A stretch of DNA of 64,000 nt, from the NCBI RefSeq assembly GCF_029201445.1, contig NZ_CP102381.1, positions 372,001 to 436,000 on the forward strand, in the 5' to 3' direction. This document shows, piece by piece, positions 1 to 64,000 of this stretch. The notes beneath the pieces are model-generated. The model was not told the DNA's origin. It searched no databases and saw nothing but the letters and a program-made list of their open reading frames with translations. Numbering within the stretch: position 1 is the stretch's first letter; every line of letters starts with the position of its first letter. Made by a program: the position numbers and the translations under genes. Source of the DNA: Thiomicrorhabdus lithotrophica (GTDB lineage: Bacteria > Pseudomonadota > Gammaproteobacteria > Thiomicrospirales > Thiomicrospiraceae).

Positions 1-638
1 TTAACACAGATGATGATAGTCTAAAAGTACACGTTCCAAATGAGAATGGAAAAGTTTGTTTAGAACGTTATGTTGAAACATCCGAATTATATTCTCAAAC
101 AAAAAACATGTCTGTTGATGATGCTAAATTTATTATTGAGAATGCTATAGATAGCTGCAATATAAATCGTCATTCAACTAAACCTCGAGACGGCATTAAA
201 AGGTTACTCTCTTGGTTTATTGCTAATAATTTTTCACAGATTGAATATGTGAATAATTATGAACAAGGTTGTTATGACGATATTGGTCATGCAGAGAGAT
301 TTATTGGTATAGGAAGTGGTTTTGAGGAAGTTCAGTTACGAAACCTTAGTTACTATAGTTTTTTAGACACCATTGAAGAAGGTGTTAATGACGTAGATGT
401 TGGTATTAAGATCTTTAAAGGTTTAAATATCAAGCGGGGACTTCCGATACCAATTATAATTAGATGCGATTATGATGGCAGAGTACCAGGTTCTAAAGAA
501 CGTGCAAAAAAGAAAGCTTCACGGTTAGAAAAGGCTGTACATAATCGTTATAAAGAGTTGTCAACTTGTGGTTTAGTTCAGACAATGGCAACTTTACGTG
601 ATTACACAGGATGTCAGCCAGTAGAAAAGCTGGCTTAA
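1..638 (+). CDS. csoSCA: Carboxysomal carbonic anhydrase CsoSCA, C-terminal part
   Basis: The reading frame is open from the left edge of the window, so only the last roughly 212 residues are seen. They match the C-terminal domain of the alpha-carboxysome carbonic anhydrase (formerly CsoS3), which converts bicarbonate to CO2 inside the shell to feed Rubisco. The call rests on the sequence character of the tail and on the next genes being csoS4A, csoS4B and csoS1, the canonical cso order. The zinc-binding catalytic domain lies upstream, outside the window, so activity cannot be judged. An internal ATG at 108 is not the start, because the frame continues upstream with no stop. Confidence 0.88.
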   Translation, partial: NTDDDSLKVHVPNENGKVCLERYVETSELYSQTKNMSVDDAKFIIENAIDSCNINRHSTKPRDGIKRLLSWFIANNFSQIEYVNNYEQGCYDDIGHAERFIGIGSGFEEVQLRNLSYYSFLDTIEEGVNDVDVGIKIFKGLNIKRGLPIPIIIRCDYDGRVPGSKERAKKKASRLEKAVHNRYKELSTCGLVQTMATLRDYTGCQPVEKLA

Positions 639-674
639 CAGAATTTAATACATATCCTGATTACGGAGTTTAAT

Positions 675-947
675 GTGAAAATATATAAAGTCGATAGTAC
701 GCTTGTTTCAACAAACCGTATAGCGATGATGGAACATAAGCCACTATTAGTCCTTCGTGAAAAGGAAGGTGGTACACCAATGGTTGCTGTGGATCCAATT
801 GGTTGTAAACCTGGTGACTGGGTTTTGTGTTGTGGTAGTTCTGCAGCGCGTGATGCAACTGGTGTTAAAGGATATCCAAGTGACCTAACTATTGTTGGAA
901 TTATCGATAAATGGGATACAGCTGAAGATGGAAATTCATCAAGTTAA
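675..947 (+). CDS. csoS4A: Carboxysome vertex protein CsoS4A
   Basis: A 90-residue pentameric shell protein of the EutN/CcmL family, which caps the vertices of the icosahedral alpha-carboxysome. Family marks are the VDPIGCKPGDWVLCC stretch near residues 37-51, the SSAAR motif and a C-terminal DLTIVGIIDKW segment. The start is GTG at 675, since the ATG at 673 is out of frame; a GGAG sequence lies just upstream. It sits 36 bp after csoSCA. Its last 20 bp overlap the start of csoS4B, which suggests translational coupling of the two vertex proteins. Confidence 0.93.
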   Translation: MKIYKVDSTLVSTNRIAMMEHKPLLVLREKEGGTPMVAVDPIGCKPGDWVLCCGSSAARDATGVKGYPSDLTIVGIIDKWDTAEDGNSSS

Positions 948-1173
948 ACAACAGCTACTTTTAACCAGTCGATTAGATGACATGGGGCATTTACCTGTAA
1001 AGGTTTTAAAGAGCATGTCAGGTGCAACGTTAGTTGCATTGGATCCAATTGGTACAAAGCCAGGTGACTGGGTTTTTACTATAGCTAATTCAGCTGCTCG
1101 AGATGCAGCAGGTGATAAAAGATATTTAACAGATTTAACGGTTGGCGGCATTATTGATAACTGGCAACCTTAA
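928..1173 (+). CDS. csoS4B: Carboxysome vertex protein CsoS4B
   Basis: The second pentameric vertex protein, 81 residues, paralogous to CsoS4A. It shares the DPIGTKPGDWVF block, the SAAR motif and the ending DLTVGGIIDNW. I chose the ATG at 928, giving MEIHQVKQQL, because it matches the family length. An upstream in-frame start at 892 would add 12 residues encoded entirely inside csoS4A. The 20-bp overlap with csoS4A suggests coupled translation. Carboxysomes usually carry both paralogues; their division of labour is not known from the sequence. Confidence 0.92.
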   Translation: MEIHQVKQQLLLTSRLDDMGHLPVKVLKSMSGATLVALDPIGTKPGDWVFTIANSAARDAAGDKRYLTDLTVGGIIDNWQP

Positions 1174-1211
1174 TATAGATGTAAAAAGTGATAAATTCTA
1201 AGGAGAATGGA

Positions 1212-1493
1212 ATGAGTGATTACGGTATTGCTTTAGGAATGATCGAAACGCGCGGTCTAGTTCCAGCGATTGAAGCAGCAGATGCAATGACTAAGGCAGC
1301 AGAAGTACGTCTTGTTAGTCGTGAGTTTGTTGGTGGTGGTTATGTAACAGTATTAGTACGTGGAGAAACTGGTGCGGTAAACGCTGCAGTTCGCGCTGGT
1401 GCTGACGCATGTGAACGTGTTGGTGATGGTCTTGTTGCTGCACACATTATTGCACGCCCACACAATGAAGTTGAGCAAGTTATTACTGCGTAA
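1212..1493 (+). CDS. csoS1: Major carboxysome shell protein CsoS1 (copy 1)
   Basis: A 93-residue single-BMC-domain protein that forms the hexameric facets of the carboxysome shell. The N-terminal sequence YGIALGMIETRGLVPAIEAA and the RPHNEVE ending are typical of CsoS1A/B/C. The start is ATG 1212 behind a strong AAGGAG; an upstream in-frame codon at 1188 precedes that ribosome site and is rejected. The protein is almost identical to the next gene, differing only at the N-terminus (MSDYG against MSTEYG) and after residue 88. I cannot decide between the A, B and C names. Confidence 0.96.
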   Translation: MSDYGIALGMIETRGLVPAIEAADAMTKAAEVRLVSREFVGGGYVTVLVRGETGAVNAAVRAGADACERVGDGLVAAHIIARPHNEVEQVITA

Positions 1494-1523
1494 TAACTAA
1501 TTCTTTTATTTAAGGAGAAAAAA

Positions 1524-1832
1524 ATGAGCACTGAATACGGTATTGCTTTAGGTATGATTGAAACACGTGGACTTGTACCTGCAATTGAAGCAGCAGATGC
1601 AATGACAAAAGCTGCGGAAGTTCGTTTAGTTAGTCGTGAATTCGTTGGTGGTGGTTACGTTACTGTTTTAGTACGTGGTGAAACTGGTGCGGTAAACGCT
1701 GCAGTTCGCGCTGGTGCTGACGCATGTGAACGTGTTGGTGACGGTCTTGTTGCTGCACACATTATTGCACGCCCACACAATGAAGTTGAACCAGTGATTA
1801 CTGCTGGTGGTAATGCAGCTTCTCGTAGCTAA
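1524..1832 (+). CDS. csoS1: Major carboxysome shell protein CsoS1 (copy 2)
   Basis: A 102-residue BMC-domain hexameric shell protein, second of a tandem pair. Compared with copy 1 it has a slightly longer C-terminal tail ending AGGNAASRS. An AAGGAG ribosome site lies 7 bp before ATG 1524. At the DNA level the first half differs from copy 1 at many synonymous sites, but 1680-1789 matches 1365-1474 with one mismatch, which points to partial gene conversion. Some relatives carry three csoS1 genes; only two are present here. Confidence 0.96.
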   Translation: MSTEYGIALGMIETRGLVPAIEAADAMTKAAEVRLVSREFVGGGYVTVLVRGETGAVNAAVRAGADACERVGDGLVAAHIIARPHNEVEPVITAGGNAASRS

Positions 1833-1883
1833 ATTACAAATGTTATAAGGGTTTAATTACCCTTGTTATTTTAGGAGAGAGAC

Positions 1884-2432
1884 ATGCGTTATTCGTCAGG
1901 AATGCCAGGTGGAGTTATGCCAGGTGCTGGTGCGTATCCACAAATGCCTGAGATTCAAATGACTATGGCAAATAGTCAGATTCTTGGTTATTTAGGAAGA
2001 GCACTAAGCTTAGAATTCTCTGCTGGTCAGCATTATCTCGCGCAAGCATCTCTTGCAAAGTTCAGAAATGAAATCAACTATGCAGAAGCATTTGTTACTT
2101 TAGCAAACGAAGAACTTCAACATGCTAACTTAATAACTGACCGTATGGTTGCTCAAGGTGCTTTACCTGCTGGTAGTGTTTTACGTCCAGCAACACCTTC
2201 AATGAACATAATTGAAGCTTTAAGAAGTTGTGAAGAGCGCGAAGTCGCTTTAATTCAGCTTTATAATGAAGCTACTCAATATTGCGCGAACCTAGGTGCT
2301 CAAGAAGATCATGCATTATTTAGTCGCCTGTTAACAGAAGAACAGGACCAGCTAAAACGTGTACATGGTTGGATTGAAGAATATTATCAAACTCTTACAA
2401 AGAGCCAAAAACCACCTGGGAGCTTTGTGTGA
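1884..2432 (+). CDS. Carboxysome-operon bacterioferritin-like protein
   Basis: A 182-residue four-helix-bundle ferritin-like protein. Possible di-iron ligands are a Glu in LEFSAGQHY, the ANEELQHAN motif, an EEREVAL segment and EEQDQLKRVHGW near the end, in the spacing of bacterioferritin-type ferroxidase centres. The first 25 residues are Gly/Pro/Met-rich and look disordered. Genes of this family often follow csoS1 in alpha-carboxysome operons of sulfur oxidisers; their role there is unsettled. The last codon and stop overlap the GTG start of the next gene by 4 bp, so the two are probably co-translated. Confidence 0.85.
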   Translation: MRYSSGMPGGVMPGAGAYPQMPEIQMTMANSQILGYLGRALSLEFSAGQHYLAQASLAKFRNEINYAEAFVTLANEELQHANLITDRMVAQGALPAGSVLRPATPSMNIIEALRSCEEREVALIQLYNEATQYCANLGAQEDHALFSRLLTEEQDQLKRVHGWIEEYYQTLTKSQKPPGSFV

Positions 2433-2695
2433 ACGAACGATGGAAGCAAAAGAAAAAACCAGCAAGTTTGGAAACCCGTTTCGACTTTGACGACTATGAT
2501 AAGTTAAGAACTTTTCTAGATGAATTAGCTGAAGTGGCGGAAAAACTTGAACATCACCCGAATATTAGCTTTAGTAAGAGTCATGTTTCGGTAATCATCT
2601 ACTCAACAACAGATGAGCTAAATGATGTAGATGTTGCTCTTGCAGATGGGATTGATCAATGTTTCCATCGTTTTACAGCACAACTAGAAGGATAA
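2429..2695 (+). CDS. acRAF-like Rubisco assembly factor (pterin dehydratase fold)
   Basis: An 88-residue protein with the pterin-4a-carbinolamine dehydratase (PCD/DCoH) fold. The EKLEHHPNISFSKSHVSVII segment matches the PCD core, including HHP. The usual second histidine region (consensus ..TH..) reads YSTTDELNDVD here, so a residue important for dehydratase chemistry appears to be missing. This agrees with the carboxysome-linked acRAF members, known to help Rubisco assembly rather than act on pterins. The start is GTG 2429, overlapping the ferritin-like gene as GTGA. Function is assigned from family and neighbourhood. Confidence 0.82.
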   Translation: MNERWKQKKKPASLETRFDFDDYDKLRTFLDELAEVAEKLEHHPNISFSKSHVSVIIYSTTDELNDVDVALADGIDQCFHRFTAQLEG

Positions 2696-2701
2696 TAATT
2701 T

Positions 2702-2908
2702 ATGGTTACAGCTAATAAAGCTACTGCCGCTACAAATACAGTATCAGACAAGTCTACTGTTAAAAAAACAGCTACGACTAATCAAACAAATAAAGCAGCT
2801 GCAACAAAAAATGCGGCTACTTCATCAGCTAGTAAAAAATCAGCTGGAACTAAACACATTGCAGATCAGATCACTGCTCTTCCAAAAAGAAGAGTGTGGC
2901 CAGACTAA
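2702..2908 (+). CDS. Small disordered protein with Trp-containing basic tail, candidate McdB-like
   Basis: A 68-residue protein dominated by Thr, Ala, Lys, Ser and Asn, with no predicted fold, ending in a conserved-looking tail ADQITALPKRRVWPD. A GAAGGA ribosome site lies upstream, and the gene is 6 bp after the acRAF-like gene and followed by a terminator, so it is the last cistron of the cso operon. Disordered proteins with a tryptophan in the last few residues are characteristic of McdB carboxysome-positioning factors, as I recall them. No ParA-like McdA is visible. McdB identity is a hypothesis; the coding status is well supported by context. Confidence 0.6.
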   Translation: MVTANKATAATNTVSDKSTVKKTATTNQTNKAAATKNAATSSASKKSAGTKHIADQITALPKRRVWPD

Positions 2909-2927
2909 TACTTCTGAAATGTTTAGT

Positions 2928-2959
2928 AAAAAAAATAGGGGTGTAAGCTCCTTTTTTTT
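2928..2959 (+). terminator. Rho-independent terminator after the cso operon
   Basis: A run of A, a short GGGG/CTCC stem and a run of eight T follow the last cso gene by about 20 bp. The flanking A and T runs could pair as well, so it may work in both directions. The GC stem is short, so strength is uncertain. Confidence 0.6.
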
Positions 2960-3128
2960 CATCTATAGATAACCTCCTATGCATTACAAGTGGAATTCCA
3001 ATTAATAATTCCATCAAATAAGAGGTATCATAGGCCAACAACTTTCGAGTGACATGGTATAGGTTACCTTGTAGCTTTTTTTTCAATATTTAATATATTA
3101 ATTATTGATAGGACACATAAATAGGGAG

Positions 3129-4466
3129 ATGGCTAGATTTTATACTAGCTGTATTGAAACTATGGAAACGAAACAGATTGATTCAACTACCGATCACGGT
3201 TCAGCGGCTTTTGATAAAAAGTACGCTATCAGAGATGTTCAAGCCGGTGTAATTACGGCTACGATGGCTATTCCATTGTCTATTGGTATAGCTTTAATGT
3301 CCGACTATCCAATTCAGGTTGGTCTAGCGACAGTTGCCTTTGCTTCCTTTATCGGATTCCTATTTGCCTGGTTTAGACCAGGTAACTATATCGGTGCTCC
3401 TGGTATTGCTGCTGGTCTTGCACCAATTTTAGCAATGGGTGTGGCTACATTCGGTATTGAAAATATGGCTTTTATCATATTTCTTACGGCAACTTTCCAG
3501 GCTTTAATATGGAAGTTTAACTGGCAAAGATACCTATTAATGGCTGTGCCTACTTATCTGGTAGAAGGTTTGTTAGCTGGAATAGGATTAAAAATTGCGG
3601 TTAAGTTTGTACCGTTTTTGTGGATGTTACCAGCTAGCCTTGCTGCAACAGGTGAGTTTTGGAATGCCGACCGTATTACCGTAGTTGTCTTATCAGTTGT
3701 TGGGGTGGCTTTATTTCTTATTCTGTTTCAAAAGTTTAAAGAAACCAAACCTGCTATGCCTTATTTTGCGTTGATTGTTTTCGGTTTGATTGCCGCTCAA
3801 TTTTTCTCCGTTAATATGCTTAAAGTTGATGATGTAGAATTCAATATTGGGCTTCCTATTCCAGATTTTGATACTGTTTATTTATGGTTATATGCAATCT
3901 TCTTTGCTTTGATGCTAGCAGTAGTTGATGTTATCGAACAAGTAATGAGTAATGCTGCAATTGAAAAGATTGACCCGTTAAAACGTCCTTGTAACAGTAA
4001 TAACAGTTTGTTATCAATTTGGGTTTCAAACATGGGGGCTAGTTTCTTTGGTGGTATGACAAATTTGGATGGTCTAGCAAAAAGTTCAACTAATAGATTG
4101 GCTGGGGCTTATACTAAATTTTCTGTTCTAATAATTGGTTCACTAATCACATTCTTTGTTTTCAATGTTGAATATTTAGATAATCTACCTTACTTTGCAT
4201 TGGCGATTATTATGGCCTTTGTAGGTATTAGAATGGTAATGGGTTTGTTGCACGTAGCTCAGTTTGGTCCTTATGCTTTGTTACTTGGTTCTCTTTGTGG
4301 TTTGCTAGTATTTCAAGTTGGTATTTTTGAAGGTCTTATTATTACTTTAGTTCTTCATGCTGTTATCAATTTCGTAATATTTAAGAAAATTGAATCTGTA
4401 CCTACTGGGACAATCATCCGTAAATATTTCGATCGTTTTAAAAATGATGAAACAGGTATAAACTAG
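3129..4466 (+). CDS. SulP-family anion transporter, probable bicarbonate uptake
   Basis: A multi-spanning inner-membrane protein of about 445 residues with the SulP transport domain: RDVQAGVITATMAIPLSIGIA near the start, the GNYIGAPGIAAGLAPILA segment, and about 11-12 hydrophobic spans. No C-terminal STAS domain is present, as the chain ends soon after the last span. Position between the cso genes and csoS1D suggests bicarbonate import for the carbon-concentrating mechanism, a role known for SulP proteins in this bacterial group; sulfate cannot be excluded. The start is uncertain: ATG 3129 abuts AGGGAG, ATG 3162 and TTG 3105 are alternatives. Confidence 0.83.
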   Translation: MARFYTSCIETMETKQIDSTTDHGSAAFDKKYAIRDVQAGVITATMAIPLSIGIALMSDYPIQVGLATVAFASFIGFLFAWFRPGNYIGAPGIAAGLAPILAMGVATFGIENMAFIIFLTATFQALIWKFNWQRYLLMAVPTYLVEGLLAGIGLKIAVKFVPFLWMLPASLAATGEFWNADRITVVVLSVVGVALFLILFQKFKETKPAMPYFALIVFGLIAAQFFSVNMLKVDDVEFNIGLPIPDFDTVYLWLYAIFFALMLAVVDVIEQVMSNAAIEKIDPLKRPCNSNNSLLSIWVSNMGASFFGGMTNLDGLAKSSTNRLAGAYTKFSVLIIGSLITFFVFNVEYLDNLPYFALAIIMAFVGIRMVMGLLHVAQFGPYALLLGSLCGLLVFQVGIFEGLIITLVLHAVINFVIFKKIESVPTGTIIRKYFDRFKNDETGIN

Positions 4467-4551
4467 TACGAATGTCTACCTTTTAGGAAAATAGTTAAAA
4501 GGAACATTTTTTTCGATATATATAAGCTATACTTTCTGGTTAGGGTTTTTA

Positions 4552-5163
4552 ATGAGTTTAATTGTTTTAGCAACAAGCAATCCCAATAAGGTGGTCGAAA
4601 TCGAACCTTTGTTGAATGCAGCAGGCTATCAAACAAAACTTCAAACGGAATTCTTTAGCGATGAGGTTGAAGAAGATGGCTTAAGCTTTGTTGAAAATGC
4701 AATTAAAAAAGCCAGGTTTGCAAGCGCTAAAACTGGGTTCCCTGCCATTGCTGATGATTCAGGTCTTGAAGTAGATGCATTGGGGGGGCAACCAGGTATT
4801 TATTCTGCACGATATGCTAATGATCACACTGGCATGACGACAGAGCAACAGAACCTTCAAAAAGTTTTAGATGAGCTTGGTGATTTACCTTATGAAGACA
4901 GAACAGCCCGTTATTCTTGTGTGGTTGTCTATGTTGATCATGCTGATGATCCTATGCCGATTATTGGTTTTGGACATTGGTATGGCGAAATTCTTAAAGA
5001 ACCAAGAACAGATCATGGAATTGGTTATGATCCAATTTTTTGGGTACCAAAATTAGTTAAAACCTTGTCGGAAGTTCCGCTTGAGGTTAAAAATAAAATT
5101 AGTCACCGTGCAAAAGCGATTCATCAGGTGCTAGAACAGCTGGAACATAAAAATAAAATATGA
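4552..5163 (+). CDS. rdgB: dITP/XTP pyrophosphatase RdgB (Ham1 family)
   Basis: A 203-residue Ham1/RdgB nucleoside triphosphate pyrophosphatase that removes ITP, dITP and XTP from the nucleotide pool. It shows the N-terminal [15 protein letters not shown] motif, [13 protein letters not shown], the catalytic [14 protein letters not shown] block, GIGYDPIF and a C-terminal SHRAKA motif. The stop overlaps the csoS1D start as ATGA. In marine cyanobacteria with alpha-carboxysomes the ham1 gene also neighbours csoS1D, so the pairing is old, although a carboxysome role for the enzyme is not established. Confidence 0.95.
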
Positions 5164-5786
5164 TTGAGTTAAGAACTTACGTCTTTTTAGACTCGTTACA
5201 ACCACAACTTGCTTCGTATATGGGAACGGCTTCTATGGGTTTCTTACCTGTTCCGGGTGATTCTTGTTTGTGGGTTGAAGTTGCTCCAGGTATGGCTGTA
5301 CATAGATTATCTGATGTTGCCCTAAAAGCATCTAACGTGCGTTTAACGCAACAAATTGTTGAGCGTTCTTATGGTTCTATGGTATTTAATCATCGTGACC
5401 AAAGTGATGTACTTGAAGCAGGTAATAAAGTCCTACAAAGTCTTAATACTGTAGAGTTTGATCGTCAAGAATGTGCATTGATGTGGAATGAAGTGATTCC
5501 AAGTGTTACAGCTGACCACGCCACCTTGATCAATCGTGATAACCGTAAAGGTTCTATGATCATGCCTGGTCAAAGTATCTTTATTATGGAGACAGAACCT
5601 GCAGGCTATATTATTTATGCTGCAAACGAAGCTGAAAAGGCCGCTAATATAACATTAGTAGAAGCTCGTGCTGTTGGTGCTTATGGACGCTTATTAATGG
5701 CTGGTAAAGAAGCTGATGTTCAAGAAGCTGCTCGTGCTGCTACCCAGGCATTACAAAGATTAACCTGCCGTAAGGGTACGGTTTAA
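5160..5786 (+). CDS. csoS1D: Tandem-BMC carboxysome shell protein CsoS1D
   Basis: A 208-residue protein with two diverged BMC domains (about residues 1-100 and 105-208), forming pseudohexameric trimers with a large, possibly gated pore for metabolite passage. The second domain contains [29 protein letters not shown], broken here as [15 protein letters not shown] then [14 protein letters not shown], typical of the family. ATG 5160 overlaps the rdgB stop by 4 bp. It is separated from the main cso operon by the SulP gene. Length is a little shorter than cyanobacterial CsoS1D, which carries an N-terminal extension. Confidence 0.9.
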
Positions 5787-5918
5787 TTATTTCATATTTA
5801 TAATTCTCTATACTTTCTCCAAATCATATATAATCCTACGTATAAGTTGTGTGTTGTGTAAACGCTCTAATACGTCAAACTTGCTCGCTAATTAGGAGCA
5901 GGACTACATAGGATTTTT

Positions 5919-6863
5919 ATGGCTGACTCTACTTCTAATCAATTAGGTCAATTCCTAATCAGATATGCTTCTTTACGACAGATTCAAGTATTTGAATCTG
6001 TGGCTCGTAATTTAAGTTTTACTCGCGCAGCTGAAGAATTACATCTTACTCAACCAACAGTTTCTGGGCAGGTTAAAAGTTTAGCTGACGCGATTGGTTT
6101 ACCGTTGTATGAACAACTAGGTAGAAATATATTCTTAACGGAAGTTGGTGAAGCCGTTGTTATTAGCTGTAGAGAGATAATTAATAGCTTATCTAATCTT
6201 GAGATTAAGTTAGATGATTTCAGAGGTATGAAGCGTGGTCGTCTTCGCGTTGCTGTTGTTTCTACAGCAAAATATTTTATTCCTCTTGCTCTTGGTGAGT
6301 TCTGTAAAAAATACCCAGATATAGAGCTCTCCTTGCATGTCGGCAATAGAAATTCCTTGCTAAAGAGACTCAATCAAAATTTAGATGATATCTATATACT
6401 TGGACAAATCCCTCAAACAAGCTTTAGTCTAGAAGTTGTTCCTTTTACCACTAATCCATTAGTAATTATTGCTAACAGAGAAAACGAGCTGGTAGGTCAA
6501 AAAGTCACTTTAGAGCAGTTAGCAGATCAATTTTTTATTATGCGTGAAGAAGGTTCTGGAATTCGTTCAGCGGTTGTGGATGCCTTTTCTAAAAAAGGCT
6601 TAGAGGTTAATGAAAGATTAACAATGCAAACCAATGAAGCCATCAAACACTGCGTTGTTGGTGATTTAGGGGTGGCTTGTGTTTCGGAGCATACACTTTA
6701 TTTGGAAGATAAAAATGGTCCTTTAGTAGAGTTAGATGTTGAAGGTTTTCCAATCAAGAAAAGTTGGAATATTGTCTATCCATCAGGTAAAGAGTTATCA
6801 TTGATTGCAAATGAGTTTTTAGACTTTTTAAAAGCGCGAGAAGATGAATACATCAAACTCTGA
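5919..6863 (+). CDS. LysR-type regulator, CbbR/CcmR-like
   Basis: A 314-residue LysR-type transcriptional regulator. The winged helix-turn-helix occupies about residues 18-75 (ASLRQIQVFESVARNLSFTRAAEELHLTQPTVSGQVK, quoted in parts: LSFTRAAEELHLTQPTVSGQ), followed by a periplasmic-binding-protein-like effector domain. The sequence and its place beside csoS1D suggest a CbbR or CcmR, which control Rubisco and inorganic-carbon uptake genes in response to carbon supply or metabolites. Which operon it controls cannot be read from the window, because the main cso promoter lies outside. ATG 5919 gives the expected length. Confidence 0.88.
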   Translation: MADSTSNQLGQFLIRYASLRQIQVFESVARNLSFTRAAEELHLTQPTVSGQVKSLADAIGLPLYEQLGRNIFLTEVGEAVVISCREIINSLSNLEIKLDDFRGMKRGRLRVAVVSTAKYFIPLALGEFCKKYPDIELSLHVGNRNSLLKRLNQNLDDIYILGQIPQTSFSLEVVPFTTNPLVIIANRENELVGQKVTLEQLADQFFIMREEGSGIRSAVVDAFSKKGLEVNERLTMQTNEAIKHCVVGDLGVACVSEHTLYLEDKNGPLVELDVEGFPIKKSWNIVYPSGKELSLIANEFLDFLKAREDEYIKL

Positions 6864-6926
6864 TTTCATATTATAAATTGTATGTGTTTTTCTACAGTAT
6901 TTAGTGTAAAACTTTAGGGTTTTCCA

Positions 6927-7148
6927 ATGTGCATTTTTATTCTAGCGATAATGGCAATTTTATTATTTTATCTATCAGCTTCTATTGAACATTATCAATT
7001 AAGCGAAGTGATAGATGGAATCAGCATACCTGTCAACCAAGGTTGGGATTTGCTGCTTAGTTTGTGGCCAGCAATGGGTTTTATGTTTTTTTTAGGTATA
7101 TTTACAGTGCTGATTATCATGAAATTCTGGAAACAACCAGAAACATAA
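6927..7148 (+). CDS. Small membrane protein, function unknown
   Basis: A 73-residue ORF that I do not recognise. Two hydrophobic segments (about residues 2-18 and 45-66) predict two membrane spans joined by a loop of about 25 residues, with a positively charged end (KFWKQPET). AGGG lies 9 bp before ATG 6927. It follows the LysR gene by 63 bp on the same strand and precedes the two-component system by 110 bp. Coding status is likely, but only from length, hydrophobic pattern and ribosome site. Confidence 0.55.
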   Translation: MCIFILAIMAILLFYLSASIEHYQLSEVIDGISIPVNQGWDLLLSLWPAMGFMFFLGIFTVLIIMKFWKQPET

Positions 7149-7258
7149 GATAATCGCTACAAATAGCTAGAAAATTCGGTCAAATAAATTAAAGTTGTTA
7201 TGAATTGAATCATGTTCAGTTCACTCTCTAAATAAACCAAAACTCGGTAATCATAAAA

Positions 7259-7969
7259 ATGAAATTACTCTTGGTTGAAGACGAACCTTTACTCATTGAT
7301 AACCTACAACAACGTTTCAAACGTTTAGGGTATATTGTCGATACTGCATTAGACGGTGAACAAGGTTTATACCTGGCTTTAGAATTTGAATACGATTTAA
7401 TTATTTTAGATTTGGGTTTACCAAAGTTACCAGGCCTGGTAGTTTTAGAAAAAATTCGTGAAGCAGGTAAAGTTTTGCCTATTCTAATCCTTACTGCACG
7501 TAATTCATGGCAAGAGCGCGTAGAAGGTCTAAAAAAAGGGGCGGATGATTATCTTGGTAAGCCTTTCCATTTTGAAGAGCTACTAGTACGATCCCAAAGT
7601 TTACTTAAACGTCATCAACCGAAAAACACTCAAATCTGTTTTAAGCCTACACATATCGACGGCATTACAATTGTCTGTTTAGATACACTATCGAAATCAC
7701 TAATAATCAATCAAAAAGCTCAAACGCTAACACCAACAGAATTTCATCTTGCAGAAACTTTTTTTGCTCATCCTAATCAGGTGTTTTCCAAACAATCTCT
7801 TATCGATAAAATTTCAGATAGTAGCGAAGAAAAAGATGAAAATATTATCGAAGTATATATTCGTCGACTACGAAGTTATTTAGGCAAAGAGTCTATTCAG
7901 ACATTACGAGGACAAGGTTATCGATTAACCTTAGCAGATAGATTGGTAGATAGCGAGGAGGATAAATGA
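7259..7969 (+). CDS. OmpR/PhoP-type response regulator
   Basis: A 236-residue response regulator with a receiver domain (acidic pair VEDEP near residue 7, phospho-acceptor Asp in LIILDLGLP, Lys in YLGKPFHF) and a C-terminal winged-helix DNA-binding domain (PTEFHLAETF, VYIRRLRSYLG, TLRGQGYRL). It overlaps the histidine kinase gene by 4 bp and precedes a metal efflux operon, so it probably senses metal stress and activates that operon. A CAGGCCTG palindrome lies inside the gene and encodes PGLV next to the phosphorylation site. Confidence 0.93.
   Translation: MKLLLVEDEPLLIDNLQQRFKRLGYIVDTALDGEQGLYLALEFEYDLIILDLGLPKLPGLVVLEKIREAGKVLPILILTARNSWQERVEGLKKGADDYLGKPFHFEELLVRSQSLLKRHQPKNTQICFKPTHIDGITIVCLDTLSKSLIINQKAQTLTPTEFHLAETFFAHPNQVFSKQSLIDKISDSSEEKDENIIEVYIRRLRSYLGKESIQTLRGQGYRLTLADRLVDSEEDK
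7428..7441. repeat. Palindrome copy 1 (14 bp)
   Basis: TACCAGGCCTGGTA inside the response regulator gene, read as P-G-L-V. Part of the 18-copy CAGGCCTG family. Confidence 0.9.
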
Positions 7970-9333
7970 AGTCTCTGCAGCATCAATTATCGGTCATGTT
8001 AGGCTTGAGTGTTGTTTTGGTATTTCTACTGTTTTGGTGGTTATCTATTACGACGATTCATAAGGTAACTGAAGATTATGTGTTGACCCGTTTAAGCCAC
8101 GATAGTGATGCCATCGTAAAAAATCTTCACCTTAAAGATGATAGATGGTTTCTAGATAATGAAAATCTGGAACCTATTTACTCTCAAGCCAATTCTGGAC
8201 ATTACTTTGTGGTAAAAGTGGCAGAACAAACTTTTCGCTCCTTGTCACTAAATCAATACCCATTATTTTTACCAAAATTAAAAGGTGATGAACCCAATGA
8301 GCTCGTATATGAAACATTAGGTCCATTAATGGAACAGGGTCAGGAAGTAAAAATGCCTAAGCTGTTAGTCTACGCCAGCAAAAAAATTAAAAACAACCAA
8401 ACCATTACATTATATGTTGCTGAAGATCATTCACCTATTCAAGAGAGCTTAAACCGATTTGATTGGCTATTTGGGACCTTTGCCCTAGTTACATTGGTCA
8501 TACTCTATCTATTACAAAAGTGGGTTTTACAACGTACGTTTAAACAGTTAACGCCTTTAGAAAGACAGTTAAAAGAGTTAGAGTTTACTCATCAATTGAA
8601 TATTGATCAGAATCAATACCCTAAAGAGGTGGCTTCATTAATAGAGGCTTTACGTTATGCATTGAATCAAGCAGGTAAGCAGTTAAAAACTTCACGCCAG
8701 TCAAATGCCAATTTGTCTCATGCGCTTAAAACACCCTTAAATTTGGCCTTTCAAATTTTAGAACAAATTCAGTTAGATTCTTCTAAAGAAAACTTAAAAC
8801 GAGTAGAAAAACAAGTACAAGAACAGTTAAGCAAAATCTATCAGTTAATTGAACGAGAATTGAGAAAAGCCCGTATTGCTTCAGATGCACCTTTATTAAA
8901 CCGGTTTGATTTTGAGACGGATTTTCAAGAGCTTGTTTTGACATTAAAACAACTTAATCAAAACAAAGCGATTCAAGTAGAAATTAATTTTTCAAAGTTA
9001 CCAGGCCTGGTAATTGAAAAAGAAGATGGGTTTGAATTGTTTGGTAATTTATTAGATAACTCATATAAGTGGGCAAAATCTAATATTGTGATTTCATCAG
9101 AGCTGAATGCCAATGTATTGTCTCTGATTGTGGAAGATGATGGGCCAGGTGTGACTGATGATGATTTGAACTCAATTCAGGCAAGAGGGTTTCGTGCAGA
9201 TGAAACTACGCCTGGTCATGGTATTGGGTTATCTATCGTTAAAGATCTGGTAGAAGCCTATTCAGGTGAAATTGAATTTTCACATTCTAATTTAGGCGGC
9301 TTAAAGATTAAACTGGATTTTAAAACGCATTAG
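7966..9333 (+). CDS. Sensor histidine kinase, PhoQ/QseC-like
   Basis: A 455-residue inner-membrane sensor kinase with two spans (about residues 8-28 and 168-186) enclosing a periplasmic sensor of about 135 residues. The cytoplasmic part has an H-box NLSHALKTPLNLAF (His near 252), an N-box GNLLDNSYKWA, and ATP-binding motifs EDDGPGV and GHGIGLSIVKDL. The H-box reads HALKTPL, the form seen in PhoQ-like kinases. It is translationally coupled to the regulator (ATGA overlap). The signal is likely a periplasmic metal ion, inferred from the downstream efflux genes; no clear metal-ligand cluster is visible in the sensor. Confidence 0.92.
   Translation: MKSLQHQLSVMLGLSVVLVFLLFWWLSITTIHKVTEDYVLTRLSHDSDAIVKNLHLKDDRWFLDNENLEPIYSQANSGHYFVVKVAEQTFRSLSLNQYPLFLPKLKGDEPNELVYETLGPLMEQGQEVKMPKLLVYASKKIKNNQTITLYVAEDHSPIQESLNRFDWLFGTFALVTLVILYLLQKWVLQRTFKQLTPLERQLKELEFTHQLNIDQNQYPKEVASLIEALRYALNQAGKQLKTSRQSNANLSHALKTPLNLAFQILEQIQLDSSKENLKRVEKQVQEQLSKIYQLIERELRKARIASDAPLLNRFDFETDFQELVLTLKQLNQNKAIQVEINFSKLPGLVIEKEDGFELFGNLLDNSYKWAKSNIVISSELNANVLSLIVEDDGPGVTDDDLNSIQARGFRADETTPGHGIGLSIVKDLVEAYSGEIEFSHSNLGGLKIKLDFKTH
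8998..9013. repeat. Palindrome copy 2 (16 bp)
   Basis: TTACCAGGCCTGGTAA inside the histidine kinase gene, read as L-P-G-L-V. Confidence 0.9.
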
Positions 9334-9377
9334 ATGGTATTTTCTTATATGAAATGACTATTAAACTTTACGCTGAT

Positions 9378-9399
9378 TTTCAGTTTCATTTCAGTTTCA
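9378..9399 (+). promoter_or_regulatory. Tandem 11-bp direct repeat, likely response-regulator site
   Basis: TTTCAGTTTCA occurs twice in direct succession, about 45 bp before the efflux operon start. An 11-bp spacing places two half-sites on the same DNA face, the arrangement bound by OmpR/PhoB-family dimers such as the regulator encoded just upstream. The repeat is seen directly; the binding protein is inferred. Confidence 0.7.
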
Positions 9400-9443
9400 T
9401 TTTTTAGAATGTTCTCCATTATGGAATATTCTAGGAAGTCACA

Positions 9444-10646
9444 ATGAAAACTCTTCGCGCTTTTAGCTTTGTTAGTCTCCTTTCTGCAGGCTTTGTATTA
9501 AGTCTTCCTGCACATGCAGCAACCTATTCTGATTTATTAAAAAATGTATTGGCTAATCAGCCTGAACAAGCTATTTTACAAGGTTATGATGCGCTTGAAT
9601 CTAGCGCTTCGGAAAGTAAAAAAAGTTGGTTTTCAGGTAACACAAACCTAATCATCGCGCATGAAAACGATAGCTTAACCGGTGATTTAGATAAGCAAAA
9701 ATGGCAAATTGGTGCTGAAGTGCCTTTATGGTTACCAGGCCAGAGACAGAGTCAAAAAAATCTTGCTGTAGGCTTTGGTGAGTTAAATACTAACCAGGCC
9801 TCGGTATTAAAATTACAAGCTTCGGCGCTGTTACGTGATTTAGTTTGGCAGTATCGTCAGGCACAAGTAAAAACCAAATTAGCACAACAATCTGTTGAAC
9901 AAGCCCAAAAGCTTCAGAAGCTAATCACCGTTTTAGTGAATGTTGGTGAGAAGCCAAAGATTGATGCTTTATTGGCAGACAAAGCATTATTAGCTGCGCA
10001 GTCAAACTTGTTAATGGTTGAAAACGAATTTACAACCGCACAAAATCGCTATCAGTATTGGACAAAGACGAATGACTTACCTAAGCCTCTAGTGGAAAAG
10101 TTAGTTAAGTTTGACTTAGACAATCATCCGGCACTTAATCAGTTAAACGCACAACTAACCGTGTTGAATGCTGAATATCAAAACCTTAAGGCAACGCAAA
10201 AAGATAATCCTGTTTTCTCTTTTGGTGGTTTTCAAGAAGATGATCAAGGCATGTCTCCAAATACCTCTTTATATGCACAAATTTCTTACCCAATTGGAAG
10301 TAACCCAACTAAAAAAGTAGAAACGGCTAAGCACAAAACCACTGTTTTGCAGAAAGAAGCGGAAATTAAACGTTTTGAGTTGGAACTGAAGAACCAATTG
10401 TTTGCTGCGGAGCAGAAGGTCAGTGTATCTAAACAACAATTAAACTTGATTGATAAAGAGATGCAACTGGCTGCTCAAACTTTAAAGCTAGCTACTCAGA
10501 CTTATAAAGCCGGTGAAAGTAATATCCAAACATTAGTAAATGCGCAACAACAGTTTTTAGACAGCAAATTACAGCAAGCATTAACACAAATTGAACTTAC
10601 AACAGCGATTGCTCATCGCAACCAAATTGCAGGAGTATCTCTATAA
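9444..10646 (+). CDS. Outer-membrane efflux protein (TolC/CzcC family)
   Basis: A 400-residue outer-membrane factor with a Sec signal peptide (basic MKTLR, hydrophobic core, cleavage probably after AHA near residue 25). The body is helical and Gln/Ala/Lys-rich with two repeats typical of the TolC fold. It forms the exit duct of the tripartite efflux pump completed by the next two genes. The stop codon is adjacent to the ATG of the adaptor gene (1-bp overlap), showing operon structure. Its promoter region contains the tandem 11-bp repeat. Confidence 0.88.
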   Translation: MKTLRAFSFVSLLSAGFVLSLPAHAATYSDLLKNVLANQPEQAILQGYDALESSASESKKSWFSGNTNLIIAHENDSLTGDLDKQKWQIGAEVPLWLPGQRQSQKNLAVGFGELNTNQASVLKLQASALLRDLVWQYRQAQVKTKLAQQSVEQAQKLQKLITVLVNVGEKPKIDALLADKALLAAQSNLLMVENEFTTAQNRYQYWTKTNDLPKPLVEKLVKFDLDNHPALNQLNAQLTVLNAEYQNLKATQKDNPVFSFGGFQEDDQGMSPNTSLYAQISYPIGSNPTKKVETAKHKTTVLQKEAEIKRFELELKNQLFAAEQKVSVSKQQLNLIDKEMQLAAQTLKLATQTYKAGESNIQTLVNAQQQFLDSKLQQALTQIELTTAIAHRNQIAGVSL

Positions 10647-11824
10647 TGCAAATTTCTTACCTTCTAAAATCGAACGCAATTCTTAAGTCTACTAAGTTAT
10701 CTACTTTTGCAAAAAATATAACTGTTGCGATTGCATTAACAACCAGTCTGTTTGTAAACGCTTCACAAGCTTCTAATACTGGGTTACCAGAGATTAAGTT
10801 AACGCCTGATCAGATGAAGGCCTTAGCTATTGAAACAGACGCTTTAAAACCTGTTTCAAGCTATCCAAGCATAGAATATGTTGCACAAAGCATTGTGCCA
10901 TTAAATCAACGTTATGCAGTAACAATGCCAGTTGATGGTCAAGTGTTAGAGCTGTTGCATTTTCATGGTAACGTTAAAAAGGGCGACGTTATTGCAACGA
11001 TTTACAGTGCAGAATTGTTAAAAATGCAAAGTGCTTTGATTGCTACATTGGCTGATTACCAAGCGGAAATGTCGGCGTTAAATCGTGCTAAAAAGTTGAG
11101 CCAAACAGGTGCTGTTTCCAGTAAGCAACGTCAGCAGTTAGAAGCGAATGTTAAAAAGCTAGCTCAAACCAAATCTCAGCAAAAGTTAGAGTTAATTTCT
11201 ATTGGTATGGATTTAGAATTAGTCGAGCAATTAGAGTCAACACAAAAACTGCAGTCGGCTGAGCTAATGATTAAAGCCCCTGTGTCTGGTGAGTTATTTG
11301 ATGTACAAGTTCAATTAGGTCAACGTTTAATGATGCAAGATGCGCTAATTTATATCGCAACGATTGATCCCATCGTAATTGATGTTGAAGTACCGATTGA
11401 GCAGTCTAAGCAAATTATTGATGGTCAAACAGTTAGTTTAACCAATACCGATTTAACAGGCCTGGTCTATCACATGGCAGATTTTGTCAATCCAAGAACA
11501 CAGTCTGTAGAAGTGCATACTCGTTTTGATAATCCTGATTTTTCAATTAAACCTGGGCAAACGTTTAAATTGCAATTTAACTTTGAGCAAGAGGCTTTTA
11601 AAACTCTGATTGGTGCGTTAACTGTAGTAGATAACCAAACCATTATTTTTGTTCAACAAGCAGAACAAATTAAGGCTGTAGCCATTAAAGTCTTACAGAC
11701 TCAAAACGGTTTAGTCTATTTCGCTCCCTTGCAAGCTGGAACTCTAAGCTCACAAACTATGGTTGTTGTTCATGGCGCATCTAGCCTTAAAAATAGTCTG
11801 ATGGCAGAAGAGGGTGAGGAATAG
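10646..11824 (+). CDS. Efflux RND periplasmic adaptor (CzcB/CusB family)
   Basis: A 392-residue membrane-fusion protein. An N-terminal hydrophobic signal/anchor (about residues 22-42) is followed by a barrel-sandwich lipoyl half (VDGQVLELLHFHGNVKKGDV), a helical hairpin rich in Lys/Gln (about 125-190), the second lipoyl half (IKAPVSGELFDVQVQLGQ) and a beta-barrel domain. It links the inner-membrane pump to the outer-membrane channel. No Met- or His-rich metal-binding extension is seen, so the substrate is not shown by this protein. Confidence 0.88.
   Translation: MQISYLLKSNAILKSTKLSTFAKNITVAIALTTSLFVNASQASNTGLPEIKLTPDQMKALAIETDALKPVSSYPSIEYVAQSIVPLNQRYAVTMPVDGQVLELLHFHGNVKKGDVIATIYSAELLKMQSALIATLADYQAEMSALNRAKKLSQTGAVSSKQRQQLEANVKKLAQTKSQQKLELISIGMDLELVEQLESTQKLQSAELMIKAPVSGELFDVQVQLGQRLMMQDALIYIATIDPIVIDVEVPIEQSKQIIDGQTVSLTNTDLTGLVYHMADFVNPRTQSVEVHTRFDNPDFSIKPGQTFKLQFNFEQEAFKTLIGALTVVDNQTIIFVQQAEQIKAVAIKVLQTQNGLVYFAPLQAGTLSSQTMVVVHGASSLKNSLMAEEGEE
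11457..11464. repeat. Palindrome copy 3 (core)
   Basis: CAGGCCTG inside the adaptor gene, read as T-G-L-V; right flank GT matches the longer consensus. Confidence 0.85.
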
Positions 11825-11826
11825 CC

Positions 11827-14800
11827 ATGAATAGATTAATTCAGTTTTTTCTCACCCAGCGTATATTTGTGCTGTTAGTGATTTTTGCCCTAATTTCGGG
11901 TGGTTGGATGGCGTTTCAAAAAACGCCTATTGATGCCTTTCCTGATGTTTCTCCAGTACAGGTGAAAATGATTTTTAAAGCGCCTGGTATGACACCAACG
12001 GAAGTAGAGCAGCGTGTTATCGCGCCACTTGAACAAGAGCTGTTGGGTATTCAAAAGGTGACCTTGTTGCGCTCTTTGGCTAAATACGCCATTGCTGACA
12101 TCACGTTAGATTTTGAAGAAGGTGCAGACATTTACTGGGCGCGCCAACTGGTGGCAGAGCGGTTAAGTGGTGTTGATTTGCCTAAGGGTGTAATGGGTGG
12201 AATGGCGCCTTTATCTACGCCGTTGAGTGATATTTTCATGTTTACCATTGATGGTGATTCACTTAACAATATGGAAAAACGTGATTTATTGGATTGGGTT
12301 ATTCGTCCAGCGTTACGTTCAGTACCGGGAGTGGCAGATGTAAACGCGTTGGGTGGTTTGGTTCGTATATTCGCTGTTAAGCCCGATTTTAATCAGCTAC
12401 AAGCGTTTGAGATTTCGCTAGCTACGTTAATTGATAAAATTGAAACACATAACCAAAACGATGGTGCAGGTCGTGTTAATCAAGGTGAAGAAGTTCTATT
12501 AGTTAGAACGCCTGGTAATTTAACCAATATTGCTGATATTGAAAATATCATCGTCGAATATGAGGGTAATCGTCCTGTTTATGTAAAAGATTTAGCTAAA
12601 ATAGAAATAGACTCTTTATATCGTAATGGTGCAGTAACTCAAAATGCTCAAGAAGCTGTTCAGGGTATTGTTATGGCGCTTAAAGGTGCTAACGCTAGGG
12701 ATGTTATTGCTGGCGTAGAAGCACGCCTTGTAGATGTGCAGCGTGCATTGCCTGAAGGTATTACTCTAGAGGTGTTTTACAATCGTAATGACCTGATCAC
12801 TCAAGCGATTGAAACGGTTTCAGGCGCTTTAACCGAAGCTGTAATATTGGTAATTATTGTCTTACTGATCTTTTTAGGGAATTTACGTGCTGCTTTAACC
12901 GTTGCTTTGATTTTACCGCTGGCGGCTTTGCTTACCTTTATTTTGATGAAAGAGTTTGGATTATCTGCCAACTTAATGTCTTTAGGAGGTTTAGCGATAG
13001 CGGTAGGAATGCTGGTTGATGCGGCCGTAGTGGTGGTAGAAAACATCGTGACCCATCAAGAAAAAGACAAAGCCGGGTTACCTAAATTACATATTATTTA
13101 CCGAGCAGTGCAAGAGGTTTCTGTGCCGGTAATCTCGGGTATTTTAATTATTATGACGGTATTTTTGCCGTTGTTAACGCTAGAAGGTTTAGAGGGTAAG
13201 TTATTTGTACCAGTTGCCTTAACCATTATTTTTGCTTTGGGTAGCGCTCTAATCCTGTCTCTAACCATTATTCCAACTTTAGCTTCATTCATGCTAGGCA
13301 AGCCGAGTCATAAAGAACCATGGTTAGTTGAAAAGTTGCTTAAAGTGTATAGACCAGCCCTAACCTGGAGTTTAGATAACAGTAAGAAAGTGATTTCAAT
13401 TGCCCTGGTTGGTCTGCTGTTCGCAGGATTTGTTTACACCCAAGTAGGTAAAACGTTTATTCCAGAAATGGATGAGGGTTACATCATTGTTCAGGTTGAA
13501 AAGTTGCCATCGATCAGTCTTAAAGAGACATTGGTAATGGATAAACAGGTTCAAAATCATCTGCTTGAAAAAATTCCTGAGATTGATCGTATTATTGCAC
13601 GAGTAGGTTCGGATGAGCTTGGTTTAGATCCCATGTCTTTAAACGATACCGACAGTTTTTTAGTGTTAAAGCCAAAAGAAGAGTGGCGAATGAACTCTAA
13701 AGAAGAACTGATTGATGAGATTCGTACCAGTTTAGAACATCATTTTCCGGGTGTGAACTTCGCGTTTACTCAGCCAATTCAAATGCGAGTGGATGAAATG
13801 CTTACCGGAGCGCGCGGCGATGTGGCTATCAAGATATTTGGTGATGATCCTGCTCAGTTAAACGAAGTGGCTAAAACCTTAGTTGAAACCGTTAGTAAAA
13901 TTGAAGGGGCTGAAGATGTCTTTACCCCTAAAAATGAAGGGTTACGTTATTTGCAGTTAGATATTAACCGCGAAATGGCCGGTAAATTAGGTTTGAGTGT
14001 GAATGATGTGCAAACCATTTTAAGAACTCAAATTAACGGACTAGAAGCCGGTATTATTTATCAAGGGATTCGTCGTATTCCTTTGATGGTAAGAGCGCCG
14101 GAAGCCTATAAATCATCTAAACAAGAGATGTTACAGCAGCCAATTGCTTTAGATGATGGCACAACCGTTTTACTCAGTCAGTTAGTGAATGCGAATGAAG
14201 TTGAAGGGCCTGTTTCTATTCAGCGTGAACAGAGTAAGCGTTTTGCGGTAGTGGTCTCTAATGTAAAAGGTCGTGATTTAGTTGGGTTTGTAGAAGAGGC
14301 TAAACTTAAGGCGGCTGAGATGAAAATTCCAGCAGGTTACTACTTTGAGTGGGGTGGAAAGTTTGAAAATCAACAACGTGCTGCGGCTAAGTTAGCGATA
14401 GTTGTACCGATTGCTTTGATTCTAATTTTCATTATTTTGTTCAGTACATTTAAGTCGGTTTCACAAGCCACTATGATTTTGACTAACGTGCCTTTTGCCT
14501 TAATTGGTGGAATTAGCGCCCTGTGGATAACTGGTGAATATCTCTCTGTACCTGCTTCAGTAGGGTTCATTGCTCTGTTGGGTATTGCCGTGCTAAATGG
14601 CGTGGTCATGATCTCTTACTTTAACCAGTTAGCTGCAACAGGCCTGTCTATTACTGAAGTGGTGATGGAAGGCGCAATGCGCCGATTACGACCTGTACTA
14701 ATGACGGCCAGCATTGCTGCATTAGGTTTGGTTCCCTTAGTGTTTGCTACGGGTCCTGGGTCTGAGATTCAACGACCTTTAGCGATTGTAGTGATTGGTG

Positions 14801-14901
14801 GATTGATTTCATCAACGCTATTAACGTTGCTGATTTTGCCGATATTCTATAGATTGTTTGGGCAGGGAACACAGCTAAACTATTTGAAGAAAGGGGGCTG
14901 A
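11827..14901 (+). CDS. Heavy-metal RND efflux pump (CzcA/CusA family)
   Basis: A 1024-residue RND transporter of the heavy-metal efflux (HME) class with 12 predicted spans and two large periplasmic loops. It begins with the typical FFLTQRIFVLLVIF span. The fourth span contains AIAVGMLVDAAVVVVENI; this AxxVGxxVDAA form resembles CusA-type (Cu/Ag) pumps more than the DFGxxVDGA form of CzcA. A periplasmic segment QMRVDEMLTGARGDVAIKIFG is more CzcA-like. Substrate is therefore open between divalent and monovalent metals. It is 2 bp after the adaptor gene and 1 bp before the DUF3240 gene. Confidence 0.92.
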   Translation: MNRLIQFFLTQRIFVLLVIFALISGGWMAFQKTPIDAFPDVSPVQVKMIFKAPGMTPTEVEQRVIAPLEQELLGIQKVTLLRSLAKYAIADITLDFEEGADIYWARQLVAERLSGVDLPKGVMGGMAPLSTPLSDIFMFTIDGDSLNNMEKRDLLDWVIRPALRSVPGVADVNALGGLVRIFAVKPDFNQLQAFEISLATLIDKIETHNQNDGAGRVNQGEEVLLVRTPGNLTNIADIENIIVEYEGNRPVYVKDLAKIEIDSLYRNGAVTQNAQEAVQGIVMALKGANARDVIAGVEARLVDVQRALPEGITLEVFYNRNDLITQAIETVSGALTEAVILVIIVLLIFLGNLRAALTVALILPLAALLTFILMKEFGLSANLMSLGGLAIAVGMLVDAAVVVVENIVTHQEKDKAGLPKLHIIYRAVQEVSVPVISGILIIMTVFLPLLTLEGLEGKLFVPVALTIIFALGSALILSLTIIPTLASFMLGKPSHKEPWLVEKLLKVYRPALTWSLDNSKKVISIALVGLLFAGFVYTQVGKTFIPEMDEGYIIVQVEKLPSISLKETLVMDKQVQNHLLEKIPEIDRIIARVGSDELGLDPMSLNDTDSFLVLKPKEEWRMNSKEELIDEIRTSLEHHFPGVNFAFTQPIQMRVDEMLTGARGDVAIKIFGDDPAQLNEVAKTLVETVSKIEGAEDVFTPKNEGLRYLQLDINREMAGKLGLSVNDVQTILRTQINGLEAGIIYQGIRRIPLMVRAPEAYKSSKQEMLQQPIALDDGTTVLLSQLVNANEVEGPVSIQREQSKRFAVVVSNVKGRDLVGFVEEAKLKAAEMKIPAGYYFEWGGKFENQQRAAAKLAIVVPIALILIFIILFSTFKSVSQATMILTNVPFALIGGISALWITGEYLSVPASVGFIALLGIAVLNGVVMISYFNQLAATGLSITEVVMEGAMRRLRPVLMTASIAALGLVPLVFATGPGSEIQRPLAIVVIGGLISSTLLTLLILPIFYRLFGQGTQLNYLKKGG
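14638..14647. repeat. Palindrome copy 4 (10 bp)
   Basis: ACAGGCCTGT near the end of the RND pump gene, read as T-G-L-S. Confidence 0.85.
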
Positions 14902-14902
14902 A

Positions 14903-15205
14903 ATGACAGCTGTTATTTTAAAACTTGTGATAGATGAAGGCGTCTTTGCAGCTGTATCAGATAGCCTATTAGTCTTTGAAAAAACACCAGTCGAATTTAA
15001 TACCTTATCGATTCGTTCATATAGTAATGAGCATCAATTGGAAGGTATAAAAGAACAGGTTGCAGGGTATCTTGGAAAAGTTCAGATAGAAATTCGTACT
15101 ACTCAGGAAGCTTATAAAGATATCTTGAGTTTTCTAAAAGCACACCATCCAAAGCTAGAGTCTGATTATTGGGTTGTACCCGTGCTTGATTCTGGAAAGT
15201 TGTGA
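14903..15205 (+). CDS. DUF3240 family protein of efflux operon
   Basis: A 100-residue soluble protein with no signal peptide, matching the DUF3240 type found directly after CzcA-like genes. It has a compact alpha/beta pattern resembling small ferredoxin-like regulatory domains (PII-like), but no nucleotide-binding loop can be recognised by eye. The start ATG 14903 follows the pump stop by 1 bp, with AAGGGGG as ribosome site, so it is co-expressed with the pump. A role in tuning or metal sensing for the pump is only inferred from position. Confidence 0.75.
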   Translation: MTAVILKLVIDEGVFAAVSDSLLVFEKTPVEFNTLSIRSYSNEHQLEGIKEQVAGYLGKVQIEIRTTQEAYKDILSFLKAHHPKLESDYWVVPVLDSGKL

Positions 15206-15280
15206 TTGCTGAAGAATGGTGTGATTAAAATCACCACACCCCGTTAGGGGATAAAAAGGCCTGGTCGTTTTCTAAGTTAT

Positions 15281-15288
15281 CAGGCCTG
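15281..15288. repeat. Palindrome copy 5 (core, intergenic)
   Basis: CAGGCCTG in the gap between the convergent efflux operon and metY; right flank GT matches the consensus. A near copy (AAGGCCTG) lies 25 bp to the left at 15256-15263. Confidence 0.85.
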
Positions 15289-15319
15289 GTTGTTTAATGT
15301 AGGTTTAATCTATTGTGAA

Positions 15320-16597
15320 TTAAACAGAAGATTTTAAAGCTTGTTCTAAGTCTTCTAAAATATCATCAATATGTTCAATACCAATCGATAGTCTCACCAT
15401 CTCAGGTGTTACGCCAGCTGACTTTAACTCTTCATCATTTAACTGACGGTGGGTTGTTTCTGCTGGAATACTGGCCAAAGATTTGCAATCACCAATGTTA
15501 ACTAAACGTAAAACAAGTTGAAGCGCATCATAGAACTTAATGGTTCCATCTCGTCCAGATTTCAAACCAAAACTTAAAATGCCAGAGGCTTTACCTTTCA
15601 TATATTTTTGCGCAAGCGCATAATCTTTATGACTTGGCAGACCTGCATAGTTTACCCAAGAGACCAATTCATGGTTTTCTAACCATTCAGCTACTTTTTG
15701 AGTGTTTTCACAAATACGTTCCATACGTAAAGCCAATGTCTCTAAGCCCATTAATAACTGAAAGCCACTTTGTGCAGATAATGCCGCACCCATATTACGC
15801 AAAGGTACAACTCGGCAACGTGCAATAAAGGCTGCCGCGCCAAAGTCTTCGGTATAGGTAACACCATGATAAGAAACATCAGGTGTATTCAGTAAAGGAA
15901 AGCGTTCCGCATTTTCAGCCCAAGGAAATTTACCCGAGTCAACAATGACACCACCAATGGTTGTGCCGTGCCCACCAATGTATTTAGTGGCTGCATGAAT
16001 CACAATATCCGCGCCATCATCAATAGGGCGCCATAAAGTAGGTGATGCAACCGTACTATCTACAATTAAAGGGATGCCATGCTTGTGAGCAAGATTGGCC
16101 AAACGTGCGACATCAGCAACGCCGCCAGATGGATTACCAATGGTTTCACAGTAAATAGCTTTGGTATTAGCATCAATTTTTGCGGCTATTTCATCATTAC
16201 TAGCATCTTTATTAAAGAAGCGTGCTTCAATTCCTTGGCGAGGTAGTGTGTGAGCAAATAAATTGTAGGTTCCACCATAAAGCTCACTGGCACTTAAAAA
16301 GTTGTCGCCAGTTTCGGCAATGGTTTGCAGTGTATAAGTAATTGCAGACATGCCAGAAGCAACCGCTAAGGCGGCAACCCCTCCTTCCATTTCAGCCAGA
16401 CGAGTTTCAAGCACAGCGTTAGTCGGATTCATGATTCGAGAATAAATATTACCCGCTACTTTTAAATCGAATAAATCGGCAGCATGTTGAGCATCATCAA
16501 ATGTAAAAGAGGTTGTTTGGTAAATCGGTACGGCCGCTGACTTAGTTGTTTCTTCAGATGAATAGCCACCATGTAGCGCAATGGTTTCAAGTTTCAT
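15320..16597 (-). CDS. metY: O-acetylhomoserine sulfhydrylase MetY
   Basis: A 425-residue PLP enzyme of the Cys/Met metabolism family. It contains the YSRIMNPTNAVLETRLAEME motif, a serine/glycine phosphate-binding stretch VASGMSAITY, and the PLP lysine in IHAATKYIGGHGT. The length and the segment VDSGKFPWAENAERFP fit O-acetylhomoserine aminocarboxypropyltransferase, which makes homocysteine directly from sulfide, rather than cystathionine gamma-synthase. Direct sulfhydrylation suits a sulfide-rich lifestyle. It is transcribed alone; the upstream 110 bp shows no obvious SAM riboswitch. Confidence 0.92.
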   Translation of the reverse strand: MKLETIALHGGYSSEETTKSAAVPIYQTTSFTFDDAQHAADLFDLKVAGNIYSRIMNPTNAVLETRLAEMEGGVAALAVASGMSAITYTLQTIAETGDNFLSASELYGGTYNLFAHTLPRQGIEARFFNKDASNDEIAAKIDANTKAIYCETIGNPSGGVADVARLANLAHKHGIPLIVDSTVASPTLWRPIDDGADIVIHAATKYIGGHGTTIGGVIVDSGKFPWAENAERFPLLNTPDVSYHGVTYTEDFGAAAFIARCRVVPLRNMGAALSAQSGFQLLMGLETLALRMERICENTQKVAEWLENHELVSWVNYAGLPSHKDYALAQKYMKGKASGILSFGLKSGRDGTIKFYDALQLVLRLVNIGDCKSLASIPAETTHRQLNDEELKSAGVTPEMVRLSIGIEHIDDILEDLEQALKSSV

Positions 16598-16708
16598 GAG
16601 TTATCCTTTTTTATCGTTGTTTTTTTGTGAACAGATATATTAGGTAAAAATAGCACGAATAACAAAAACATTAGAGAGTGTTAATCTTGATATTGGTATG
16701 TACTATCA

Positions 16709-17401
16709 TTAAAGTTGAAAGTCACGGATGGTTTGCAACGTAAGAGACTCTTCATGTTGAACTTTATGTACAGGAAGGTTTGTCCAGTTTTCTAGCCCTT
16801 GGGCGTGATTTGTTTCGTTGCTAAAGTTTAAGATAATTGAATGCGCCTTTAACCCCGCTTGTTCTATGGCCGCAAGACTAAGTAGGGTATGGTTTATACA
16901 GCCTAACTGGTTTTTAACCACTAAGATAACAGGCAGTCCAAGTGCTTGAGCTAAGTCTTTATTTAATCCATCTGAACAGATAGGGGAATAAAACCCGCCT
17001 GCACCTTCAACAAGAAGGAAGTCACCTTCTTCCAGTTGAGAGCTTGCTTGGCATGCAGTAAGCAAGTCTTGGGTGGATATTACCAGGCCTGCTCGTTCTA
17101 TCGCTGTTTGCGGTGAGATAGGCGGTTCATATTGATAAGGACAAATGGTTTGTAAAGATTCATTTGACTGACAGGACTGCTGTAAAAACAAGGCGTCCTC
17201 ACTCAGTAAGCTACCATCGGCTTGCTTTATACAGCCTGAAGCAATGGGCTTACGGGGTATGACCTGGTAGCCTTTTTGAATCAACGTATGAGCAATGCAG
17301 CCTGCAACGTAGGTTTTTCCTACATCGGTGTCGGTGCCTGTAATAAAAAAACCACCAGGCGAATTACCAGGCCTGGTGGTTTTATTTAACGATTCATTCA
17401 T
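16709..17401 (-). CDS. bioD: Dethiobiotin synthetase BioD
   Basis: A 230-residue ATP-dependent enzyme that closes the ureido ring in biotin synthesis. The P-loop FFITGTDTDVGKTYVA begins at about residue 18; PRKPIASG and LVEGAGGFYSP are further family motifs. The only plausible start is ATG at 17401, because no ATG, GTG or TTG lies between it and the P-loop. Residues 8-17 (TTRPGNSPGG) are extra relative to most BioD proteins and are encoded by the palindrome/hairpin at 17351-17380. It is 5 bp after purC on the same strand; bioA lies elsewhere (31.3 kb). Confidence 0.92.
   Translation of the reverse strand: MNESLNKTTRPGNSPGGFFITGTDTDVGKTYVAGCIAHTLIQKGYQVIPRKPIASGCIKQADGSLLSEDALFLQQSCQSNESLQTICPYQYEPPISPQTAIERAGLVISTQDLLTACQASSQLEEGDFLLVEGAGGFYSPICSDGLNKDLAQALGLPVILVVKNQLGCINHTLLSLAAIEQAGLKAHSIILNFSNETNHAQGLENWTNLPVHKVQHEESLTLQTIRDFQL
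17094..17101. repeat. Palindrome copy 6 (core)
   Basis: CAGGCCTG inside bioD, read on the minus strand as A-G-L-V; the left flank TTAC matches the consensus. Confidence 0.85.
17345..17380 (-). terminator. Terminator-like hairpin within the first codons of bioD
   Basis: On the minus strand ACCACCAGGC and GCCTGGTGGT form a perfect 10-bp inverted repeat with a 10-base loop, followed at once by seven T. This has the form of an intrinsic terminator, yet lies between codons 8 and 20 of bioD, about 25 bp after the purC stop. It could end most purC transcripts or attenuate bioD. Structure is seen; function is inferred. Confidence 0.6.
17366..17377. repeat. Palindrome copy 7 (12 bp)
   Basis: ACCAGGCCTGGT in the bioD N-terminal codons, read as T-R-P-G, one of only two genic copies outside the G-L frame. 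It overlaps one arm and the loop of the bioD hairpin. Confidence 0.9.
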
Positions 17402-17406
17402 TGGGT

Positions 17407-18297
17407 TTATAGGTTTTCAGTTAAACGAGCTTGCGCTTCTTGATACTTTTCAAATGTTTTGCAGACCACTTCTTCAGGAAGTTCTGGAGCTGTTTTTGGA
17501 TTTTTGTCCCAGTCCAAACTGTCTAGGTAATCACGGATGTACTGTTTGTCGAAGCTTGGAGGGTTGCTTCCAACTTCATAGCTAGATGCTGGCCAGAAAC
17601 GTGAACTATCTGGAGTGAGCGCTTCATCAATAAGATAGATAGTGCCTTGATCGTCTTCACCAAATTCAAACTTAGTGTCGGCGATAATAATCCCTCTTTC
17701 AAGGGCAAACTCAGCTGCCGCTTTATAAAGTTGAATACTTAGCTCGCGCACTTTGTTTGATTTTTCTTCACCCATGATTTCGACTAACTGTTCAAAGCTG
17801 ATGTTTTCATCATGATCGCCTTGCTCGGCTTTGGTAGAGGGGGTGAATAGAGGCTCAGGTAGCTGAGAGGCTTGTTTTAGACCTTCTGGTAGAGCAATAC
17901 CACAAACACTCTGCTTCTTTTTATATTCTTTCCAACCAGAACCGACTAAGTAACCGCGAACAATGGCTTCAACAGGAAGTGGTTTTAATTTTTTTACAAC
18001 CATACCACGGCCATCAAGCTGTTTTAATTCGTCAGCAGTAAGATAGTCAGCTAAACTCATATCTTCTGCTAACTGATTAGGTACGATGTCTCGCATCTTC
18101 TTCATCCAAAACTGAGCAGTATCTGTCAGAATTCGGCCTTTTCCTGGAATAGGTGTTGGCAAAATAGCGTCGTAGGCTGAAATTCTATCGGTTGTGACAA
18201 TTAACATGTGATTATCATCAATATCATAGATGTCACGGACTTTACCTTTACCAATAAGTGGTAGGCTGATTAGGCTGGATTCGTAAAGCGGTTGCAT
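17407..18297 (-). CDS. purC: SAICAR synthase PurC
   Basis: Phosphoribosylaminoimidazole-succinocarboxamide synthase, 296 residues, which joins aspartate to CAIR in purine synthesis. Visible motifs are GKGKVRDIYDIDDNHMLIV, TDRISAYDAILPTPIPGKG, VEAIVRGYLVGSGWKEY and LIDEALTPDSSRFWPA. The length fits the longer PurC subfamily of many proteobacteria and yeast rather than the 237-residue E. coli form. It stands between psiE (8 bp upstream) and bioD (5 bp downstream), so the three are probably co-transcribed. Confidence 0.95.
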   Translation of the reverse strand: MQPLYESSLISLPLIGKGKVRDIYDIDDNHMLIVTTDRISAYDAILPTPIPGKGRILTDTAQFWMKKMRDIVPNQLAEDMSLADYLTADELKQLDGRGMVVKKLKPLPVEAIVRGYLVGSGWKEYKKKQSVCGIALPEGLKQASQLPEPLFTPSTKAEQGDHDENISFEQLVEIMGEEKSNKVRELSIQLYKAAAEFALERGIIIADTKFEFGEDDQGTIYLIDEALTPDSSRFWPASSYEVGSNPPSFDKQYIRDYLDSLDWDKNPKTAPELPEEVVCKTFEKYQEAQARLTENL

Positions 18298-18305
18298 GCT
18301 GATTC

Positions 18306-18800
18306 CTATGTTTTCTGTTTAGATTTTCGTCGGTTCTGGTTTGCTGGATACGGATATTTTGTCGTTCCGTAGCGCAAAATCAAAGTAGACAGCGTAATTA
18401 AAGTAATTGTCGCGGCAACAGCTATCATCTGCCACTCTGTTAAGTCTTTCATTTCTAAAATTAGATATCGTGCCAGCGCGACGATAGCGATATACATTGG
18501 TAATCTGACTGGCAATTTTCCTGAATCTAGATAGATGGCGACCATTGCTAATACTTCTAGATAGAGGAATAATAATAGTAAATCACCAAGGTGTACTTCG
18601 CCGTTTTCAAACATGATCATTACGGCATCAAAGCCAGCAAAAACGGTGGCAATTGCAATGACGACTAAGCCAATGAACTCAATTAGGTGAATACCTTTTT
18701 TGAAATTTTCTTCAGCAGCCTCATTAAATTTTGATTGCGCTGTTTGAGCTACATCTGGGCGGATGACTTCATTACTTTCGACTTTCTCTTCAACTGCCAT
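18306..18800 (-). CDS. PsiE-family membrane protein
   Basis: A 164-residue inner-membrane protein matching the PsiE (phosphate-starvation-inducible E) family. About 35 hydrophilic residues precede four spans (about 42-62, 75-92, 98-113, 120-142), and the tail is basic (NQNRRKSKQKT). The GDLLLLFLYLEVLAMV and LPMYIAIVALARYLIL segments are the family core. The biochemical function of PsiE is unknown. It heads a minus-strand group with purC and bioD and is divergent from rpe, sharing a 173-bp promoter region. Confidence 0.83.
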   Translation of the reverse strand: MAVEEKVESNEVIRPDVAQTAQSKFNEAAEENFKKGIHLIEFIGLVVIAIATVFAGFDAVMIMFENGEVHLGDLLLLFLYLEVLAMVAIYLDSGKLPVRLPMYIAIVALARYLILEMKDLTEWQMIAVAATITLITLSTLILRYGTTKYPYPANQNRRKSKQKT

Positions 18801-18899
18801 TTTGGTATGTCTCGCTATGGATTAATTAAGAAAATTCCATCTAGCTAAAAGTAAGGGCTAGATGAGTTGTTAATCGCCTTCGTTTTATTAGCCATTTTT

Positions 18900-18928
18900 T
18901 TGCCCATTCTATAGGATGCTGGTAAAAT
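18900..18928 (+). promoter_or_regulatory. Sigma-70 type promoter of rpe
   Basis: TTGCCC and TAAAAT are separated by 17 bp and lie about 45 bp before the rpe start. Confidence 0.6.
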
Positions 18929-18973
18929 GCACGAATTATTTTTTAAACATTTACAGATATAAGGTATCTAAAC

Positions 18974-19681
18974 ATGGCTAAACAAGAAAACTGGATTGCT
19001 CCTTCAATCTTATCTGCTGACTTCGCTCAGTTAGGTAAAGACGTAAAAGACGTGATTGCAGCGGGTGCAGACGTTGTTCATTTTGACGTAATGGATAACC
19101 ATTATGTTCCTAACTTAACAATCGGGCCATTAGTTTGTGAATCATTAAAAAACTTTATGGTTGCTGAAGGGGTGAACGCACCTATCGACGCTCACCTTAT
19201 GGTAAAGCCAGTAGATCGTATTATCGGTGACTTTGCTAACGCTGGTGCAGACTACATTACTTTTCACCCAGAGGCGTCTGAGCACATCGATGGTTCTTTA
19301 GGTTTAATTAAGAACGCGGGTCTTAAAGCCGGTTTAGTATTTAACCCAGCAACATCTCTAACTCACCTAGAGCACGTTATGGATAAGATTGATATGATTC
19401 TTATCATGTCTGTAAACCCTGGTTTCGGTGGGCAGTCTTTCATTGATCAAGCGTTAGAAAAGCTACGTCAAGCACGTCAGTTAATCGATGCTTCTGGTCG
19501 TGATATTCGTTTAGAGATTGATGGTGGTGTTAAGGTTGAGAACATTGCTGAAGTCGCCGCTGCAGGTTGTGATACGTTTGTTTCTGGTTCTGGTATCTTT
19601 GGTAAAGCCAATGCATCTGACGCTAACCGTTATGATACGGTTATTCAGCAAATGCGTGCAGAGCTTGCTAAAGCAAAATAA
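18974..19681 (+). CDS. rpe: Ribulose-phosphate 3-epimerase
   Basis: A 235-residue TIM-barrel epimerase that interconverts ribulose 5-phosphate and xylulose 5-phosphate in the Calvin and pentose phosphate cycles. Motifs are [29 protein letters not shown] (catalytic Asp and metal His), [18 protein letters not shown] and LEIDGGV. ATG 18974 follows AAGG. It is first in the rpe-gph-trp arrangement known from many gammaproteobacteria, and a terminator follows, so rpe can be expressed at a higher level than gph. In an autotroph it feeds Rubisco substrate regeneration. Confidence 0.96.
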
Positions 19682-19705
19682 ACTAAATTAGGTAAGCCGT
19701 ATACA

Positions 19706-19742
19706 CAAAGCGCTGGTGCTAGATAGCTCCGGCGTTTTGTTG
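19706..19742 (+). terminator. Rho-independent terminator between rpe and gph
   Basis: A stem of about 11 bp (CGCTGGTGCTA against TAGCTCCGGCG, two mismatches) is bordered by ACAAAG and TTTTGTT. It probably reduces read-through from rpe into gph. Confidence 0.75.
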
Positions 19743-19781
19743 TATATGGGAATCAAGAAACATAAAAATAAAGAGACCGTA

Positions 19782-20459
19782 ATGGAAAAGTTAAAACCAG
19801 GTTTTGTTCTATTTGATTTAGACGGTACTTTAATCGACAGTGTGCCAGATTTGGCTTACTGTGTTGATGAAATGATGAAAGCATTGGATATGCCTGTACG
19901 TGGTGAAGCTGCAGTACGTAACTGGGTGGGCAATGGTGTTCAGCGTTTAACAGAACGTGCATTAATTAATGCGGTTGAAGGCATGCCTGACCAAGAGTTA
20001 ATGGATAAAGCTTACCCGATTTTCTTAGAACTTTATAAGCATAACTATTCTCAGCGTAGTCGAATTTATGACGGTGTGGTTGAAGGTATTGAGTGGATTA
20101 TCGAGCAAGGTTACCGTGTTGCTTGTGTGACCAATAAAGCGGAAGCGTTTACGATTCCTCTATTGAAAGATAAAGGATTACACGATTACTTTGAAGTGAT
20201 TGTTTCTGGTGATACCTGCGCAGAGAAAAAGCCGCACCCAATGCCTTTGTTGTACGCTGCCGAAAAGTTAGGCGTGGCGCCGGAAAATGCATTAATGATT
20301 GGTGATTCACGCTCAGACGTTAAGGCTGCACGAGCGGCAGGGTTTCATATTTTCTGTATGACATACGGTTATAACCACGGTGAAGATATTCGTGACTACA
20401 AACCAGATGTTATTGCAGATTCATTTTTAGAATTTAAAGACTATTTAGTGTCTAAATAA
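19782..20459 (+). CDS. gph: Phosphoglycolate phosphatase
   Basis: A 225-residue HAD-superfamily phosphatase. The catalytic motif FDLDGTLIDS is near residue 10, motif II is VACVTNKAEAF, the Lys is in KKPHPMPLLY, and the acidic pair is MIGDSRSDVKAA. It hydrolyses 2-phosphoglycolate, the product of Rubisco oxygenation, and thus supports CO2 fixation. I chose ATG 19782; an upstream in-frame start at 19716 lies inside the rpe terminator and is rejected. HAD substrate calls are less sure than the fold, but the rpe neighbourhood supports Gph. Confidence 0.92.
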   Translation: MEKLKPGFVLFDLDGTLIDSVPDLAYCVDEMMKALDMPVRGEAAVRNWVGNGVQRLTERALINAVEGMPDQELMDKAYPIFLELYKHNYSQRSRIYDGVVEGIEWIIEQGYRVACVTNKAEAFTIPLLKDKGLHDYFEVIVSGDTCAEKKPHPMPLLYAAEKLGVAPENALMIGDSRSDVKAARAAGFHIFCMTYGYNHGEDIRDYKPDVIADSFLEFKDYLVSK

Positions 20460-20482
20460 GTTTTGAGTGTTTTCGGGTTTTA

Positions 20483-20508
20483 TAAACCTACCAGGCCTGG
20501 TAGGTTTA
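20483..20508. repeat. Palindrome copy 8 (26 bp, intergenic)
   Basis: A perfect 26-bp palindrome centred on ACCAGGCCTGGT, 23 bp after the gph stop. It is the longest member of the family and could fold into a 13-bp hairpin, but no T run follows. Confidence 0.9.
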
Positions 20509-20563
20509 AATCTAATATCTGTTTACATTTAGAGAAATTTGTACTAACAATTAGGATGCAAAT

Positions 20564-20701
20564 ATGGCTTTTTTAAAAGCATTGTTACTAGAAGTTTTTC
20601 GACCTTTATTTTGTTCTTTAGCGGGAATTCGCCGCGCCATCGTGTTTAAATATTTAGATTGGAAAGAACGCAAGCAATCATCAAGTAAGGCAGAACAATA
20701 A
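20564..20701 (+). CDS. Small 45-residue protein coupled to trpE
   Basis: A short ORF too small for standard cut-offs: [20 protein letters not shown], then a basic [20 protein letters not shown] tail. AGGA lies 8-9 bp before ATG 20564, and its TAA overlaps the trpE ATG as TAATG, the arrangement of translationally coupled genes. The N-terminal 20 residues are hydrophobic or amphipathic, so it may sit at the membrane. It has only one Trp, so it is not a classical trp leader peptide. I do not recognise a family. Confidence 0.6.
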
Positions 20702-22206
20702 TGAGCAATGAGCACTTTGCCAACCTCGCAAAACAGGGTTATAGCCGTGCGCCACTAATGCGTACCGTGTTATCTGACTATGATACGCCATTAAGCGTTT
20801 ATCATAAGTTAGCCAAAGGCCCGTACTCTTATCTATTTGAATCCGTGCAAGGCGGTGATAAGTGGGGGCGTTACTCAATTATTGGTTTGCCGTGTAAGAC
20901 ACGTATACAGATTAAGGGTAATCAAATCAAAGAGCTTCGTGGTGACGAGGTTGTACAACATCAGGTGGCCGATGATCCACTTGCATGGGTTGAGGCTTAT
21001 CAAAACCAGTTTAAGGTCTATGAACAACCGGGAATGCCAGTATTTAGTGGTGGACTTGTTGGTTACTTTGGGTATGACACGGTACGTTATGTAGAAGAAC
21101 GTTTACAAAAATCTATGCCTGAAAAAGATGATATTGGTGCGCCAGATATTGAACTGATGGTTTCAGAAGAATTAGTGGTGTTTGATAACTTAAGTGGCCA
21201 GGTTCACGTTATCGTGCATGCGGATTTATCTAAAGCTGATGCGTATTCAACTGCACAGGCACGGTTAGATGAATTGCAGGCTAAGCTGAGTCAGGCGATG
21301 CCAATGCCTGAAGATTCAGCAAGTCAGGATGTGCTGTCAGAATCTGATTTCATCTCTAGCTTTGGTGAAGAGGCCTTTAAAGACGCCGTTTCTAAAATTA
21401 AAGAATACATTCTAGCGGGTGATGCCATGCAAGTGGTGATCTCGCAGCAGATGTCAGTTGATTTTGATGCGGCGCCAATTGATTTATATCGTGCATTGCG
21501 CTATTTGAATCCATCACCATACATGTTCTTTGTCGACATGGATGATTTGCAAATTGTTGGGTCTTCACCAGAGATTCTGGTTCGTTTGGAAGATAACCAG
21601 GTTACGGTTCGTCCAATTGCAGGTACCCGCCGTCGTGGTCTGAACCCAGAAAAAGATAAAGCGTTAGAAGAAGAGTTATTAAACGATCCAAAAGAGTTAG
21701 CAGAACATTTAATGCTGATTGATTTGGGGCGTAACGATGTTGGACGTATAGCGCAAGTGGGTTCGGTTGAATTAACTGAAAAAATGATTGTTGAGCGCTA
21801 TTCTCATGTGATGCATATTGTTTCGAATGTCAACGCTCAAGCCAAGCCAGGCATGAGTGCAATGGACGTATTGCGCGCCACCTTCCCCGCAGGCACTGTA
21901 TCTGGAGCACCTAAAATTCGTGCAATGGAAATCGTTGATGAAATGGAGCCAGTCAAACGTGGTATTTATGCTGGTGCAGTAGGGTATTTAGGTTGGCATG
22001 GAAATATGGATACCGCGATTGCTATTCGTACGGCAGTCATAAAGGACAAAAAACTGTTTGTTCAGGCGGGTGCGGGTATTGTCGCTGACTCGATTCCACA
22101 GCTAGAGTGGGATGAGACTATGAATAAAGGGCGTGCCATTTTCAAAGCGGCACAGTTTGTGACTGAAGGCATGAAAACAGATAACCCAGATGCTGGTCAT
22201 CGGTAG
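20701..22206 (+). CDS. trpE: Anthranilate synthase component I
   Basis: A 501-residue chorismate-using enzyme that makes anthranilate with ammonia from TrpG. The N-terminal tryptophan-feedback element is present as FESVQGG near residue 42. The catalytic domain shows [38 protein letters not shown] and [10 protein letters not shown]. It follows the small ORF with a TAATG junction and is followed by trpG after 26 bp. No Trp-codon leader peptide or attenuator is evident upstream, so control is probably by feedback or by other means. Confidence 0.97.
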
Positions 22207-22232
22207 TTAACCGATTATTAAGGAAAAATAAC

Positions 22233-22823
22233 ATGTTATTAATGATTGATAATTACGACTCTTTTACCTACAACATCGTGCAGTATTTTGGCGAGTTAGG
22301 CCAGCACGTTGAGGTTTATCGTAATGACCAAATTGATATCGAAACGATTCAGACTTTAAACCCAGAATACTTAGTAATTTCACCTGGCCCTTGTACCCCA
22401 ACAGAAGCGGGAGTCTCGGTTGAGGCGATTAAACATTTTGCGGGTAAAATTCCGATTATGGGCGTGTGCTTAGGCCATCAAAGTATTGGTCAGGCCTTTG
22501 GTGGCGATGTAGTGCGCGCTAAACAAGTCATGCATGGTAAAACATCCCCTGTTTTTCATAAAGACGAAGGTATGTTTTCAGGCTTGCCAAATCCTGTACA
22601 AACAACACGCTATCACTCCTTAGTTATTGATCAAAAAACCTTGCCTGATTGTTTAGAAGTTACTGCTTGGACTCAGGATGATAACGGTGAGTTTGATGAG
22701 ATTATGGGGGTGCGTCATAAGACCTTGCCAATTGAGGGTGTCCAGTTTCACCCTGAGTCTATCTTGACCGAGCAAGGTCACCAGATGTTAAAGAACTTCT
22801 TAGATCAAAATAGAGCAAAATAA
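22233..22823 (+). CDS. trpG: Anthranilate synthase component II (glutamine amidotransferase)
   Basis: A 196-residue class-I glutamine amidotransferase that supplies ammonia to TrpE. The N-terminal [19 protein letters not shown], the nucleophile Cys in [16 protein letters not shown] and the His-Glu pair in [14 protein letters not shown] are all intact. The same type can also serve PabB in folate synthesis. The gene is between trpE and trpD, with AAGGAA upstream of ATG 22233. Confidence 0.96.
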
Positions 22824-22843
22824 ACGCCTTGTAGGAGTTGGAA

Positions 22844-23872
22844 ATGGAATTAAAAGCCGCACTAGAACAACTATTAGAAAGACAGGATTTACATGCAGAG
22901 CAGATGGAATCTGTCATGCACAAGTTAATGTCTGGAAAAGCGACTTCTGCACAAATTGGCGCGATTCTTACAGCCTTAAGAATGAAAGGCGAAACGTTAG
23001 AAGAGATTACTGCTGCGGTTCAAGTGATGCGCAGTTTAGCCACTCCCGTGAGTTTGGCGGATAAGTCTAAGTTGGTCGATACCTGCGGAACGGGTGGTGA
23101 CGGAGCCAATACATTTAATATATCAACGGCGTGCGCTTTTGTGGTTGCCGCCGCAGGTGGAACCGTAGCTAAGCATGGTAATCGCTCTATTTCCAGTAAG
23201 TCAGGCAGTGCAGATGTATTGGAAGCGGCTGGAGTTGATTTAACGTTAACTCCTAAACAAGTGGCTGAATGCATTAATGAAACTGGCGTAGGATTTATGT
23301 TTGCTCAAGCACACCACAGTGCGATGAGACATGTGATTGGTGCACGTAAAGAGATGGGTGTTCGCACAATCTTTAATATGTTAGGGCCACTAACTAATCC
23401 CGCTGGCGCACCGTTTCAAGTAATTGGTGTTTATGATAAAGAACTGACGGTCTTGTTTGCTAAAGTGTTACAGCGTTTAGGTTCTAATCATGTCATGGTA
23501 GTGCATGCTGAAGATGGTCTAGATGAAATTAGTATTGCCAGTAAAACCTATGTGGCAGAATTAAAGCATGGTGAAGTGACAGAGTGGGAAATCGATCCTT
23601 CAGAACACGATATGGATCATCCAAGCTTGAACGATTTATCGGTTGATTCGGCACAAGATAGCATCAATATTATTCGCGCGGTATTTGCCAATAATGACTC
23701 AGCAGCAAAAGATATTGTTTGCTTAAATGCAGGGGCTTCTTTATATGTAGCAGGCCTGGCAGAAAGTTATAAAGATGGCGTGTGTTTAGCACGTAAAATC
23801 ATTGCTGACGGTCTAGCGCAAACTAAATTAAATGAATTTATTGCCAAAACCCAATCATTTAGTAATGCTTAA
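22844..23872 (+). CDS. trpD: Anthranilate phosphoribosyltransferase
   Basis: A 342-residue enzyme that joins anthranilate to PRPP. The PRPP-binding DTCGTGGDGANTFNIST, AKHGNRSISSKSGSADVLEA and the metal-binding DGLDEIS region are intact. I chose ATG 22844 behind GTAGGAG; a TTG at 22838 overlaps the ribosome site. The gene carries palindrome copy 9 near its 3' end. It is 20 bp after trpG. Confidence 0.97.
   Translation: MELKAALEQLLERQDLHAEQMESVMHKLMSGKATSAQIGAILTALRMKGETLEEITAAVQVMRSLATPVSLADKSKLVDTCGTGGDGANTFNISTACAFVVAAAGGTVAKHGNRSISSKSGSADVLEAAGVDLTLTPKQVAECINETGVGFMFAQAHHSAMRHVIGARKEMGVRTIFNMLGPLTNPAGAPFQVIGVYDKELTVLFAKVLQRLGSNHVMVVHAEDGLDEISIASKTYVAELKHGEVTEWEIDPSEHDMDHPSLNDLSVDSAQDSINIIRAVFANNDSAAKDIVCLNAGASLYVAGLAESYKDGVCLARKIIADGLAQTKLNEFIAKTQSFSNA
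23751..23758. repeat. Palindrome copy 9 (core)
   Basis: CAGGCCTG inside trpD, read as A-G-L-A. Confidence 0.85.
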
Positions 23873-23878
23873 ATAATG

Positions 23879-23894
23879 TTACCAGGCCTGGTAA
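23879..23894. repeat. Palindrome copy 10 (16 bp, intergenic)
   Basis: TTACCAGGCCTGGTAA in the 34-bp gap between trpD and the ybaN-like gene, 12 bp before its start, where it may hinder ribosome binding. Confidence 0.9.
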
Positions 23895-23906
23895 GTCCGA
23901 TTTAGC

Positions 23907-24293
23907 ATGTTACATATTGTTAAACGTCAGATGCACTTAATTCTAGGGAGTGTGTTTTTTCTAACAGGCCTGGTAGGAATTGTTTTACCCATCTTGCCAA
24001 CAACGCCATTTATGATTTTGGCGGCAGGGTGTTTTGCAAAAAGTTCTCCTCGTTTTCATCAAGCGCTATTAAATAACCGTTGGATTGGACAAGATTTACA
24101 GCGCTGGGAAAGAGAACGCACCATGTTACGCATTACTAAAATACGCGCGACCTGGGTGATTGTCATCATGTTCTCAATTTCTATTGCGATATTGATGGGT
24201 AAGTTCTGGATACAAGGCATGCTGGTTGGAATTGCAGTAATCCTGTTATTCTTCCTGTGGCGAGTGCCAGAGAGTAAAAACGAATCTCAATAA
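23907..24293 (+). CDS. DUF454 (YbaN-like) inner-membrane protein
   Basis: A 128-residue membrane protein of the DUF454/YbaN family. Two hydrophobic segments near the N-terminus (about 10-45) contain the family signature LPILPTTPFMILAAGCFAKS; two more lie near 79-115. Its function is unknown in general. It sits between trpD and trpC, so it is probably transcribed with the trp genes, but there is no known link to tryptophan. No strong ribosome site precedes ATG 23907; palindrome copy 10 is there instead, and copy 11 falls inside codons 20-22. Confidence 0.85.
   Translation: MLHIVKRQMHLILGSVFFLTGLVGIVLPILPTTPFMILAAGCFAKSSPRFHQALLNNRWIGQDLQRWERERTMLRITKIRATWVIVIMFSISIAILMGKFWIQGMLVGIAVILLFFLWRVPESKNESQ
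23965..23972. repeat. Palindrome copy 11 (core)
   Basis: CAGGCCTG inside the ybaN-like gene, read as T-G-L-V, only 74 bp after copy 10. Confidence 0.85.
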
Positions 24294-24367
24294 TCCATAT
24301 TTAAACCCTAAAATTATAAGTTAGATCAAATATCTGTTTTGTATCAGGTATCAATAAGGAAATCTCT

Positions 24368-25171
24368 ATGAGCGGTACACCAACCATTTTGAAAAAAATT
24401 ATTTTCCGTAAGCTTGAGGAAATTCAAGAGGGTTGCGAACGCATTCCATTAAGAGAGATGAAGCAAAAAGCAATGATGGCTTCCACTACGCCAACCAAAG
24501 GTTTTGCGGATGCAATGCAAGCAAAGTTGGATGCAGGGCAATCAGCGGTGATTGCAGAAATTAAAAAGGCGTCACCAAGTAAAGGCATTTTACGTGATCC
24601 GTTTGATCCAGTAGAAATTGCTAAGAGCTATGAAGCAAATGGTGCGGCGTGTCTGTCTGTATTAACGGATAAAGACTTCTTTCAAGGTTCCAATGAATAC
24701 CTAATGCAAGTACGTGAAGCGGTCGATTTACCGATTATTCGTAAAGACTTTATTGTTGACGACTACCAGGTTTATGAAGCACGTGTGATTGGTGCAGATT
24801 GTATTTTATTAATTGCTGCAGCCATTGGTGATGCACAAATGTATGAATTAACAGAAACTGCTCTTACTTTAGGTATGGACGTTTTAGTGGAGGTACATAA
24901 CGTTGAAGAATTGGAGCGAGCATTGCGTTTACCTCTACCAATGATTGGTATCAATAACCGTGATTTACACTCGTTTGACGTTTCTTTAGAAACGACAATT
25001 AAAATGTTAGATATGATTCCGGATGATCGCATTGTTATTACCGAAAGCGGTATTTTAAGCAAAGAAGATGTTGCTAAAATGCGTGAACATCATGTGAATA
25101 GTTTCTTGGTAGGTGAAGCCTTTATGCGTGCTGAAAACCCAGGTGAAAAATTAGCAGAATTATTTGCATAA
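24368..25171 (+). CDS. trpC: Indole-3-glycerol phosphate synthase
   Basis: A 267-residue TIM-barrel enzyme, stand-alone rather than fused to TrpF. Motifs are [61 protein letters not shown] and ITESGI. It converts carboxyphenylamino-deoxyribulose phosphate to indole glycerol phosphate. AAGGAA lies 8 bp before ATG 24368. An intrinsic terminator follows, so it is the last trp gene here; trpF, trpB and trpA must be elsewhere. Confidence 0.97.
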
Positions 25172-25198
25172 AATCTAAATTTTTACTATAAAATTGTC

Positions 25199-25234
25199 AA
25201 GCCCGGTTACATTTTATTGTTGCCGGGTTTTTTT
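25199..25234 (+). terminator. Rho-independent terminator of the trp operon
   Basis: CCCGG and CCGGG are separated by 16 bases and followed by seven T. Confidence 0.75.
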
Positions 25235-25295
25235 GTCTCAAGAATTTTTCCCATAGACAGTTTTGTTCAATTACGTTATTGAATTTAGGAATTTT

Positions 25296-26102
25296 ATGTC
25301 TACTCAATCCGTCACCTTAATCTCTATCGATATGCCTGATTTGTTATCGCGCATCAAAATCACTAAGGCTTTAAATATTCAATTTAGCAAGGGTATAGAG
25401 GCCTGTTATTACGCTGAATTATCAGGCAGTCGTTATCTGTTTTTTACTGAGTTTTCTGTATTAACGTTTGTCAATTGGTCACATTCCCAAATTGTAGAAA
25501 CGCTGGCTTTGTTAGGTATTAAGAATGCCGAACAGTTTAAAGAGGAGGTTCTTCATCAAGACTATTTAATTATGGAAGACGCTAACGTTAGCCAGGGTTC
25601 AGCGGTCTCAAACGATTTGATTACCTTATCTGAATTAAGTTTATGGCCTTTAATGATTGTGGCGCTGGTGGTGTCGCAAAGTGTTGGTCTTGAACGTTTT
25701 GAAGAGAAGGTGAATCATTATTTTAGTGAAGGGCGAGATATGCTAAAGGATGCAGGTCGCTTAACATGGCTGAAAAGACATAAATTTGCGGATTATGCTG
25801 AAGAGATTAGCTTGCTTCGCCACGATATGGTGCTCGATTTGCGACTTTTAGATAAACCCAATGTGCTTTGGGACAACGAAAATTATGAGCATTTATATAA
25901 TCGCTTAGCTGAAGCGTTAGATTTAAATGATCGTTTTGAAGTGGTCAGTTACAAACTCAATACGCTTAAAGAAGACATTGGCATGATGATGGATTTATAT
26001 AACCACAAGCACAGCTCTTTTTTAGAATGGATCATTATTTGGCTGATTGTGGCTGAAGTGGTAATGAGCTTATTGGGTATATTTGGTGTGGTGGAACATT
26101 AA
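25296..26102 (+). CDS. RMD1/YagE family (DUF155) protein
   Basis: A 268-residue protein resembling the RMD1/DUF155 family: a mixed alpha/beta N-terminal half, LSLWPLMIVALVVSQSVGLE in the middle, helical DLRLLDKPNVLWDNENYEHL, and a C-terminal membrane anchor (about residues 243-264). Yeast members are mitochondrial membrane proteins; the bacterial function is unknown. I chose ATG 25296, which has TTAGGA at good distance; a TTG at 25263 in the same frame is less likely. It is convergent with the oxygenase gene. Confidence 0.78.
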   Translation: MSTQSVTLISIDMPDLLSRIKITKALNIQFSKGIEACYYAELSGSRYLFFTEFSVLTFVNWSHSQIVETLALLGIKNAEQFKEEVLHQDYLIMEDANVSQGSAVSNDLITLSELSLWPLMIVALVVSQSVGLERFEEKVNHYFSEGRDMLKDAGRLTWLKRHKFADYAEEISLLRHDMVLDLRLLDKPNVLWDNENYEHLYNRLAEALDLNDRFEVVSYKLNTLKEDIGMMMDLYNHKHSSFLEWIIIWLIVAEVVMSLLGIFGVVEH

Positions 26103-26139
26103 TTATCTTTGTTAATGAAATCTCACTGACCCATCACGG

Positions 26140-26835
26140 TTAGCGTGGTGGGTCAATCACTACAGCGGTGGTGGTATTCAAACGGAACCAACCAGCGATA
26201 CTAGCTCTGGGTTGTTGAGTCGGTAATACCTCATGCGGTATCTGTTCACTCATAAAAATCACCATTTTTCCTAATTCAGGCGAGATTCTAGCGATTTGTT
26301 TTGTTTGTTCATCATTATACAAAACCAATTCACCACCCCAATCAGCTTGCCATCCAGGATTTAAATACAAAACGGTAGTGATCATTCTATTCGCCTGACC
26401 TTTGAAACTGTCTCGATGGGTTTTGTAAAAACCTCCTTGTGGATAAAGTGCATAATGGCATTCGTATTCAAATAGTCCTAAAAATAGTGCACGATTCATC
26501 TCTGTTTGCAGGATTTGCATCACTTCAAAATAATGTAATTGCGAATCTGAACGACCATTTAACCATTTAATTTCATCTCGACGAACTGAGTTGTTTAATT
26601 GATGCTGTTCGCCTCGACCAATACCCGCACGTTGCAAATCGCCAAGTTCATCATAGGTTTCAATTTCAGCGAGCAAGTTTTCACATAAACTGTCGGGTAT
26701 CGCATTTGGCCATTCATACCAGCCTTGTTCTACAAGGTTGTCTAAAAGAGTATCAATTTTTTGTTTAGAAATGTTCAATTTAGTATCGCTCAAAACAGGG
26801 AGCAGGAGTATGCGCTTGTTTTCTGCTTTAGGCAA
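26140..26835 (-). CDS. 2-oxoglutarate/Fe(II)-dependent dioxygenase (prolyl hydroxylase-like)
   Basis: A 231-residue oxygenase with the double-stranded beta-helix fold. Iron ligands are His140 and Asp142 in FYKTHRDSF and His201 in EQIPHEV; Arg210 probably binds 2-oxoglutarate (PRASIAGWFR). The layout matches the prolyl-4-hydroxylase-like group found in many gammaproteobacteria; substrate is unknown. It starts at ATG 26835 and is divergent from the polyamine operon across a 330-bp gap. Confidence 0.82.
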   Translation of the reverse strand: MPKAENKRILLLPVLSDTKLNISKQKIDTLLDNLVEQGWYEWPNAIPDSLCENLLAEIETYDELGDLQRAGIGRGEQHQLNNSVRRDEIKWLNGRSDSQLHYFEVMQILQTEMNRALFLGLFEYECHYALYPQGGFYKTHRDSFKGQANRMITTVLYLNPGWQADWGGELVLYNDEQTKQIARISPELGKMVIFMSEQIPHEVLPTQQPRASIAGWFRLNTTTAVVIDPPR

Positions 26836-26938
26836 TTAAAAAATGCGTAAATTAAGGGTTTTTTATAGCCAAAATATTTTGTTATATATCATGATGATAG
26901 GACTTTTTTTACAAGAGTAAAAAAGGTGAAAAAATGAG

Positions 26939-26968
26939 TTGATTTTTTTTAAAAAAAGAGAATAATAC
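26939..26968 (+). promoter_or_regulatory. Possible promoter of the polyamine operon
   Basis: TTGATT and TAATAC are separated by 18 bp in the AT-rich gap between the oxygenase gene and speD. If used, the speD mRNA has a leader of about 190 bases that includes a 54-codon ORF and a hairpin. The rest of the 330-bp gap (26836-27165) shows A/T runs and no other gene. Confidence 0.4.
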
Positions 26969-27035
26969 CCGTCTCCTTTTTTCACACAGAAACCTTTGAT
27001 TTTGTATTAACACATCAAAGGAAACAGAAAGAAAA

Positions 27036-27200
27036 ATGGTTAACACCTCACGTGATAAAAATTGCGTGGCTGGGGTTCAGCAAACTATGCCTTTGTTTGT
27101 TGTTCTTTATTTAATCATTCATCCGAACACACTTCTTGTGCGGGTGTTTTATAAGGTGCAATCAAATGCCACATTCAGAAAATATACTGGTTACCAGTAA
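27036..27200 (+). CDS. Possible 54-residue leader ORF overlapping the speD start
   Basis: An ORF from ATG 27036, with AAGGAAACAG upstream, runs out of frame into speD and stops 35 bp inside it. The start of the peptide is MVNTSRDKNC; it has a hydrophobic stretch (PLFVVLYLII). Translation through it would pass over the speD ribosome site, so it could act as an upstream regulatory ORF. It may also be chance, since the leader is short and AT-rich. Confidence 0.3.
   Translation: MVNTSRDKNCVAGVQQTMPLFVVLYLIIHPNTLLVRVFYKVQSNATFRKYTGYQ
27123..27143 (+). promoter_or_regulatory. Leader hairpin before speD
   Basis: CCG-AA-CACA pairs with TGTG-CGG around a CTTCT loop, 22 bp before the speD start and inside the leader ORF. 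It could affect access to the ribosome site. Weak by itself. Confidence 0.35.
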
Positions 27201-27678
27201 CGAACACTTCGAAGTTGTAGAAAAAACAGCGATTATTGATGACACTTGGCCAACACATGACCAAGCTGTTGAGGATCAAACAGCCGACCATTTTATTTGT
27301 CGTAATGGAAAAACCTTTGCAGGCACTCACTTAATTATTGATCTTTGGGGAGCGACTGAGCTTGATAACCTGAAGCTAATGGAAGCCACTTTACGAGATG
27401 CGGTAGAAAAAGCGAAAGCGACGTTACTGCATATTCACCTTCATCATTTTACGCCTAATGGCGGTATATCAGGTGTAGCCGTTTTAGCGGAATCACATAT
27501 TAGTGTCCATTCTTGGCCAGAGCGTAACTATGCTGCATTTGATGTGTTTATGTGTGGTGATGCTGAACCAGAAAAAGCCATTGAAGTTTTAAAAGAAGCT
27601 TTCACACCAACTGAAGTGAAGGTTGATACCATTTTACGTGGTGAAGTTGTGCAGCCCGCTTTGAGATTAGAAGCATGA
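27166..27678 (+). CDS. speD: S-adenosylmethionine decarboxylase proenzyme
   Basis: A 170-residue bacterial/archaeal-type (SpeD1 class) pyruvoyl enzyme that makes decarboxylated SAM, the aminopropyl donor for spermidine. Self-cleavage is expected before Ser110 in [12 protein letters not shown]; His115 and Cys130 hold the catalytic positions at the right spacing. It has an N-terminal extension of about 47 residues compared with minimal members. I chose ATG 27166 behind AAGG; an upstream in-frame start at 27136 lies in the leader hairpin. The stop overlaps speE as ATGA. Confidence 0.92.
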
Positions 27679-28523
27679 GTAAAAACTATTTAGAGACACT
27701 TTACCCAGCTTGGGGCCAGCAGTTTGTTATGGACGAGGTATTGTTTGAAGTCGATACTGGTCATCAACATTTGATTATTTTTAATAATGGTCAATGGGGA
27801 ACGGTGATGGCGCTGGATGGGGTTATTCAGACGACTGAAAAAGATGAATTTGTTTATCACGAAATGATGGTTCATGTGCCTATGTTGTCACACGGTGATG
27901 CTAAAAAAGTGCTTATCATCGGTGGTGGAGATGGTGGTATTTTACGTGAAGTTTTGAAACATCAGAATGTTGAGTCTGTGACTCAGGTTGAAATCGACCA
28001 GCAAGTGATTGATATGTGTATTCAGTATTTACCTAATCACTCAGCGGGCGCTTATGACAATCCTAAAGCGAATATTGTGATTGCTGATGGTGTGGATTTT
28101 GTAAATGAATGTACTGAAAAGTTTGATGTCATTATTTCAGACTCTACCGATCCAATGGGACCAGGAGAGGTGCTGTTCACTTCACGTTTTTATCAGGGAA
28201 TTAAAAACTGTTTAAATGATGGCGGTGTGTTTGTTGCTCAAAATGGTGTGAGTTTTATGCAAACGGATGAAGTGACAACCACTCATCAGCGTTTGTCTCC
28301 GCTATTTAAAGAAGCCAGTTTCTATTCAGGTGCCGTACCCACTTACGTAGGCGGTATTATGACTTTTGCGTGGGCAACAGATAATCTTGAACTAAAGAGT
28401 GTCTCATTAGAAACGCTTGAACAACGTTACCAAGCAGCTAATTTGCAAACACGTTTTTATACTCCGGCCCTTCATAAAGGCAGTTTTGCTTTACCGCAGT
28501 ACGTTTTGGATGCAATTAAGTAA
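27675..28523 (+). CDS. speE: Spermidine synthase
   Basis: A 282-residue aminopropyltransferase that transfers the aminopropyl group of decarboxylated SAM to putrescine. The N-terminal beta-domain is followed by the Rossmann fold: [18 protein letters not shown] (nucleotide binding), VEIDQQVID, and the catalytic [20 protein letters not shown] loop. It overlaps speD by 4 bp and the decarboxylase gene by 1 bp (TAATG), so the operon makes all enzymes of spermidine synthesis from ornithine. Confidence 0.96.
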
Positions 28524-29764
28524 TGAAAAATCTGAATTCTGAATTTTCAGTGGAGCAGTTGGTGGGTGAAGAGCTTGAGCAGTTAGAACAGCATTTTGCC
28601 GAGCAAACACATCCGGATGAATTAGAGCAGTTTGATAGGGCTTCTCTAAAAGAGTTGGTTGCTGAGCACGAAACCCCTTTTATGGTTTTGGATTTGGAAG
28701 AGGTTGAATATCAGTACCTCGCTTTACAAGCTGCGTTACCCGGGGTTAAGTTGTTTTATGCCGTTAAGTCGTTGTCACATCCATCACTGATAAAGCGTTT
28801 GAAAAATCTAGGTAGTCAGTTTGACTTAGCTACTACAGGTGAAGTGGAACTAGTAAAGGGGTTGGGGGTGCAAGGTGAAAAATGTATTCACACTCACCCA
28901 ATTAAAAAAGACAAAGATATAAAAGCGGCGTTAGAGTTTGGTTGCCATCGCTTTGTAGTGGATAATCCGGCTGAAGTCCTTAAATTCATTCCTTATAAAG
29001 ACCATGTTGAGCTGTTAGTTCGTGTCAGCTTTCGTAGTCAAGATGCGGTGGTAGATTTATCACGTAAGTTTGGTTGTGCATTGGAGGAGTTACCAGGCCT
29101 GGTGAATTTGGCAATCGAAAATGATTTAACTGTGTCAGGCTTATCATTTCATGTGGGTTCGCAGTCGTTGTCTCCAATGGCCCAGGTCAATGCGATTAAA
29201 GCCTCCGTTCATGCAATGAATGAAATGACGCATGTTCATTGGAAGTGGTTAGATATTGGCGGCAGTTTTCCGGTTTCTTATCAAGGCCCAGTAACGCCAA
29301 TTGAAGATTTTTGTGCGCCTCTGATGGATGCGTTAAAAGAACTTCCTGAAGATATTGAAGTGTTTGCAGAACCAGGTCGATTTATCTCAGCACCAGCCAT
29401 GATTGAAGTTATGAGTATTATGGGTAAAGCTAAGCGCGGTGCGCGTATATGGTATTACTTGGATGATGGAGTTTATGGTGCGTTAAGTGGTCAGATGTTT
29501 GATCATGCAAAATATCCCATTTCACCACTAAAGCCAGTTGATCCAATGGGGGATTTTTATCCTAGTGTATTAGCTGGTCCAACTTGTGATAGTGTGGATG
29601 TAGTAGATGAAGATATTGAGCTGCCTGAATTACAGGTCGGCGATATTATGGTTGCCAGACAAATGGGGGCTTATACCATTGCATCAGCTACCGAGTTCAA
29701 CTATTATCCTAAACCTAAGGTTGTGGTTGTTGAGGATTTGATGGACCACACAGACGATAATTAA
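28523..29764 (+). CDS. Fold-type III PLP decarboxylase, probable ornithine decarboxylase
   Basis: A 413-residue enzyme of the alanine-racemase-fold (group IV) decarboxylases. The PLP lysine is Lys82 in FYAVKSLSHP; FHVGSQ, GGSFPVSY, EPGRF and the catalytic Cys355 in GPTCDSVDVV are intact. The speDE context points to ornithine (or lysine/ornithine) decarboxylation to putrescine. The first 45 residues are very acidic and Glu/Gln-rich and are not part of the usual fold. Palindrome copy 12 encodes LPGLV near residue 192. Confidence 0.9.
   Translation: MKNLNSEFSVEQLVGEELEQLEQHFAEQTHPDELEQFDRASLKELVAEHETPFMVLDLEEVEYQYLALQAALPGVKLFYAVKSLSHPSLIKRLKNLGSQFDLATTGEVELVKGLGVQGEKCIHTHPIKKDKDIKAALEFGCHRFVVDNPAEVLKFIPYKDHVELLVRVSFRSQDAVVDLSRKFGCALEELPGLVNLAIENDLTVSGLSFHVGSQSLSPMAQVNAIKASVHAMNEMTHVHWKWLDIGGSFPVSYQGPVTPIEDFCAPLMDALKELPEDIEVFAEPGRFISAPAMIEVMSIMGKAKRGARIWYYLDDGVYGALSGQMFDHAKYPISPLKPVDPMGDFYPSVLAGPTCDSVDVVDEDIELPELQVGDIMVARQMGAYTIASATEFNYYPKPKVVVVEDLMDHTDDN
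29092..29103. repeat. Palindrome copy 12 (12 bp)
   Basis: ACCAGGCCTGGT inside the ornithine decarboxylase gene, read as P-G-L-V. Confidence 0.9.
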
Positions 29765-29776
29765 CAGGAGCGAAAC

Positions 29777-30193
29777 ATGACAATCAAAGTAAATTGGCAA
29801 GGCGGTAAGGCTTTTGAAGCGACATCATCAACTGGTCATAAGGTGATGATGGATGCCTCTAAAGAAGTAGGGGGTGAAGATAAAGGCTCTCGTCCAATGG
29901 AGCTTCTGTTAATGGGCTTGGGTGGTTGTTCTGGTATTGACGTCATGATGATGCTCGAAAAAGGTAAGCAAGACGTTAAAGATTGCCAAATGGAGATTAC
30001 TTCAGAGCGTGCAGATGGTGTACCAGCAGTTTATACCAAAATTAATCTACATTTTACGGTAACGGGCACAGAGTTAAACGAGAAGAAAGTTGCTCGTGCG
30101 GTGAGCTTGTCAGCTGAAAAGTATTGTTCAGTTTCCAAAATGTTAGAAAAAACCGCTGAAATGACGCATAGTTATGAGATTGTTGAAGCTTAA
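29777..30193 (+). CDS. OsmC-family peroxidase-like protein
   Basis: A 138-residue OsmC/Ohr-superfamily protein. The first active-site Cys is in LGGCSGIDVMMML (about residue 55) and the second is in EKYCSVSKML (about residue 116). Such proteins often reduce organic hydroperoxides, but this YhfA-like subgroup is poorly characterised. It is 13 bp after the decarboxylase gene with CAGGAG upstream, so it may share the polyamine operon transcript, and a strong terminator follows. Confidence 0.88.
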   Translation: MTIKVNWQGGKAFEATSSTGHKVMMDASKEVGGEDKGSRPMELLLMGLGGCSGIDVMMMLEKGKQDVKDCQMEITSERADGVPAVYTKINLHFTVTGTELNEKKVARAVSLSAEKYCSVSKMLEKTAEMTHSYEIVEA

Positions 30194-30216
30194 TCAGTTG
30201 TTGTGGTTTTAATCTA

Positions 30217-30236
30217 TTTAACCAGGCCTGGTTAAA
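30217..30236. repeat. Palindrome copy 13 (20 bp, intergenic)
   Basis: TTTAACCAGGCCTGGTTAAA between the osmC-like gene and its terminator. Confidence 0.9.
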
Positions 30237-30250
30237 GGCAATATGAAATG

Positions 30251-30279
30251 AAAAGCCCGTTTTAATACGGGCTTTTTTT
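30251..30279 (+). terminator. Rho-independent terminator after the osmC-like gene
   Basis: AAAAGCCCGT and ACGGGCTTTT form a 10-bp perfect stem with a 6-base loop, and the T run continues to seven. Confidence 0.9.
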
Positions 30280-30328
30280 GTATTTTTTGAGTATGCTAAT
30301 AACCAAATGATTTTTCAGGATGTCTCTT

Positions 30329-31297
30329 ATGGCTAATGGTTTGATTTATGGAGTTTTACTGGATGGAGAAGGTGGCGGTAAAACGCTCGACTGGACTGGT
30401 GTTAAGTCTTGGAAACCAGAGAAGGGAGAGCTGTGGCTACATTTAGATTACAGTGTATATGAGGTTAAGGAGTGGTTGTTTCATGAAAGTGCTCTTGATG
30501 TTTCTGTCGCTGAAACGTTATTAAGTAGTGAATCTCGCCCTAGATTTAGCTTGTTGGATTCTGGGGTTTTGATGGCTTGGCGTGGTGTTAATTTAAATCC
30601 TGATGCTGAACGTGATGATATGGTGGCCATTCGCATGTGGAGAGAAGAGGGGCGATTAATTACAACCCTACAACGTGATTTAATGTCTATTAATGAAGTT
30701 GTAAATGCATTGGCAAAAGGAAGAGGGCCCAAAACCATTGGCGAATTATTGGTCGATATGGCCGATAAAATGGTTTGGAAAATTGGAGAGCTGGTTGATG
30801 GTTTTGATGAGGATATGTCTGAATTAGAAAGTCGAGTGATTGAGAATGTTAATTTCTCATTAAAGTCAGAGTTAAGTGTGTTGCGTAGAGAAGTCATCTC
30901 TTTGAGGCGATACATTGGCCCACAAAGAGAAGCATTGATGCGTTTTTCGGTTGAGAAGCTAAATTGGCTTGAGCAAAATGACCGTATTTTATTACGCGAG
31001 GTTGTAGATCGAGTTACTCGTGCCTTAGAGGAGCTTGAGGTCTTAAGAGAACGTGCATCAGTTACTCAGGAAGAGTTACAAAATCGTATATCAGAAGAGT
31101 TAAATAATCGCATGTATGTACTCTCAATCATTACAGCGATTTTTCTACCTTTAGGCTTTTTGACAGGATTGTTAGGAATTAATGTTGGAGGCATTCCTGG
31201 TGCGGACAATCCCAGTGCGTTTAGATATTTTCTTTTGGGGTTGGTTATTATAATTGTACTGCAACTGATTTTGTTTAAGTGGCGTAAGTGGTTTTAA
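30329..31297 (+). CDS. zntB: ZntB-type CorA-family metal transporter
   Basis: A 322-residue member of the CorA superfamily: a large cytoplasmic N-terminal domain with a long helical stalk (about residues 150-255) and two C-terminal spans. The signature loop after the first span reads GLLGINVGG, the GIN form of ZntB rather than GMN of CorA. ZntB moves zinc, probably with protons. I chose ATG 30329, 8 bp after CAGGA; the ATG at 30320 overlaps that ribosome site. It has its own position after a terminator. Confidence 0.85.
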   Translation: MANGLIYGVLLDGEGGGKTLDWTGVKSWKPEKGELWLHLDYSVYEVKEWLFHESALDVSVAETLLSSESRPRFSLLDSGVLMAWRGVNLNPDAERDDMVAIRMWREEGRLITTLQRDLMSINEVVNALAKGRGPKTIGELLVDMADKMVWKIGELVDGFDEDMSELESRVIENVNFSLKSELSVLRREVISLRRYIGPQREALMRFSVEKLNWLEQNDRILLREVVDRVTRALEELEVLRERASVTQEELQNRISEELNNRMYVLSIITAIFLPLGFLTGLLGINVGGIPGADNPSAFRYFLLGLVIIIVLQLILFKWRKWF

Positions 31298-31326
31298 CCT
31301 AGCTAGGTTTTAAGTTTTTTTAATCG

Positions 31327-32646
31327 TTATAGTTGACTGCTTTTTTGAATAACGTTGATAACCGATTTAATCAGGCCTGTTGTTAAATCATTTAGTTGGT
31401 TTTGCGGGATATTGTAGGCTGGCATGGTGTAGATAAGTTTGCCAAAGGGTCTTAACCAAACGCCGCTTTCTAATGCTTCACCTTGAATGTCAGCGCCTAA
31501 GTGATCTTTCTCCAGCTCAACAACGCCAATGGCGCCTAAAACTCTTACGTCTTTTACACCATCTATTGCCTTGAGCGGAATTAACATCTCATTAAAGTGA
31601 GTTTCGATACGCTTGATATTGTCTTGCCAAGGAGCTGTAAGTAATACATCAATGTTGGCAATCGCCGCACGACAGGCTAACGGGTTTGCCATATACGTTG
31701 GGCCGTGCGCAAGAATGCCTGGTTCTCCACTGCTAATTGTTGCACTGATTTTACTCGTGGCCAATGTTGCGGCCAGAGTGATATGACCACCTGTGAGTGT
31801 TTTTCCTAATGTAAGAATATCAGGTGAAATTCCAGCCCATTCACAAGCGAATAGCTTTCCTGTTCGACCAAAGCCAGTTGCAATCTCGTCGGCAATCAGT
31901 AAAACATCAAATTCATCACATAATTCGCGTAGCTGCTTTAGATAATCTGGGCGATAGAAACGCATACCTCCAGCCCCTTGAACAATCGGTTCAATGGTAA
32001 CCGCAGCAATTTCATTGTGATGATTTTCTAAAACGGCTCTTAGGTCACGAATATCGTCATTGTTTGATTCTATATCAAACCCCATCTCTGGTGCTGGGGC
32101 AAAGAAGTGTTTTGGAAGTACTTCAGAAAACAGACTGTGCATTCCATTGATTGGGTCGCAAATAGCCATAGTCGCGAAAGTATCGCCATGATAAGCGTTG
32201 TTCACGCTGAGTAATCTGTTTTTACCAGGCCTGCTTAAGCTAATCCAGTATTGCATGGCCATTTTTATTGCAACTTCCATGGCTACAGAGCCAGAGTCTA
32301 CAAAAAAGACTTTTTCTAATCCTTCTGGCGATAGTTTTACTAATCTTTTAGCAAGTTCTATCGCAGGTTCATGGGTGAATCCACCAAACATAATGTGCGG
32401 CATGGTATCAATTTGGTCATGCATTGCTTGCTGAATTTTTGGATGGTTGTAACCATGCAGCGCCGCCCACCAAGATGACATTCCGTCTACAACTTCGCGT
32501 CCGTCGGATAAGGTGATGATGGAACCTTGTGTTTTTACAACACCGATTGCAGGAGTGGTGCTAGGAAGTTTGGCATAAGGATGCCAAATATGTTCTTGGT
32601 CATAATCTAAGAGCTCATCCCAGTTTGGCGTAATCGAGTTATTCAT
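31327..32646 (-). CDS. bioA: Adenosylmethionine-8-amino-7-oxononanoate aminotransferase
   Basis: A 439-residue class-III PLP aminotransferase making diaminopelargonate in biotin synthesis. It starts with the typical DQEHIWHPYAKLPS; GREVVDGMSSWWAALHGYNHP, DSGSVAMEVAIKMA, LLIADEIATGFGRTGKLFAC and the PLP lysine in TLGKTLTGGHI follow. It lies 64 bp after truC on the same strand. Palindromes 14 and 15 are inside. The rest of the bio pathway, except bioD, is not in the window. Confidence 0.95.
   Translation of the reverse strand: MNNSITPNWDELLDYDQEHIWHPYAKLPSTTPAIGVVKTQGSIITLSDGREVVDGMSSWWAALHGYNHPKIQQAMHDQIDTMPHIMFGGFTHEPAIELAKRLVKLSPEGLEKVFFVDSGSVAMEVAIKMAMQYWISLSRPGKNRLLSVNNAYHGDTFATMAICDPINGMHSLFSEVLPKHFFAPAPEMGFDIESNNDDIRDLRAVLENHHNEIAAVTIEPIVQGAGGMRFYRPDYLKQLRELCDEFDVLLIADEIATGFGRTGKLFACEWAGISPDILTLGKTLTGGHITLAATLATSKISATISSGEPGILAHGPTYMANPLACRAAIANIDVLLTAPWQDNIKRIETHFNEMLIPLKAIDGVKDVRVLGAIGVVELEKDHLGADIQGEALESGVWLRPFGKLIYTMPAYNIPQNQLNDLTTGLIKSVINVIQKSSQL
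31372..31379. repeat. Palindrome copy 14 (core)
   Basis: CAGGCCTG near the 3' end of bioA, read on the minus strand as T-G-L-I. Confidence 0.85.
32226..32233. repeat. Palindrome copy 15 (core)
   Basis: CAGGCCTG inside bioA, read on the minus strand as S-R-P-G, the second genic copy outside the G-L frame; the TTAC left flank matches the consensus. Confidence 0.85.
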
Positions 32647-32693
32647 AATGATATCGGGCTTTATTTAAAAGAGTTAAAGGTTATTAGGCTATC

Positions 32694-32709
32694 TTACCAG
32701 GCCTGGTAA
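32694..32709. repeat. Palindrome copy 16 (16 bp, intergenic)
   Basis: TTACCAGGCCTGGTAA immediately after the truC stop, between truC and bioA. Confidence 0.9.
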
Positions 32710-32710
32710 A

Positions 32711-33445
32711 TTAGAGCTTGAGCTTGTTTAATGCATGTTGAAAGCTATTCTCTAAATGGCATTCAAGTAAGATTGGTTCAGATGTCTTAGGGTGAAGGAA
32801 TTGCAGCTGTGTTGCCGCTAAATACAAACGATGTTGACCAAGCCATTCACTAAAAAAATGGTTGTGATGTCGATCACCATACTTAGTGTCTCCAATAATC
32901 GGGTGTACGATATGATTCATGTGGCGGCGTAGTTGGTGTTTACGTCCTGTTCTAGGCTTAAGCTCAAGTAGTGAGTATCGTTGTTGCTCATAGCGTCCGA
33001 TTGTATGATTGACAGACGTGGTTGCTAAGTTTTTGTAGGCTGTTTCAGCTGATTGTGGTTCTAATTGTTCTCGTTTCATTTTTTCAGCGATTTTGTCGCG
33101 TTTATATTTAAGTGCATGTTCAATATGCCCTGACTCAGTCGCCCAGCCTCTGCAAATTGCTAGATAGGTTTTTTGTATCGTATGGTTCATAAATTGGTCA
33201 CTTAAGTTTCTGGCTGTTGTAGCGTCAAGCGCAAACAATAATAGACCTGATGTTGCTTTATCTAAGCGATGGATAGGAAAAACCTTTTGGCCGATAATTC
33301 CTTCTGTGAGTTGTACCGCAAATTGAGTTTCTTGTTTGTCAATTGGAGATCTGTGGACCAGCAGGCCTGCTGGTTTGTGAATAGCGACCATATATTCATC
33401 TTGATAAATGACAGATAAATTTTCTAATTGAAGTAAGGTTTGCAT
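32711..33445 (-). CDS. truC: tRNA pseudouridine(65) synthase TruC-like
   Basis: A 244-residue RluA-family pseudouridine synthase. The start (NLSVIYQDEYMVAIHKPAGLLVHRS in two parts: VIYQDEYMVAIHKPAG, LLVHRS) is TruC-like, and the catalytic Asp is in HRLDKATSGLLL. The GRKHQLRRHMNHIVHPIIGD motif binds RNA. The family splits into TruC, RluA, RluC and RluD; length and N-terminus without an S4 domain favour TruC, which modifies uridine 65 of tRNA. Palindrome 17 lies in the N-terminal codons. Confidence 0.85.
   Translation of the reverse strand: MQTLLQLENLSVIYQDEYMVAIHKPAGLLVHRSPIDKQETQFAVQLTEGIIGQKVFPIHRLDKATSGLLLFALDATTARNLSDQFMNHTIQKTYLAICRGWATESGHIEHALKYKRDKIAEKMKREQLEPQSAETAYKNLATTSVNHTIGRYEQQRYSLLELKPRTGRKHQLRRHMNHIVHPIIGDTKYGDRHHNHFFSEWLGQHRLYLAATQLQFLHPKTSEPILLECHLENSFQHALNKLKL
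33357..33374. repeat. Palindrome copy 17 (18 bp)
   Basis: ACCAGCAGGCCTGCTGGT inside truC, read on the minus strand as A-G-L-L-V, encoding part of the conserved KPAGLLVHR motif. Confidence 0.85.
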
Positions 33446-33716
33446 AAATACAAGTACCTAATGTTGTATTGATTATTGGGTGTTAGTATAAAAGAAATGA
33501 AAATATCTGATAAATCTAATTGAATAGTAGTCACGGTTGAAACAAGTTATTTGGAATTTAAGAATGCTTTTGAGTGAATAGGAAAGAAGGTTTTGGTGAG
33601 TGCTGTTTACAATTAACTTGTTGATTGTTAATATTTAATGCGTAGTTGCTATAGAGCTGGTGACTATTGGTTAAGAGTGCGGTTTAAAGAAAATTTAATA
33701 TTTGTTAAATTTGTTG

Positions 33717-33744
33717 TTGACAGGTGTTAATAATCCTATAGAAT
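33717..33744 (+). promoter_or_regulatory. Promoter of the tRNA-tufB operon
   Basis: A consensus TTGACA and TAGAAT with 16-bp spacing end 15 bp before tRNA-Tyr. The remaining part of the 314-bp gap from truC (33446-33716) holds no gene I can see. Confidence 0.8.
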
Positions 33745-33759
33745 ACGCACTCACAATTT

Positions 33760-33844
33760 GGAGGGTTTCCCGAGCGGCCAAAGGGGGCAGACTGTAAATC
33801 TGCTGGCTCAGCCTTCGGTGGTTCGAATCCACCACCCTCCACCA
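33760..33844 (+). tRNA. tRNA-Tyr (GTA)
   Basis: An 85-base tRNA with a long variable arm, 7-bp acceptor stem GGAGGGT/ACCCTCC, anticodon GTA at 33794-33796, T-loop GTTCGAATC and encoded CCA. It is the first of three tRNA genes in the same order as in E. coli upstream of tufB (Tyr, Gly, Thr). Confidence 0.97.
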
Positions 33845-33848
33845 TATT

Positions 33849-33923
33849 GCGGGTATCGTATATTGGCTATTACCTCGGCCTTCCAAGCCGATGAGAGGAG
33901 TTCGATTCTCCTTACCCGCTCCA
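33849..33923 (+). tRNA. tRNA-Gly (TCC)
   Basis: Acceptor stem GCGGGTA/TACCCGC, anticodon TCC at 33882-33884, T-loop TTCGATTC and encoded CCA. It begins 4 bp after tRNA-Tyr. Confidence 0.96.
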
Positions 33924-33986
33924 TATTTTAAAGGCTCTCTTTGTTAGTTTGTTAATTCAGATTGATGGAGAGGGCCTTTTTAATTT

Positions 33987-34062
33987 GCTCTTATAGCTCA
34001 GTCGGTAGAGCGCATCCATGGTAAGGATGAGGTCATCGGTTCGATTCCGATTAAGAGCTCCA
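33987..34062 (+). tRNA. tRNA-Thr (GGT)
   Basis: Acceptor stem GCTCTTA/TAAGAGC, anticodon GGT at 34020-34022, T-loop TTCGATTC and encoded CCA. The 63-bp spacer from tRNA-Gly contains an imperfect GGCTCTC/GAGAGGGCC hairpin ending in T residues, which may be a processing or weak termination signal. Confidence 0.96.
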
Positions 34063-34122
34063 AATTTATATTGATTTGCATCGGTCTGTATTGACAGTCG
34101 CTGCTACTTAGGAGATTGCATC

Positions 34123-35313
<1,191 letters not shown>

Positions 35314-35332
35314 TTTTTAGTAATAATAGCAC

Positions 35333-35361
35333 TTGCTATAGCGAAAAAAGGGGGGTATAAT
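35333..35361 (+). promoter_or_regulatory. Promoter of tRNA-Trp-secE-nusG, inside the tufB terminator
   Basis: TTGCTA and TATAAT with 17-bp spacing; the -10 box forms the loop of the tufB terminator hairpin and lies 23 bp before tRNA-Trp. Confidence 0.65.
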
Positions 35362-35368
35362 CCCCTTT
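35344..35368 (+). terminator. Rho-independent terminator of tufB
   Basis: An A run, GGGG/CCCC stem and seven T surround the TATAAT of the following promoter. Confidence 0.75.
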
Positions 35369-35384
35369 TTTTGTGACACACTCC

Positions 35385-35461
35385 AGGGGTATAGCTCCAA
35401 CTGGCAGAGCACCGGATTCCAAATCCGGGTGTTGGGAGTTCGAATCTCTCTACCCCTGCCA
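35385..35461 (+). tRNA. tRNA-Trp (CCA)
   Basis: Acceptor stem AGGGGTA/TACCCCT, anticodon CCA at 35419-35421, T-loop GTTCGAATC and encoded 3' CCA. It precedes secE, the usual place of a Trp tRNA in gammaproteobacteria. Confidence 0.96.
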
Positions 35462-35521
35462 TATTCCAAACGGCCTGCATTTTTAAAAGTGCGGGTCGTT
35501 TTCAATTTAGCTGATAGGTTT

Positions 35522-35905
35522 ATGAGTAAAGAATTAGAAAATCAAAGTAGCTCGAATTCACTGGATACCGCAAAGATGGTTTTGTCTTTATTGGTATTAG
35601 TAGGTTCTTTAGTTGGATATTACATTTTTCAAGATGTTCATCCGGTAGTTCGTGTATTAGGCGTGGTTGCTGGTGCAGCTGTAGCTATTTTCATTCTGTA
35701 TCAGACAACCGTTGGTAGAAGTTGGTTTAATTACCTGTCTCTAGCTAAGCGTGAAGTACGTCAGGTTGTATGGCCGACGCGACCTGAGACGGTGCAAATG
35801 ACGTTAATTGTCTTTGTGGTTGTTATTTTAATGGGTATCTTTTTGTGGTTAGTTGACATGTTCTTTTTATGGGCGGTTCAATTGTTAACAGGACAAGGTG
35901 GTTAA
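35522..35905 (+). CDS. secE: Preprotein translocase subunit SecE
   Basis: A 127-residue SecE with three predicted spans (about 20-40, 43-62, 95-118) as in gammaproteobacteria. The conserved amphipathic stretch [19 protein letters not shown] lies before the last span. It forms the SecYEG channel with SecY, encoded at 61 kb. I chose ATG 35522; an upstream in-frame start lies within tRNA-Trp. Confidence 0.95.
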
Positions 35906-35906
35906 G

Positions 35907-36440
35907 ATGGCACAAAGATGGTATGTCGTTCATGCTTATTCAGGTTATGAAAATAAAGTAAAAAATGCTTTGGCAGAGTACGTTGAGCGTGCGGGTCTGC
36001 AAGATTCATTTGGTGAGATATTGGTTCCTTCTGAGGAAGTGGTTGAGATCCGAGATGGAAAGAAGCGTACAAGTGAAAGAAAGTTCTTTCCTGGTTATGT
36101 TTTAGTTCAGATGGAGATGACTGAAGATTCATGGCACTTGGTTAAAAGTGTTCCTCAGGTTATGGGCTTTATTGGTGGAACGAGTGATCGTCCAGCGCCA
36201 ATCTCTCAAAAAGAAGTTGATCGTATTTTACAACGTGTTGAAACAAGTGTTGATAAGCCGCGTCCAAAAGTTATCTATGAGCCAGGTGAAATGGTTCGTG
36301 TTACTGATGGTCCTTTCAAGGAGTTTGAAGCAGTTATCGAAGCGGTTGATTACGACAAAAACAAATTACAAGTATCGGTATTGATCTTTGGTCGTTCAAC
36401 TCCAGTTGAGCTTGAGTTTGGCCAAGTAGTAAAGATTTAA
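35907..36440 (+). CDS. nusG: Transcription antitermination factor NusG
   Basis: A 177-residue NusG with the NGN domain ([27 protein letters not shown]) and a C-terminal KOW domain ([19 protein letters not shown]). It binds RNA polymerase and connects it to Rho or to ribosomal S10. I chose ATG 35907 with AGGTGG upstream, 1 bp after the secE stop. Confidence 0.97.
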
Positions 36441-36495
36441 TATTTATTTAACCCTTGGGGAGCTGAAAAGCGTTTTACCCAAATAGGAGAAAATC

Positions 36496-36924
36496 ATGGC
36501 TAAGAAAATCCAAGCCTATATCAAATTGCAAGTACCTGCTGGTGCTGCAAACCCTAGTCCTCCGGTTGGTCCTGCTTTAGGTCAGCACGGTGTTAACATC
36601 ATGGAATTCTGTAAAGCTTTTAACGCTCAGACTCAAAGTCTTGAAGCTAAAATGCCTGTTCCAGTTGTAATTACAGTATTTAGTGATAAGAGCTTCAGCT
36701 TTATTACTAAAACTCCTCCAGCTTCAATTCTTTTAAAGAAAGCCGCTGGTATTAAGAGTGGTTCTGCGATTCCTAACGTAAACAAAGTTGGAACGGTTAC
36801 TCGTGCGCAATTAGAAGAAATTGCTAACACTAAGATGGCTGATTTAAACGCTAACGATTTAGATGCTGCGGTGAATATCATTGCTGGTTCTGCTCGTTCA
36901 ATGGGCTTAGTGGTAGAGGGTTAA
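36496..36924 (+). CDS. rplK: Ribosomal protein L11
   Basis: A 142-residue L11 with the N-terminal [20 protein letters not shown] and the rRNA-binding C-terminal domain. It forms the GTPase-associated centre of the 50S subunit. The 55-bp gap from nusG is GC-richer than its surroundings and may hold the L1 autoregulation site expected for this operon, but I cannot define it. A strong AGGAG precedes ATG 36496. Confidence 0.98.
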
Positions 36925-36928
36925 TAAA

Positions 36929-37618
36929 ATGGCAAAACTGACTAAAAGACAAAAAGCTTGGGCTGAGCGCGTAAGTGCAGAGACTTCATACGATATTATT
37001 GAAGGTTTAAATATCGTTAAAGATTTAGCGACTTCAAAATTTTCAGAATCTGTTGATGTTGCAATTCGTTTAGGTATTGACCCTAAGAAATCAGACCAAG
37101 TTGTTCGTGGTGCATCTACGATGCCTAATGGTACTGGTAAAGATGTACGTGTTGCTGTATTTACTGGTGAAGCGAATCAGGCTGCTGCTAAAGAAGCGGG
37201 TGCTGAGTTTGTTGGTATGGATGAGCTTGCAGCAGAAATTAAAGGTGGCATGATGGATTTTGACGTAGTTATCGCGTCTCCTGATGCTATGCGTGTGGTT
37301 GGTATGCTAGGTCAGGTTTTAGGTCCTCGTGGTCTTATGCCTAACCCTAAGACTGGTACAGTAACGCCTGATGTTGTTGGTGCTATTCAAAAAGCTAAAG
37401 CTGGTCAGGTTCGTTTCCGTGCAGACAAGGCTGGGATCATTCATGCTTCAGTTGGTACTGTTGCATTTGATGCTGACAAGTTAAAAGAAAACATTAATGC
37501 CTTAATGGAAGATTTAGTAAAAGCAAAGCCTGCTTCTGCTAAAGGTACTTACGTTAAGAAAGTGACTATCTCTTCTACAATGGGTCCAGGCCTAGTAGTT
37601 GATCAGTCATCACTATAA
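36929..37618 (+). CDS. rplA: Ribosomal protein L1
   Basis: A 229-residue L1, which binds 23S rRNA at the E-site stalk and in many bacteria represses the L11-L1 mRNA. The [20 protein letters not shown] signature is present. It is 4 bp after rplK. Confidence 0.98.
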
Positions 37619-37643
37619 TGATGGTTGCACCTATTAAGGTGCA

Positions 37644-37790
37644 GGCATTATTTGCGAATTGGGTCTCCTTGAATTCTTCGGAGTTTAAAGTGAGTGCCCA
37701 TCGCAGACCGTAGGCGAGTGTAGAACATACATTCTTAATAGATTTAAGCCTACGTAGATGGAAGAGTTCATTGTATTAACTTTGAACTGT
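37644..37790 (+). ncRNA. Ribosomal L10 leader (L10/L12-binding mRNA element)
   Basis: The 183-bp gap between rplA and rplJ has the position and base pattern of the L10 leader. A 7-bp stem CGTAGGC (37709-37715) pairs with GCCTACG (37748-37754), and a TGCACC/GGTGCA hairpin lies just before, at 37626-37643. Binding of L10-L12 complex here would repress rplJL translation, as in other bacteria. The exact ends are approximate. Confidence 0.65.
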
Positions 37791-37801
37791 TTGGAGGTTA
37801 T

Positions 37802-38302
37802 ATGGCACTCAATATCGAAGATAAAAAGCTAGTCGTTGAAGAAGTTTCTGCAGTTGTTTCAGAAGCGGGTTCAATGGTAACAGCTGAATATCGTGGTTTG
37901 ACTGTAGAGCAAATGACCGATTTACGTGCCAAGGCGCGTGCAGCAAACGTAAAAGTTCGTGTTGTTAAAAACACACTTGCACGTCGTGCTGTTGCTGGTA
38001 CTAAATTTGAAGACATGGCTGGAACTTTTACAGGTCCTCTTGTGTTTGCATTTTCTGGTGAAGAGCTAGGAAACGCAGCGCGTGTATTCAAAGATTTCGC
38101 TAAAGATAACGACGCACTAGTTGTGAATTCATTATCTATTGGTGAAGGTGTAATGGATGCTAGTCAATTAGCAACTGTTGCTGCTCTACCTACTTACGAT
38201 GAAGCTGTTGCTAAACTTCTATTTGTTATGAAAGAACCTGTCAGTAAGTTGGCTCGCGCCCTTGCAGCGGTTAAAGAACAAAAAGAAGCTGAAGCAGCTT
38301 AA
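37802..38302 (+). CDS. rplJ: Ribosomal protein L10
   Basis: A 166-residue L10, which anchors L7/L12 dimers on the 50S stalk. TAEYRGLTVEQMTDLRAKAR and RVVKNTLARRAV are family motifs. GGAGG lies 5 bp before ATG 37802. It is probably autoregulated through the leader just upstream. Confidence 0.98.
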   Translation: MALNIEDKKLVVEEVSAVVSEAGSMVTAEYRGLTVEQMTDLRAKARAANVKVRVVKNTLARRAVAGTKFEDMAGTFTGPLVFAFSGEELGNAARVFKDFAKDNDALVVNSLSIGEGVMDASQLATVAALPTYDEAVAKLLFVMKEPVSKLARALAAVKEQKEAEAA

Positions 38303-38356
38303 TATTAAATTAACGTGTAAACGTTTAAACCCTATTTATATATTTGGAGATTTCAA

Positions 38357-38728
38357 ATGTCTGTATCAAGAGATGATATTTTAGAAGCAGTTGCGAACAT
38401 GTCTGTAATGGAAGTTGTAGAACTTGTTGAAGCAATGGAAGAAAAATTTGGTGTATCTGCAGCTGCAATGGTTGCTTCAGGTCCTGCTGCTGGTGGTGAC
38501 GCTGGTGGTGCTGAGCAAACTGAATTCGACGTAATTCTTACTGGTGCTGGTGATAACAAAGTTGCAGCTATCAAAGCTGTACGTGGTGCTACTGGTCTTG
38601 GACTTAAAGAAGCTAAAGCTGCTGTAGAAAGCGCTCCTTTCACATTGAAAGAAGGTGTTTCTAAAGAAGAAGCTGATGCGCTAGCTGCTGAATTAAAAGA
38701 AGCTGGAATCGAAGTAGAAGTTAAGTAA
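38357..38728 (+). CDS. rplL: Ribosomal protein L7/L12
   Basis: A 123-residue L12 with an N-terminal dimerisation domain, an Ala/Gly-rich hinge (about 42-53) and the C-terminal factor-binding domain ([20 protein letters not shown]). TTGGAG precedes ATG 38357. Confidence 0.98.
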
Positions 38729-38762
38729 TTTAACCCTACTTGCTGCATTGCAGCATTGAAAT

Positions 38763-38798
38763 GGCTGGTGCTTTTGGCGCCGGCCTTTTCTCGTTTTT
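38763..38798 (+). terminator. Attenuator-like hairpin between rplL and rpoB
   Basis: A 9-bp stem with wobble pairs (GGCTGGTGC against GCGCCGGCC), 5-base loop, then T-rich TTTTCTCGTTTTT. A partial terminator in this position sets the ratio of ribosomal proteins to RNA polymerase in E. coli. Confidence 0.75.
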
Positions 38799-38906
38799 AA
38801 CAGTGTGTAAAAGTGTGTTAGATATTTAAACGAGTTAACACAGTTTTATGCATTACCGAGCAATGTGAAAATTGTTCTAATGACCATCATATCGTCGAGG
38901 TAAACG

Positions 38907-41900
38907 ATGACCTATTCTTTAACTGAAAAGAAACGAGTTCGTAAAGATTTTGCAACTCGCCCATCTATCCTAGAAGTACCTTATTTGCTTTCTTTACAAA
39001 AAGGTTCTTTCCATGATTTTTTACAAATGGAGAAAAAGCCAGCAGAGCGTGCAGCTGTTGGTCTACATTCTGCATTTAGCTCTGTTTTTCCAATTCATGG
39101 TGTAGCTGGTACAGCTGATCTTGAATATGTAAGTTATCACATGGGGCAGCCTGAGTTTGATGTAAAAGAGTGTAAGCAGCGTGGTGTAACGTATGCAGCT
39201 CCTTTACGTGTAAAGATGCGTCTTGTATTGTTTGATAAAGATGCTCCAGCTGGAAAACGTCCTGTTAAGGATGTAAAAGAGCAAGAGGTTTACTTAGGTG
39301 ATATTCCTCTTATGACTGATAACGGAACTTTTGTTATTAACGGTACTGAGCGTGTAATTGTTACTCAGCTTCATCGTTCACCTGGTGTTATTTTTGATAA
39401 CGATAAAGGTAAGTCTCACTCTTCTGGTAAGTTGTTATTTAATGCTCGTATTATTCCTTACCGTGGTTCATGGTTGGATTTTGAATTCGATCACAATGAT
39501 TGTCTATTTACTCGTATTGACCGTCGTCGTAAGTTACCTGTATCAGTTCTGTTGCGTGCAATGGGTTATTCGAATGAAGATATTCTTTCTAGTTTCTTAG
39601 ACTCAAATACTATTAAAGTAACTAAGAAAGGTTTTGAGCTTAAGTTAGTTCCTGAGCAGCTTAAGGGTCAAACAGCTGTTTTTGATATTGAACATGACGG
39701 TAAGAAGATTGTTGAAACAGGTAAGAAAATTACTGCCCGTACAATTAAGCAAATAAATGAAGCTGGTATTAAGGCTGTCAATGTTTCTGAAGAATATTTA
39801 TTAGGTAAGGTTCTTGCATCTGGTGTTGTTGATAAGGATTCTGGTGAGCTTGTTGCTCGTACCAATGAGGTTCTTACATCTGAGTTAATTGAAAGATTAG
39901 CTTCAATGACTAAGTGTGAAATTAAGGTTTTATATATTGATGAGCTAGAAAATGGACCGTATATTTCGGATACATTGAATCTAGATTCAACGACTTCTCA
40001 ATTAGAAGCTCAAGTTGAAATTTATCGCATGATGCGTCCTGGTGAGCCACCGACAAAAGATTCATCAGAAGCTTTGTTCAATAGTTTATTCTTCGATGAT
40101 GCTCGATATGACTTATCTTCGGTTGGTCGTATGAAACTTAACCGACGCTTAGGTCGTAAATCTAACGAAGGGAATGTTGTTCTTGAAAAAGAAGATATTA
40201 TTGATGTGCTTCGTGAGTTAATCAATATCCGTAATGGTGCTAGTACTGTTGATGATATCGATACTTTAGGTAATCGTCGTATTCGTGCAGTTGGTGAAAT
40301 GGCTGAAAATGCTTTCCGTGTTGGCTTGGTACGTGTGGAGCGTGCTGTAAAAGAGCGCTTAAACCAAGCTGAAACAGATGGTCTTTTACCTCAAGACTTA
40401 ATTAATGCTAAGCCTGTTTCTGCGGCAATTAAAGAATTTTTTGGTTCTTCACAGCTTTCTCAGTTTATGGATCAGGTTAACCCTCTTTCTGAAGTTACTC
40501 ACAAGCGTCGTGTTTCTGCGTTAGGGCCTGGTGGCCTTACTCGTGAGCGTGCTGGTTTTGAAGTGCGTGATGTACACCCAACTCACTATGGTCGTGTTTG
40601 TCCTATCGAAACGCCTGAAGGGCCAAATATTGGTCTAATCAATACATTAGCGATTTATGCTAAGACAAACGAATATGGTTTCTTAGAAACGCCATATCGT
40701 AAAGTTATTGATGGTCAGGTAACGGATGAAGTTGAATATGTTTCTGCAATTGATGAAGCGCAATTCGTTATCGCTCAGGCGAGTGCAAACGTCGATGAAA
40801 ATGGAAAGTTTGTTGATAACTTAGTTTCAGCTCGTTACCAAAATGAGTTTACATTGTCTTCTTCTGCTGATATCAACTACATGGATGTTTCGCCAAAACA
40901 GATTGTGTCTGTTGCCGCCTCTTTGATCCCATTCCTTGAGCATGATGATGCTAACCGTGCACTTATGGGTGCCAACATGCAACGTCAGGCCGTTCCTACT
41001 TTACGTGCAGATAAGCCGTTGGTTGGTACAGGTATTGAAAAAACAGTTGCTATTGATTCAGGTGTAACGGTTGTTGCCGAGCGTGGTGGTGAAGTTTTAT
41101 CTTCTGATGCTGCTCGTATTGTTGTTCGTATCAATGCTGATGAGATCAAAGACGGCGAGTCTGGTGTTGATATATATAACCTTGTTAAGTACCAGCGTTC
41201 TAACCAAAACACATGCATCAACCAGAAGCCAATTGTTAAAGCTGGTGATGTTGTTGTTCGTGGTGACGTTATGGCTGATGGTCCTTCAACTGACTTAGGT
41301 GAATTAGCGCTAGGTCAGAATATGCGCATCGCATTTATGCCATGGAATGGTTATAACTTTGAGGATTCAATTCTTGTTTCTGAACGTGTAGTTCAAGAAG
41401 ATCGTTATACAACTATTCATATTGAAGAATTAACTTGTCTAGCACGTGATACAAAGCTTGGGCCTGAAGAGATTACAGCAGATATCCCAAATGTTGGTGA
41501 ATCTGCTCTAGCAAGATTAGATGATTGCGGTATTGTTCATGTAGGTGCTGAAGTTAAGCAGGGTGATATCCTTGTTGGTAAAGTTACGCCTAAGGGTGAA
41601 ACTCAGTTGACACCAGAAGAGAAGTTGCTACGTGCAATCTTTGGTGAAAAAGCCTCTGATGTAAAAGATACTTCATTGAGAGTAACTAAGGGTATTGAAG
41701 GTACTGTAATTGATGTACAAGTATTTACTCGTGAAGGTATTCAAAAAGATTCACGAGCTTTAGCTATTCAAGAAGAAGAATTAGCTAAAGTAAGAAAAGA
41801 TATTGATGAAAAATTCATTATTCTTGAAGCTGATACTTTAGGTCGTATTAAAACGATGCTAAATGGTAAGAAGTTAGTTGATGGTACTAAACTCGATGAT

Positions 41901-42965
41901 GGTTTCTTGGACGGTCTTGAGTCAGCTAAGTGGTTCTCATTGAATGTTGATGATGCGGATGTTATGCATCAGCTAGAAATGTTAGAAGCTCAACTTAAAG
42001 AAAGCCGCAAAACCTTTAATGAAATGTTTGAAGAGAAGCGTAAGAAGCTTACTCAAGGTGATGATTTAGCGCCTGGTGTTTCTAAGATGGTTAAGGTTTA
42101 TGTTGCTATCAAGCGTCGTATCCAGCCTGGTGATAAAATGGCTGGTCGCCACGGAAACAAAGGTGTTATCTCGCGTATCTGTCCAGTAGAAGATATGCCA
42201 TATGATGAGACTGGTCGTCCAGTTGATATCTGTCTAAACCCTCTAGGTGTACCTTCACGTATGAACGTGGGTCAGATCTTAGAAGTTCACTTAGGTTTAG
42301 CTGCTGAAGGTCTAGGTACTAAGATTAACGCAATGCTTGCACAGCAGGCTGAAATTGCAGAAATCCGTAGCTTCTTAGATAAGATTTATAATGATACGCA
42401 AGGTCAGTCAGTTGATTTAACTCAGTTCAGCGATAACGAGATTATTGAATTAGCACACAACCTTAAGAAAGGTGTTCCATTAGCTTCTGCAGTATTTGAT
42501 GGTGCTTCTGAAGCGCAGATTAAATCATTATTAAAACTTGCTGATCTTCCTGAATCAGGACAGATGAAATTGTTTGATGGTTTAACAGGTGAAGAATTTG
42601 ATCGTCCTGTAACAGTTGGTTACATGTACTACCTGAAATTGAATCACTTAGTTGATGACAAGATGCACGCACGTTCTACAGGGCCTTATAGTCTTGTAAC
42701 TCAGCAGCCATTAGGTGGTAAAGCTCAGTTCGGTGGACAGCGTTTCGGTGAGATGGAAGTATGGGCACTAGAAGCATACGGTGCTGCATTCACTCTGCAA
42801 GAGATGTTAACAGTTAAGTCGGATGACTTGAATGGTCGTACTAGAATGTATAAAAACATTGTAGATGGAAATGAATATATGGAACCAGGCATGCCAGAAT
42901 CGTTCAGCGTATTACGTAAAGAGATTCGTGCTTTAGGTATTGATATTGAGTTGGAGCAAGACTAG
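38907..42965 (+). CDS. rpoB: RNA polymerase subunit beta
   Basis: A 1352-residue beta subunit. The rifampicin-pocket region is intact and wild-type-like ([31 protein letters not shown]), followed by [20 protein letters not shown]; the C-terminal [20 protein letters not shown] is complete. It begins with ATG 38907 after a GAGG site, and its stop touches the rpoC start with no spacer, so the two are coupled. Confidence 0.99.
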
Positions 42966-45900
42966 ATGAAAGATTTATTAGGATTTCTAAAAAAACAAAA
43001 CGTATCAAGTGATTTTGATGCGATTAAGGTATCACTTGCTTCTCCGGAAAAAATTCGTTCATGGTCTTATGGTGAAGTTAAGAAGCCTGAGACTATTAAC
43101 TACCGTACGTTCAAGCCAGAGCGTGATGGTCTTTTCTGTGCAAAAATCTTTGGACCTATCCGTGATTTTGAATGCTTGTGTGGTAAATATAAGCGTCTTA
43201 AGCATCGTGGTGTAATTTGTGAGAAGTGTGGTGTTGAGGTAACTCAGTCTAAAGTACGTCGTGAGCGTATGGGTCACATTGATCTTGCAACATCTGTTGC
43301 GCATATCTGGTTCCTTAAGTCATTACCGTCACGTATCGGTTTAATGTTAGATATGACATTAAAAGAAATCGAAGCAGTTCTTTATTTTGAAGCTTTCATG
43401 GTTGTTGACCCTGGTCTTACTCCATTAGAGCCTTGGCAGTTATTGACTGAAGAAGAATACTTAGATGCAATGGATGAGCACGGTGACGAGTTTGAAGCTC
43501 AGATGGGGGCAGAGGCTATTAAGAAGATGCTTCAGGCTATTGACCTAGAAGGTGAAACTGAACGTTTACGTGTTGAAATTGATAGTACAAACTCTGAAAC
43601 TAAGCAGAAGAAGATTTCAAAGCGTCTTAAGTTGATTGAATCTTTCGTTCAGTCAGGTAATAAGCCTGAGTGGATGATTTTAGATGTATTGCCTGTATTA
43701 CCTCCAGAGTTACGTCCTTTAGTACCTCTTGATGGTGGACGTTTTGCCACATCTGACTTAAATGATTTATACCGTCGTGTTATTAACCGTAATAACCGTC
43801 TAAAGCGTCTATTAGATTTGATGGCTCCAGATATTATCGTACGTAACGAAAAACGTATGTTGCAAGAATCTGTTGACTCTCTATTAGATAACGGTCGTCG
43901 TGGTCGTGCTGTAACAGGTACAAATAAGCGTCAACTTAAGTCTTTAGCAGACATGATTAAAGGTAAGCAAGGGCGTTTCCGTCAGAACTTACTAGGTAAG
44001 CGTGTTGACTATTCTGGTCGTTCTGTAATCGTAGTTGGGCCGACTTTACGTCTACATCAGTGTGGTCTTCCAAAGAAAATGGCTCTAGAACTTTTCAAGC
44101 CTTTCATCTTCAGTAAGCTACAGAAACGTGGCGTTGCACCAACAATTAAAGCTGCTAAGAAAATGGTTGAGCAGGGTCTACCGGAAGTATGGGATGTTCT
44201 TGATGAAGTGATTCGTGAGCATCCAGTTCTTCTTAACCGTGCACCGACTCTTCACCGTCTTGGTATCCAAGCATTTGAGCCGGTACTGATTGAAGGTAAA
44301 GCGATTAACTTGCACCCATTAGTATGTTCTGCATTCAACGCCGATTTCGATGGTGACCAAATGGCGGTACACGTGCCGTTGTCACTAGAGGCTCAGTTAG
44401 AAGCGCGTACCTTAATGATGTCTACAAACAACCTTTTATCTCCTGCAAACGGTGATCCAATCATCGTTCCTTCTCAGGATGTTGTATTAGGTTTGTATTA
44501 CATTACTCGTGAAAGTATTAACTCTATTGGTGAAGGTAAGGCTTTTGCTAATTGGCAGGAAGTACAGCGCGCTTTAGATGCAAAAATTGTTCATCTACAT
44601 ACGCGCATTAAGTTACGTATTGTTGAAACAGTTATTGATGATGAAGGTACGGAAAGTGTTTCTAGTCGTATTGTAGATACAACGGCTGGTCGTGCATTAA
44701 TGTCAAGAATTCTTCCGAAAGGATTGAGTTATGATTTATTGAACTTAAACTTAACTAAAAAGAATATCAGTACAGTATTAAATACTTGTTACCGTGTTCT
44801 TGGTCCAAAAGAGACTGTTATTTTTGCTGATCAGCTAATGTATGCTGGTTTCAAATGGTCTACTTTAGCGGGTCTTTCTTTCTGTTCAGATGATATGTTA
44901 ATTCCTGATTCAAAAGCTGGAATTATTGAGCGTGCAGAATCGCAGGTTGAAGAGATTCAAGGTCAGTTCTCTCAAGGTCTTGTAACTGAAGGTGAGCGTT
45001 ATAACAAAGTTGTTGATATCTGGTCTCATACAAATGAATTAGTTACTAAGTCAATGATGGAAGAACTTCAGTTTGAAACTGTTACTGATGCTGAAGGTAA
45101 TGATGTTCAGCAGACATCTTTCAACTCTGTTTACATGATGGCCGATTCAGGTGCGCGTGGTTCTGTAGCACAGATGCGTCAGCTAGGTGGTATGCGTGGT
45201 CTTATGGCTAAGCCTGATGGATCTATCATTGAGACACCAATTACAGCTAACTTCCGCGAAGGTCTAAACGTACTTCAGTACTTCATCTCTACTCACGGTG
45301 CTCGTAAAGGTCTTGCCGATACAGCGCTTAAAACAGCTAACTCCGGTTACCTAACACGTCGTCTTGTTGATGTTGCGCAGGATGTGGTTGTAACTGAGCA
45401 CGATTGTGGAACCGATGCAGGTATTCGTATGACTGCACACGTTGAAGGTGGTGATATTATCGAATCACTGAAGGATCGTGTTCTAGGTCGTATTACAAAC
45501 GAAGATATTGTTTCTCAAGCTGGTGATTTAATTGTTACTAAAGGTCAGTTAATTGACGAAAGAATTGCAGGTCTAATTGACGAAAGTGGTGTGGATCATG
45601 TAGATGTTCGTTCACCAATGACATGTGAAACTAAGTTTGGTATTTGTCAGCAGTGTTACGGACGTGACTTAGCACGTGGTCACCTTGTTAATATGGGTGA
45701 GGCTGTTGGTGTAATGGCAGCTCAGTCAATCGGTGAGCCTGGTACTCAGTTAACAATGCGTACGTTCCACATTGGTGGTACAGCTTCTGGTTCAGCAGCT
45801 CAAAGTCAGATTGAAGTTAAGCACTCTGGTACAGTTAAGTGGGATAACGTTAAATCAATCACTAACTCTGATAAGCAAATTATCGTTACTTCTCGCTCTG

Positions 45901-47189
45901 GAGAGGTTTCTGTAATTGATGAAGCTGGTCGTGAGCAAGAGCGATATAAGATTGGTTACGGTACTACATTGGCTGTAAGCGATGGTGGGAAAATTGCTTC
46001 TGGTGATATTCTTGCGCAGTGGGATCCGCATACTCACCCTGTTATTACAGAGGCAGATGGTAATCTTGCGTTTGGTAACTTTGAAGGTACTGTTGAAGAG
46101 CGTATTGATGATTTAACAGGTTTAACAACTCACGTTGTTAAAGATGCTAAAGAGCGTATGTCGACTGTTAAAGAAACACGTCCATACATTGCGTTAGTTG
46201 ATGATGCTGGTGAAGCAATTTGTTTTGCTGGAACACAAACTCCTGCGCTATATTACCTACCTGAAAATGCAATCGTCGTTGTTCAAGAAGGTGGCAAGGT
46301 CGGTGCTGGTGATGTACTAGCACGTATCCCGCAAGCTTCATCTAAAAACAAAGATATCACTGGTGGTCTACCACGAGTGGCAGACTTATTTGAAGCGCGT
46401 CAGCCTAAAGAGCCATCAATTATGGCAGAAGTGTCTGGTGTAATTGGTTTCGGTAAAGAGACTAAAGGTAAGCAACGTCTAGTTATCCTTCAGGATAGTG
46501 GAGAGCAGTATGAAGCTCTAATTCCTAAGTGGCGTACCGTTTCAGTGTTTGAAGGTGAGCGTGTTGAGAAAGGTGATGTTGTCGTTGACGGAAATCCAAA
46601 TCCACATGATATCTTACGTTTACTAGGTATTGAAAAGTTAGCTGAATATATTGTTGATGAAGTACAGGATGTATATCGTTTACAAGGTGTAAAAATTAAC
46701 GATAAGCATATTGAGACTATTGTTCGTCAAATGCTTAGAAAAGTTGAAGTTAAAGCTTCTGGTGATACAGGTCTTATCAAAGGTGAGCAGACTGAGTATG
46801 CTAAAGTTTTACAGTTAAATGAAAAAGCCCGTGAAGAAGGTAATGTGGAAGCAAGCTTTGAACGTGTGCTTTTAGGTATTACTAAAGCTTCGTTGGCAAC
46901 TGAGTCATTTATCTCAGCGGCATCTTTCCAAGAAACAACTCGTGTATTAACTGAAGCTGCAGTAAGCGGTAAGCGTGATACTTTAGTTGGTTTGAAAGAA
47001 AATGTTATTGTTGGTCGACTGATTCCAGCTGGTACAGGTTTTGCCTATCACCAAGCTAGAAAAGCGGCGAGTGAAAAATCAATGGATGAGCTACAAGCGT
47101 TTATGGGTTCTACAGAATCTGGTGAAGCGCAAGTAGCAGAAGAATCTGTTGTTGAAAATGTGAATGAGAGTGAAGGAGCTGAAGCCTAA
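42966..47189 (+). CDS. rpoC: RNA polymerase subunit beta prime
   Basis: A 1407-residue beta prime subunit. It has the N-terminal zinc ribbon ([19 protein letters not shown]), the catalytic [12 protein letters not shown], the trigger-loop region and a second zinc cluster ([16 protein letters not shown]). The C-terminal 30 residues are acidic and variable. It starts immediately after rpoB. Confidence 0.99.
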
Positions 47190-47215
47190 ATTAAATAAAT
47201 TCAAGTAGTTAATGC

Positions 47216-47244
47216 TTGACTTATTGACTTTAGGTCTCTAAAAT
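47216..47244 (+). promoter_or_regulatory. Promoter of the str operon
   Basis: TTGACT and TAAAAT with 17-bp spacing, about 90 bp before rpsL. A second TTGACT overlaps at 47224 with spacing too short to be used. Confidence 0.7.
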
Positions 47245-47277
47245 CCTCATTCCTAATTTGTGGGTCTGGTAAATTAC

Positions 47278-47285
47278 CAGGCCTG
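47278..47285. repeat. Palindrome copy 18 (core, rpsL leader)
   Basis: CAGGCCTG in the 5' leader of rpsL; left flank TTAC matches the consensus. It is the only copy in the right-hand half of the window. Confidence 0.85.
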
Positions 47286-47331
47286 CACTTTCGTATATGT
47301 AAGAGTTAATCTCAAATTTGGAGAAAAATTA

Positions 47332-47703
47332 ATGGCGACTATTAACCAGTTGGTGCGTAAGCCGCGTAAAGATAAGCGTAAAGTTTCGAACGTTGCAGCG
47401 TTAGAGGCATGTCCTCAGCGTCGTGGTGTTTGTACGCGTGTTTATACAACAACCCCTAAGAAGCCTAACTCTGCTCTGCGTAAAGTTGCGCGTGTACGTT
47501 TAACGAATGGCTATGAAGTCGCTTCCTATATTGGTGGTGAAGGTCATAACCTTCAAGAGCACTCGGTTATTTTAATCCGTGGTGGTCGTGTAAAAGATTT
47601 ACCTGGTGTACGTTACCATACAGTTCGTGGAGCACTTGACTGTGCAGGCGTTTCTGAGCGTAGACAAGGTCGTTCTAAGTACGGTGCGAAGCGTCCTAAA
47701 TAA
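47332..47703 (+). CDS. rpsL: Ribosomal protein S12
   Basis: A 123-residue S12, decoding-centre protein. [18 protein letters not shown] and [12 protein letters not shown] hold the two lysines at which streptomycin-resistance changes occur; both are wild type here. I chose ATG 47332 with TTGGAG upstream. The in-frame start at 47260 would place its first codons across the palindrome and is not supported by family length. Confidence 0.98.
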
Positions 47704-47775
47704 TCTAATAATTAGAATTATTTAAACATATGTTTTGCAACAATTTGTGTTCAATTTATACCGGAAGAGTTAAGA

Positions 47776-48249
47776 ATGGCAAGAAGAAGAGAAATACCAA
47801 AGCGTCAGGTTCTGCCTGATCCTAAGTTTGGTGATACAACGTTAACGAAATTCGTTAACATGATTATGGTTAGCGGTAAAAAAGCCGTTGCTGAAAAAAT
47901 CGTTTATGATGCTTTAGATGTTTTAGTCGAGCGTAAAAAAGGTGGCGAGCACGCTGCTTTATTAAGAGAAGCATTAGATAACATCGGTCCAATGGTTGAG
48001 GTTAAATCTCGCCGTGTAGGTGGTGCAACTTATCAGGTTCCTGTTGAAGTTCGTCCAGATCGTAAAACTGCGTTAGCTATGCGTTGGCTTGTAGAAGCTT
48101 CGCGTAAGCGTAGTGAAAAAGGTATGATGCTAAGATTAGCTGGTGAGTTAGGTGACGCACTTGAGAATCGCGGTTCTGCTATCAAGAAAAAAGAAGATAC
48201 ACACAGAATGGCTGAGGCTAACAAAGCCTTCTCTCATTTCCGTTGGTAA
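47776..48249 (+). CDS. rpsG: Ribosomal protein S7
   Basis: A 157-residue S7, primary 16S rRNA binder that starts assembly of the 30S head. It has [18 protein letters not shown] and the [20 protein letters not shown] core. In E. coli S7 represses the str mRNA; the 72-bp rpsL-rpsG gap could hold such a site, but none is clear. Confidence 0.98.
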
Positions 48250-48258
48250 TCTGAAGAG

Positions 48259-48280
48259 GGCCCTTTTTAGGGCCTTTGTT
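48259..48280 (+). terminator. Weak terminator-like hairpin between rpsG and fusA
   Basis: GGCCCT/AGGGCC with a TTTT loop and a T-rich tail. It may lower transcription into fusA rather than end it. Confidence 0.5.
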
Positions 48281-48309
48281 ATTTATGTTTTAACGAAAAG
48301 GTTAATAAA

Positions 48310-50412
48310 GTGGCACGTACAACCCCTTTAGAAAGATATCGTAATATCGGTATCATGGCCCACATTGATGCGGGTAAAACAACAACTACAGAACGTATTC
48401 TGTACTACACAGGTGTATCTCACAAGATTGGTGAGGTTCACGATGGTGGTGCAACTATGGACTGGATGGAACAAGAACAGGAACGTGGTATTACAATTAC
48501 TTCTGCAGCGACAACTTGTCACTGGAGTGGTATGGCTAAACAATACCCACAGCACCGTATCAACATTATCGATACTCCTGGTCACGTTGACTTCACTATT
48601 GAAGTTGAACGTTCATTACGTGTATTAGATGGTGCAGTAACATGTTTCTGTTCTGTGTCAGGTGTTGAGCCACAGTCTGAGACTGTATGGCGTCAGGCTG
48701 ATAAATATGGTGTTCCACGTATGGGATTCGTCAATAAGATGGACCGTGCTGGTGCAAACTTCCTAAACGTAAACCAAATGGTTATTGATCGTTTAGGAGC
48801 AACTCCAGTACCTATGCAGTTACCTATCGGTGCTGAAGATACTTTCTGTGGTGTAGTTGATCTTGTTAAGATGAAAGCTATCTATTGGGAAGAAGAAAAT
48901 ATGGGTATGGAGTATCGCTATGAAGATATTCCTGCTGATATGGCGGATCTTGCTGCAGAATGGCGTGAAAAAATGGTTGAGTCAGCTGCTGAAGCAACTG
49001 AAGAGCTTATGGATAAGTATCTTGATGAAGGTGATCTTTCTGAAGAAGATATTAAAGCTGGTATACGCAAGCGTTGTATCGATGTTGAAATCGTTCCAAT
49101 GTTCTGTGGCTCTGCATTTAAAAACAAGGGTGTTCAAACACTTCTTGATGGTGTTATTGACTATATGCCAGCGCCAATGGATGTTCCAGCTATTGAAGGT
49201 GAATTAGAAGATGGAACTCATGCTGTTCGTAACTCAACAGATGATGAGCCGTTTGCTTCATTAGCATTTAAGATTATGACTGACCCATATGTTGGTACAT
49301 TAACATTCTTCCGTGTTTATTCTGGTACGTTAGAAGCTGGTAGCCCAGTCTATAACTCAGTTAAAGAGAAACGTGAGCGTGTTGGTCGTATCTTACAGAT
49401 GCACTCTAACTCTCGTGAAGAAATTAAAGAAGTTCGTGCTGGTGATATTGCTTGTGCAGTAGGTCTTAAAGATACTACTACTGGTGATACTTTATGTGAT
49501 CCAGATAATAGAATCGTTCTTGAGCGTATGGAATTCCCTGAGCCAGTAATCTCGATTGCTATCGAGCCTAAAACTAAAGCTGACCAAGAGAAAATGGGTA
49601 TTGCTTTACAGAAGTTGGCGGCTGAAGATCCTTCATTCCGCGTTCATTCTGATGAAGAAACAAACCAAACAATTATCTCTGGTATGGGTGAGCTTCACCT
49701 TGATATCATTGTTGACCGTATGAAGCGTGAGTTTAGTGTTGAAGCTAACATCGGTGCTCCTCAGGTATCTTACCGTGAGACTATTAAAACTGCTGTTGAA
49801 GCTGATGGTAAGTTTGTACGTCAGTCTGGTGGTCGTGGTCAGTATGGTCATGTTGTATTCAAAATTTACCCTCGTGAAGCGGGTGAAGGTTTTGAATTTG
49901 TGAACTCTATTGTTGGTGGTGCGGTTCCACGTGAGTATATTGGTGCTGTTGAAAAAGGTGCTAAAGCACAGTTAGAAAATGGTGTTATCGCTGGTTTCCC
50001 TATGGTTGATGTAGGCGTTGAGTTAATTGATGGTTCTTACCACGATGTTGACTCGAACGAAATGGCATTCTCTGTAGCAGCTGGAATGGGTATCAAAAAT
50101 GGTACTCAGCAAGCTAATCCTGTAATTCTGGAGCCTATTATGGCTGTAGAAGTTACGACACCAGAAGAGTACATGGGTGATATCATCGGTGATCTTAACC
50201 GTCGTCGTGGAATGGTGTCTAGTATGGATGATATTCCTACTGGTAAGTCTATTAAGGCTGAAGTACCACTTTCAGAAATGTTTGGATATTCAAACTCAAT
50301 GCGTTCATTAACTCAAGGTCGTGCTAACTATAGTATGGTGTTTGAGAAGTACAATGATGCACCTAAGAATATTCAGGAAGAAATTATTGCAAGTGCCAAA
50401 AAAGGCTCTTAA
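48310..50412 (+). CDS. fusA: Elongation factor G
   Basis: A 700-residue translocation GTPase with [34 protein letters not shown] and [11 protein letters not shown] motifs and domains II-V complete. The start is GTG 48310 after AAAAGGTT; this is the only start that gives the conserved [14 protein letters not shown]. It lies between rpsG and tufA as in other proteobacteria. Confidence 0.98.
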
Positions 50413-50431
50413 TCTTTTTTAGTTAAATCAC

Positions 50432-50453
50432 GGCTCGCTATTTAAAGTGAGCC
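50432..50453 (+). promoter_or_regulatory. Hairpin in the fusA-tufA gap
   Basis: GGCTCGC pairs with GTGAGCC (one wobble) around an 8-base loop, 25 bp before tufA. It could be a partial terminator or processing site. Confidence 0.45.
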
Positions 50454-50477
50454 TTTGCTTAATATAGGTATTTTAAA

Positions 50478-51668
<1,191 letters not shown>

Positions 51669-51690
51669 TTTTTTAAAACAATATTCTGTA

Positions 51691-51720
51691 TAAAAAAGGG
51701 AGCTTAGGCTCCCTTTTTTT
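51691..51720 (+). terminator. Rho-independent terminator of the str operon
   Basis: GGGAGC/GCTCCC stem with TTAG loop, preceded by six A and followed by seven T. Confidence 0.92.
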
Positions 51721-51736
51721 GTTTGTATGTAAGGGG

Positions 51737-51765
51737 TTGTTTTTATTTGTATTAGTTGCTATAAT
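51737..51765 (+). promoter_or_regulatory. Promoter of the S10 operon
   Basis: TTGTTT and TATAAT with 17-bp spacing, about 70 bp before rpsJ and just after the tufA terminator. Confidence 0.7.
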
Positions 51766-51782
51766 CCGCTCCCTTAGTTTGT

Positions 51783-51800
51783 ACGCCGCTTAATTGGCGT
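51783..51800 (+). promoter_or_regulatory. Leader hairpin of the S10 operon
   Basis: ACGCC/GGCGT stem with an 8-base loop, followed by GCTTTTCT. The leader is much shorter than the E. coli S10 leader that binds L4, so L4 control of that type is not evident. Confidence 0.45.
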
Positions 51801-51835
51801 GCTTTTCTATATTTTAAATAAATGAGAAGAATATT

Positions 51836-52147
51836 ATGGCGACTCAAAATATTCGTATTCGCTTGAAAGCGTTTGATCATCGTTTGATTGATCAGTCGGC
51901 TCGAGAAATTACGGAAACTGCAAAAAGAACTGGTGCGCAAGTACGCGGTCCAATTCCAATGCCAACTCGTAAAGAGCGTTTTACAATTTTGATCTCACCG
52001 CACGTGAATAAAGATGCTCGTGATCAGTACGAAATCCGTACCCACAAGCGTTTGTTAGACATTGTTGATCCTACTGAAAAAACAGTAGATGCATTAATGA
52101 AGTTAGACTTAGCTGCTGGTGTAGACGTTCAATTGGAACTACGTTAA
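51836..52147 (+). CDS. rpsJ: Ribosomal protein S10 (NusE)
   Basis: A 103-residue S10, in the 30S head and in antitermination complexes with NusB and Nus[21 protein letters not shown] and [20 protein letters not shown] are its motifs. It is first gene of the S10 operon. Confidence 0.98.
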
Positions 52148-52208
52148 TTCGTAGATAGCTTGTCATCAATCGTAATGACTCGCAACTATATAATAATGAG
52201 GTAATGAT

Positions 52209-52844
52209 ATGAGTATTGGTATCATTGGTAAGAAAATCGGAATGACTCGCGTTTTTAATGACGAAGGTATTTCTACACCAGTTACTGTTGTGGAAGTTCA
52301 GCCTAATCGCATTACGCAGATTAAAACATTAGAGACTGATGGTTATTCCGCGATTCAGGTTACTACTGGATCAGTGCATGCAGGACGCGTAAGTAAGCCT
52401 GCTGCAGGACACTTCGCTAAAGCAGGTGTTGAAGCTGGTAAAGGTCTTTGGGAATTCCGTGCAGATGATTCTGAAATGGAAGGACTTGAGATTGGTTCTG
52501 AGTTAACTGTTGAGCGTTTTGCTGAAATTGCAGTTGTAGATGTAACTGGTACTACTAAGGGTAAAGGTTTCCAAGGTGGTATTAAGCGTCACAACTTCTC
52601 AATGCAAGATGCAACGCATGGTAACTCTATCTCTCACCGTTCTAACGGTTCTATCGGTCAGAACCAAACCCCTGGTCGCGTTTTCAAAGGTAAGAAAATG
52701 TCTGGTCATATGGGTGATGTTAGACAAACAACACAGAACTTAGATTTAGTTAAGGTTGATGCAGAGAATTGTCTGTTATTAATCAAGGGTGCAGTCCCTG
52801 GTGCTAAAAATAGTACTGTCATTGTTCGTAAAGCTGTTAAGTAA
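52209..52844 (+). CDS. rplC: Ribosomal protein L3
   Basis: A 211-residue L3, an early 23S rRNA binder near the peptidyl-transferase centre. [10 protein letters not shown] at the start and [20 protein letters not shown] in the long loop are conserved; the Gln within GQNQTPG is the usual methylation target. Confidence 0.98.
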
Positions 52845-52854
52845 GGTGGGCATG

Positions 52855-53475
52855 ATGGATTTAAAATTAATCGAATTAGCTTCTGGTAAGGAAAATGGCA
52901 CTGTTGCTGTTTCTGATGCCTTATTTGGTGTTGACTTCAACGAAGCTCTAGTACACCAAGTAGTGACTGCATATATGAATGCAGGACGTCAAGGAACTAA
53001 GGGTCAAAAGAACCGTGCCGCAGTACGTGGTGGTGGTGCTAAGCCTTGGAACCAAAAAGGAACTGGTCGTGCGCGTGCTGGTACTATCCGTAGCCCTATT
53101 TGGGTTGGTGGTGGACGTGCGTTCCCTGGTCATAACCGTGATTTCTCACAAAAAGTAAACAAAAAAATGTACCGTGGTGCGATGCGTTCAATTTTCGCTG
53201 AGCTAAACCGTACAGGACGTTTAATTGTTGTTGATGACTTTAAGGTTGATGCACCTAAGACTAAAGAATTTAATGCGAAACTTGCACAGTTAAATATTAC
53301 TGATGCATTGGTTATTACTGAAGGTTTTGATGAATATTTGTATTTGTCGGCTCGTAACCTTTACGGTGCTGATGTTTGTGATGTTGCGTCTATCGACCCT
53401 GTAAGCCTTATTGGTTTCAAGAATGTTGTTATGACTCAAGGTGCAGTTAAGCAGCTAGAGGAGCAATTAGCATGA
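52855..53475 (+). CDS. rplD: Ribosomal protein L4
   Basis: A 206-residue L4 lining the exit tunnel, with [19 protein letters not shown] and [17 protein letters not shown] in the tunnel loop. I chose ATG 52855, 5 bp after AAGGTGG; ATG 52852 is also possible and would add one Met. An upstream start at 52789 lies inside rplC. It ends in a 4-bp overlap with rplW. Confidence 0.97.
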
Positions 53476-53768
53476 ATCAGGAAAGAATTCTACAAGTATT
53501 GCTAGCGCCACATGTGTCTGAAAAATCAGCTCTTATGGCTGATGCTGCAGGACAATATGTGTTTAAAGTTGTACCTTCAGCGACTAAAACTGAAGTTAAG
53601 CAAGCAGTTGAATCATTGTTTGATGTTAAGGTTCAATCAGTAAATATGATTAACCTTAAAGGTAAGCGTAAAGTCTTCAAAGGTCGTCAAGGACAGCGTA
53701 ACGGTATCCGTAAGGCAATCGTTCGTCTAGCTCCTGGGCAAGACATTGACTTCGCTTCAGCTGAATAA
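53472..53768 (+). CDS. rplW: Ribosomal protein L23
   Basis: A 98-residue L23 at the tunnel exit, docking site for trigger factor and [18 protein letters not shown] and [18 protein letters not shown] are typical. ATGA overlap with rplD. Confidence 0.97.
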
Positions 53769-53779
53769 GGAGTTCACAC

Positions 53780-54610
53780 ATGGCAATTGTAAAAAAATCT
53801 AAACCGACTTCTCCAGGTCGTCGATTTGTTGTAAGTGTTGTTGAGCCAAGTTTACATAAAGGTAAACCTCATTCAGCTTTACTTGAAAAGAAATCAAAAT
53901 CAGGTGGTCGTAATAACAACGGTCGTATTACTGTTCGTCACCACGGTGGTGGTCACAAGCAGCATTACCGTATGGTTGATTTCAAACGCTCTAAGGCTGG
54001 TGTTCCAGCTACGGTTGAGCGTTTAGAATATGATCCTAACCGTACAGCTCATATTGCATTACTAAAATATGCAGATGGTGAGCGTTCTTATATCATTGCT
54101 CCTAAAAACTTAGCAGCTGGTGATGTAGTTGAAACTGGTGATCACGTTGCAATTAAAACAGGTAACTGTTTACCACTTCGTAATATTCCAGTTGGAACAG
54201 TTGTTCACAATCTAGAAATGCGTCCTGGTAAAGGTGCTCAAATTGCTCGTAGCGCTGGTGCATCAGCATCTATTGCGGGTAGAGATGGTGCTTATGTACT
54301 TGTTCGTTTACGTTCTGGTGAAATGCGCAAGATCCTTGCTGAGTGTAAAGCGACTATCGGTGAAGTTGGAAATTCTGAACACAGCCTACGTAAATTAGGT
54401 AAAGCCGGTGCTAAGCGCTGGCGTGGTGTAAGACCTACTGTCCGCGGTGTTGCGATGAACCCGGTTGATCACCCACATGGTGGTGGTGAAGGTCGTACTT
54501 CTGGTGGTCGTAACCCATGTACTCCATGGGGTGTTCCGACTAAAGGTAAGAAGACTCGTAGCAATAAACGTACTGATGGAATGATCGTACGTCGTAGAAA
54601 CAAAAAATAA
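53780..54610 (+). CDS. rplB: Ribosomal protein L2
   Basis: A 276-residue L2, needed for subunit association and peptidyl transfer. [20 protein letters not shown] at the N-terminus and the functional His in [17 protein letters not shown] are intact. Confidence 0.98.
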
Positions 54611-54622
54611 GGAAGGACACTG

Positions 54623-54898
54623 ATGCCACGTTCAGTTAAAAAAGGACCTTTTGTTGATAATCACTTGTATAAGAAAGTGGTAGAGGCACAAGAATCTGGT
54701 AATAAACGTCCAATTAAAACATGGTCTCGTAGATCAATGATCTTACCTGATATGATCGGTTTAACAATCGCCGTTCATAATGGTAAAGAGCATATTCCAG
54801 TTTTCGTATCTGAAAACATGGTAGGCCATAAATTGGGTGAATTTTCAATGACTCGTTATTATCGCGGCCATGCTGCGGATAAGAAAGCTAAGCGCTAG
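54623..54898 (+). CDS. rpsS: Ribosomal protein S19
   Basis: A 91-residue S19 of the 30S head. [18 protein letters not shown] and [20 protein letters not shown] are family motifs. GGAAGGA precedes ATG 54623. Confidence 0.98.
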
Positions 54899-54910
54899 TA
54901 GGGGAATAAT

Positions 54911-55243
54911 ATGCAAGTAAGTGCAACACATAAATTTGCTCGTATCTCTCCACAGAAAGCTCGCCTTGTAGCAGACTTAATCCGTGGTAAAGATGTGGAA
55001 ACAGCAGTTAATATTTTAGCATTCAGTGACAAGAAAGCCGCTGACCTAATCAAAGCAGTTCTAAACTCTGCGATTGCAAATGCTGAAAATAATGAAGGTG
55101 CTGATATCGATGAATTAAAAGTTACTGCTGCATATGTAAATGCAGGACCAATCATGAAGCGTATGCGCGCTCGTGCTAAAGGTCGTGGTAACCGTATTTT
55201 AAAGCGTATCAGTCACATCACTGTCACTGTTGGCGATAAGTAA
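54911..55243 (+). CDS. rplV: Ribosomal protein L22
   Basis: A 110-residue L22, whose beta-hairpin ([20 protein letters not shown]) reaches into the exit tunnel. [20 protein letters not shown] is conserved. Confidence 0.98.
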
Positions 55244-55254
55244 GGAGAATCAGA

Positions 55255-55935
55255 ATGGGTCAAAAAGTTCATCCTATTGGGATTCGTCTTGGAATCACAA
55301 AAGATTGGAATTCACGTTGGTATGCGGATAGCAAAAACTATTCTGATAATTTAATCAGTGATGTTGAGATTCGTAACGAATTGAATGAAAAACTAAAAAA
55401 TGCATCTGTAAGCAAGATTAATATCGAGCGCGTAGCAAATGGAGTTCGTGTAACTATCCATACAGCACGTCCAGGTGTAGTAATTGGTAAAAAAGGTGAA
55501 GATATTGAGAAGTTAAAGAAGGCTTTAACTGCTAAAACTGGTTTACCAGTTAATATCAACATCGAAGAGATTAAAAAGCCTGAATTAGATGCTAAATTAG
55601 TTGCTGAAGGTATTGCTCAGCAGTTAGAGAAGCGTATCCAGTTCCGTCGTGCCATGAAGCGTGCTGTAGGAAATGCAATGCGTATCGGTGCAGAAGGGAT
55701 TAAGGTTACAGTTTCAGGTCGTTTAAACGGTGCTGACATTGCGCGTGCAGAATGGTACAGAGAAGGACGTGTTCCTCTTCATACATTCCGTGCAGATATC
55801 GACTATGCAACTTTTGAAGCAGATACAACTTACGGTAAAATTGGCGTAAAAGTGTGGATCTTCAAAGGTGAGAAGCTAGGTAAGCTTGCATTAGATGATA
55901 ATAGTCAATCTAAGGGCAAAAAAGGCCGTAAATAA
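55255..55935 (+). CDS. rpsC: Ribosomal protein S3
   Basis: A 226-residue S3 at the mRNA entry site. [20 protein letters not shown], the KH domain with [12 protein letters not shown], and [17 protein letters not shown] are visible. AAGGAG precedes ATG 55255. Confidence 0.98.
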
Positions 55936-55949
55936 AAGGATAACTAACT

Positions 55950-56363
55950 ATGTTAATGCCTAAACGTACTAAATTTAGAAAAGTACACAAAGGACGTAAC
56001 CGTGGTTTGGCGCAAGTCGGAAACAAAGTTAGCTTCGGTGATTTCGGTCTTAAAGCCTTAGAGCGCGGAAGAATGACTTCACGTCAGATCGAAGCTGGTC
56101 GTCGTGTTATGACTCGTCACGTAAAGCGTGGTGCAAAAATTTGGATCCGTGTATTCCCTGACAAGCCTATTACTAACAAACCTCTTGAGGTTCGTATGGG
56201 TAAAGGTAAGGGTAGTGTGGAATATTGGGTAGCTCAAATTCAACCAGGACGTGTTTTATACGAAATCCAGGGTGTAAACGAGACTTTAGCACGTGAAGCC
56301 TTCGAGCTTGCAGCTGCTAAACTACCTTTTAAAACACAAGTTGTAACTAGAACGGTGATGTAA
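55950..56363 (+). CDS. rplP: Ribosomal protein L16
   Basis: A 137-residue L16 near the A site. [19 protein letters not shown] defines the start at 55950. The Arg in [12 protein letters not shown] that is hydroxylated in some bacteria lies in a conserved context. The stop is directly followed by the rpmC ATG. Confidence 0.98.
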
Positions 56364-56555
56364 ATGACTGCTAAAGAATTAAATGAAAAAACAGTTGAAG
56401 AGCTTAAAGCTGAATTGATTGATCTTTTGAAAGAACAGTTCAACTTAAGAATGCAACATGCAACTGGTCAGTTATCTAATGCAGCGCAATTGAAAACGAC
56501 TCGTCGTTCAATTGCTCGTGTTAAAACCATCATTCGTCAAAAAGTGAGTAAGTAA
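56364..56555 (+). CDS. rpmC: Ribosomal protein L29
   Basis: A 63-residue helical L29 near the tunnel exit, with [17 protein letters not shown] and [12 protein letters not shown]. It starts directly after rplP. Confidence 0.97.
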
Positions 56556-56557
56556 AG

Positions 56558-56821
56558 ATGGCTGGTCAAGAAAGTAAAGCACGTACAATGCAGGGTGTTG
56601 TTGTAAGTAATGGTATGCAGGATTCTATCGTTGTTTCAATTTCACGTTTCATCAAACATGCGAAATATAAAAAATTCATCAAAAAATCTACTAAAGTAAT
56701 GGCACACGATGCTGATAATGCTTGTGGGGTTGGCGATACAGTTACTATTCAAGAAACTGCTCCTATCTCAAAAAACAAGTCTTGGACTTTAGTAAGTATT
56801 GATGGTAAAGCAAAAATCTAA
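56558..56821 (+). CDS. rpsQ: Ribosomal protein S17
   Basis: An 87-residue S17 (OB fold). [18 protein letters not shown] and [16 protein letters not shown] are conserved. It ends the S10 operon; a 150-bp gap follows. Confidence 0.97.
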
Positions 56822-56832
56822 GTTTTATAGCA

Positions 56833-56863
56833 TTTCCGAAAATTATCTGTTATAATTCTCGGA
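56833..56863 (+). promoter_or_regulatory. Hairpin and possible promoter at the start of the spc operon
   Basis: TTCCGAAAATTAT pairs with ATAATTCTCGGAA (one mismatch) around CTGTT just after rpsQ, and a TATAAT box lies within it. The 150-bp rpsQ-rplN gap is the largest inside the ribosomal gene block, so this may separate the S10 and spc operons. No good -35 box is seen. Confidence 0.4.
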
Positions 56864-56971
56864 ATCTACTTAGCCACTTTAAAGAATAAGCCTAATTAAT
56901 AGATTAGGAACTGCTCTTTTTGGTGGTTTTTGTGCTGTAAGTAATTTTTAGTTTATGGATGGAGTACCACC

Positions 56972-57340
56972 ATGATTCAGATGCAAACTGTGCTTGATGT
57001 TGCTGACAACAGTGGAGCAAAGCGCGTCCAATGTATCAAAGTGTTGGGCGGATCAAAACGTCGCTACGCTGGTGTTGGTGACGTAATTAAAGTGAGCGTA
57101 AAAGAAGCTGCGCCACGTGGAAAAGTGAAGAAAGGTGATGTTTATAACGCCGTAGTTGTTCGTACAGCTAAAGGTGTAAGACGTCAAGATGGTTCTTTGA
57201 TTAAGTTTGACGGTAATGCTGCTGTTATTCTTAATGCTAAGTTAGAGCCTATTGGAACACGTATCTTCGGCCCAGTAACTCGTGAGTTAAGAAACGAAAA
57301 GTTTATGAAAATCGTTTCTCTAGCTCCTGAAGTTCTATAA
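56972..57340 (+). CDS. rplN: Ribosomal protein L14
   Basis: A 122-residue L14 at the subunit interface. [20 protein letters not shown] and the [17 protein letters not shown] stretch are typical. First gene of the spc operon. Confidence 0.98.
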
Positions 57341-57350
57341 GGAAGACGTA

Positions 57351-57665
57351 ATGAATCGTTTAAGAAAAGGTGATGAAATTATCGTTATTACTGGTAAAGA
57401 CAAGGGGAAGCGCGGTTCTGTTTCTTCTGTTCTAGCTAACGGTAAGGTTCTAGTAGATGGTATCAACCTAGTTAAGAAACATACCAAGGCAAACCCTATG
57501 ACGGGTGCGCAAGGTGGTATTGTTTCTAAAGAGATGCCTATCGAAGCCTCAAATGTGGCTTTAGTTAATCCTGAAACAAATAAAGCTGACAAGGTTGGTT
57601 TTAAAGTTGAAGGTGAAACAAAAATCCGCTTCTTTAAATCTAATGGTAAAGCGGTTGACGCTTAA
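57351..57665 (+). CDS. rplX: Ribosomal protein L24
   Basis: A 104-residue L24 with a KOW motif ([20 protein letters not shown]), an assembly initiator for the 50S subunit. Confidence 0.97.
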
Positions 57666-57679
57666 TTAAGGGTATAAAG

Positions 57680-58219
57680 ATGGCAAGATTACAAAAAATG
57701 TATAAAGATCAAGTTGTTGCTAAATTAGTTGAACAGTTTGGTTATCAATCTCCAATGCAAGCACCTAAGTTGACTAAGATTACTATCAACATGGGTGTTG
57801 GTGAAGCAATTGGCGATAAAAAAGTTTTAGATAGCGCTGTTTCTGATATGGAAGCTATTTCTGGTCAGAAAGCGATTAAAACTTTAGCTCGTAAATCAGT
57901 TGCATCCTTTAAGGTCCGTGATGGATACCCTTTAGGATGTAAAGTGACTTTACGTGGCGAGAAGATGTATGAGTTTTTAGATCGACTAATCAATATCGCG
58001 TTACCACGTGTACGTGACTTCCGTGGTGTAAACCCGAAAGCATTTGATGGTCGTGGAAACTATAACTTAGGCCTTAAAGAGCAAATTATTTTCCCTGAAA
58101 TCGAGTTTGAAAAAGTTGATAAAATCCGCGGGATGGATATCAACTTTGCAACTACTGCACAGACTAACGATGAAGCGAAAGCTCTTTTAGAAGCCTTTAA
58201 CTTTCCGTTTAAGAAATAG
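57680..58219 (+). CDS. rplE: Ribosomal protein L5
   Basis: A 179-residue L5, which binds 5S rRNA and contacts P-site t[29 protein letters not shown] and the ITFPE-like [10 protein letters not shown] are visible. In E. coli S8 represses the spc mRNA near this start; I cannot confirm such a site. Confidence 0.98.
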
Positions 58220-58228
58220 AGGTTTCTA

Positions 58229-58534
58229 ATGGCTAAGCAATCAATGATTATGCGTGAAGCAAAACGCGCTAAGACAGTTGCTAAATATGCAGAGAAACGT
58301 GCTGCATTGAAAAAAGCATCTGTAGATATGTCTTTGAGTTTCGAAGAGCGCATGGATGCAATGGAAAAGCTAGCGGCTCTTCCACGTAATGCATCTCCTG
58401 TCCGTCAACGTAAACGTTGTCGTATTACAGGGCGCCCTCACGGTGTTTATAGAAAATTTGGATTATCACGTAACATGCTAAGAGAATTAGCGATGGCAGG
58501 TGATGTTCCTGGACTAAGAAAAGCCAGTTGGTAA
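58229..58534 (+). CDS. rpsN: Ribosomal protein S14 (zinc-free type)
   Basis: A 101-residue S14 of the long, zinc-independent type: the CxxC pairs of the short form are absent, and [19 protein letters not shown] is present. Confidence 0.98.
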
Positions 58535-58546
58535 GGATAAATATCT

Positions 58547-58942
58547 ATGAGTATGTCTGATCCAATTGCTGATATGTTAACACGCATCCGTAACGGCCAA
58601 ATGGCTGGTCACGCGAGCGTAGTAATGCCTTCTTCAAAGTTAAAAGCAGCTGTTGCTAAACTATTGACTGATGAAGGCTTTGTTTCTACATTCAGCATTA
58701 ATGAGAATGAAGGGAAGGCTGAATTATCAGTTGACCTAAAGTATTTTGATGGTAAACCAGTTATTGAAATGATTAAGCGTGTAAGTCGTCCAGGCCTACG
58801 TGTTTATAAAAACAAAGATGAGTTACCTAAAGTAATTGGCGGTCTTGGTATCGCTGTAATTTCAACGTCTAAAGGTATTATGACTGACCGCGATGCTCGC
58901 CAAGCTGGTATCGGTGGCGAAGTTATTTGCTACGTAGCATAA
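58547..58942 (+). CDS. rpsH: Ribosomal protein S8
   Basis: A 131-residue S8, 16S rRNA binder and likely spc-operon repressor. [20 protein letters not shown] and [20 protein letters not shown] are conserved. Confidence 0.98.
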
Positions 58943-58952
58943 GGAAAATATT

Positions 58953-59486
58953 ATGTCTAGAATTGCAAAGGCTCCAGTGAACTTACCTGCAGGTGTAGAA
59001 GTATCAATTAATGGTACGACTGTAACTGTTAAAGGTTCAAAAGCGACTTTGACTAAAGAGTTTAACTCTTCAGTAATCGTGAAGAACGATAATGGCGTTG
59101 TTAACTGTTCACCAGTAGATGGTGCTGCAAATGGTTGGGCTCAAGCTGGTACAGCTCGTTCAATTATTAACAACATGGTTGTTGGTGTTACTGACGGTTA
59201 CGAAAAGAAATTAGAATTGGTTGGTGTTGGTTACCGTGCTAAAGCAGCTGGTAAAGTGTTAGATCTTACTTTAGGATTCTCTCACCCAGTTCAACATGAG
59301 TTACCAGAAGGTATCACTGTTGAAACCCCATCACAAACTGAAATTGTTGTAAAAGGCGCGGACAAGCAAGTTGTTGGACAAGTTGCTGCTGAAATCCGTG
59401 CATACCGTCCACCTGAGCCTTATAAAGGTAAGGGTGTTAAGTATGCTGGTGAGCGCATTTTACGTAAAGAAGCTAAGAAGAAATAA
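58953..59486 (+). CDS. rplF: Ribosomal protein L6
   Basis: A 177-residue L6 with two similar domains; the C-terminal [15 protein letters not shown] motif is intact. AAGGAAAA precedes ATG 58953. Confidence 0.98.
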
Positions 59487-59498
59487 GGCTGAGTCGAT

Positions 59499-59852
59499 AT
59501 GGATAAGAAAACAGCCCGTCTTCGTAGAGCTAAGAAAACTCGTGGAAAAATTAACGAACTTAAAATGCCTCGTCTATGCGTTCACCGCACAGCACAGCAT
59601 ATTTATGCTCAGTTAATTTCTGCTACAGGTTCAGAAGTACTTGCTTCTAGCTCTACTGTACAAGCGGACGTTAAAAAAGAAATTAGTAACAGTGGTAACA
59701 AAGATGCTGCTGCTGCAGTAGGTAAAGCAATTGCTGAAAAAGCAAAAGCTGCCGGTATTACAGCTGTTGCTTTTGACCGTTCTGGTTTTAAATATCACGG
59801 ACGCATCCAACAATTAGCAGAATCAGCCCGTGAAAACGGTCTTGAATTTTAA
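59499..59852 (+). CDS. rplR: Ribosomal protein L18
   Basis: A 117-residue 5S rRNA-binding protein. [12 protein letters not shown] and [20 protein letters not shown] are typical. Confidence 0.97.
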
Positions 59853-59866
59853 TAGAAGGATTAATT

Positions 59867-60376
59867 ATGTCTTCACGTGAATTACAAGACACACAAGATG
59901 GTCTAATTGAAAAATTAGTAAATGTGCGTCGTGTTGCTAAAGTTGTAAAAGGTGGTCGTGTATTCGGTTTTTCAGCACTAGCAGTTGTTGGTGATGGGGA
60001 AGGGAAAGTAGGTTACGGTAGCGGTAAAGCTAACGAAGTACCTGTGGCTATCAAAAAAGCAATGGAAAAAGCACGACGTAACATGAGAGACGTACATCTT
60101 AATAACGGTACTATCCAATACCCAATCAACTTCAAGCAAGGTGCTGCTAACATTGTTATGCTTCCTGCTTCTGAAGGTACTGGTGTTATTGCTGGTGGTG
60201 CTATGCGTGCAGTTTTAGAAGCTGCTGGTGTTAAAAACGTACTTTCTAAATGTGTAGGTACTACACGTCCAGTTAACGTTGTTCGTTCTACGGTTAATGC
60301 ACTTACAGGAATTTCAAGTCCTGATTATATTGCAGCTAAGCGTGGTAAAACAGTTTCTGAAATTGTAGGTGAATAA
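59867..60376 (+). CDS. rpsE: Ribosomal protein S5
   Basis: A 169-residue S5 that helps accuracy of decoding. [20 protein letters not shown] and the [20 protein letters not shown] stretch are present. Confidence 0.98.
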
Positions 60377-60377
60377 G

Positions 60378-60566
60378 ATGTCAGATAAGAAATATGTCAC
60401 AGTGACGTTGGTAAAAAGCACCATTGGTCGTTTACCTGCGCATAGAGCATGTGTATCTGGTCTTGGTCTGAGAAAGATGCACCAAACAAAAACTGTTATT
60501 GATACTCCTGAAAATCGTGGGATGATCAATAAAGTTTCCTATTTGCTTAAGGTAGAGGACGCATAA
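60378..60566 (+). CDS. rpmD: Ribosomal protein L30
   Basis: A 62-residue L30. [20 protein letters not shown] and [20 protein letters not shown] are family motifs. I chose ATG 60378, 1 bp after the rpsE stop; a GTG at 60369 lies inside rpsE. Confidence 0.97.
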
Positions 60567-60567
60567 G

Positions 60568-61002
60568 ATGCTATTAAATACTCTAAAACCTGCTGAAGGT
60601 TCTAAGCCTTCTAAAAAGCGTGTAGGACGTGGTCAAGGTTCTGGCTGGGGTAAGATGGGTGGCCGTGGTCATAAAGGTCAAAAATCTCGCTCTGGTGGTA
60701 TGCCTAAGATTGGTTTTGAAGGTGGACAAATGCCTCTTCAAAGAAGATTGCCGAAAGTTGGTTTCTCTTCAAGAAAATCTGCATATGCAACTGAGATTCG
60801 TCTAGATACATTAGCAAAAATTGATGCTGATATCATTGATATCGCTGCTCTTAAGGCGGCTGATGTTATTGGTGAAAAAATTAAAGTTGTTAAGGTTATT
60901 TGCTCAGGTGAATTATCGAAAGCAGTTAAATTATCAGGCATTAAAGCAACTGCTGGTGCTAAAGCTGCTATTGAAGCAGCTGGTGGATCAGTAGAAGCCT
61001 AA
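60568..61002 (+). CDS. rplO: Ribosomal protein L15
   Basis: A 144-residue L15 with the Gly/Arg-rich N-terminal extension ([20 protein letters not shown]) that enters 23S rRNA. It is 1 bp after rpmD and 2 bp before secY. Confidence 0.98.
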
Positions 61003-61004
61003 TT

Positions 61005-62312
61005 ATGAATAGTTCTATTGCATCAGGTATGGGTGATTTAAGAAACAAAATATTTTTTGTTTTAGGTGCTTTAATCGTTTATCGATTAGGTACTCATATC
61101 CCTGTACCAATGATTGATCCAATTGCTCTAGCAGCAATGTTTGAACAGCAACAAGGTACTATCTTGGACATGTTTAACATGTTCTCTGGTGGTGCTTTGG
61201 AGCGTTTGTCTATCTTCGCTCTTGGTATCATGCCTTATATATCGGCATCGATTATCATGCAGCTTCTTACTGTAGTATCTCCAACATTGGAACAGCTAAA
61301 GAAAGAAGGTGAAGCAGGTCGTCGTAAGATAACTCAGTACACTCGTTACGGTACTGTTGTACTTGCAACGTTCCAAGGGTTAGGTGTTGCTATAGCACTT
61401 GAGTCACAGAATGTGAATGGTATGTCCGTAGTAATTGATCCAGGTCTAATGTTTAGACTTATAGCAGTTATTACCCTAGTAACTGGTACAGTTTTCCTAA
61501 TGTGGTTAGGAGAGCAGATTACAGAACGAGGAATTGGTAATGGTATTTCTTTGATTATCTTTGCTGGTATCGTTGCTGGATTACCATCAGCTCTAGGCGG
61601 GACTTTTGAACAGGTAAATACAGGTGCTATGCACGCTATTACAGTATTCATACTGCTAGCTTTAGTATTTGCAGTTATTGCGTTTGTTGTTTTCGTTGAA
61701 AGAGGACAACGTCGTATCCCTGTTCACTATGCGCAAAAGATGCGTGGGCGTAAGTTATATGGTGGTCAAGAGTCACATCTTCCACTTAAACTTAATATGG
61801 CTGGAGTGATTCCTCCCATCTTTGCTTCTAGTATTATCCTTTTCCCAGCTACGCTAGGTGGTTGGTTTGGTAGTGCTGAAGGTCTAGGATGGTTGAAGGA
61901 CATCGCCACGACGATGTCACCAGGTCAGCCGCTTTATGTACTTTTGTATGCAATAGCTATTATCTTCTTCTGTTTCTTTTATACAGCGATTGTTTTCAAT
62001 CCAAAAGAGACAGCAGATAATTTAAGAAAATCAGGTGCCTATTTACCAGGTATCAGACCAGGTGCTCAAACAGCACGTCATATTGATAGTATTATGGGCC
62101 GTCTAACTTTAGCCGGTGCTATTTACATCACTGCCGTTTGTTTGATACCAGAGTTCCTAATTTTATATTGGAACGTTCCATTCTATTTTGGTGGAACTTC
62201 ACTACTCATTATAGTTATCGTTGTTATGGATTTCATGACGGCTGTTCAAGCCCAAATGCAGTCTACTCAATATGACGGCATGATGAAGAAAGCAAATTTA
62301 AAAGGTAAATAA
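61005..62312 (+). CDS. secY: Preprotein translocase subunit SecY
   Basis: A 435-residue channel protein with ten predicted membrane spans. [20 protein letters not shown] and [20 protein letters not shown] are family motifs. It forms SecYEG with SecE at 35.5 kb. After it, the usual rpmJ gene is missing: only 87 bp separate secY and rpsM. Confidence 0.98.
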
Positions 62313-62399
62313 CTAAAACAAGTTATATATCTGGTATTTAGGTTGGAAGACGTGTATAATCGCTCGTTTTTCAGTAGATGGAATTAAAGGGAGCGCAAA

Positions 62400-62756
62400 A
62401 TGGCTCGTATTGCCGGCGTAAACATTCCAGTTAACAAGCATATTGTTATTGGATTGACTTCGATCTACGGGATTGGTTCTACTTCAGCTAAAGCACTTTG
62501 TGAAGCTGTTAAGTTAGACCCGACCACGAAGGTTCGAGAACTAACTGAAGAGCAGTTAGAAGCACTTCGTTCAGAAGTTACAAATTATAAAATTGAAGGT
62601 GATCTTCGTCGTGAAGTATCTATGAACATCAAACGTTTGATGGACATGGGTTGCTACAGAGGAATTCGTCACCGTCGTAGTCTGCCATTACGCGGACAAC
62701 GTACAAAAACAAATGCACGTACTCGTAAAGGTCCTATCAGACCTATTAAGAGATAA
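62400..62756 (+). CDS. rpsM: Ribosomal protein S13
   Basis: A 118-residue S13 of the 30S head. [20 protein letters not shown] and [20 protein letters not shown] are typical. GGGAG precedes ATG 62400. A TATAAT at about 62355 in the secY-rpsM gap may mark an internal promoter, but its -35 box is poor. Confidence 0.98.
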
Positions 62757-62777
62757 CGCATAATTGCGAGATTAGAT

Positions 62778-63173
62778 ATGGCAAAAGCTAAAGCAAATTC
62801 GCGTGTTAAAAAGAAAGTAAAACAGGTCGTAACTGATGCAGTTGCACATGTTCATGCTAGTTTTAACAACACAATTGTGACTATCACAGATCGTCAAGGT
62901 AATGCACTTTGCTGGGCAACTTCTGGTGGTAGTGGATTCCGTGGTTCTCGTAAGAGTACTCCATTCGCTGCACAGGTTGCTGCAGAGCGAGCTGGTCAAA
63001 TGGCTCACGACTACGGTGTTAAGAACATGGAAGTTATGGTTAAAGGTCCTGGACCTGGCCGTGATTCTGCTGTTCGTGGTCTACATAGTGCTGGATTCAA
63101 GATTACTTCTATTGCAGATGTAACTCCTATTCCTCACAACGGTTGCCGTCCACCTAAGAAACGTCGCGTTTAA
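62778..63173 (+). CDS. rpsK: Ribosomal protein S11
   Basis: A 131-residue S11 of the 30S platform. [20 protein letters not shown] and [15 protein letters not shown] are conserved; the Asn-Gly in HNGCRPP is a known site of isoaspartate in other bacteria. Confidence 0.98.
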
Positions 63174-63187
63174 TATTTGAGGTTAAC

Positions 63188-63808
63188 ATGGCTAGATATA
63201 TTGGTCCAAAGTGTAAACTTGCTCGTCGTGAAGGTACTGATCTTTTCTTAAAAAGCGGTGTTCGTAGCATCGAATCTAAGTGTAAGATTGATCAGCTTCC
63301 TGGTCAGCACGGAGCAGGACGTAAAAAAGTAACTGAATATGGTTTACAGTTACGTGAAAAACAAAAAGTTCGTCGTATGTACGGTGTACTAGAGAAAAAA
63401 TTCCGTCTTTATTATAAAGAAGCGGATCGTCGTAAAGGTTCGACAGGTGTTAACTTGTTGCAAATCCTTGAAAGTCGTTTAGATAACGTTGTTTATCGTA
63501 TGGGCTTTGCTTCTACTCGTTCTGAAGCACGTCAGTTAGTTTCTCATAAGGCGATTATGGTAAATGGTCAGTCAGTAAACATTCCTTCTTATGAAGTGAA
63601 TACTGGTGACGTAGTTACTATTAGAGAGAAATCTCGTAATCAAACTCGTATCGCTACTGCATTAGAAATTAATGCACAGGCTGGTGCTGTTAGCTGGGTT
63701 GAAGTTAACAAATCTGCGTTTGAAGGTACATTTAAAAATGTTCCTGATCGTTCAGATCTATCTGCTGATATTTCAGAAAACTTAATTGTTGAGCTTTACT
63801 CTAAGTAA
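63188..63808 (+). CDS. rpsD: Ribosomal protein S4
   Basis: A 206-residue S4 with an S4 RNA-binding domain ([20 protein letters not shown]). It nucleates 30S assembly and represses the alpha operon in E. coli. The N-terminal zinc-binding Cys set is incomplete, so it is the zinc-free type. Confidence 0.98.
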
Positions 63809-63835
63809 ACTTTGATACTACGGAGATAACTTCGA

Positions 63836-64000
63836 ATGCAAGAGATGTTAGAACAGTTGTTAACACCGCGTTTAGTTGATATTGATACAAAGACAGCGTT
63901 TCACAGTCGTGTAACTCTTGAGCCACTTGAACGTGGTTTCGGACACACACTAGGAAATGCTTTACGCCGTATTCTTTTATCATCTATGCCTGGTGCTGCT
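63836..64000 (+). CDS. rpoA: RNA polymerase subunit alpha, N-terminal part
   Basis: The first 55 codons of rpoA, cut by the right edge. [20 protein letters not shown] is the universal alpha-subunit dimerisation motif. CGGAG lies 11 bp before ATG 63836, and the gene follows rpsD by 27 bp in the usual alpha operon order. Confidence 0.97.

Follow-up and report, generated by a model that had tools for sequence, protein, structure and literature searches.

DNA uptake signals are known, according to a 2025 paper, from two families alone, Pasteurellaceae (USS) and Neisseriaceae (DUS) (PMC12616744). Neither signal is a palindrome, both reach ∼1 copy per kb and a scarcity of one-mismatch copies is an attribute common to the two, whereas regulatory sites have a relaxed consensus (PMC1626085). 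For HIP1 (GCGATCGC), the iterated octamer of cyanobacteria, a relation to orphan methyltransferases has been proposed (PMC4390886).

The octamer CAGGCCTG recurs in a 64,000-nucleotide stretch of the Thiomicrorhabdus lithotrophica genome (the window, meaning the whole stretch analysed). Like the USS, it has perfect copies in the hundreds and a scarcity of one-mismatch copies, together with dialects, AT-rich flanks about one helical turn off, terminator-like inverted pairs and sites not made by insertion (PMC1626085, PMC12616744). Unlike the USS, whose inner core is GCGG, the octamer has GGCC at its centre; the likely ancestor of the candidate signal is a palindrome weakly flanked on either side, and the signal is about one third as dense and occurs in another family. 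With the DUS it shares few-base dialects that track phylogeny around a constant core, as well as terminator-like inverted pairs (PMC3630211), but the DUS is described as lacking flanking motifs and as non-palindromic (PMC1626085). The resemblance to HIP1 is that of a very frequent palindromic octamer (PMC4390886); the word differs, however, and one of its dialects is asymmetric. The anatomy matches that of the USS and DUS also in its enrichment between genes, with many copies nonetheless in coding DNA, its lack of strand bias and its gain by substitution, and the octamer is probably the core of a DNA uptake signal.

Abundance and placement of the octamer

The window carries 18 copies of CAGGCCTG (Table 1), whereas dinucleotide shuffles gave a mean of 0.56 and a maximum of 4 (0 of 100 reached 18). 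All 18 had been listed in a sequence-only reading, 17 with exact coordinates and one displaced (17094 for 17084), and its expectation of less than one copy agrees with the shuffles. The eight extensions to ACCAGGCCTGGT that it reported were found, as were the longer perfect palindromes: seven copies are enclosed by palindromes of 14–26 bp, the longest being that of copy 20492. Its division into twelve genic and six intergenic copies (15281, 20492, 23883, 30223, 32698 and 47278) holds provided that the ORF at 47260, on which the last depends, begins later than its mechanically assigned GTG.

Table 1. Copies of the octamer in the window
Position	Strand	Form	Location	Aligned place in related genomes
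7431..7438	.	ACCAGGCCTGGT, 14-bp palindrome	within response-regulator gene 7259-7969	motif present in G014
9002..9009	.	TTACCAGGCCTGGTAA, 16-bp palindrome	within histidine-kinase gene 7966-9333	G014 without motif
11457..11464	.	octamer	within HlyD-type gene 10646-11824	
14639..14646	.	octamer	within AcrB-type gene 11827-14901	
15281..15288	.	octamer	intergenic; flanking ORFs end 15205 / start 15320	common to G015
17084..17091	.	octamer	within AAA_26 gene 16709-17401	common to G014, G030
17368..17375	.	octamer	5' end of AAA_26 gene 16709-17401 (minus strand)	also G030, G015, G018 (alignment gapped for G030 and G018)
20492..20499	.	26-bp perfect palindrome	intergenic; ∼32 bp past stop codon	
23751..23758	.	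octamer	glycosyl-transferase-family-3 (TrpD-type) gene 22838-23872	common to G030, G015; one mismatch in G014
23883..23890	.	TTACCAGGCCTGGTAA	intergenic	common to G030
23965..23972	.	octamer	within ORF 23907-24293	common to G030
29094..29101	.	octamer	within PLP-decarboxylase gene 28523-29764	common to G025
30223..30230	.	20-bp palindrome	intergenic; downstream of stop codon	
31372..31379	.	octamer	within class-III aminotransferase gene 31327-32646	common to G014
32226..32233	.	octamer	same gene, 31327-32646	CCGGCCGG in G023 (dialect B)
32698..32705	.	TTACCAGGCCTGGTAA	intergenic	common to G021, G014, G030
33362..33369	.	18-bp palindrome	pseudouridine-synthase gene 32711-33445	common to G021, G030, G025
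47278..47285	.	octamer	just past ORF ending 47189 (presumably rpoC, from gene order), in mechanical 5' extension of ORF 47260-47703	

The genome to which the window belongs (G000, genus Thiomicrorhabdus; 2,516,205 bp) contains 881 copies (∼1 per 2.9 kb), far above expectation, and two copies of the reversed control word. A 524-kb part of it (21%, including the window) contains 171 copies, compared with 5.2 expected under an order-2 Markov model. In 28 genomes from other families of the class, 0–222 copies per genome were counted, which leaves the claim of an unusual density standing. The earlier remark that no named element has such a core is consistent with the literature searched: neither the motif nor its use appeared among the matches listed, a scope outside which the Thiomicrospira crunogena genome paper falls. 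The letters CAGGCCTG do occur once each in four papers that, by title, deal with mammalian, fish or cell-culture topics.

Within the 524 kb, 55 of the 171 copies lie outside ORFs, in 10% of the DNA (p = 7e-16), and 116 inside. Convergent genes flank 18 of 52 intergenic copies, with 7.2 expected. The 46 nt surrounding copy 20492 fold at -16.5 kcal/mol (z -3.6); in G018 and G025 its core is unchanged and its flanks are altered yet still paired. In G020, two inverted pairs fold at -32.0 and -34.6 kcal/mol and are followed by UUUUU, so that, from predicted folding, the inverted pairs are terminator-like. For USS and DUS, the expectation is a spacing more even than chance; here, spacing along the genome is about random (CV 1.17 for the first 100 copies, 0.87 when a 27-kb gap is omitted). 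This motif-free gap was considered as a foreign island and proved to be a giant gene with 312-base repeats. Ten of the twelve genic window copies align gap-free with a motif-free relative, which argues against the insertion of a small mobile palindrome; the octamer is gained by substitution.

Dialects, consensus and flanks

Among the 48 genomes of the family, CAGGCCTG (dialect A) is present at 236–1173 copies in 24. Dialect B, CCGGCCGG, reaches 1217 copies in a congener (G023), the other 47 genomes showing no comparable excess, and the non-palindromic dialect C, CAGGCCGGGT, is found at 596 and 346 copies in two further congeners (G020 and G004), with none of the other 46 exceeding 21. GGCC is constant in all three, and around this inner core the dialects follow lineage as far as the RpoB tree described below can show. 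G020 is thus no motif-free genome, dialect C being present. No comparable excess of the three words was seen in 21 of the 48 genomes. Genomes called motif-free can still exceed the control (24 versus 0 in G028, 64 versus 7 in G041). In an RpoB tree of 30 genomes, which leaves out G004 and in which the placement of G008 (8% contamination) and G023 is unsure, bearers are spread over several genera with motif-free branches interspersed.

A search for other words covered the 21 word-free genomes except G001, G016, G022, G032, G038 and G041, and 12 of those covered were represented by stretches of just 10–57 kb. G003 shows a mild dispersed excess of TATCGATA (10 copies versus 1.0 expected in 80 kb; 15 in 152.5 kb). 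The additional words CAGGCCTGGT (G010) and GGTGTTATC (G012) were largely an artefact of overlapping loci counted twice.

The consensus is strong. In 10 of 11 genomes, more copies are perfect than carry a single mismatch (171 versus 119 in G000, 33 versus 8 in G018, 58 versus 19 in G023), the exception being G005, in which 36 one-mismatch copies (24.7 expected) exceed 21 perfect ones. One-mismatch words exceed expectation in G021 (+1.3) and G005 (+11.3) but not in the other 9 genomes; in G000, two of the 12 such words are almost doubled. For dialect C, perfect copies prevail when the word is read as a 10-mer (21 versus 10) but not as a 9-mer (24 versus 41).

Dialect A is flanked by weak A signals 6–8 bases outside the octamer, and dialect C by a strong A tract on one side only. 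Left and right flanks are correlated in G000 near the core (r = 0.18, p = 0.0095) and in G005 (r = 0.59, p = 0.0045). The idea that palindromic copies conceal an asymmetry in their flanks was rejected, these flanks being mostly independent or weakly alike. In G023, bases 3–5 beyond the core gave r = -0.35 (p = 0.0045), opposite to the other flank values. Strand bias is measurable in dialect C alone, since palindromic dialects carry no strand; G020 has 288 forward and 308 reverse copies, that is, no bias, and among the places listed for one contig, over its first 163 kb, the strands have 14 and 18.

Competence and pilus genes

ComEC, the channel that translocates DNA in competence and whose presence the uptake reading calls for, was found in 28 of 31 genomes searched among the 32 of the genus; the three without it are 79–92% complete. 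It occurs in bearers and non-bearers alike, and its presence was discarded as a switch. ComP is the cognate receptor known for such signals, and ComN has been proposed as another. The ComP_DUS model (PF16732), which describes the Neisseriaceae receptor, gave no match above the cut-off in the 31 genus genomes, so in this respect the candidate signal is unlike the DUS. No prepilin group tracked the motif in 12 genomes at the coarse resolution of 89 matches read out of 122 (12 were omitted from the list and 21 fell beyond the loci analysed), one similarity group holding 63. Prepilin or pilus-ATPase presence was also rejected as a switch, no gene set having tracked the motif. G035 (840 copies) and G042 (1128 copies) each have two T2SSE ATPases, none of the PilB/PilT score class among the matches listed, from which one of the two in G042 is absent. 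One-mismatch words are not raised in either genome (39 kb each), and each has private sites.

Alternative readings and the candidate uptake signal

Three readings had been offered from the sequence alone; the uptake signal fits best, and both HIP1-like methylation and a chromosome-organising protein are disfavoured. Under methylation, an orphan methyltransferase would modify GGCC or AGGCCT within the palindrome, and repair or regulation would use the mark. An octameric palindrome in many copies suits this, as do the link proposed for HIP1 (PMC4390886) and the two C5 and one D12 methyltransferases of G000. However, eight motif-rich genomes (G014, G017, G021, G025, G027, G033, G039 and G043; 409–904 copies, 99–100% complete) have no match to PF00145, PF02086 or PF01555, which makes methylation highly unlikely. 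Matches to these families do occur in motif-free genomes, none of the three tracks the motif (Type I and IIG families were left out), unlike the relation proposed for HIP1, and dialect C is non-palindromic. A site for a chromosome-organising or nucleoid protein, each copy being held by selection, would agree with the mostly symmetric words, their AT flanks, their chromosome-wide occurrence and the partial flank correlation in G000 and G005. It is nevertheless unlikely given the dialects (three spellings within one genus, the non-palindromic one above all), the near-random spacing with most copies in ORFs, and the fact that imperfect sites are not generally enriched, at odds with the relaxed regulatory consensus described in PMC1626085. 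The 21 family genomes without a comparable excess of any dialect word also speak against it.

A drive without uptake, in which sequence-directed repair or recombination turns near-matches into the word, would account for the lack of a one-mismatch excess in most genomes and for the motif, with private sites, in the two genomes (G035 and G042) that have no PilB/PilT-class ATPase among the matches listed. A DNA receptor explains the AT tracts and the dialects better, however, no candidate gene was found, and no enzyme known to us produces a word of this kind, 10–16 bases long; we consider this drive distinctly unlikely. A Chi-like or replication-polarity site would fit an octamer at ∼1 per 3 kb, and a palindrome may work in both directions, but the asymmetric dialect C shows no strand bias in G020 and many close relatives lack a comparable excess, so that this explanation deserves hardly any credence.

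Against the uptake signal count the lack of a ComP_DUS match above the cut-off in the 31 genomes, the occurrence of ComEC in bearers and non-bearers alike, the lack of a prepilin group that tracks the motif at the resolution given and the fact that G035 and G042 seem poor in pilus ATPases. The roughly random spacing, the non-palindromic and denser nature of the known USS and DUS, the one-mismatch excess of G005, the two almost doubled words of G000, the 9-mer counts of dialect C and the residual excess over the control in G028 and G041 also stand on that side. Under the uptake reading, competent cells would favour the word when importing outside DNA, and fragments bearing it would recombine into the chromosome, so that the word would spread by biased replacement that also overwrites mutated copies. 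We infer that uptake and recombination provide the drive and that a pilus-borne receptor reads the word. If the receptor's preference shifted, the genome would gradually be rewritten to a new dialect; if specificity were lost, the word would erode. The ancestral form in the family was likely palindromic, ACCAGGCCTGGT bordered by weak AT flanks, from which one lineage may have moved to ACCGGCCGGT and another to the one-sided TTTnAAAAcTGAACAGGCCGGGT; intergenic copies may have been co-opted as 3'-end hairpins.

As the 2025 paper knows uptake signals from Pasteurellaceae and Neisseriaceae only (PMC12616744), a third family would follow. We put at about even the chances that it evolved independently in free-living sulfur-oxidising chemolithoautotrophs, from a palindromic ancestor read from either side, with dialects that include, inside a single genus, a switch to an asymmetric, USS-like signal whose A tract lies on one side. 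Why uptake signals evolve is an old question, and self-DNA recognition could then be traced from symmetric to polar signals, through repeated loss. Natural competence would be predicted in Thiomicrorhabdus, Thiomicrospira and Hydrogenovibrio, and would therefore provide a genetic tool. Should the uptake reading fail, a methyltransferase-independent drive that fixes a long word would lack an explanation. Should it hold, receptor evolution and signal decay would become testable outside pathogens through the spellings within one genus, the repeated losses and close pairs whose dialects differ (G005 and G020).

Abundance, distribution and dialects of the palindrome

The palindromic octamer CAGGCCTG (dialect A) occurs 18 times in the window, whereas 100 dinucleotide shuffles average 0.56 copies and never exceed 4; this bears out the expectation in the sequence-only reading of fewer than one copy by composition. 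The copies listed in that reading were all recovered, one of them at 17084 rather than at 17094; the extension of eight to ACCAGGCCTGGT and the perfect palindromes of up to 26 bp were also confirmed. The genome-wide count that it had proposed yielded 881 copies in the single contig of Thiomicrorhabdus lithotrophica (G000; 2,516,205 bases), of which the window spans 372001-436000, and 2 of the control, the motif read backwards. The rpoBC and ribosomal-protein region holds a single copy over 30 kb, the low number that would follow if conserved genes left no room for the word.

Counts were then extended to 76 genomes, 48 from the family and 28 from other families of the class. The octamer is present in 236–1173 copies in 24 of the family genomes (the bearers), in 3–74 copies in the remaining 24, and in 0–222 copies in the other families. 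Some low-count genomes possibly hold remnants, since G028, G041 and G020 exceed the reversed control (24 versus 0, 64 versus 7 and 74 versus 20, respectively). Named genomes scanned for TTACCAGGCCTGGTAA yielded at least 80 loci; among the matches listed, 67 of 80 were labelled Thiomicrorhabdus, Thiomicrospira, Hydrogenovibrio or Piscirickettsiaceae, and 13 came under other labels, one locus per label. RpoB was matched in 43 of the 48 family genomes; in a tree of 30 of them, where G008 (8% contamination) and G023 are placed with uncertainty, bearers are spread over several genera and motif-free branches are separate.

Unbiased word counts were performed on 80 kb from each of G003, G019, G023 and G024. 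Genome G023 contains a strongly iterated palindrome, CCGGCCGG (dialect B; longer form TTTACCGGCCGGTAAA), with 1217 copies in the whole genome versus 22 of the control. The top word in 89.5 kb of G020 was CAGGCCGGG (24 copies versus 1.1 expected; longer form TGAACAGGCCGGGTA). This dialect C is non-palindromic: G020 carries CAGGCCGGGT 288 times forward and 308 times in reverse, G004 carries it 346 times, and none of the remaining 46 family genomes has more than 21 copies. No comparable dispersed word was seen in 15 of the 21 genomes without the three dialects, in searched stretches of 10–152 kb. In G003, also without them, the palindrome TATCGATA is mildly over-represented and dispersed, with 15 copies in 152.5 kb; it may be a weak or young fourth word.

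Two further repeats were observed. In G019, 10-mers of the unit of a CRISPR-like array occur 96–98 times in 80 kb. G homopolymers are in excess in G029 (GGGGGGG, 33 overlapping counts versus 1.7 expected) and more mildly in G011; those of G029 may be phase-variable tracts or an assembly artefact.

Anatomy, placement and origin of the sites

The 171 copies in 524 kb of G000 share the half-site consensus a-a-n-t-t-A-C-C-A-G-G. One-mismatch words number 119 in this DNA (120 expected), and are at or below expectation in 9 of 11 genomes, G021 lying 1.3 above and G005 having 36 versus 24.7; two of the 12 such words are nearly doubled in 464 kb of G000. Although ORFs make up 90% of the DNA, 55 of the 171 copies lie outside them (p = 7e-16); genic copies show a reading-frame preference (75/34/7). 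Fifty-two copies fall in clear intergenic gaps: convergent genes flank 18 of these (7.2 expected), tandem genes 30 (36.2 expected) and divergent genes 4 (8.5 expected), and the neighbouring 3′ end lay at a median of 34.5 bases from intergenic copies. The first 100 copies are spaced almost at random (CV 1.17, falling to 0.87 when one gap is left out). A 27-kb stretch without the motif is accounted for by a giant gene, whose 312-base repeats are nearly identical.

In 24 copies from G020 the AT element is one-sided: 58–83% have A at 6–9 bases before the core and 62% have T at the 13th base, the opposite side having no comparable tract. Two inverted pairs there have predicted folds of −32.0 and −34.6 kcal/mol (z −7.0 and −7.9), followed by UUUUU.

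Comparison with ten relatives showed the same octamer at the aligned place in one or more of them for 13 of the window's 18 copies. Gap-free alignment to a motif-less relative at 10 of the 12 genic copies shows, as judged from the alignments, that sites arise by substitution. Between G035 and G042, compared over one 12-kb region (70–73% DNA identity), two sites are common in the aligned parts and each genome has private ones, gain and loss being indistinguishable there.

Coordinates of sites and features
Feature	Genome	Position
Longest perfect palindrome	G000	window 20492
Octamer in no aligned relative	G000	window 9002, 11457, 14639, 30223
Outside alignment	G000	window 47278
CCGGCCGG in G023, CAGGCCTG in four close relatives	G000	window 32226
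rpoBC and ribosomal-protein region	G000	window 33446-64000
Giant gene	G000	L131 11816 to L132 16126; C1 ~151,800-176,100
Large prepilin-like cluster	G000	C1 2,031,412-2,037,874
TATCGATA excess	G003	L031-L034, L157, L158, L217
CRISPR-like array, 28-base unit GCTCGCTGCCGCCAAGGCAGCTAAGAAA, 60-base period	G019	L035 (C1:100001-120000), 9902-15745
G homopolymers	G029	L235 (C1:1-20000)
Cut comEC	G020	L199 (C1:78001-98000), 1-11826

Interpretation and candidate readers

According to PMC1626085, the uptake signals of Pasteurellaceae (USS) and Neisseriaceae (DUS) have fewer one-mismatch than perfect copies, no orientation bias and somewhat regular spacing; they prefer non-coding DNA, yet many copies are coding, and USS, with AT-rich flanks one helical turn apart, are not insertions. 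PMC3630211 further describes dialects that vary about a constant core, and terminators formed by inverted pairs, and PMC12616744 names these two families as the only ones known with such signals. Since the motif shares these features wherever they are testable, other than regular spacing, for which the CV values point neither way, the uptake signal suggested in the sequence-only reading is rated the most likely explanation, and by analogy the motif is probably one. The data show its abundance, dialects, strong consensus, placement, flanks and origin by substitution; we infer an uptake preference, a recombination drive and a receptor. The likeness to cyanobacterial HIP1, also suggested there, holds in form (PMC4390886, seen in part) but not for the methyltransferase: the three families searched (C5, D12 and N4/N6) do not track the motif, with zero matches in G014, G017, G021, G025, G027, G033, G039 and G043. 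Among the literature matches listed there was no account of the motif as an iterated element, and a word search of PMC6501319 (Hydrogenovibrio SP-41/XCL-2) did not find 'competence'.

As to the protein that would read such an uptake signal, ComEC is present in 28 of 31 genus genomes, both bearers and non-bearers, and ComP_DUS gave zero matches above the cut-off in the same 31. Prepilin sets, coarsely grouped from 89 of 122 matches in 12 genomes, failed to split bearers from non-bearers. T2SSE ATPases occur in all 48 family genomes; the motif-rich G035 and G042 have two each, of which those listed (all but one of G042) fall outside the PilB and PilT score classes, and this apparent scarcity of pilus ATPases weighs more than any other result against a pilus-based reading.

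Prepilin-like proteins of unusual size (∼460–550 aa) are clustered beside ordinary ones in 9 of the 12 genomes, G000 and relatives. In G003 the type II secretion system appears to have been lost: it has no GspE-class ATPase, its best T2SSE match being PilB-class, and no prepilin matches in the GspG-J-like cluster present in the other 11. In G020, comEC breaks off near residue 597 of 865, next to a prophage that encodes tail and baseplate proteins as well as a D12 methyltransferase; ∼10 kb of this prophage contained no CAGGCCGGG. The break looks recent, since this genome retains 596 dialect-C copies.
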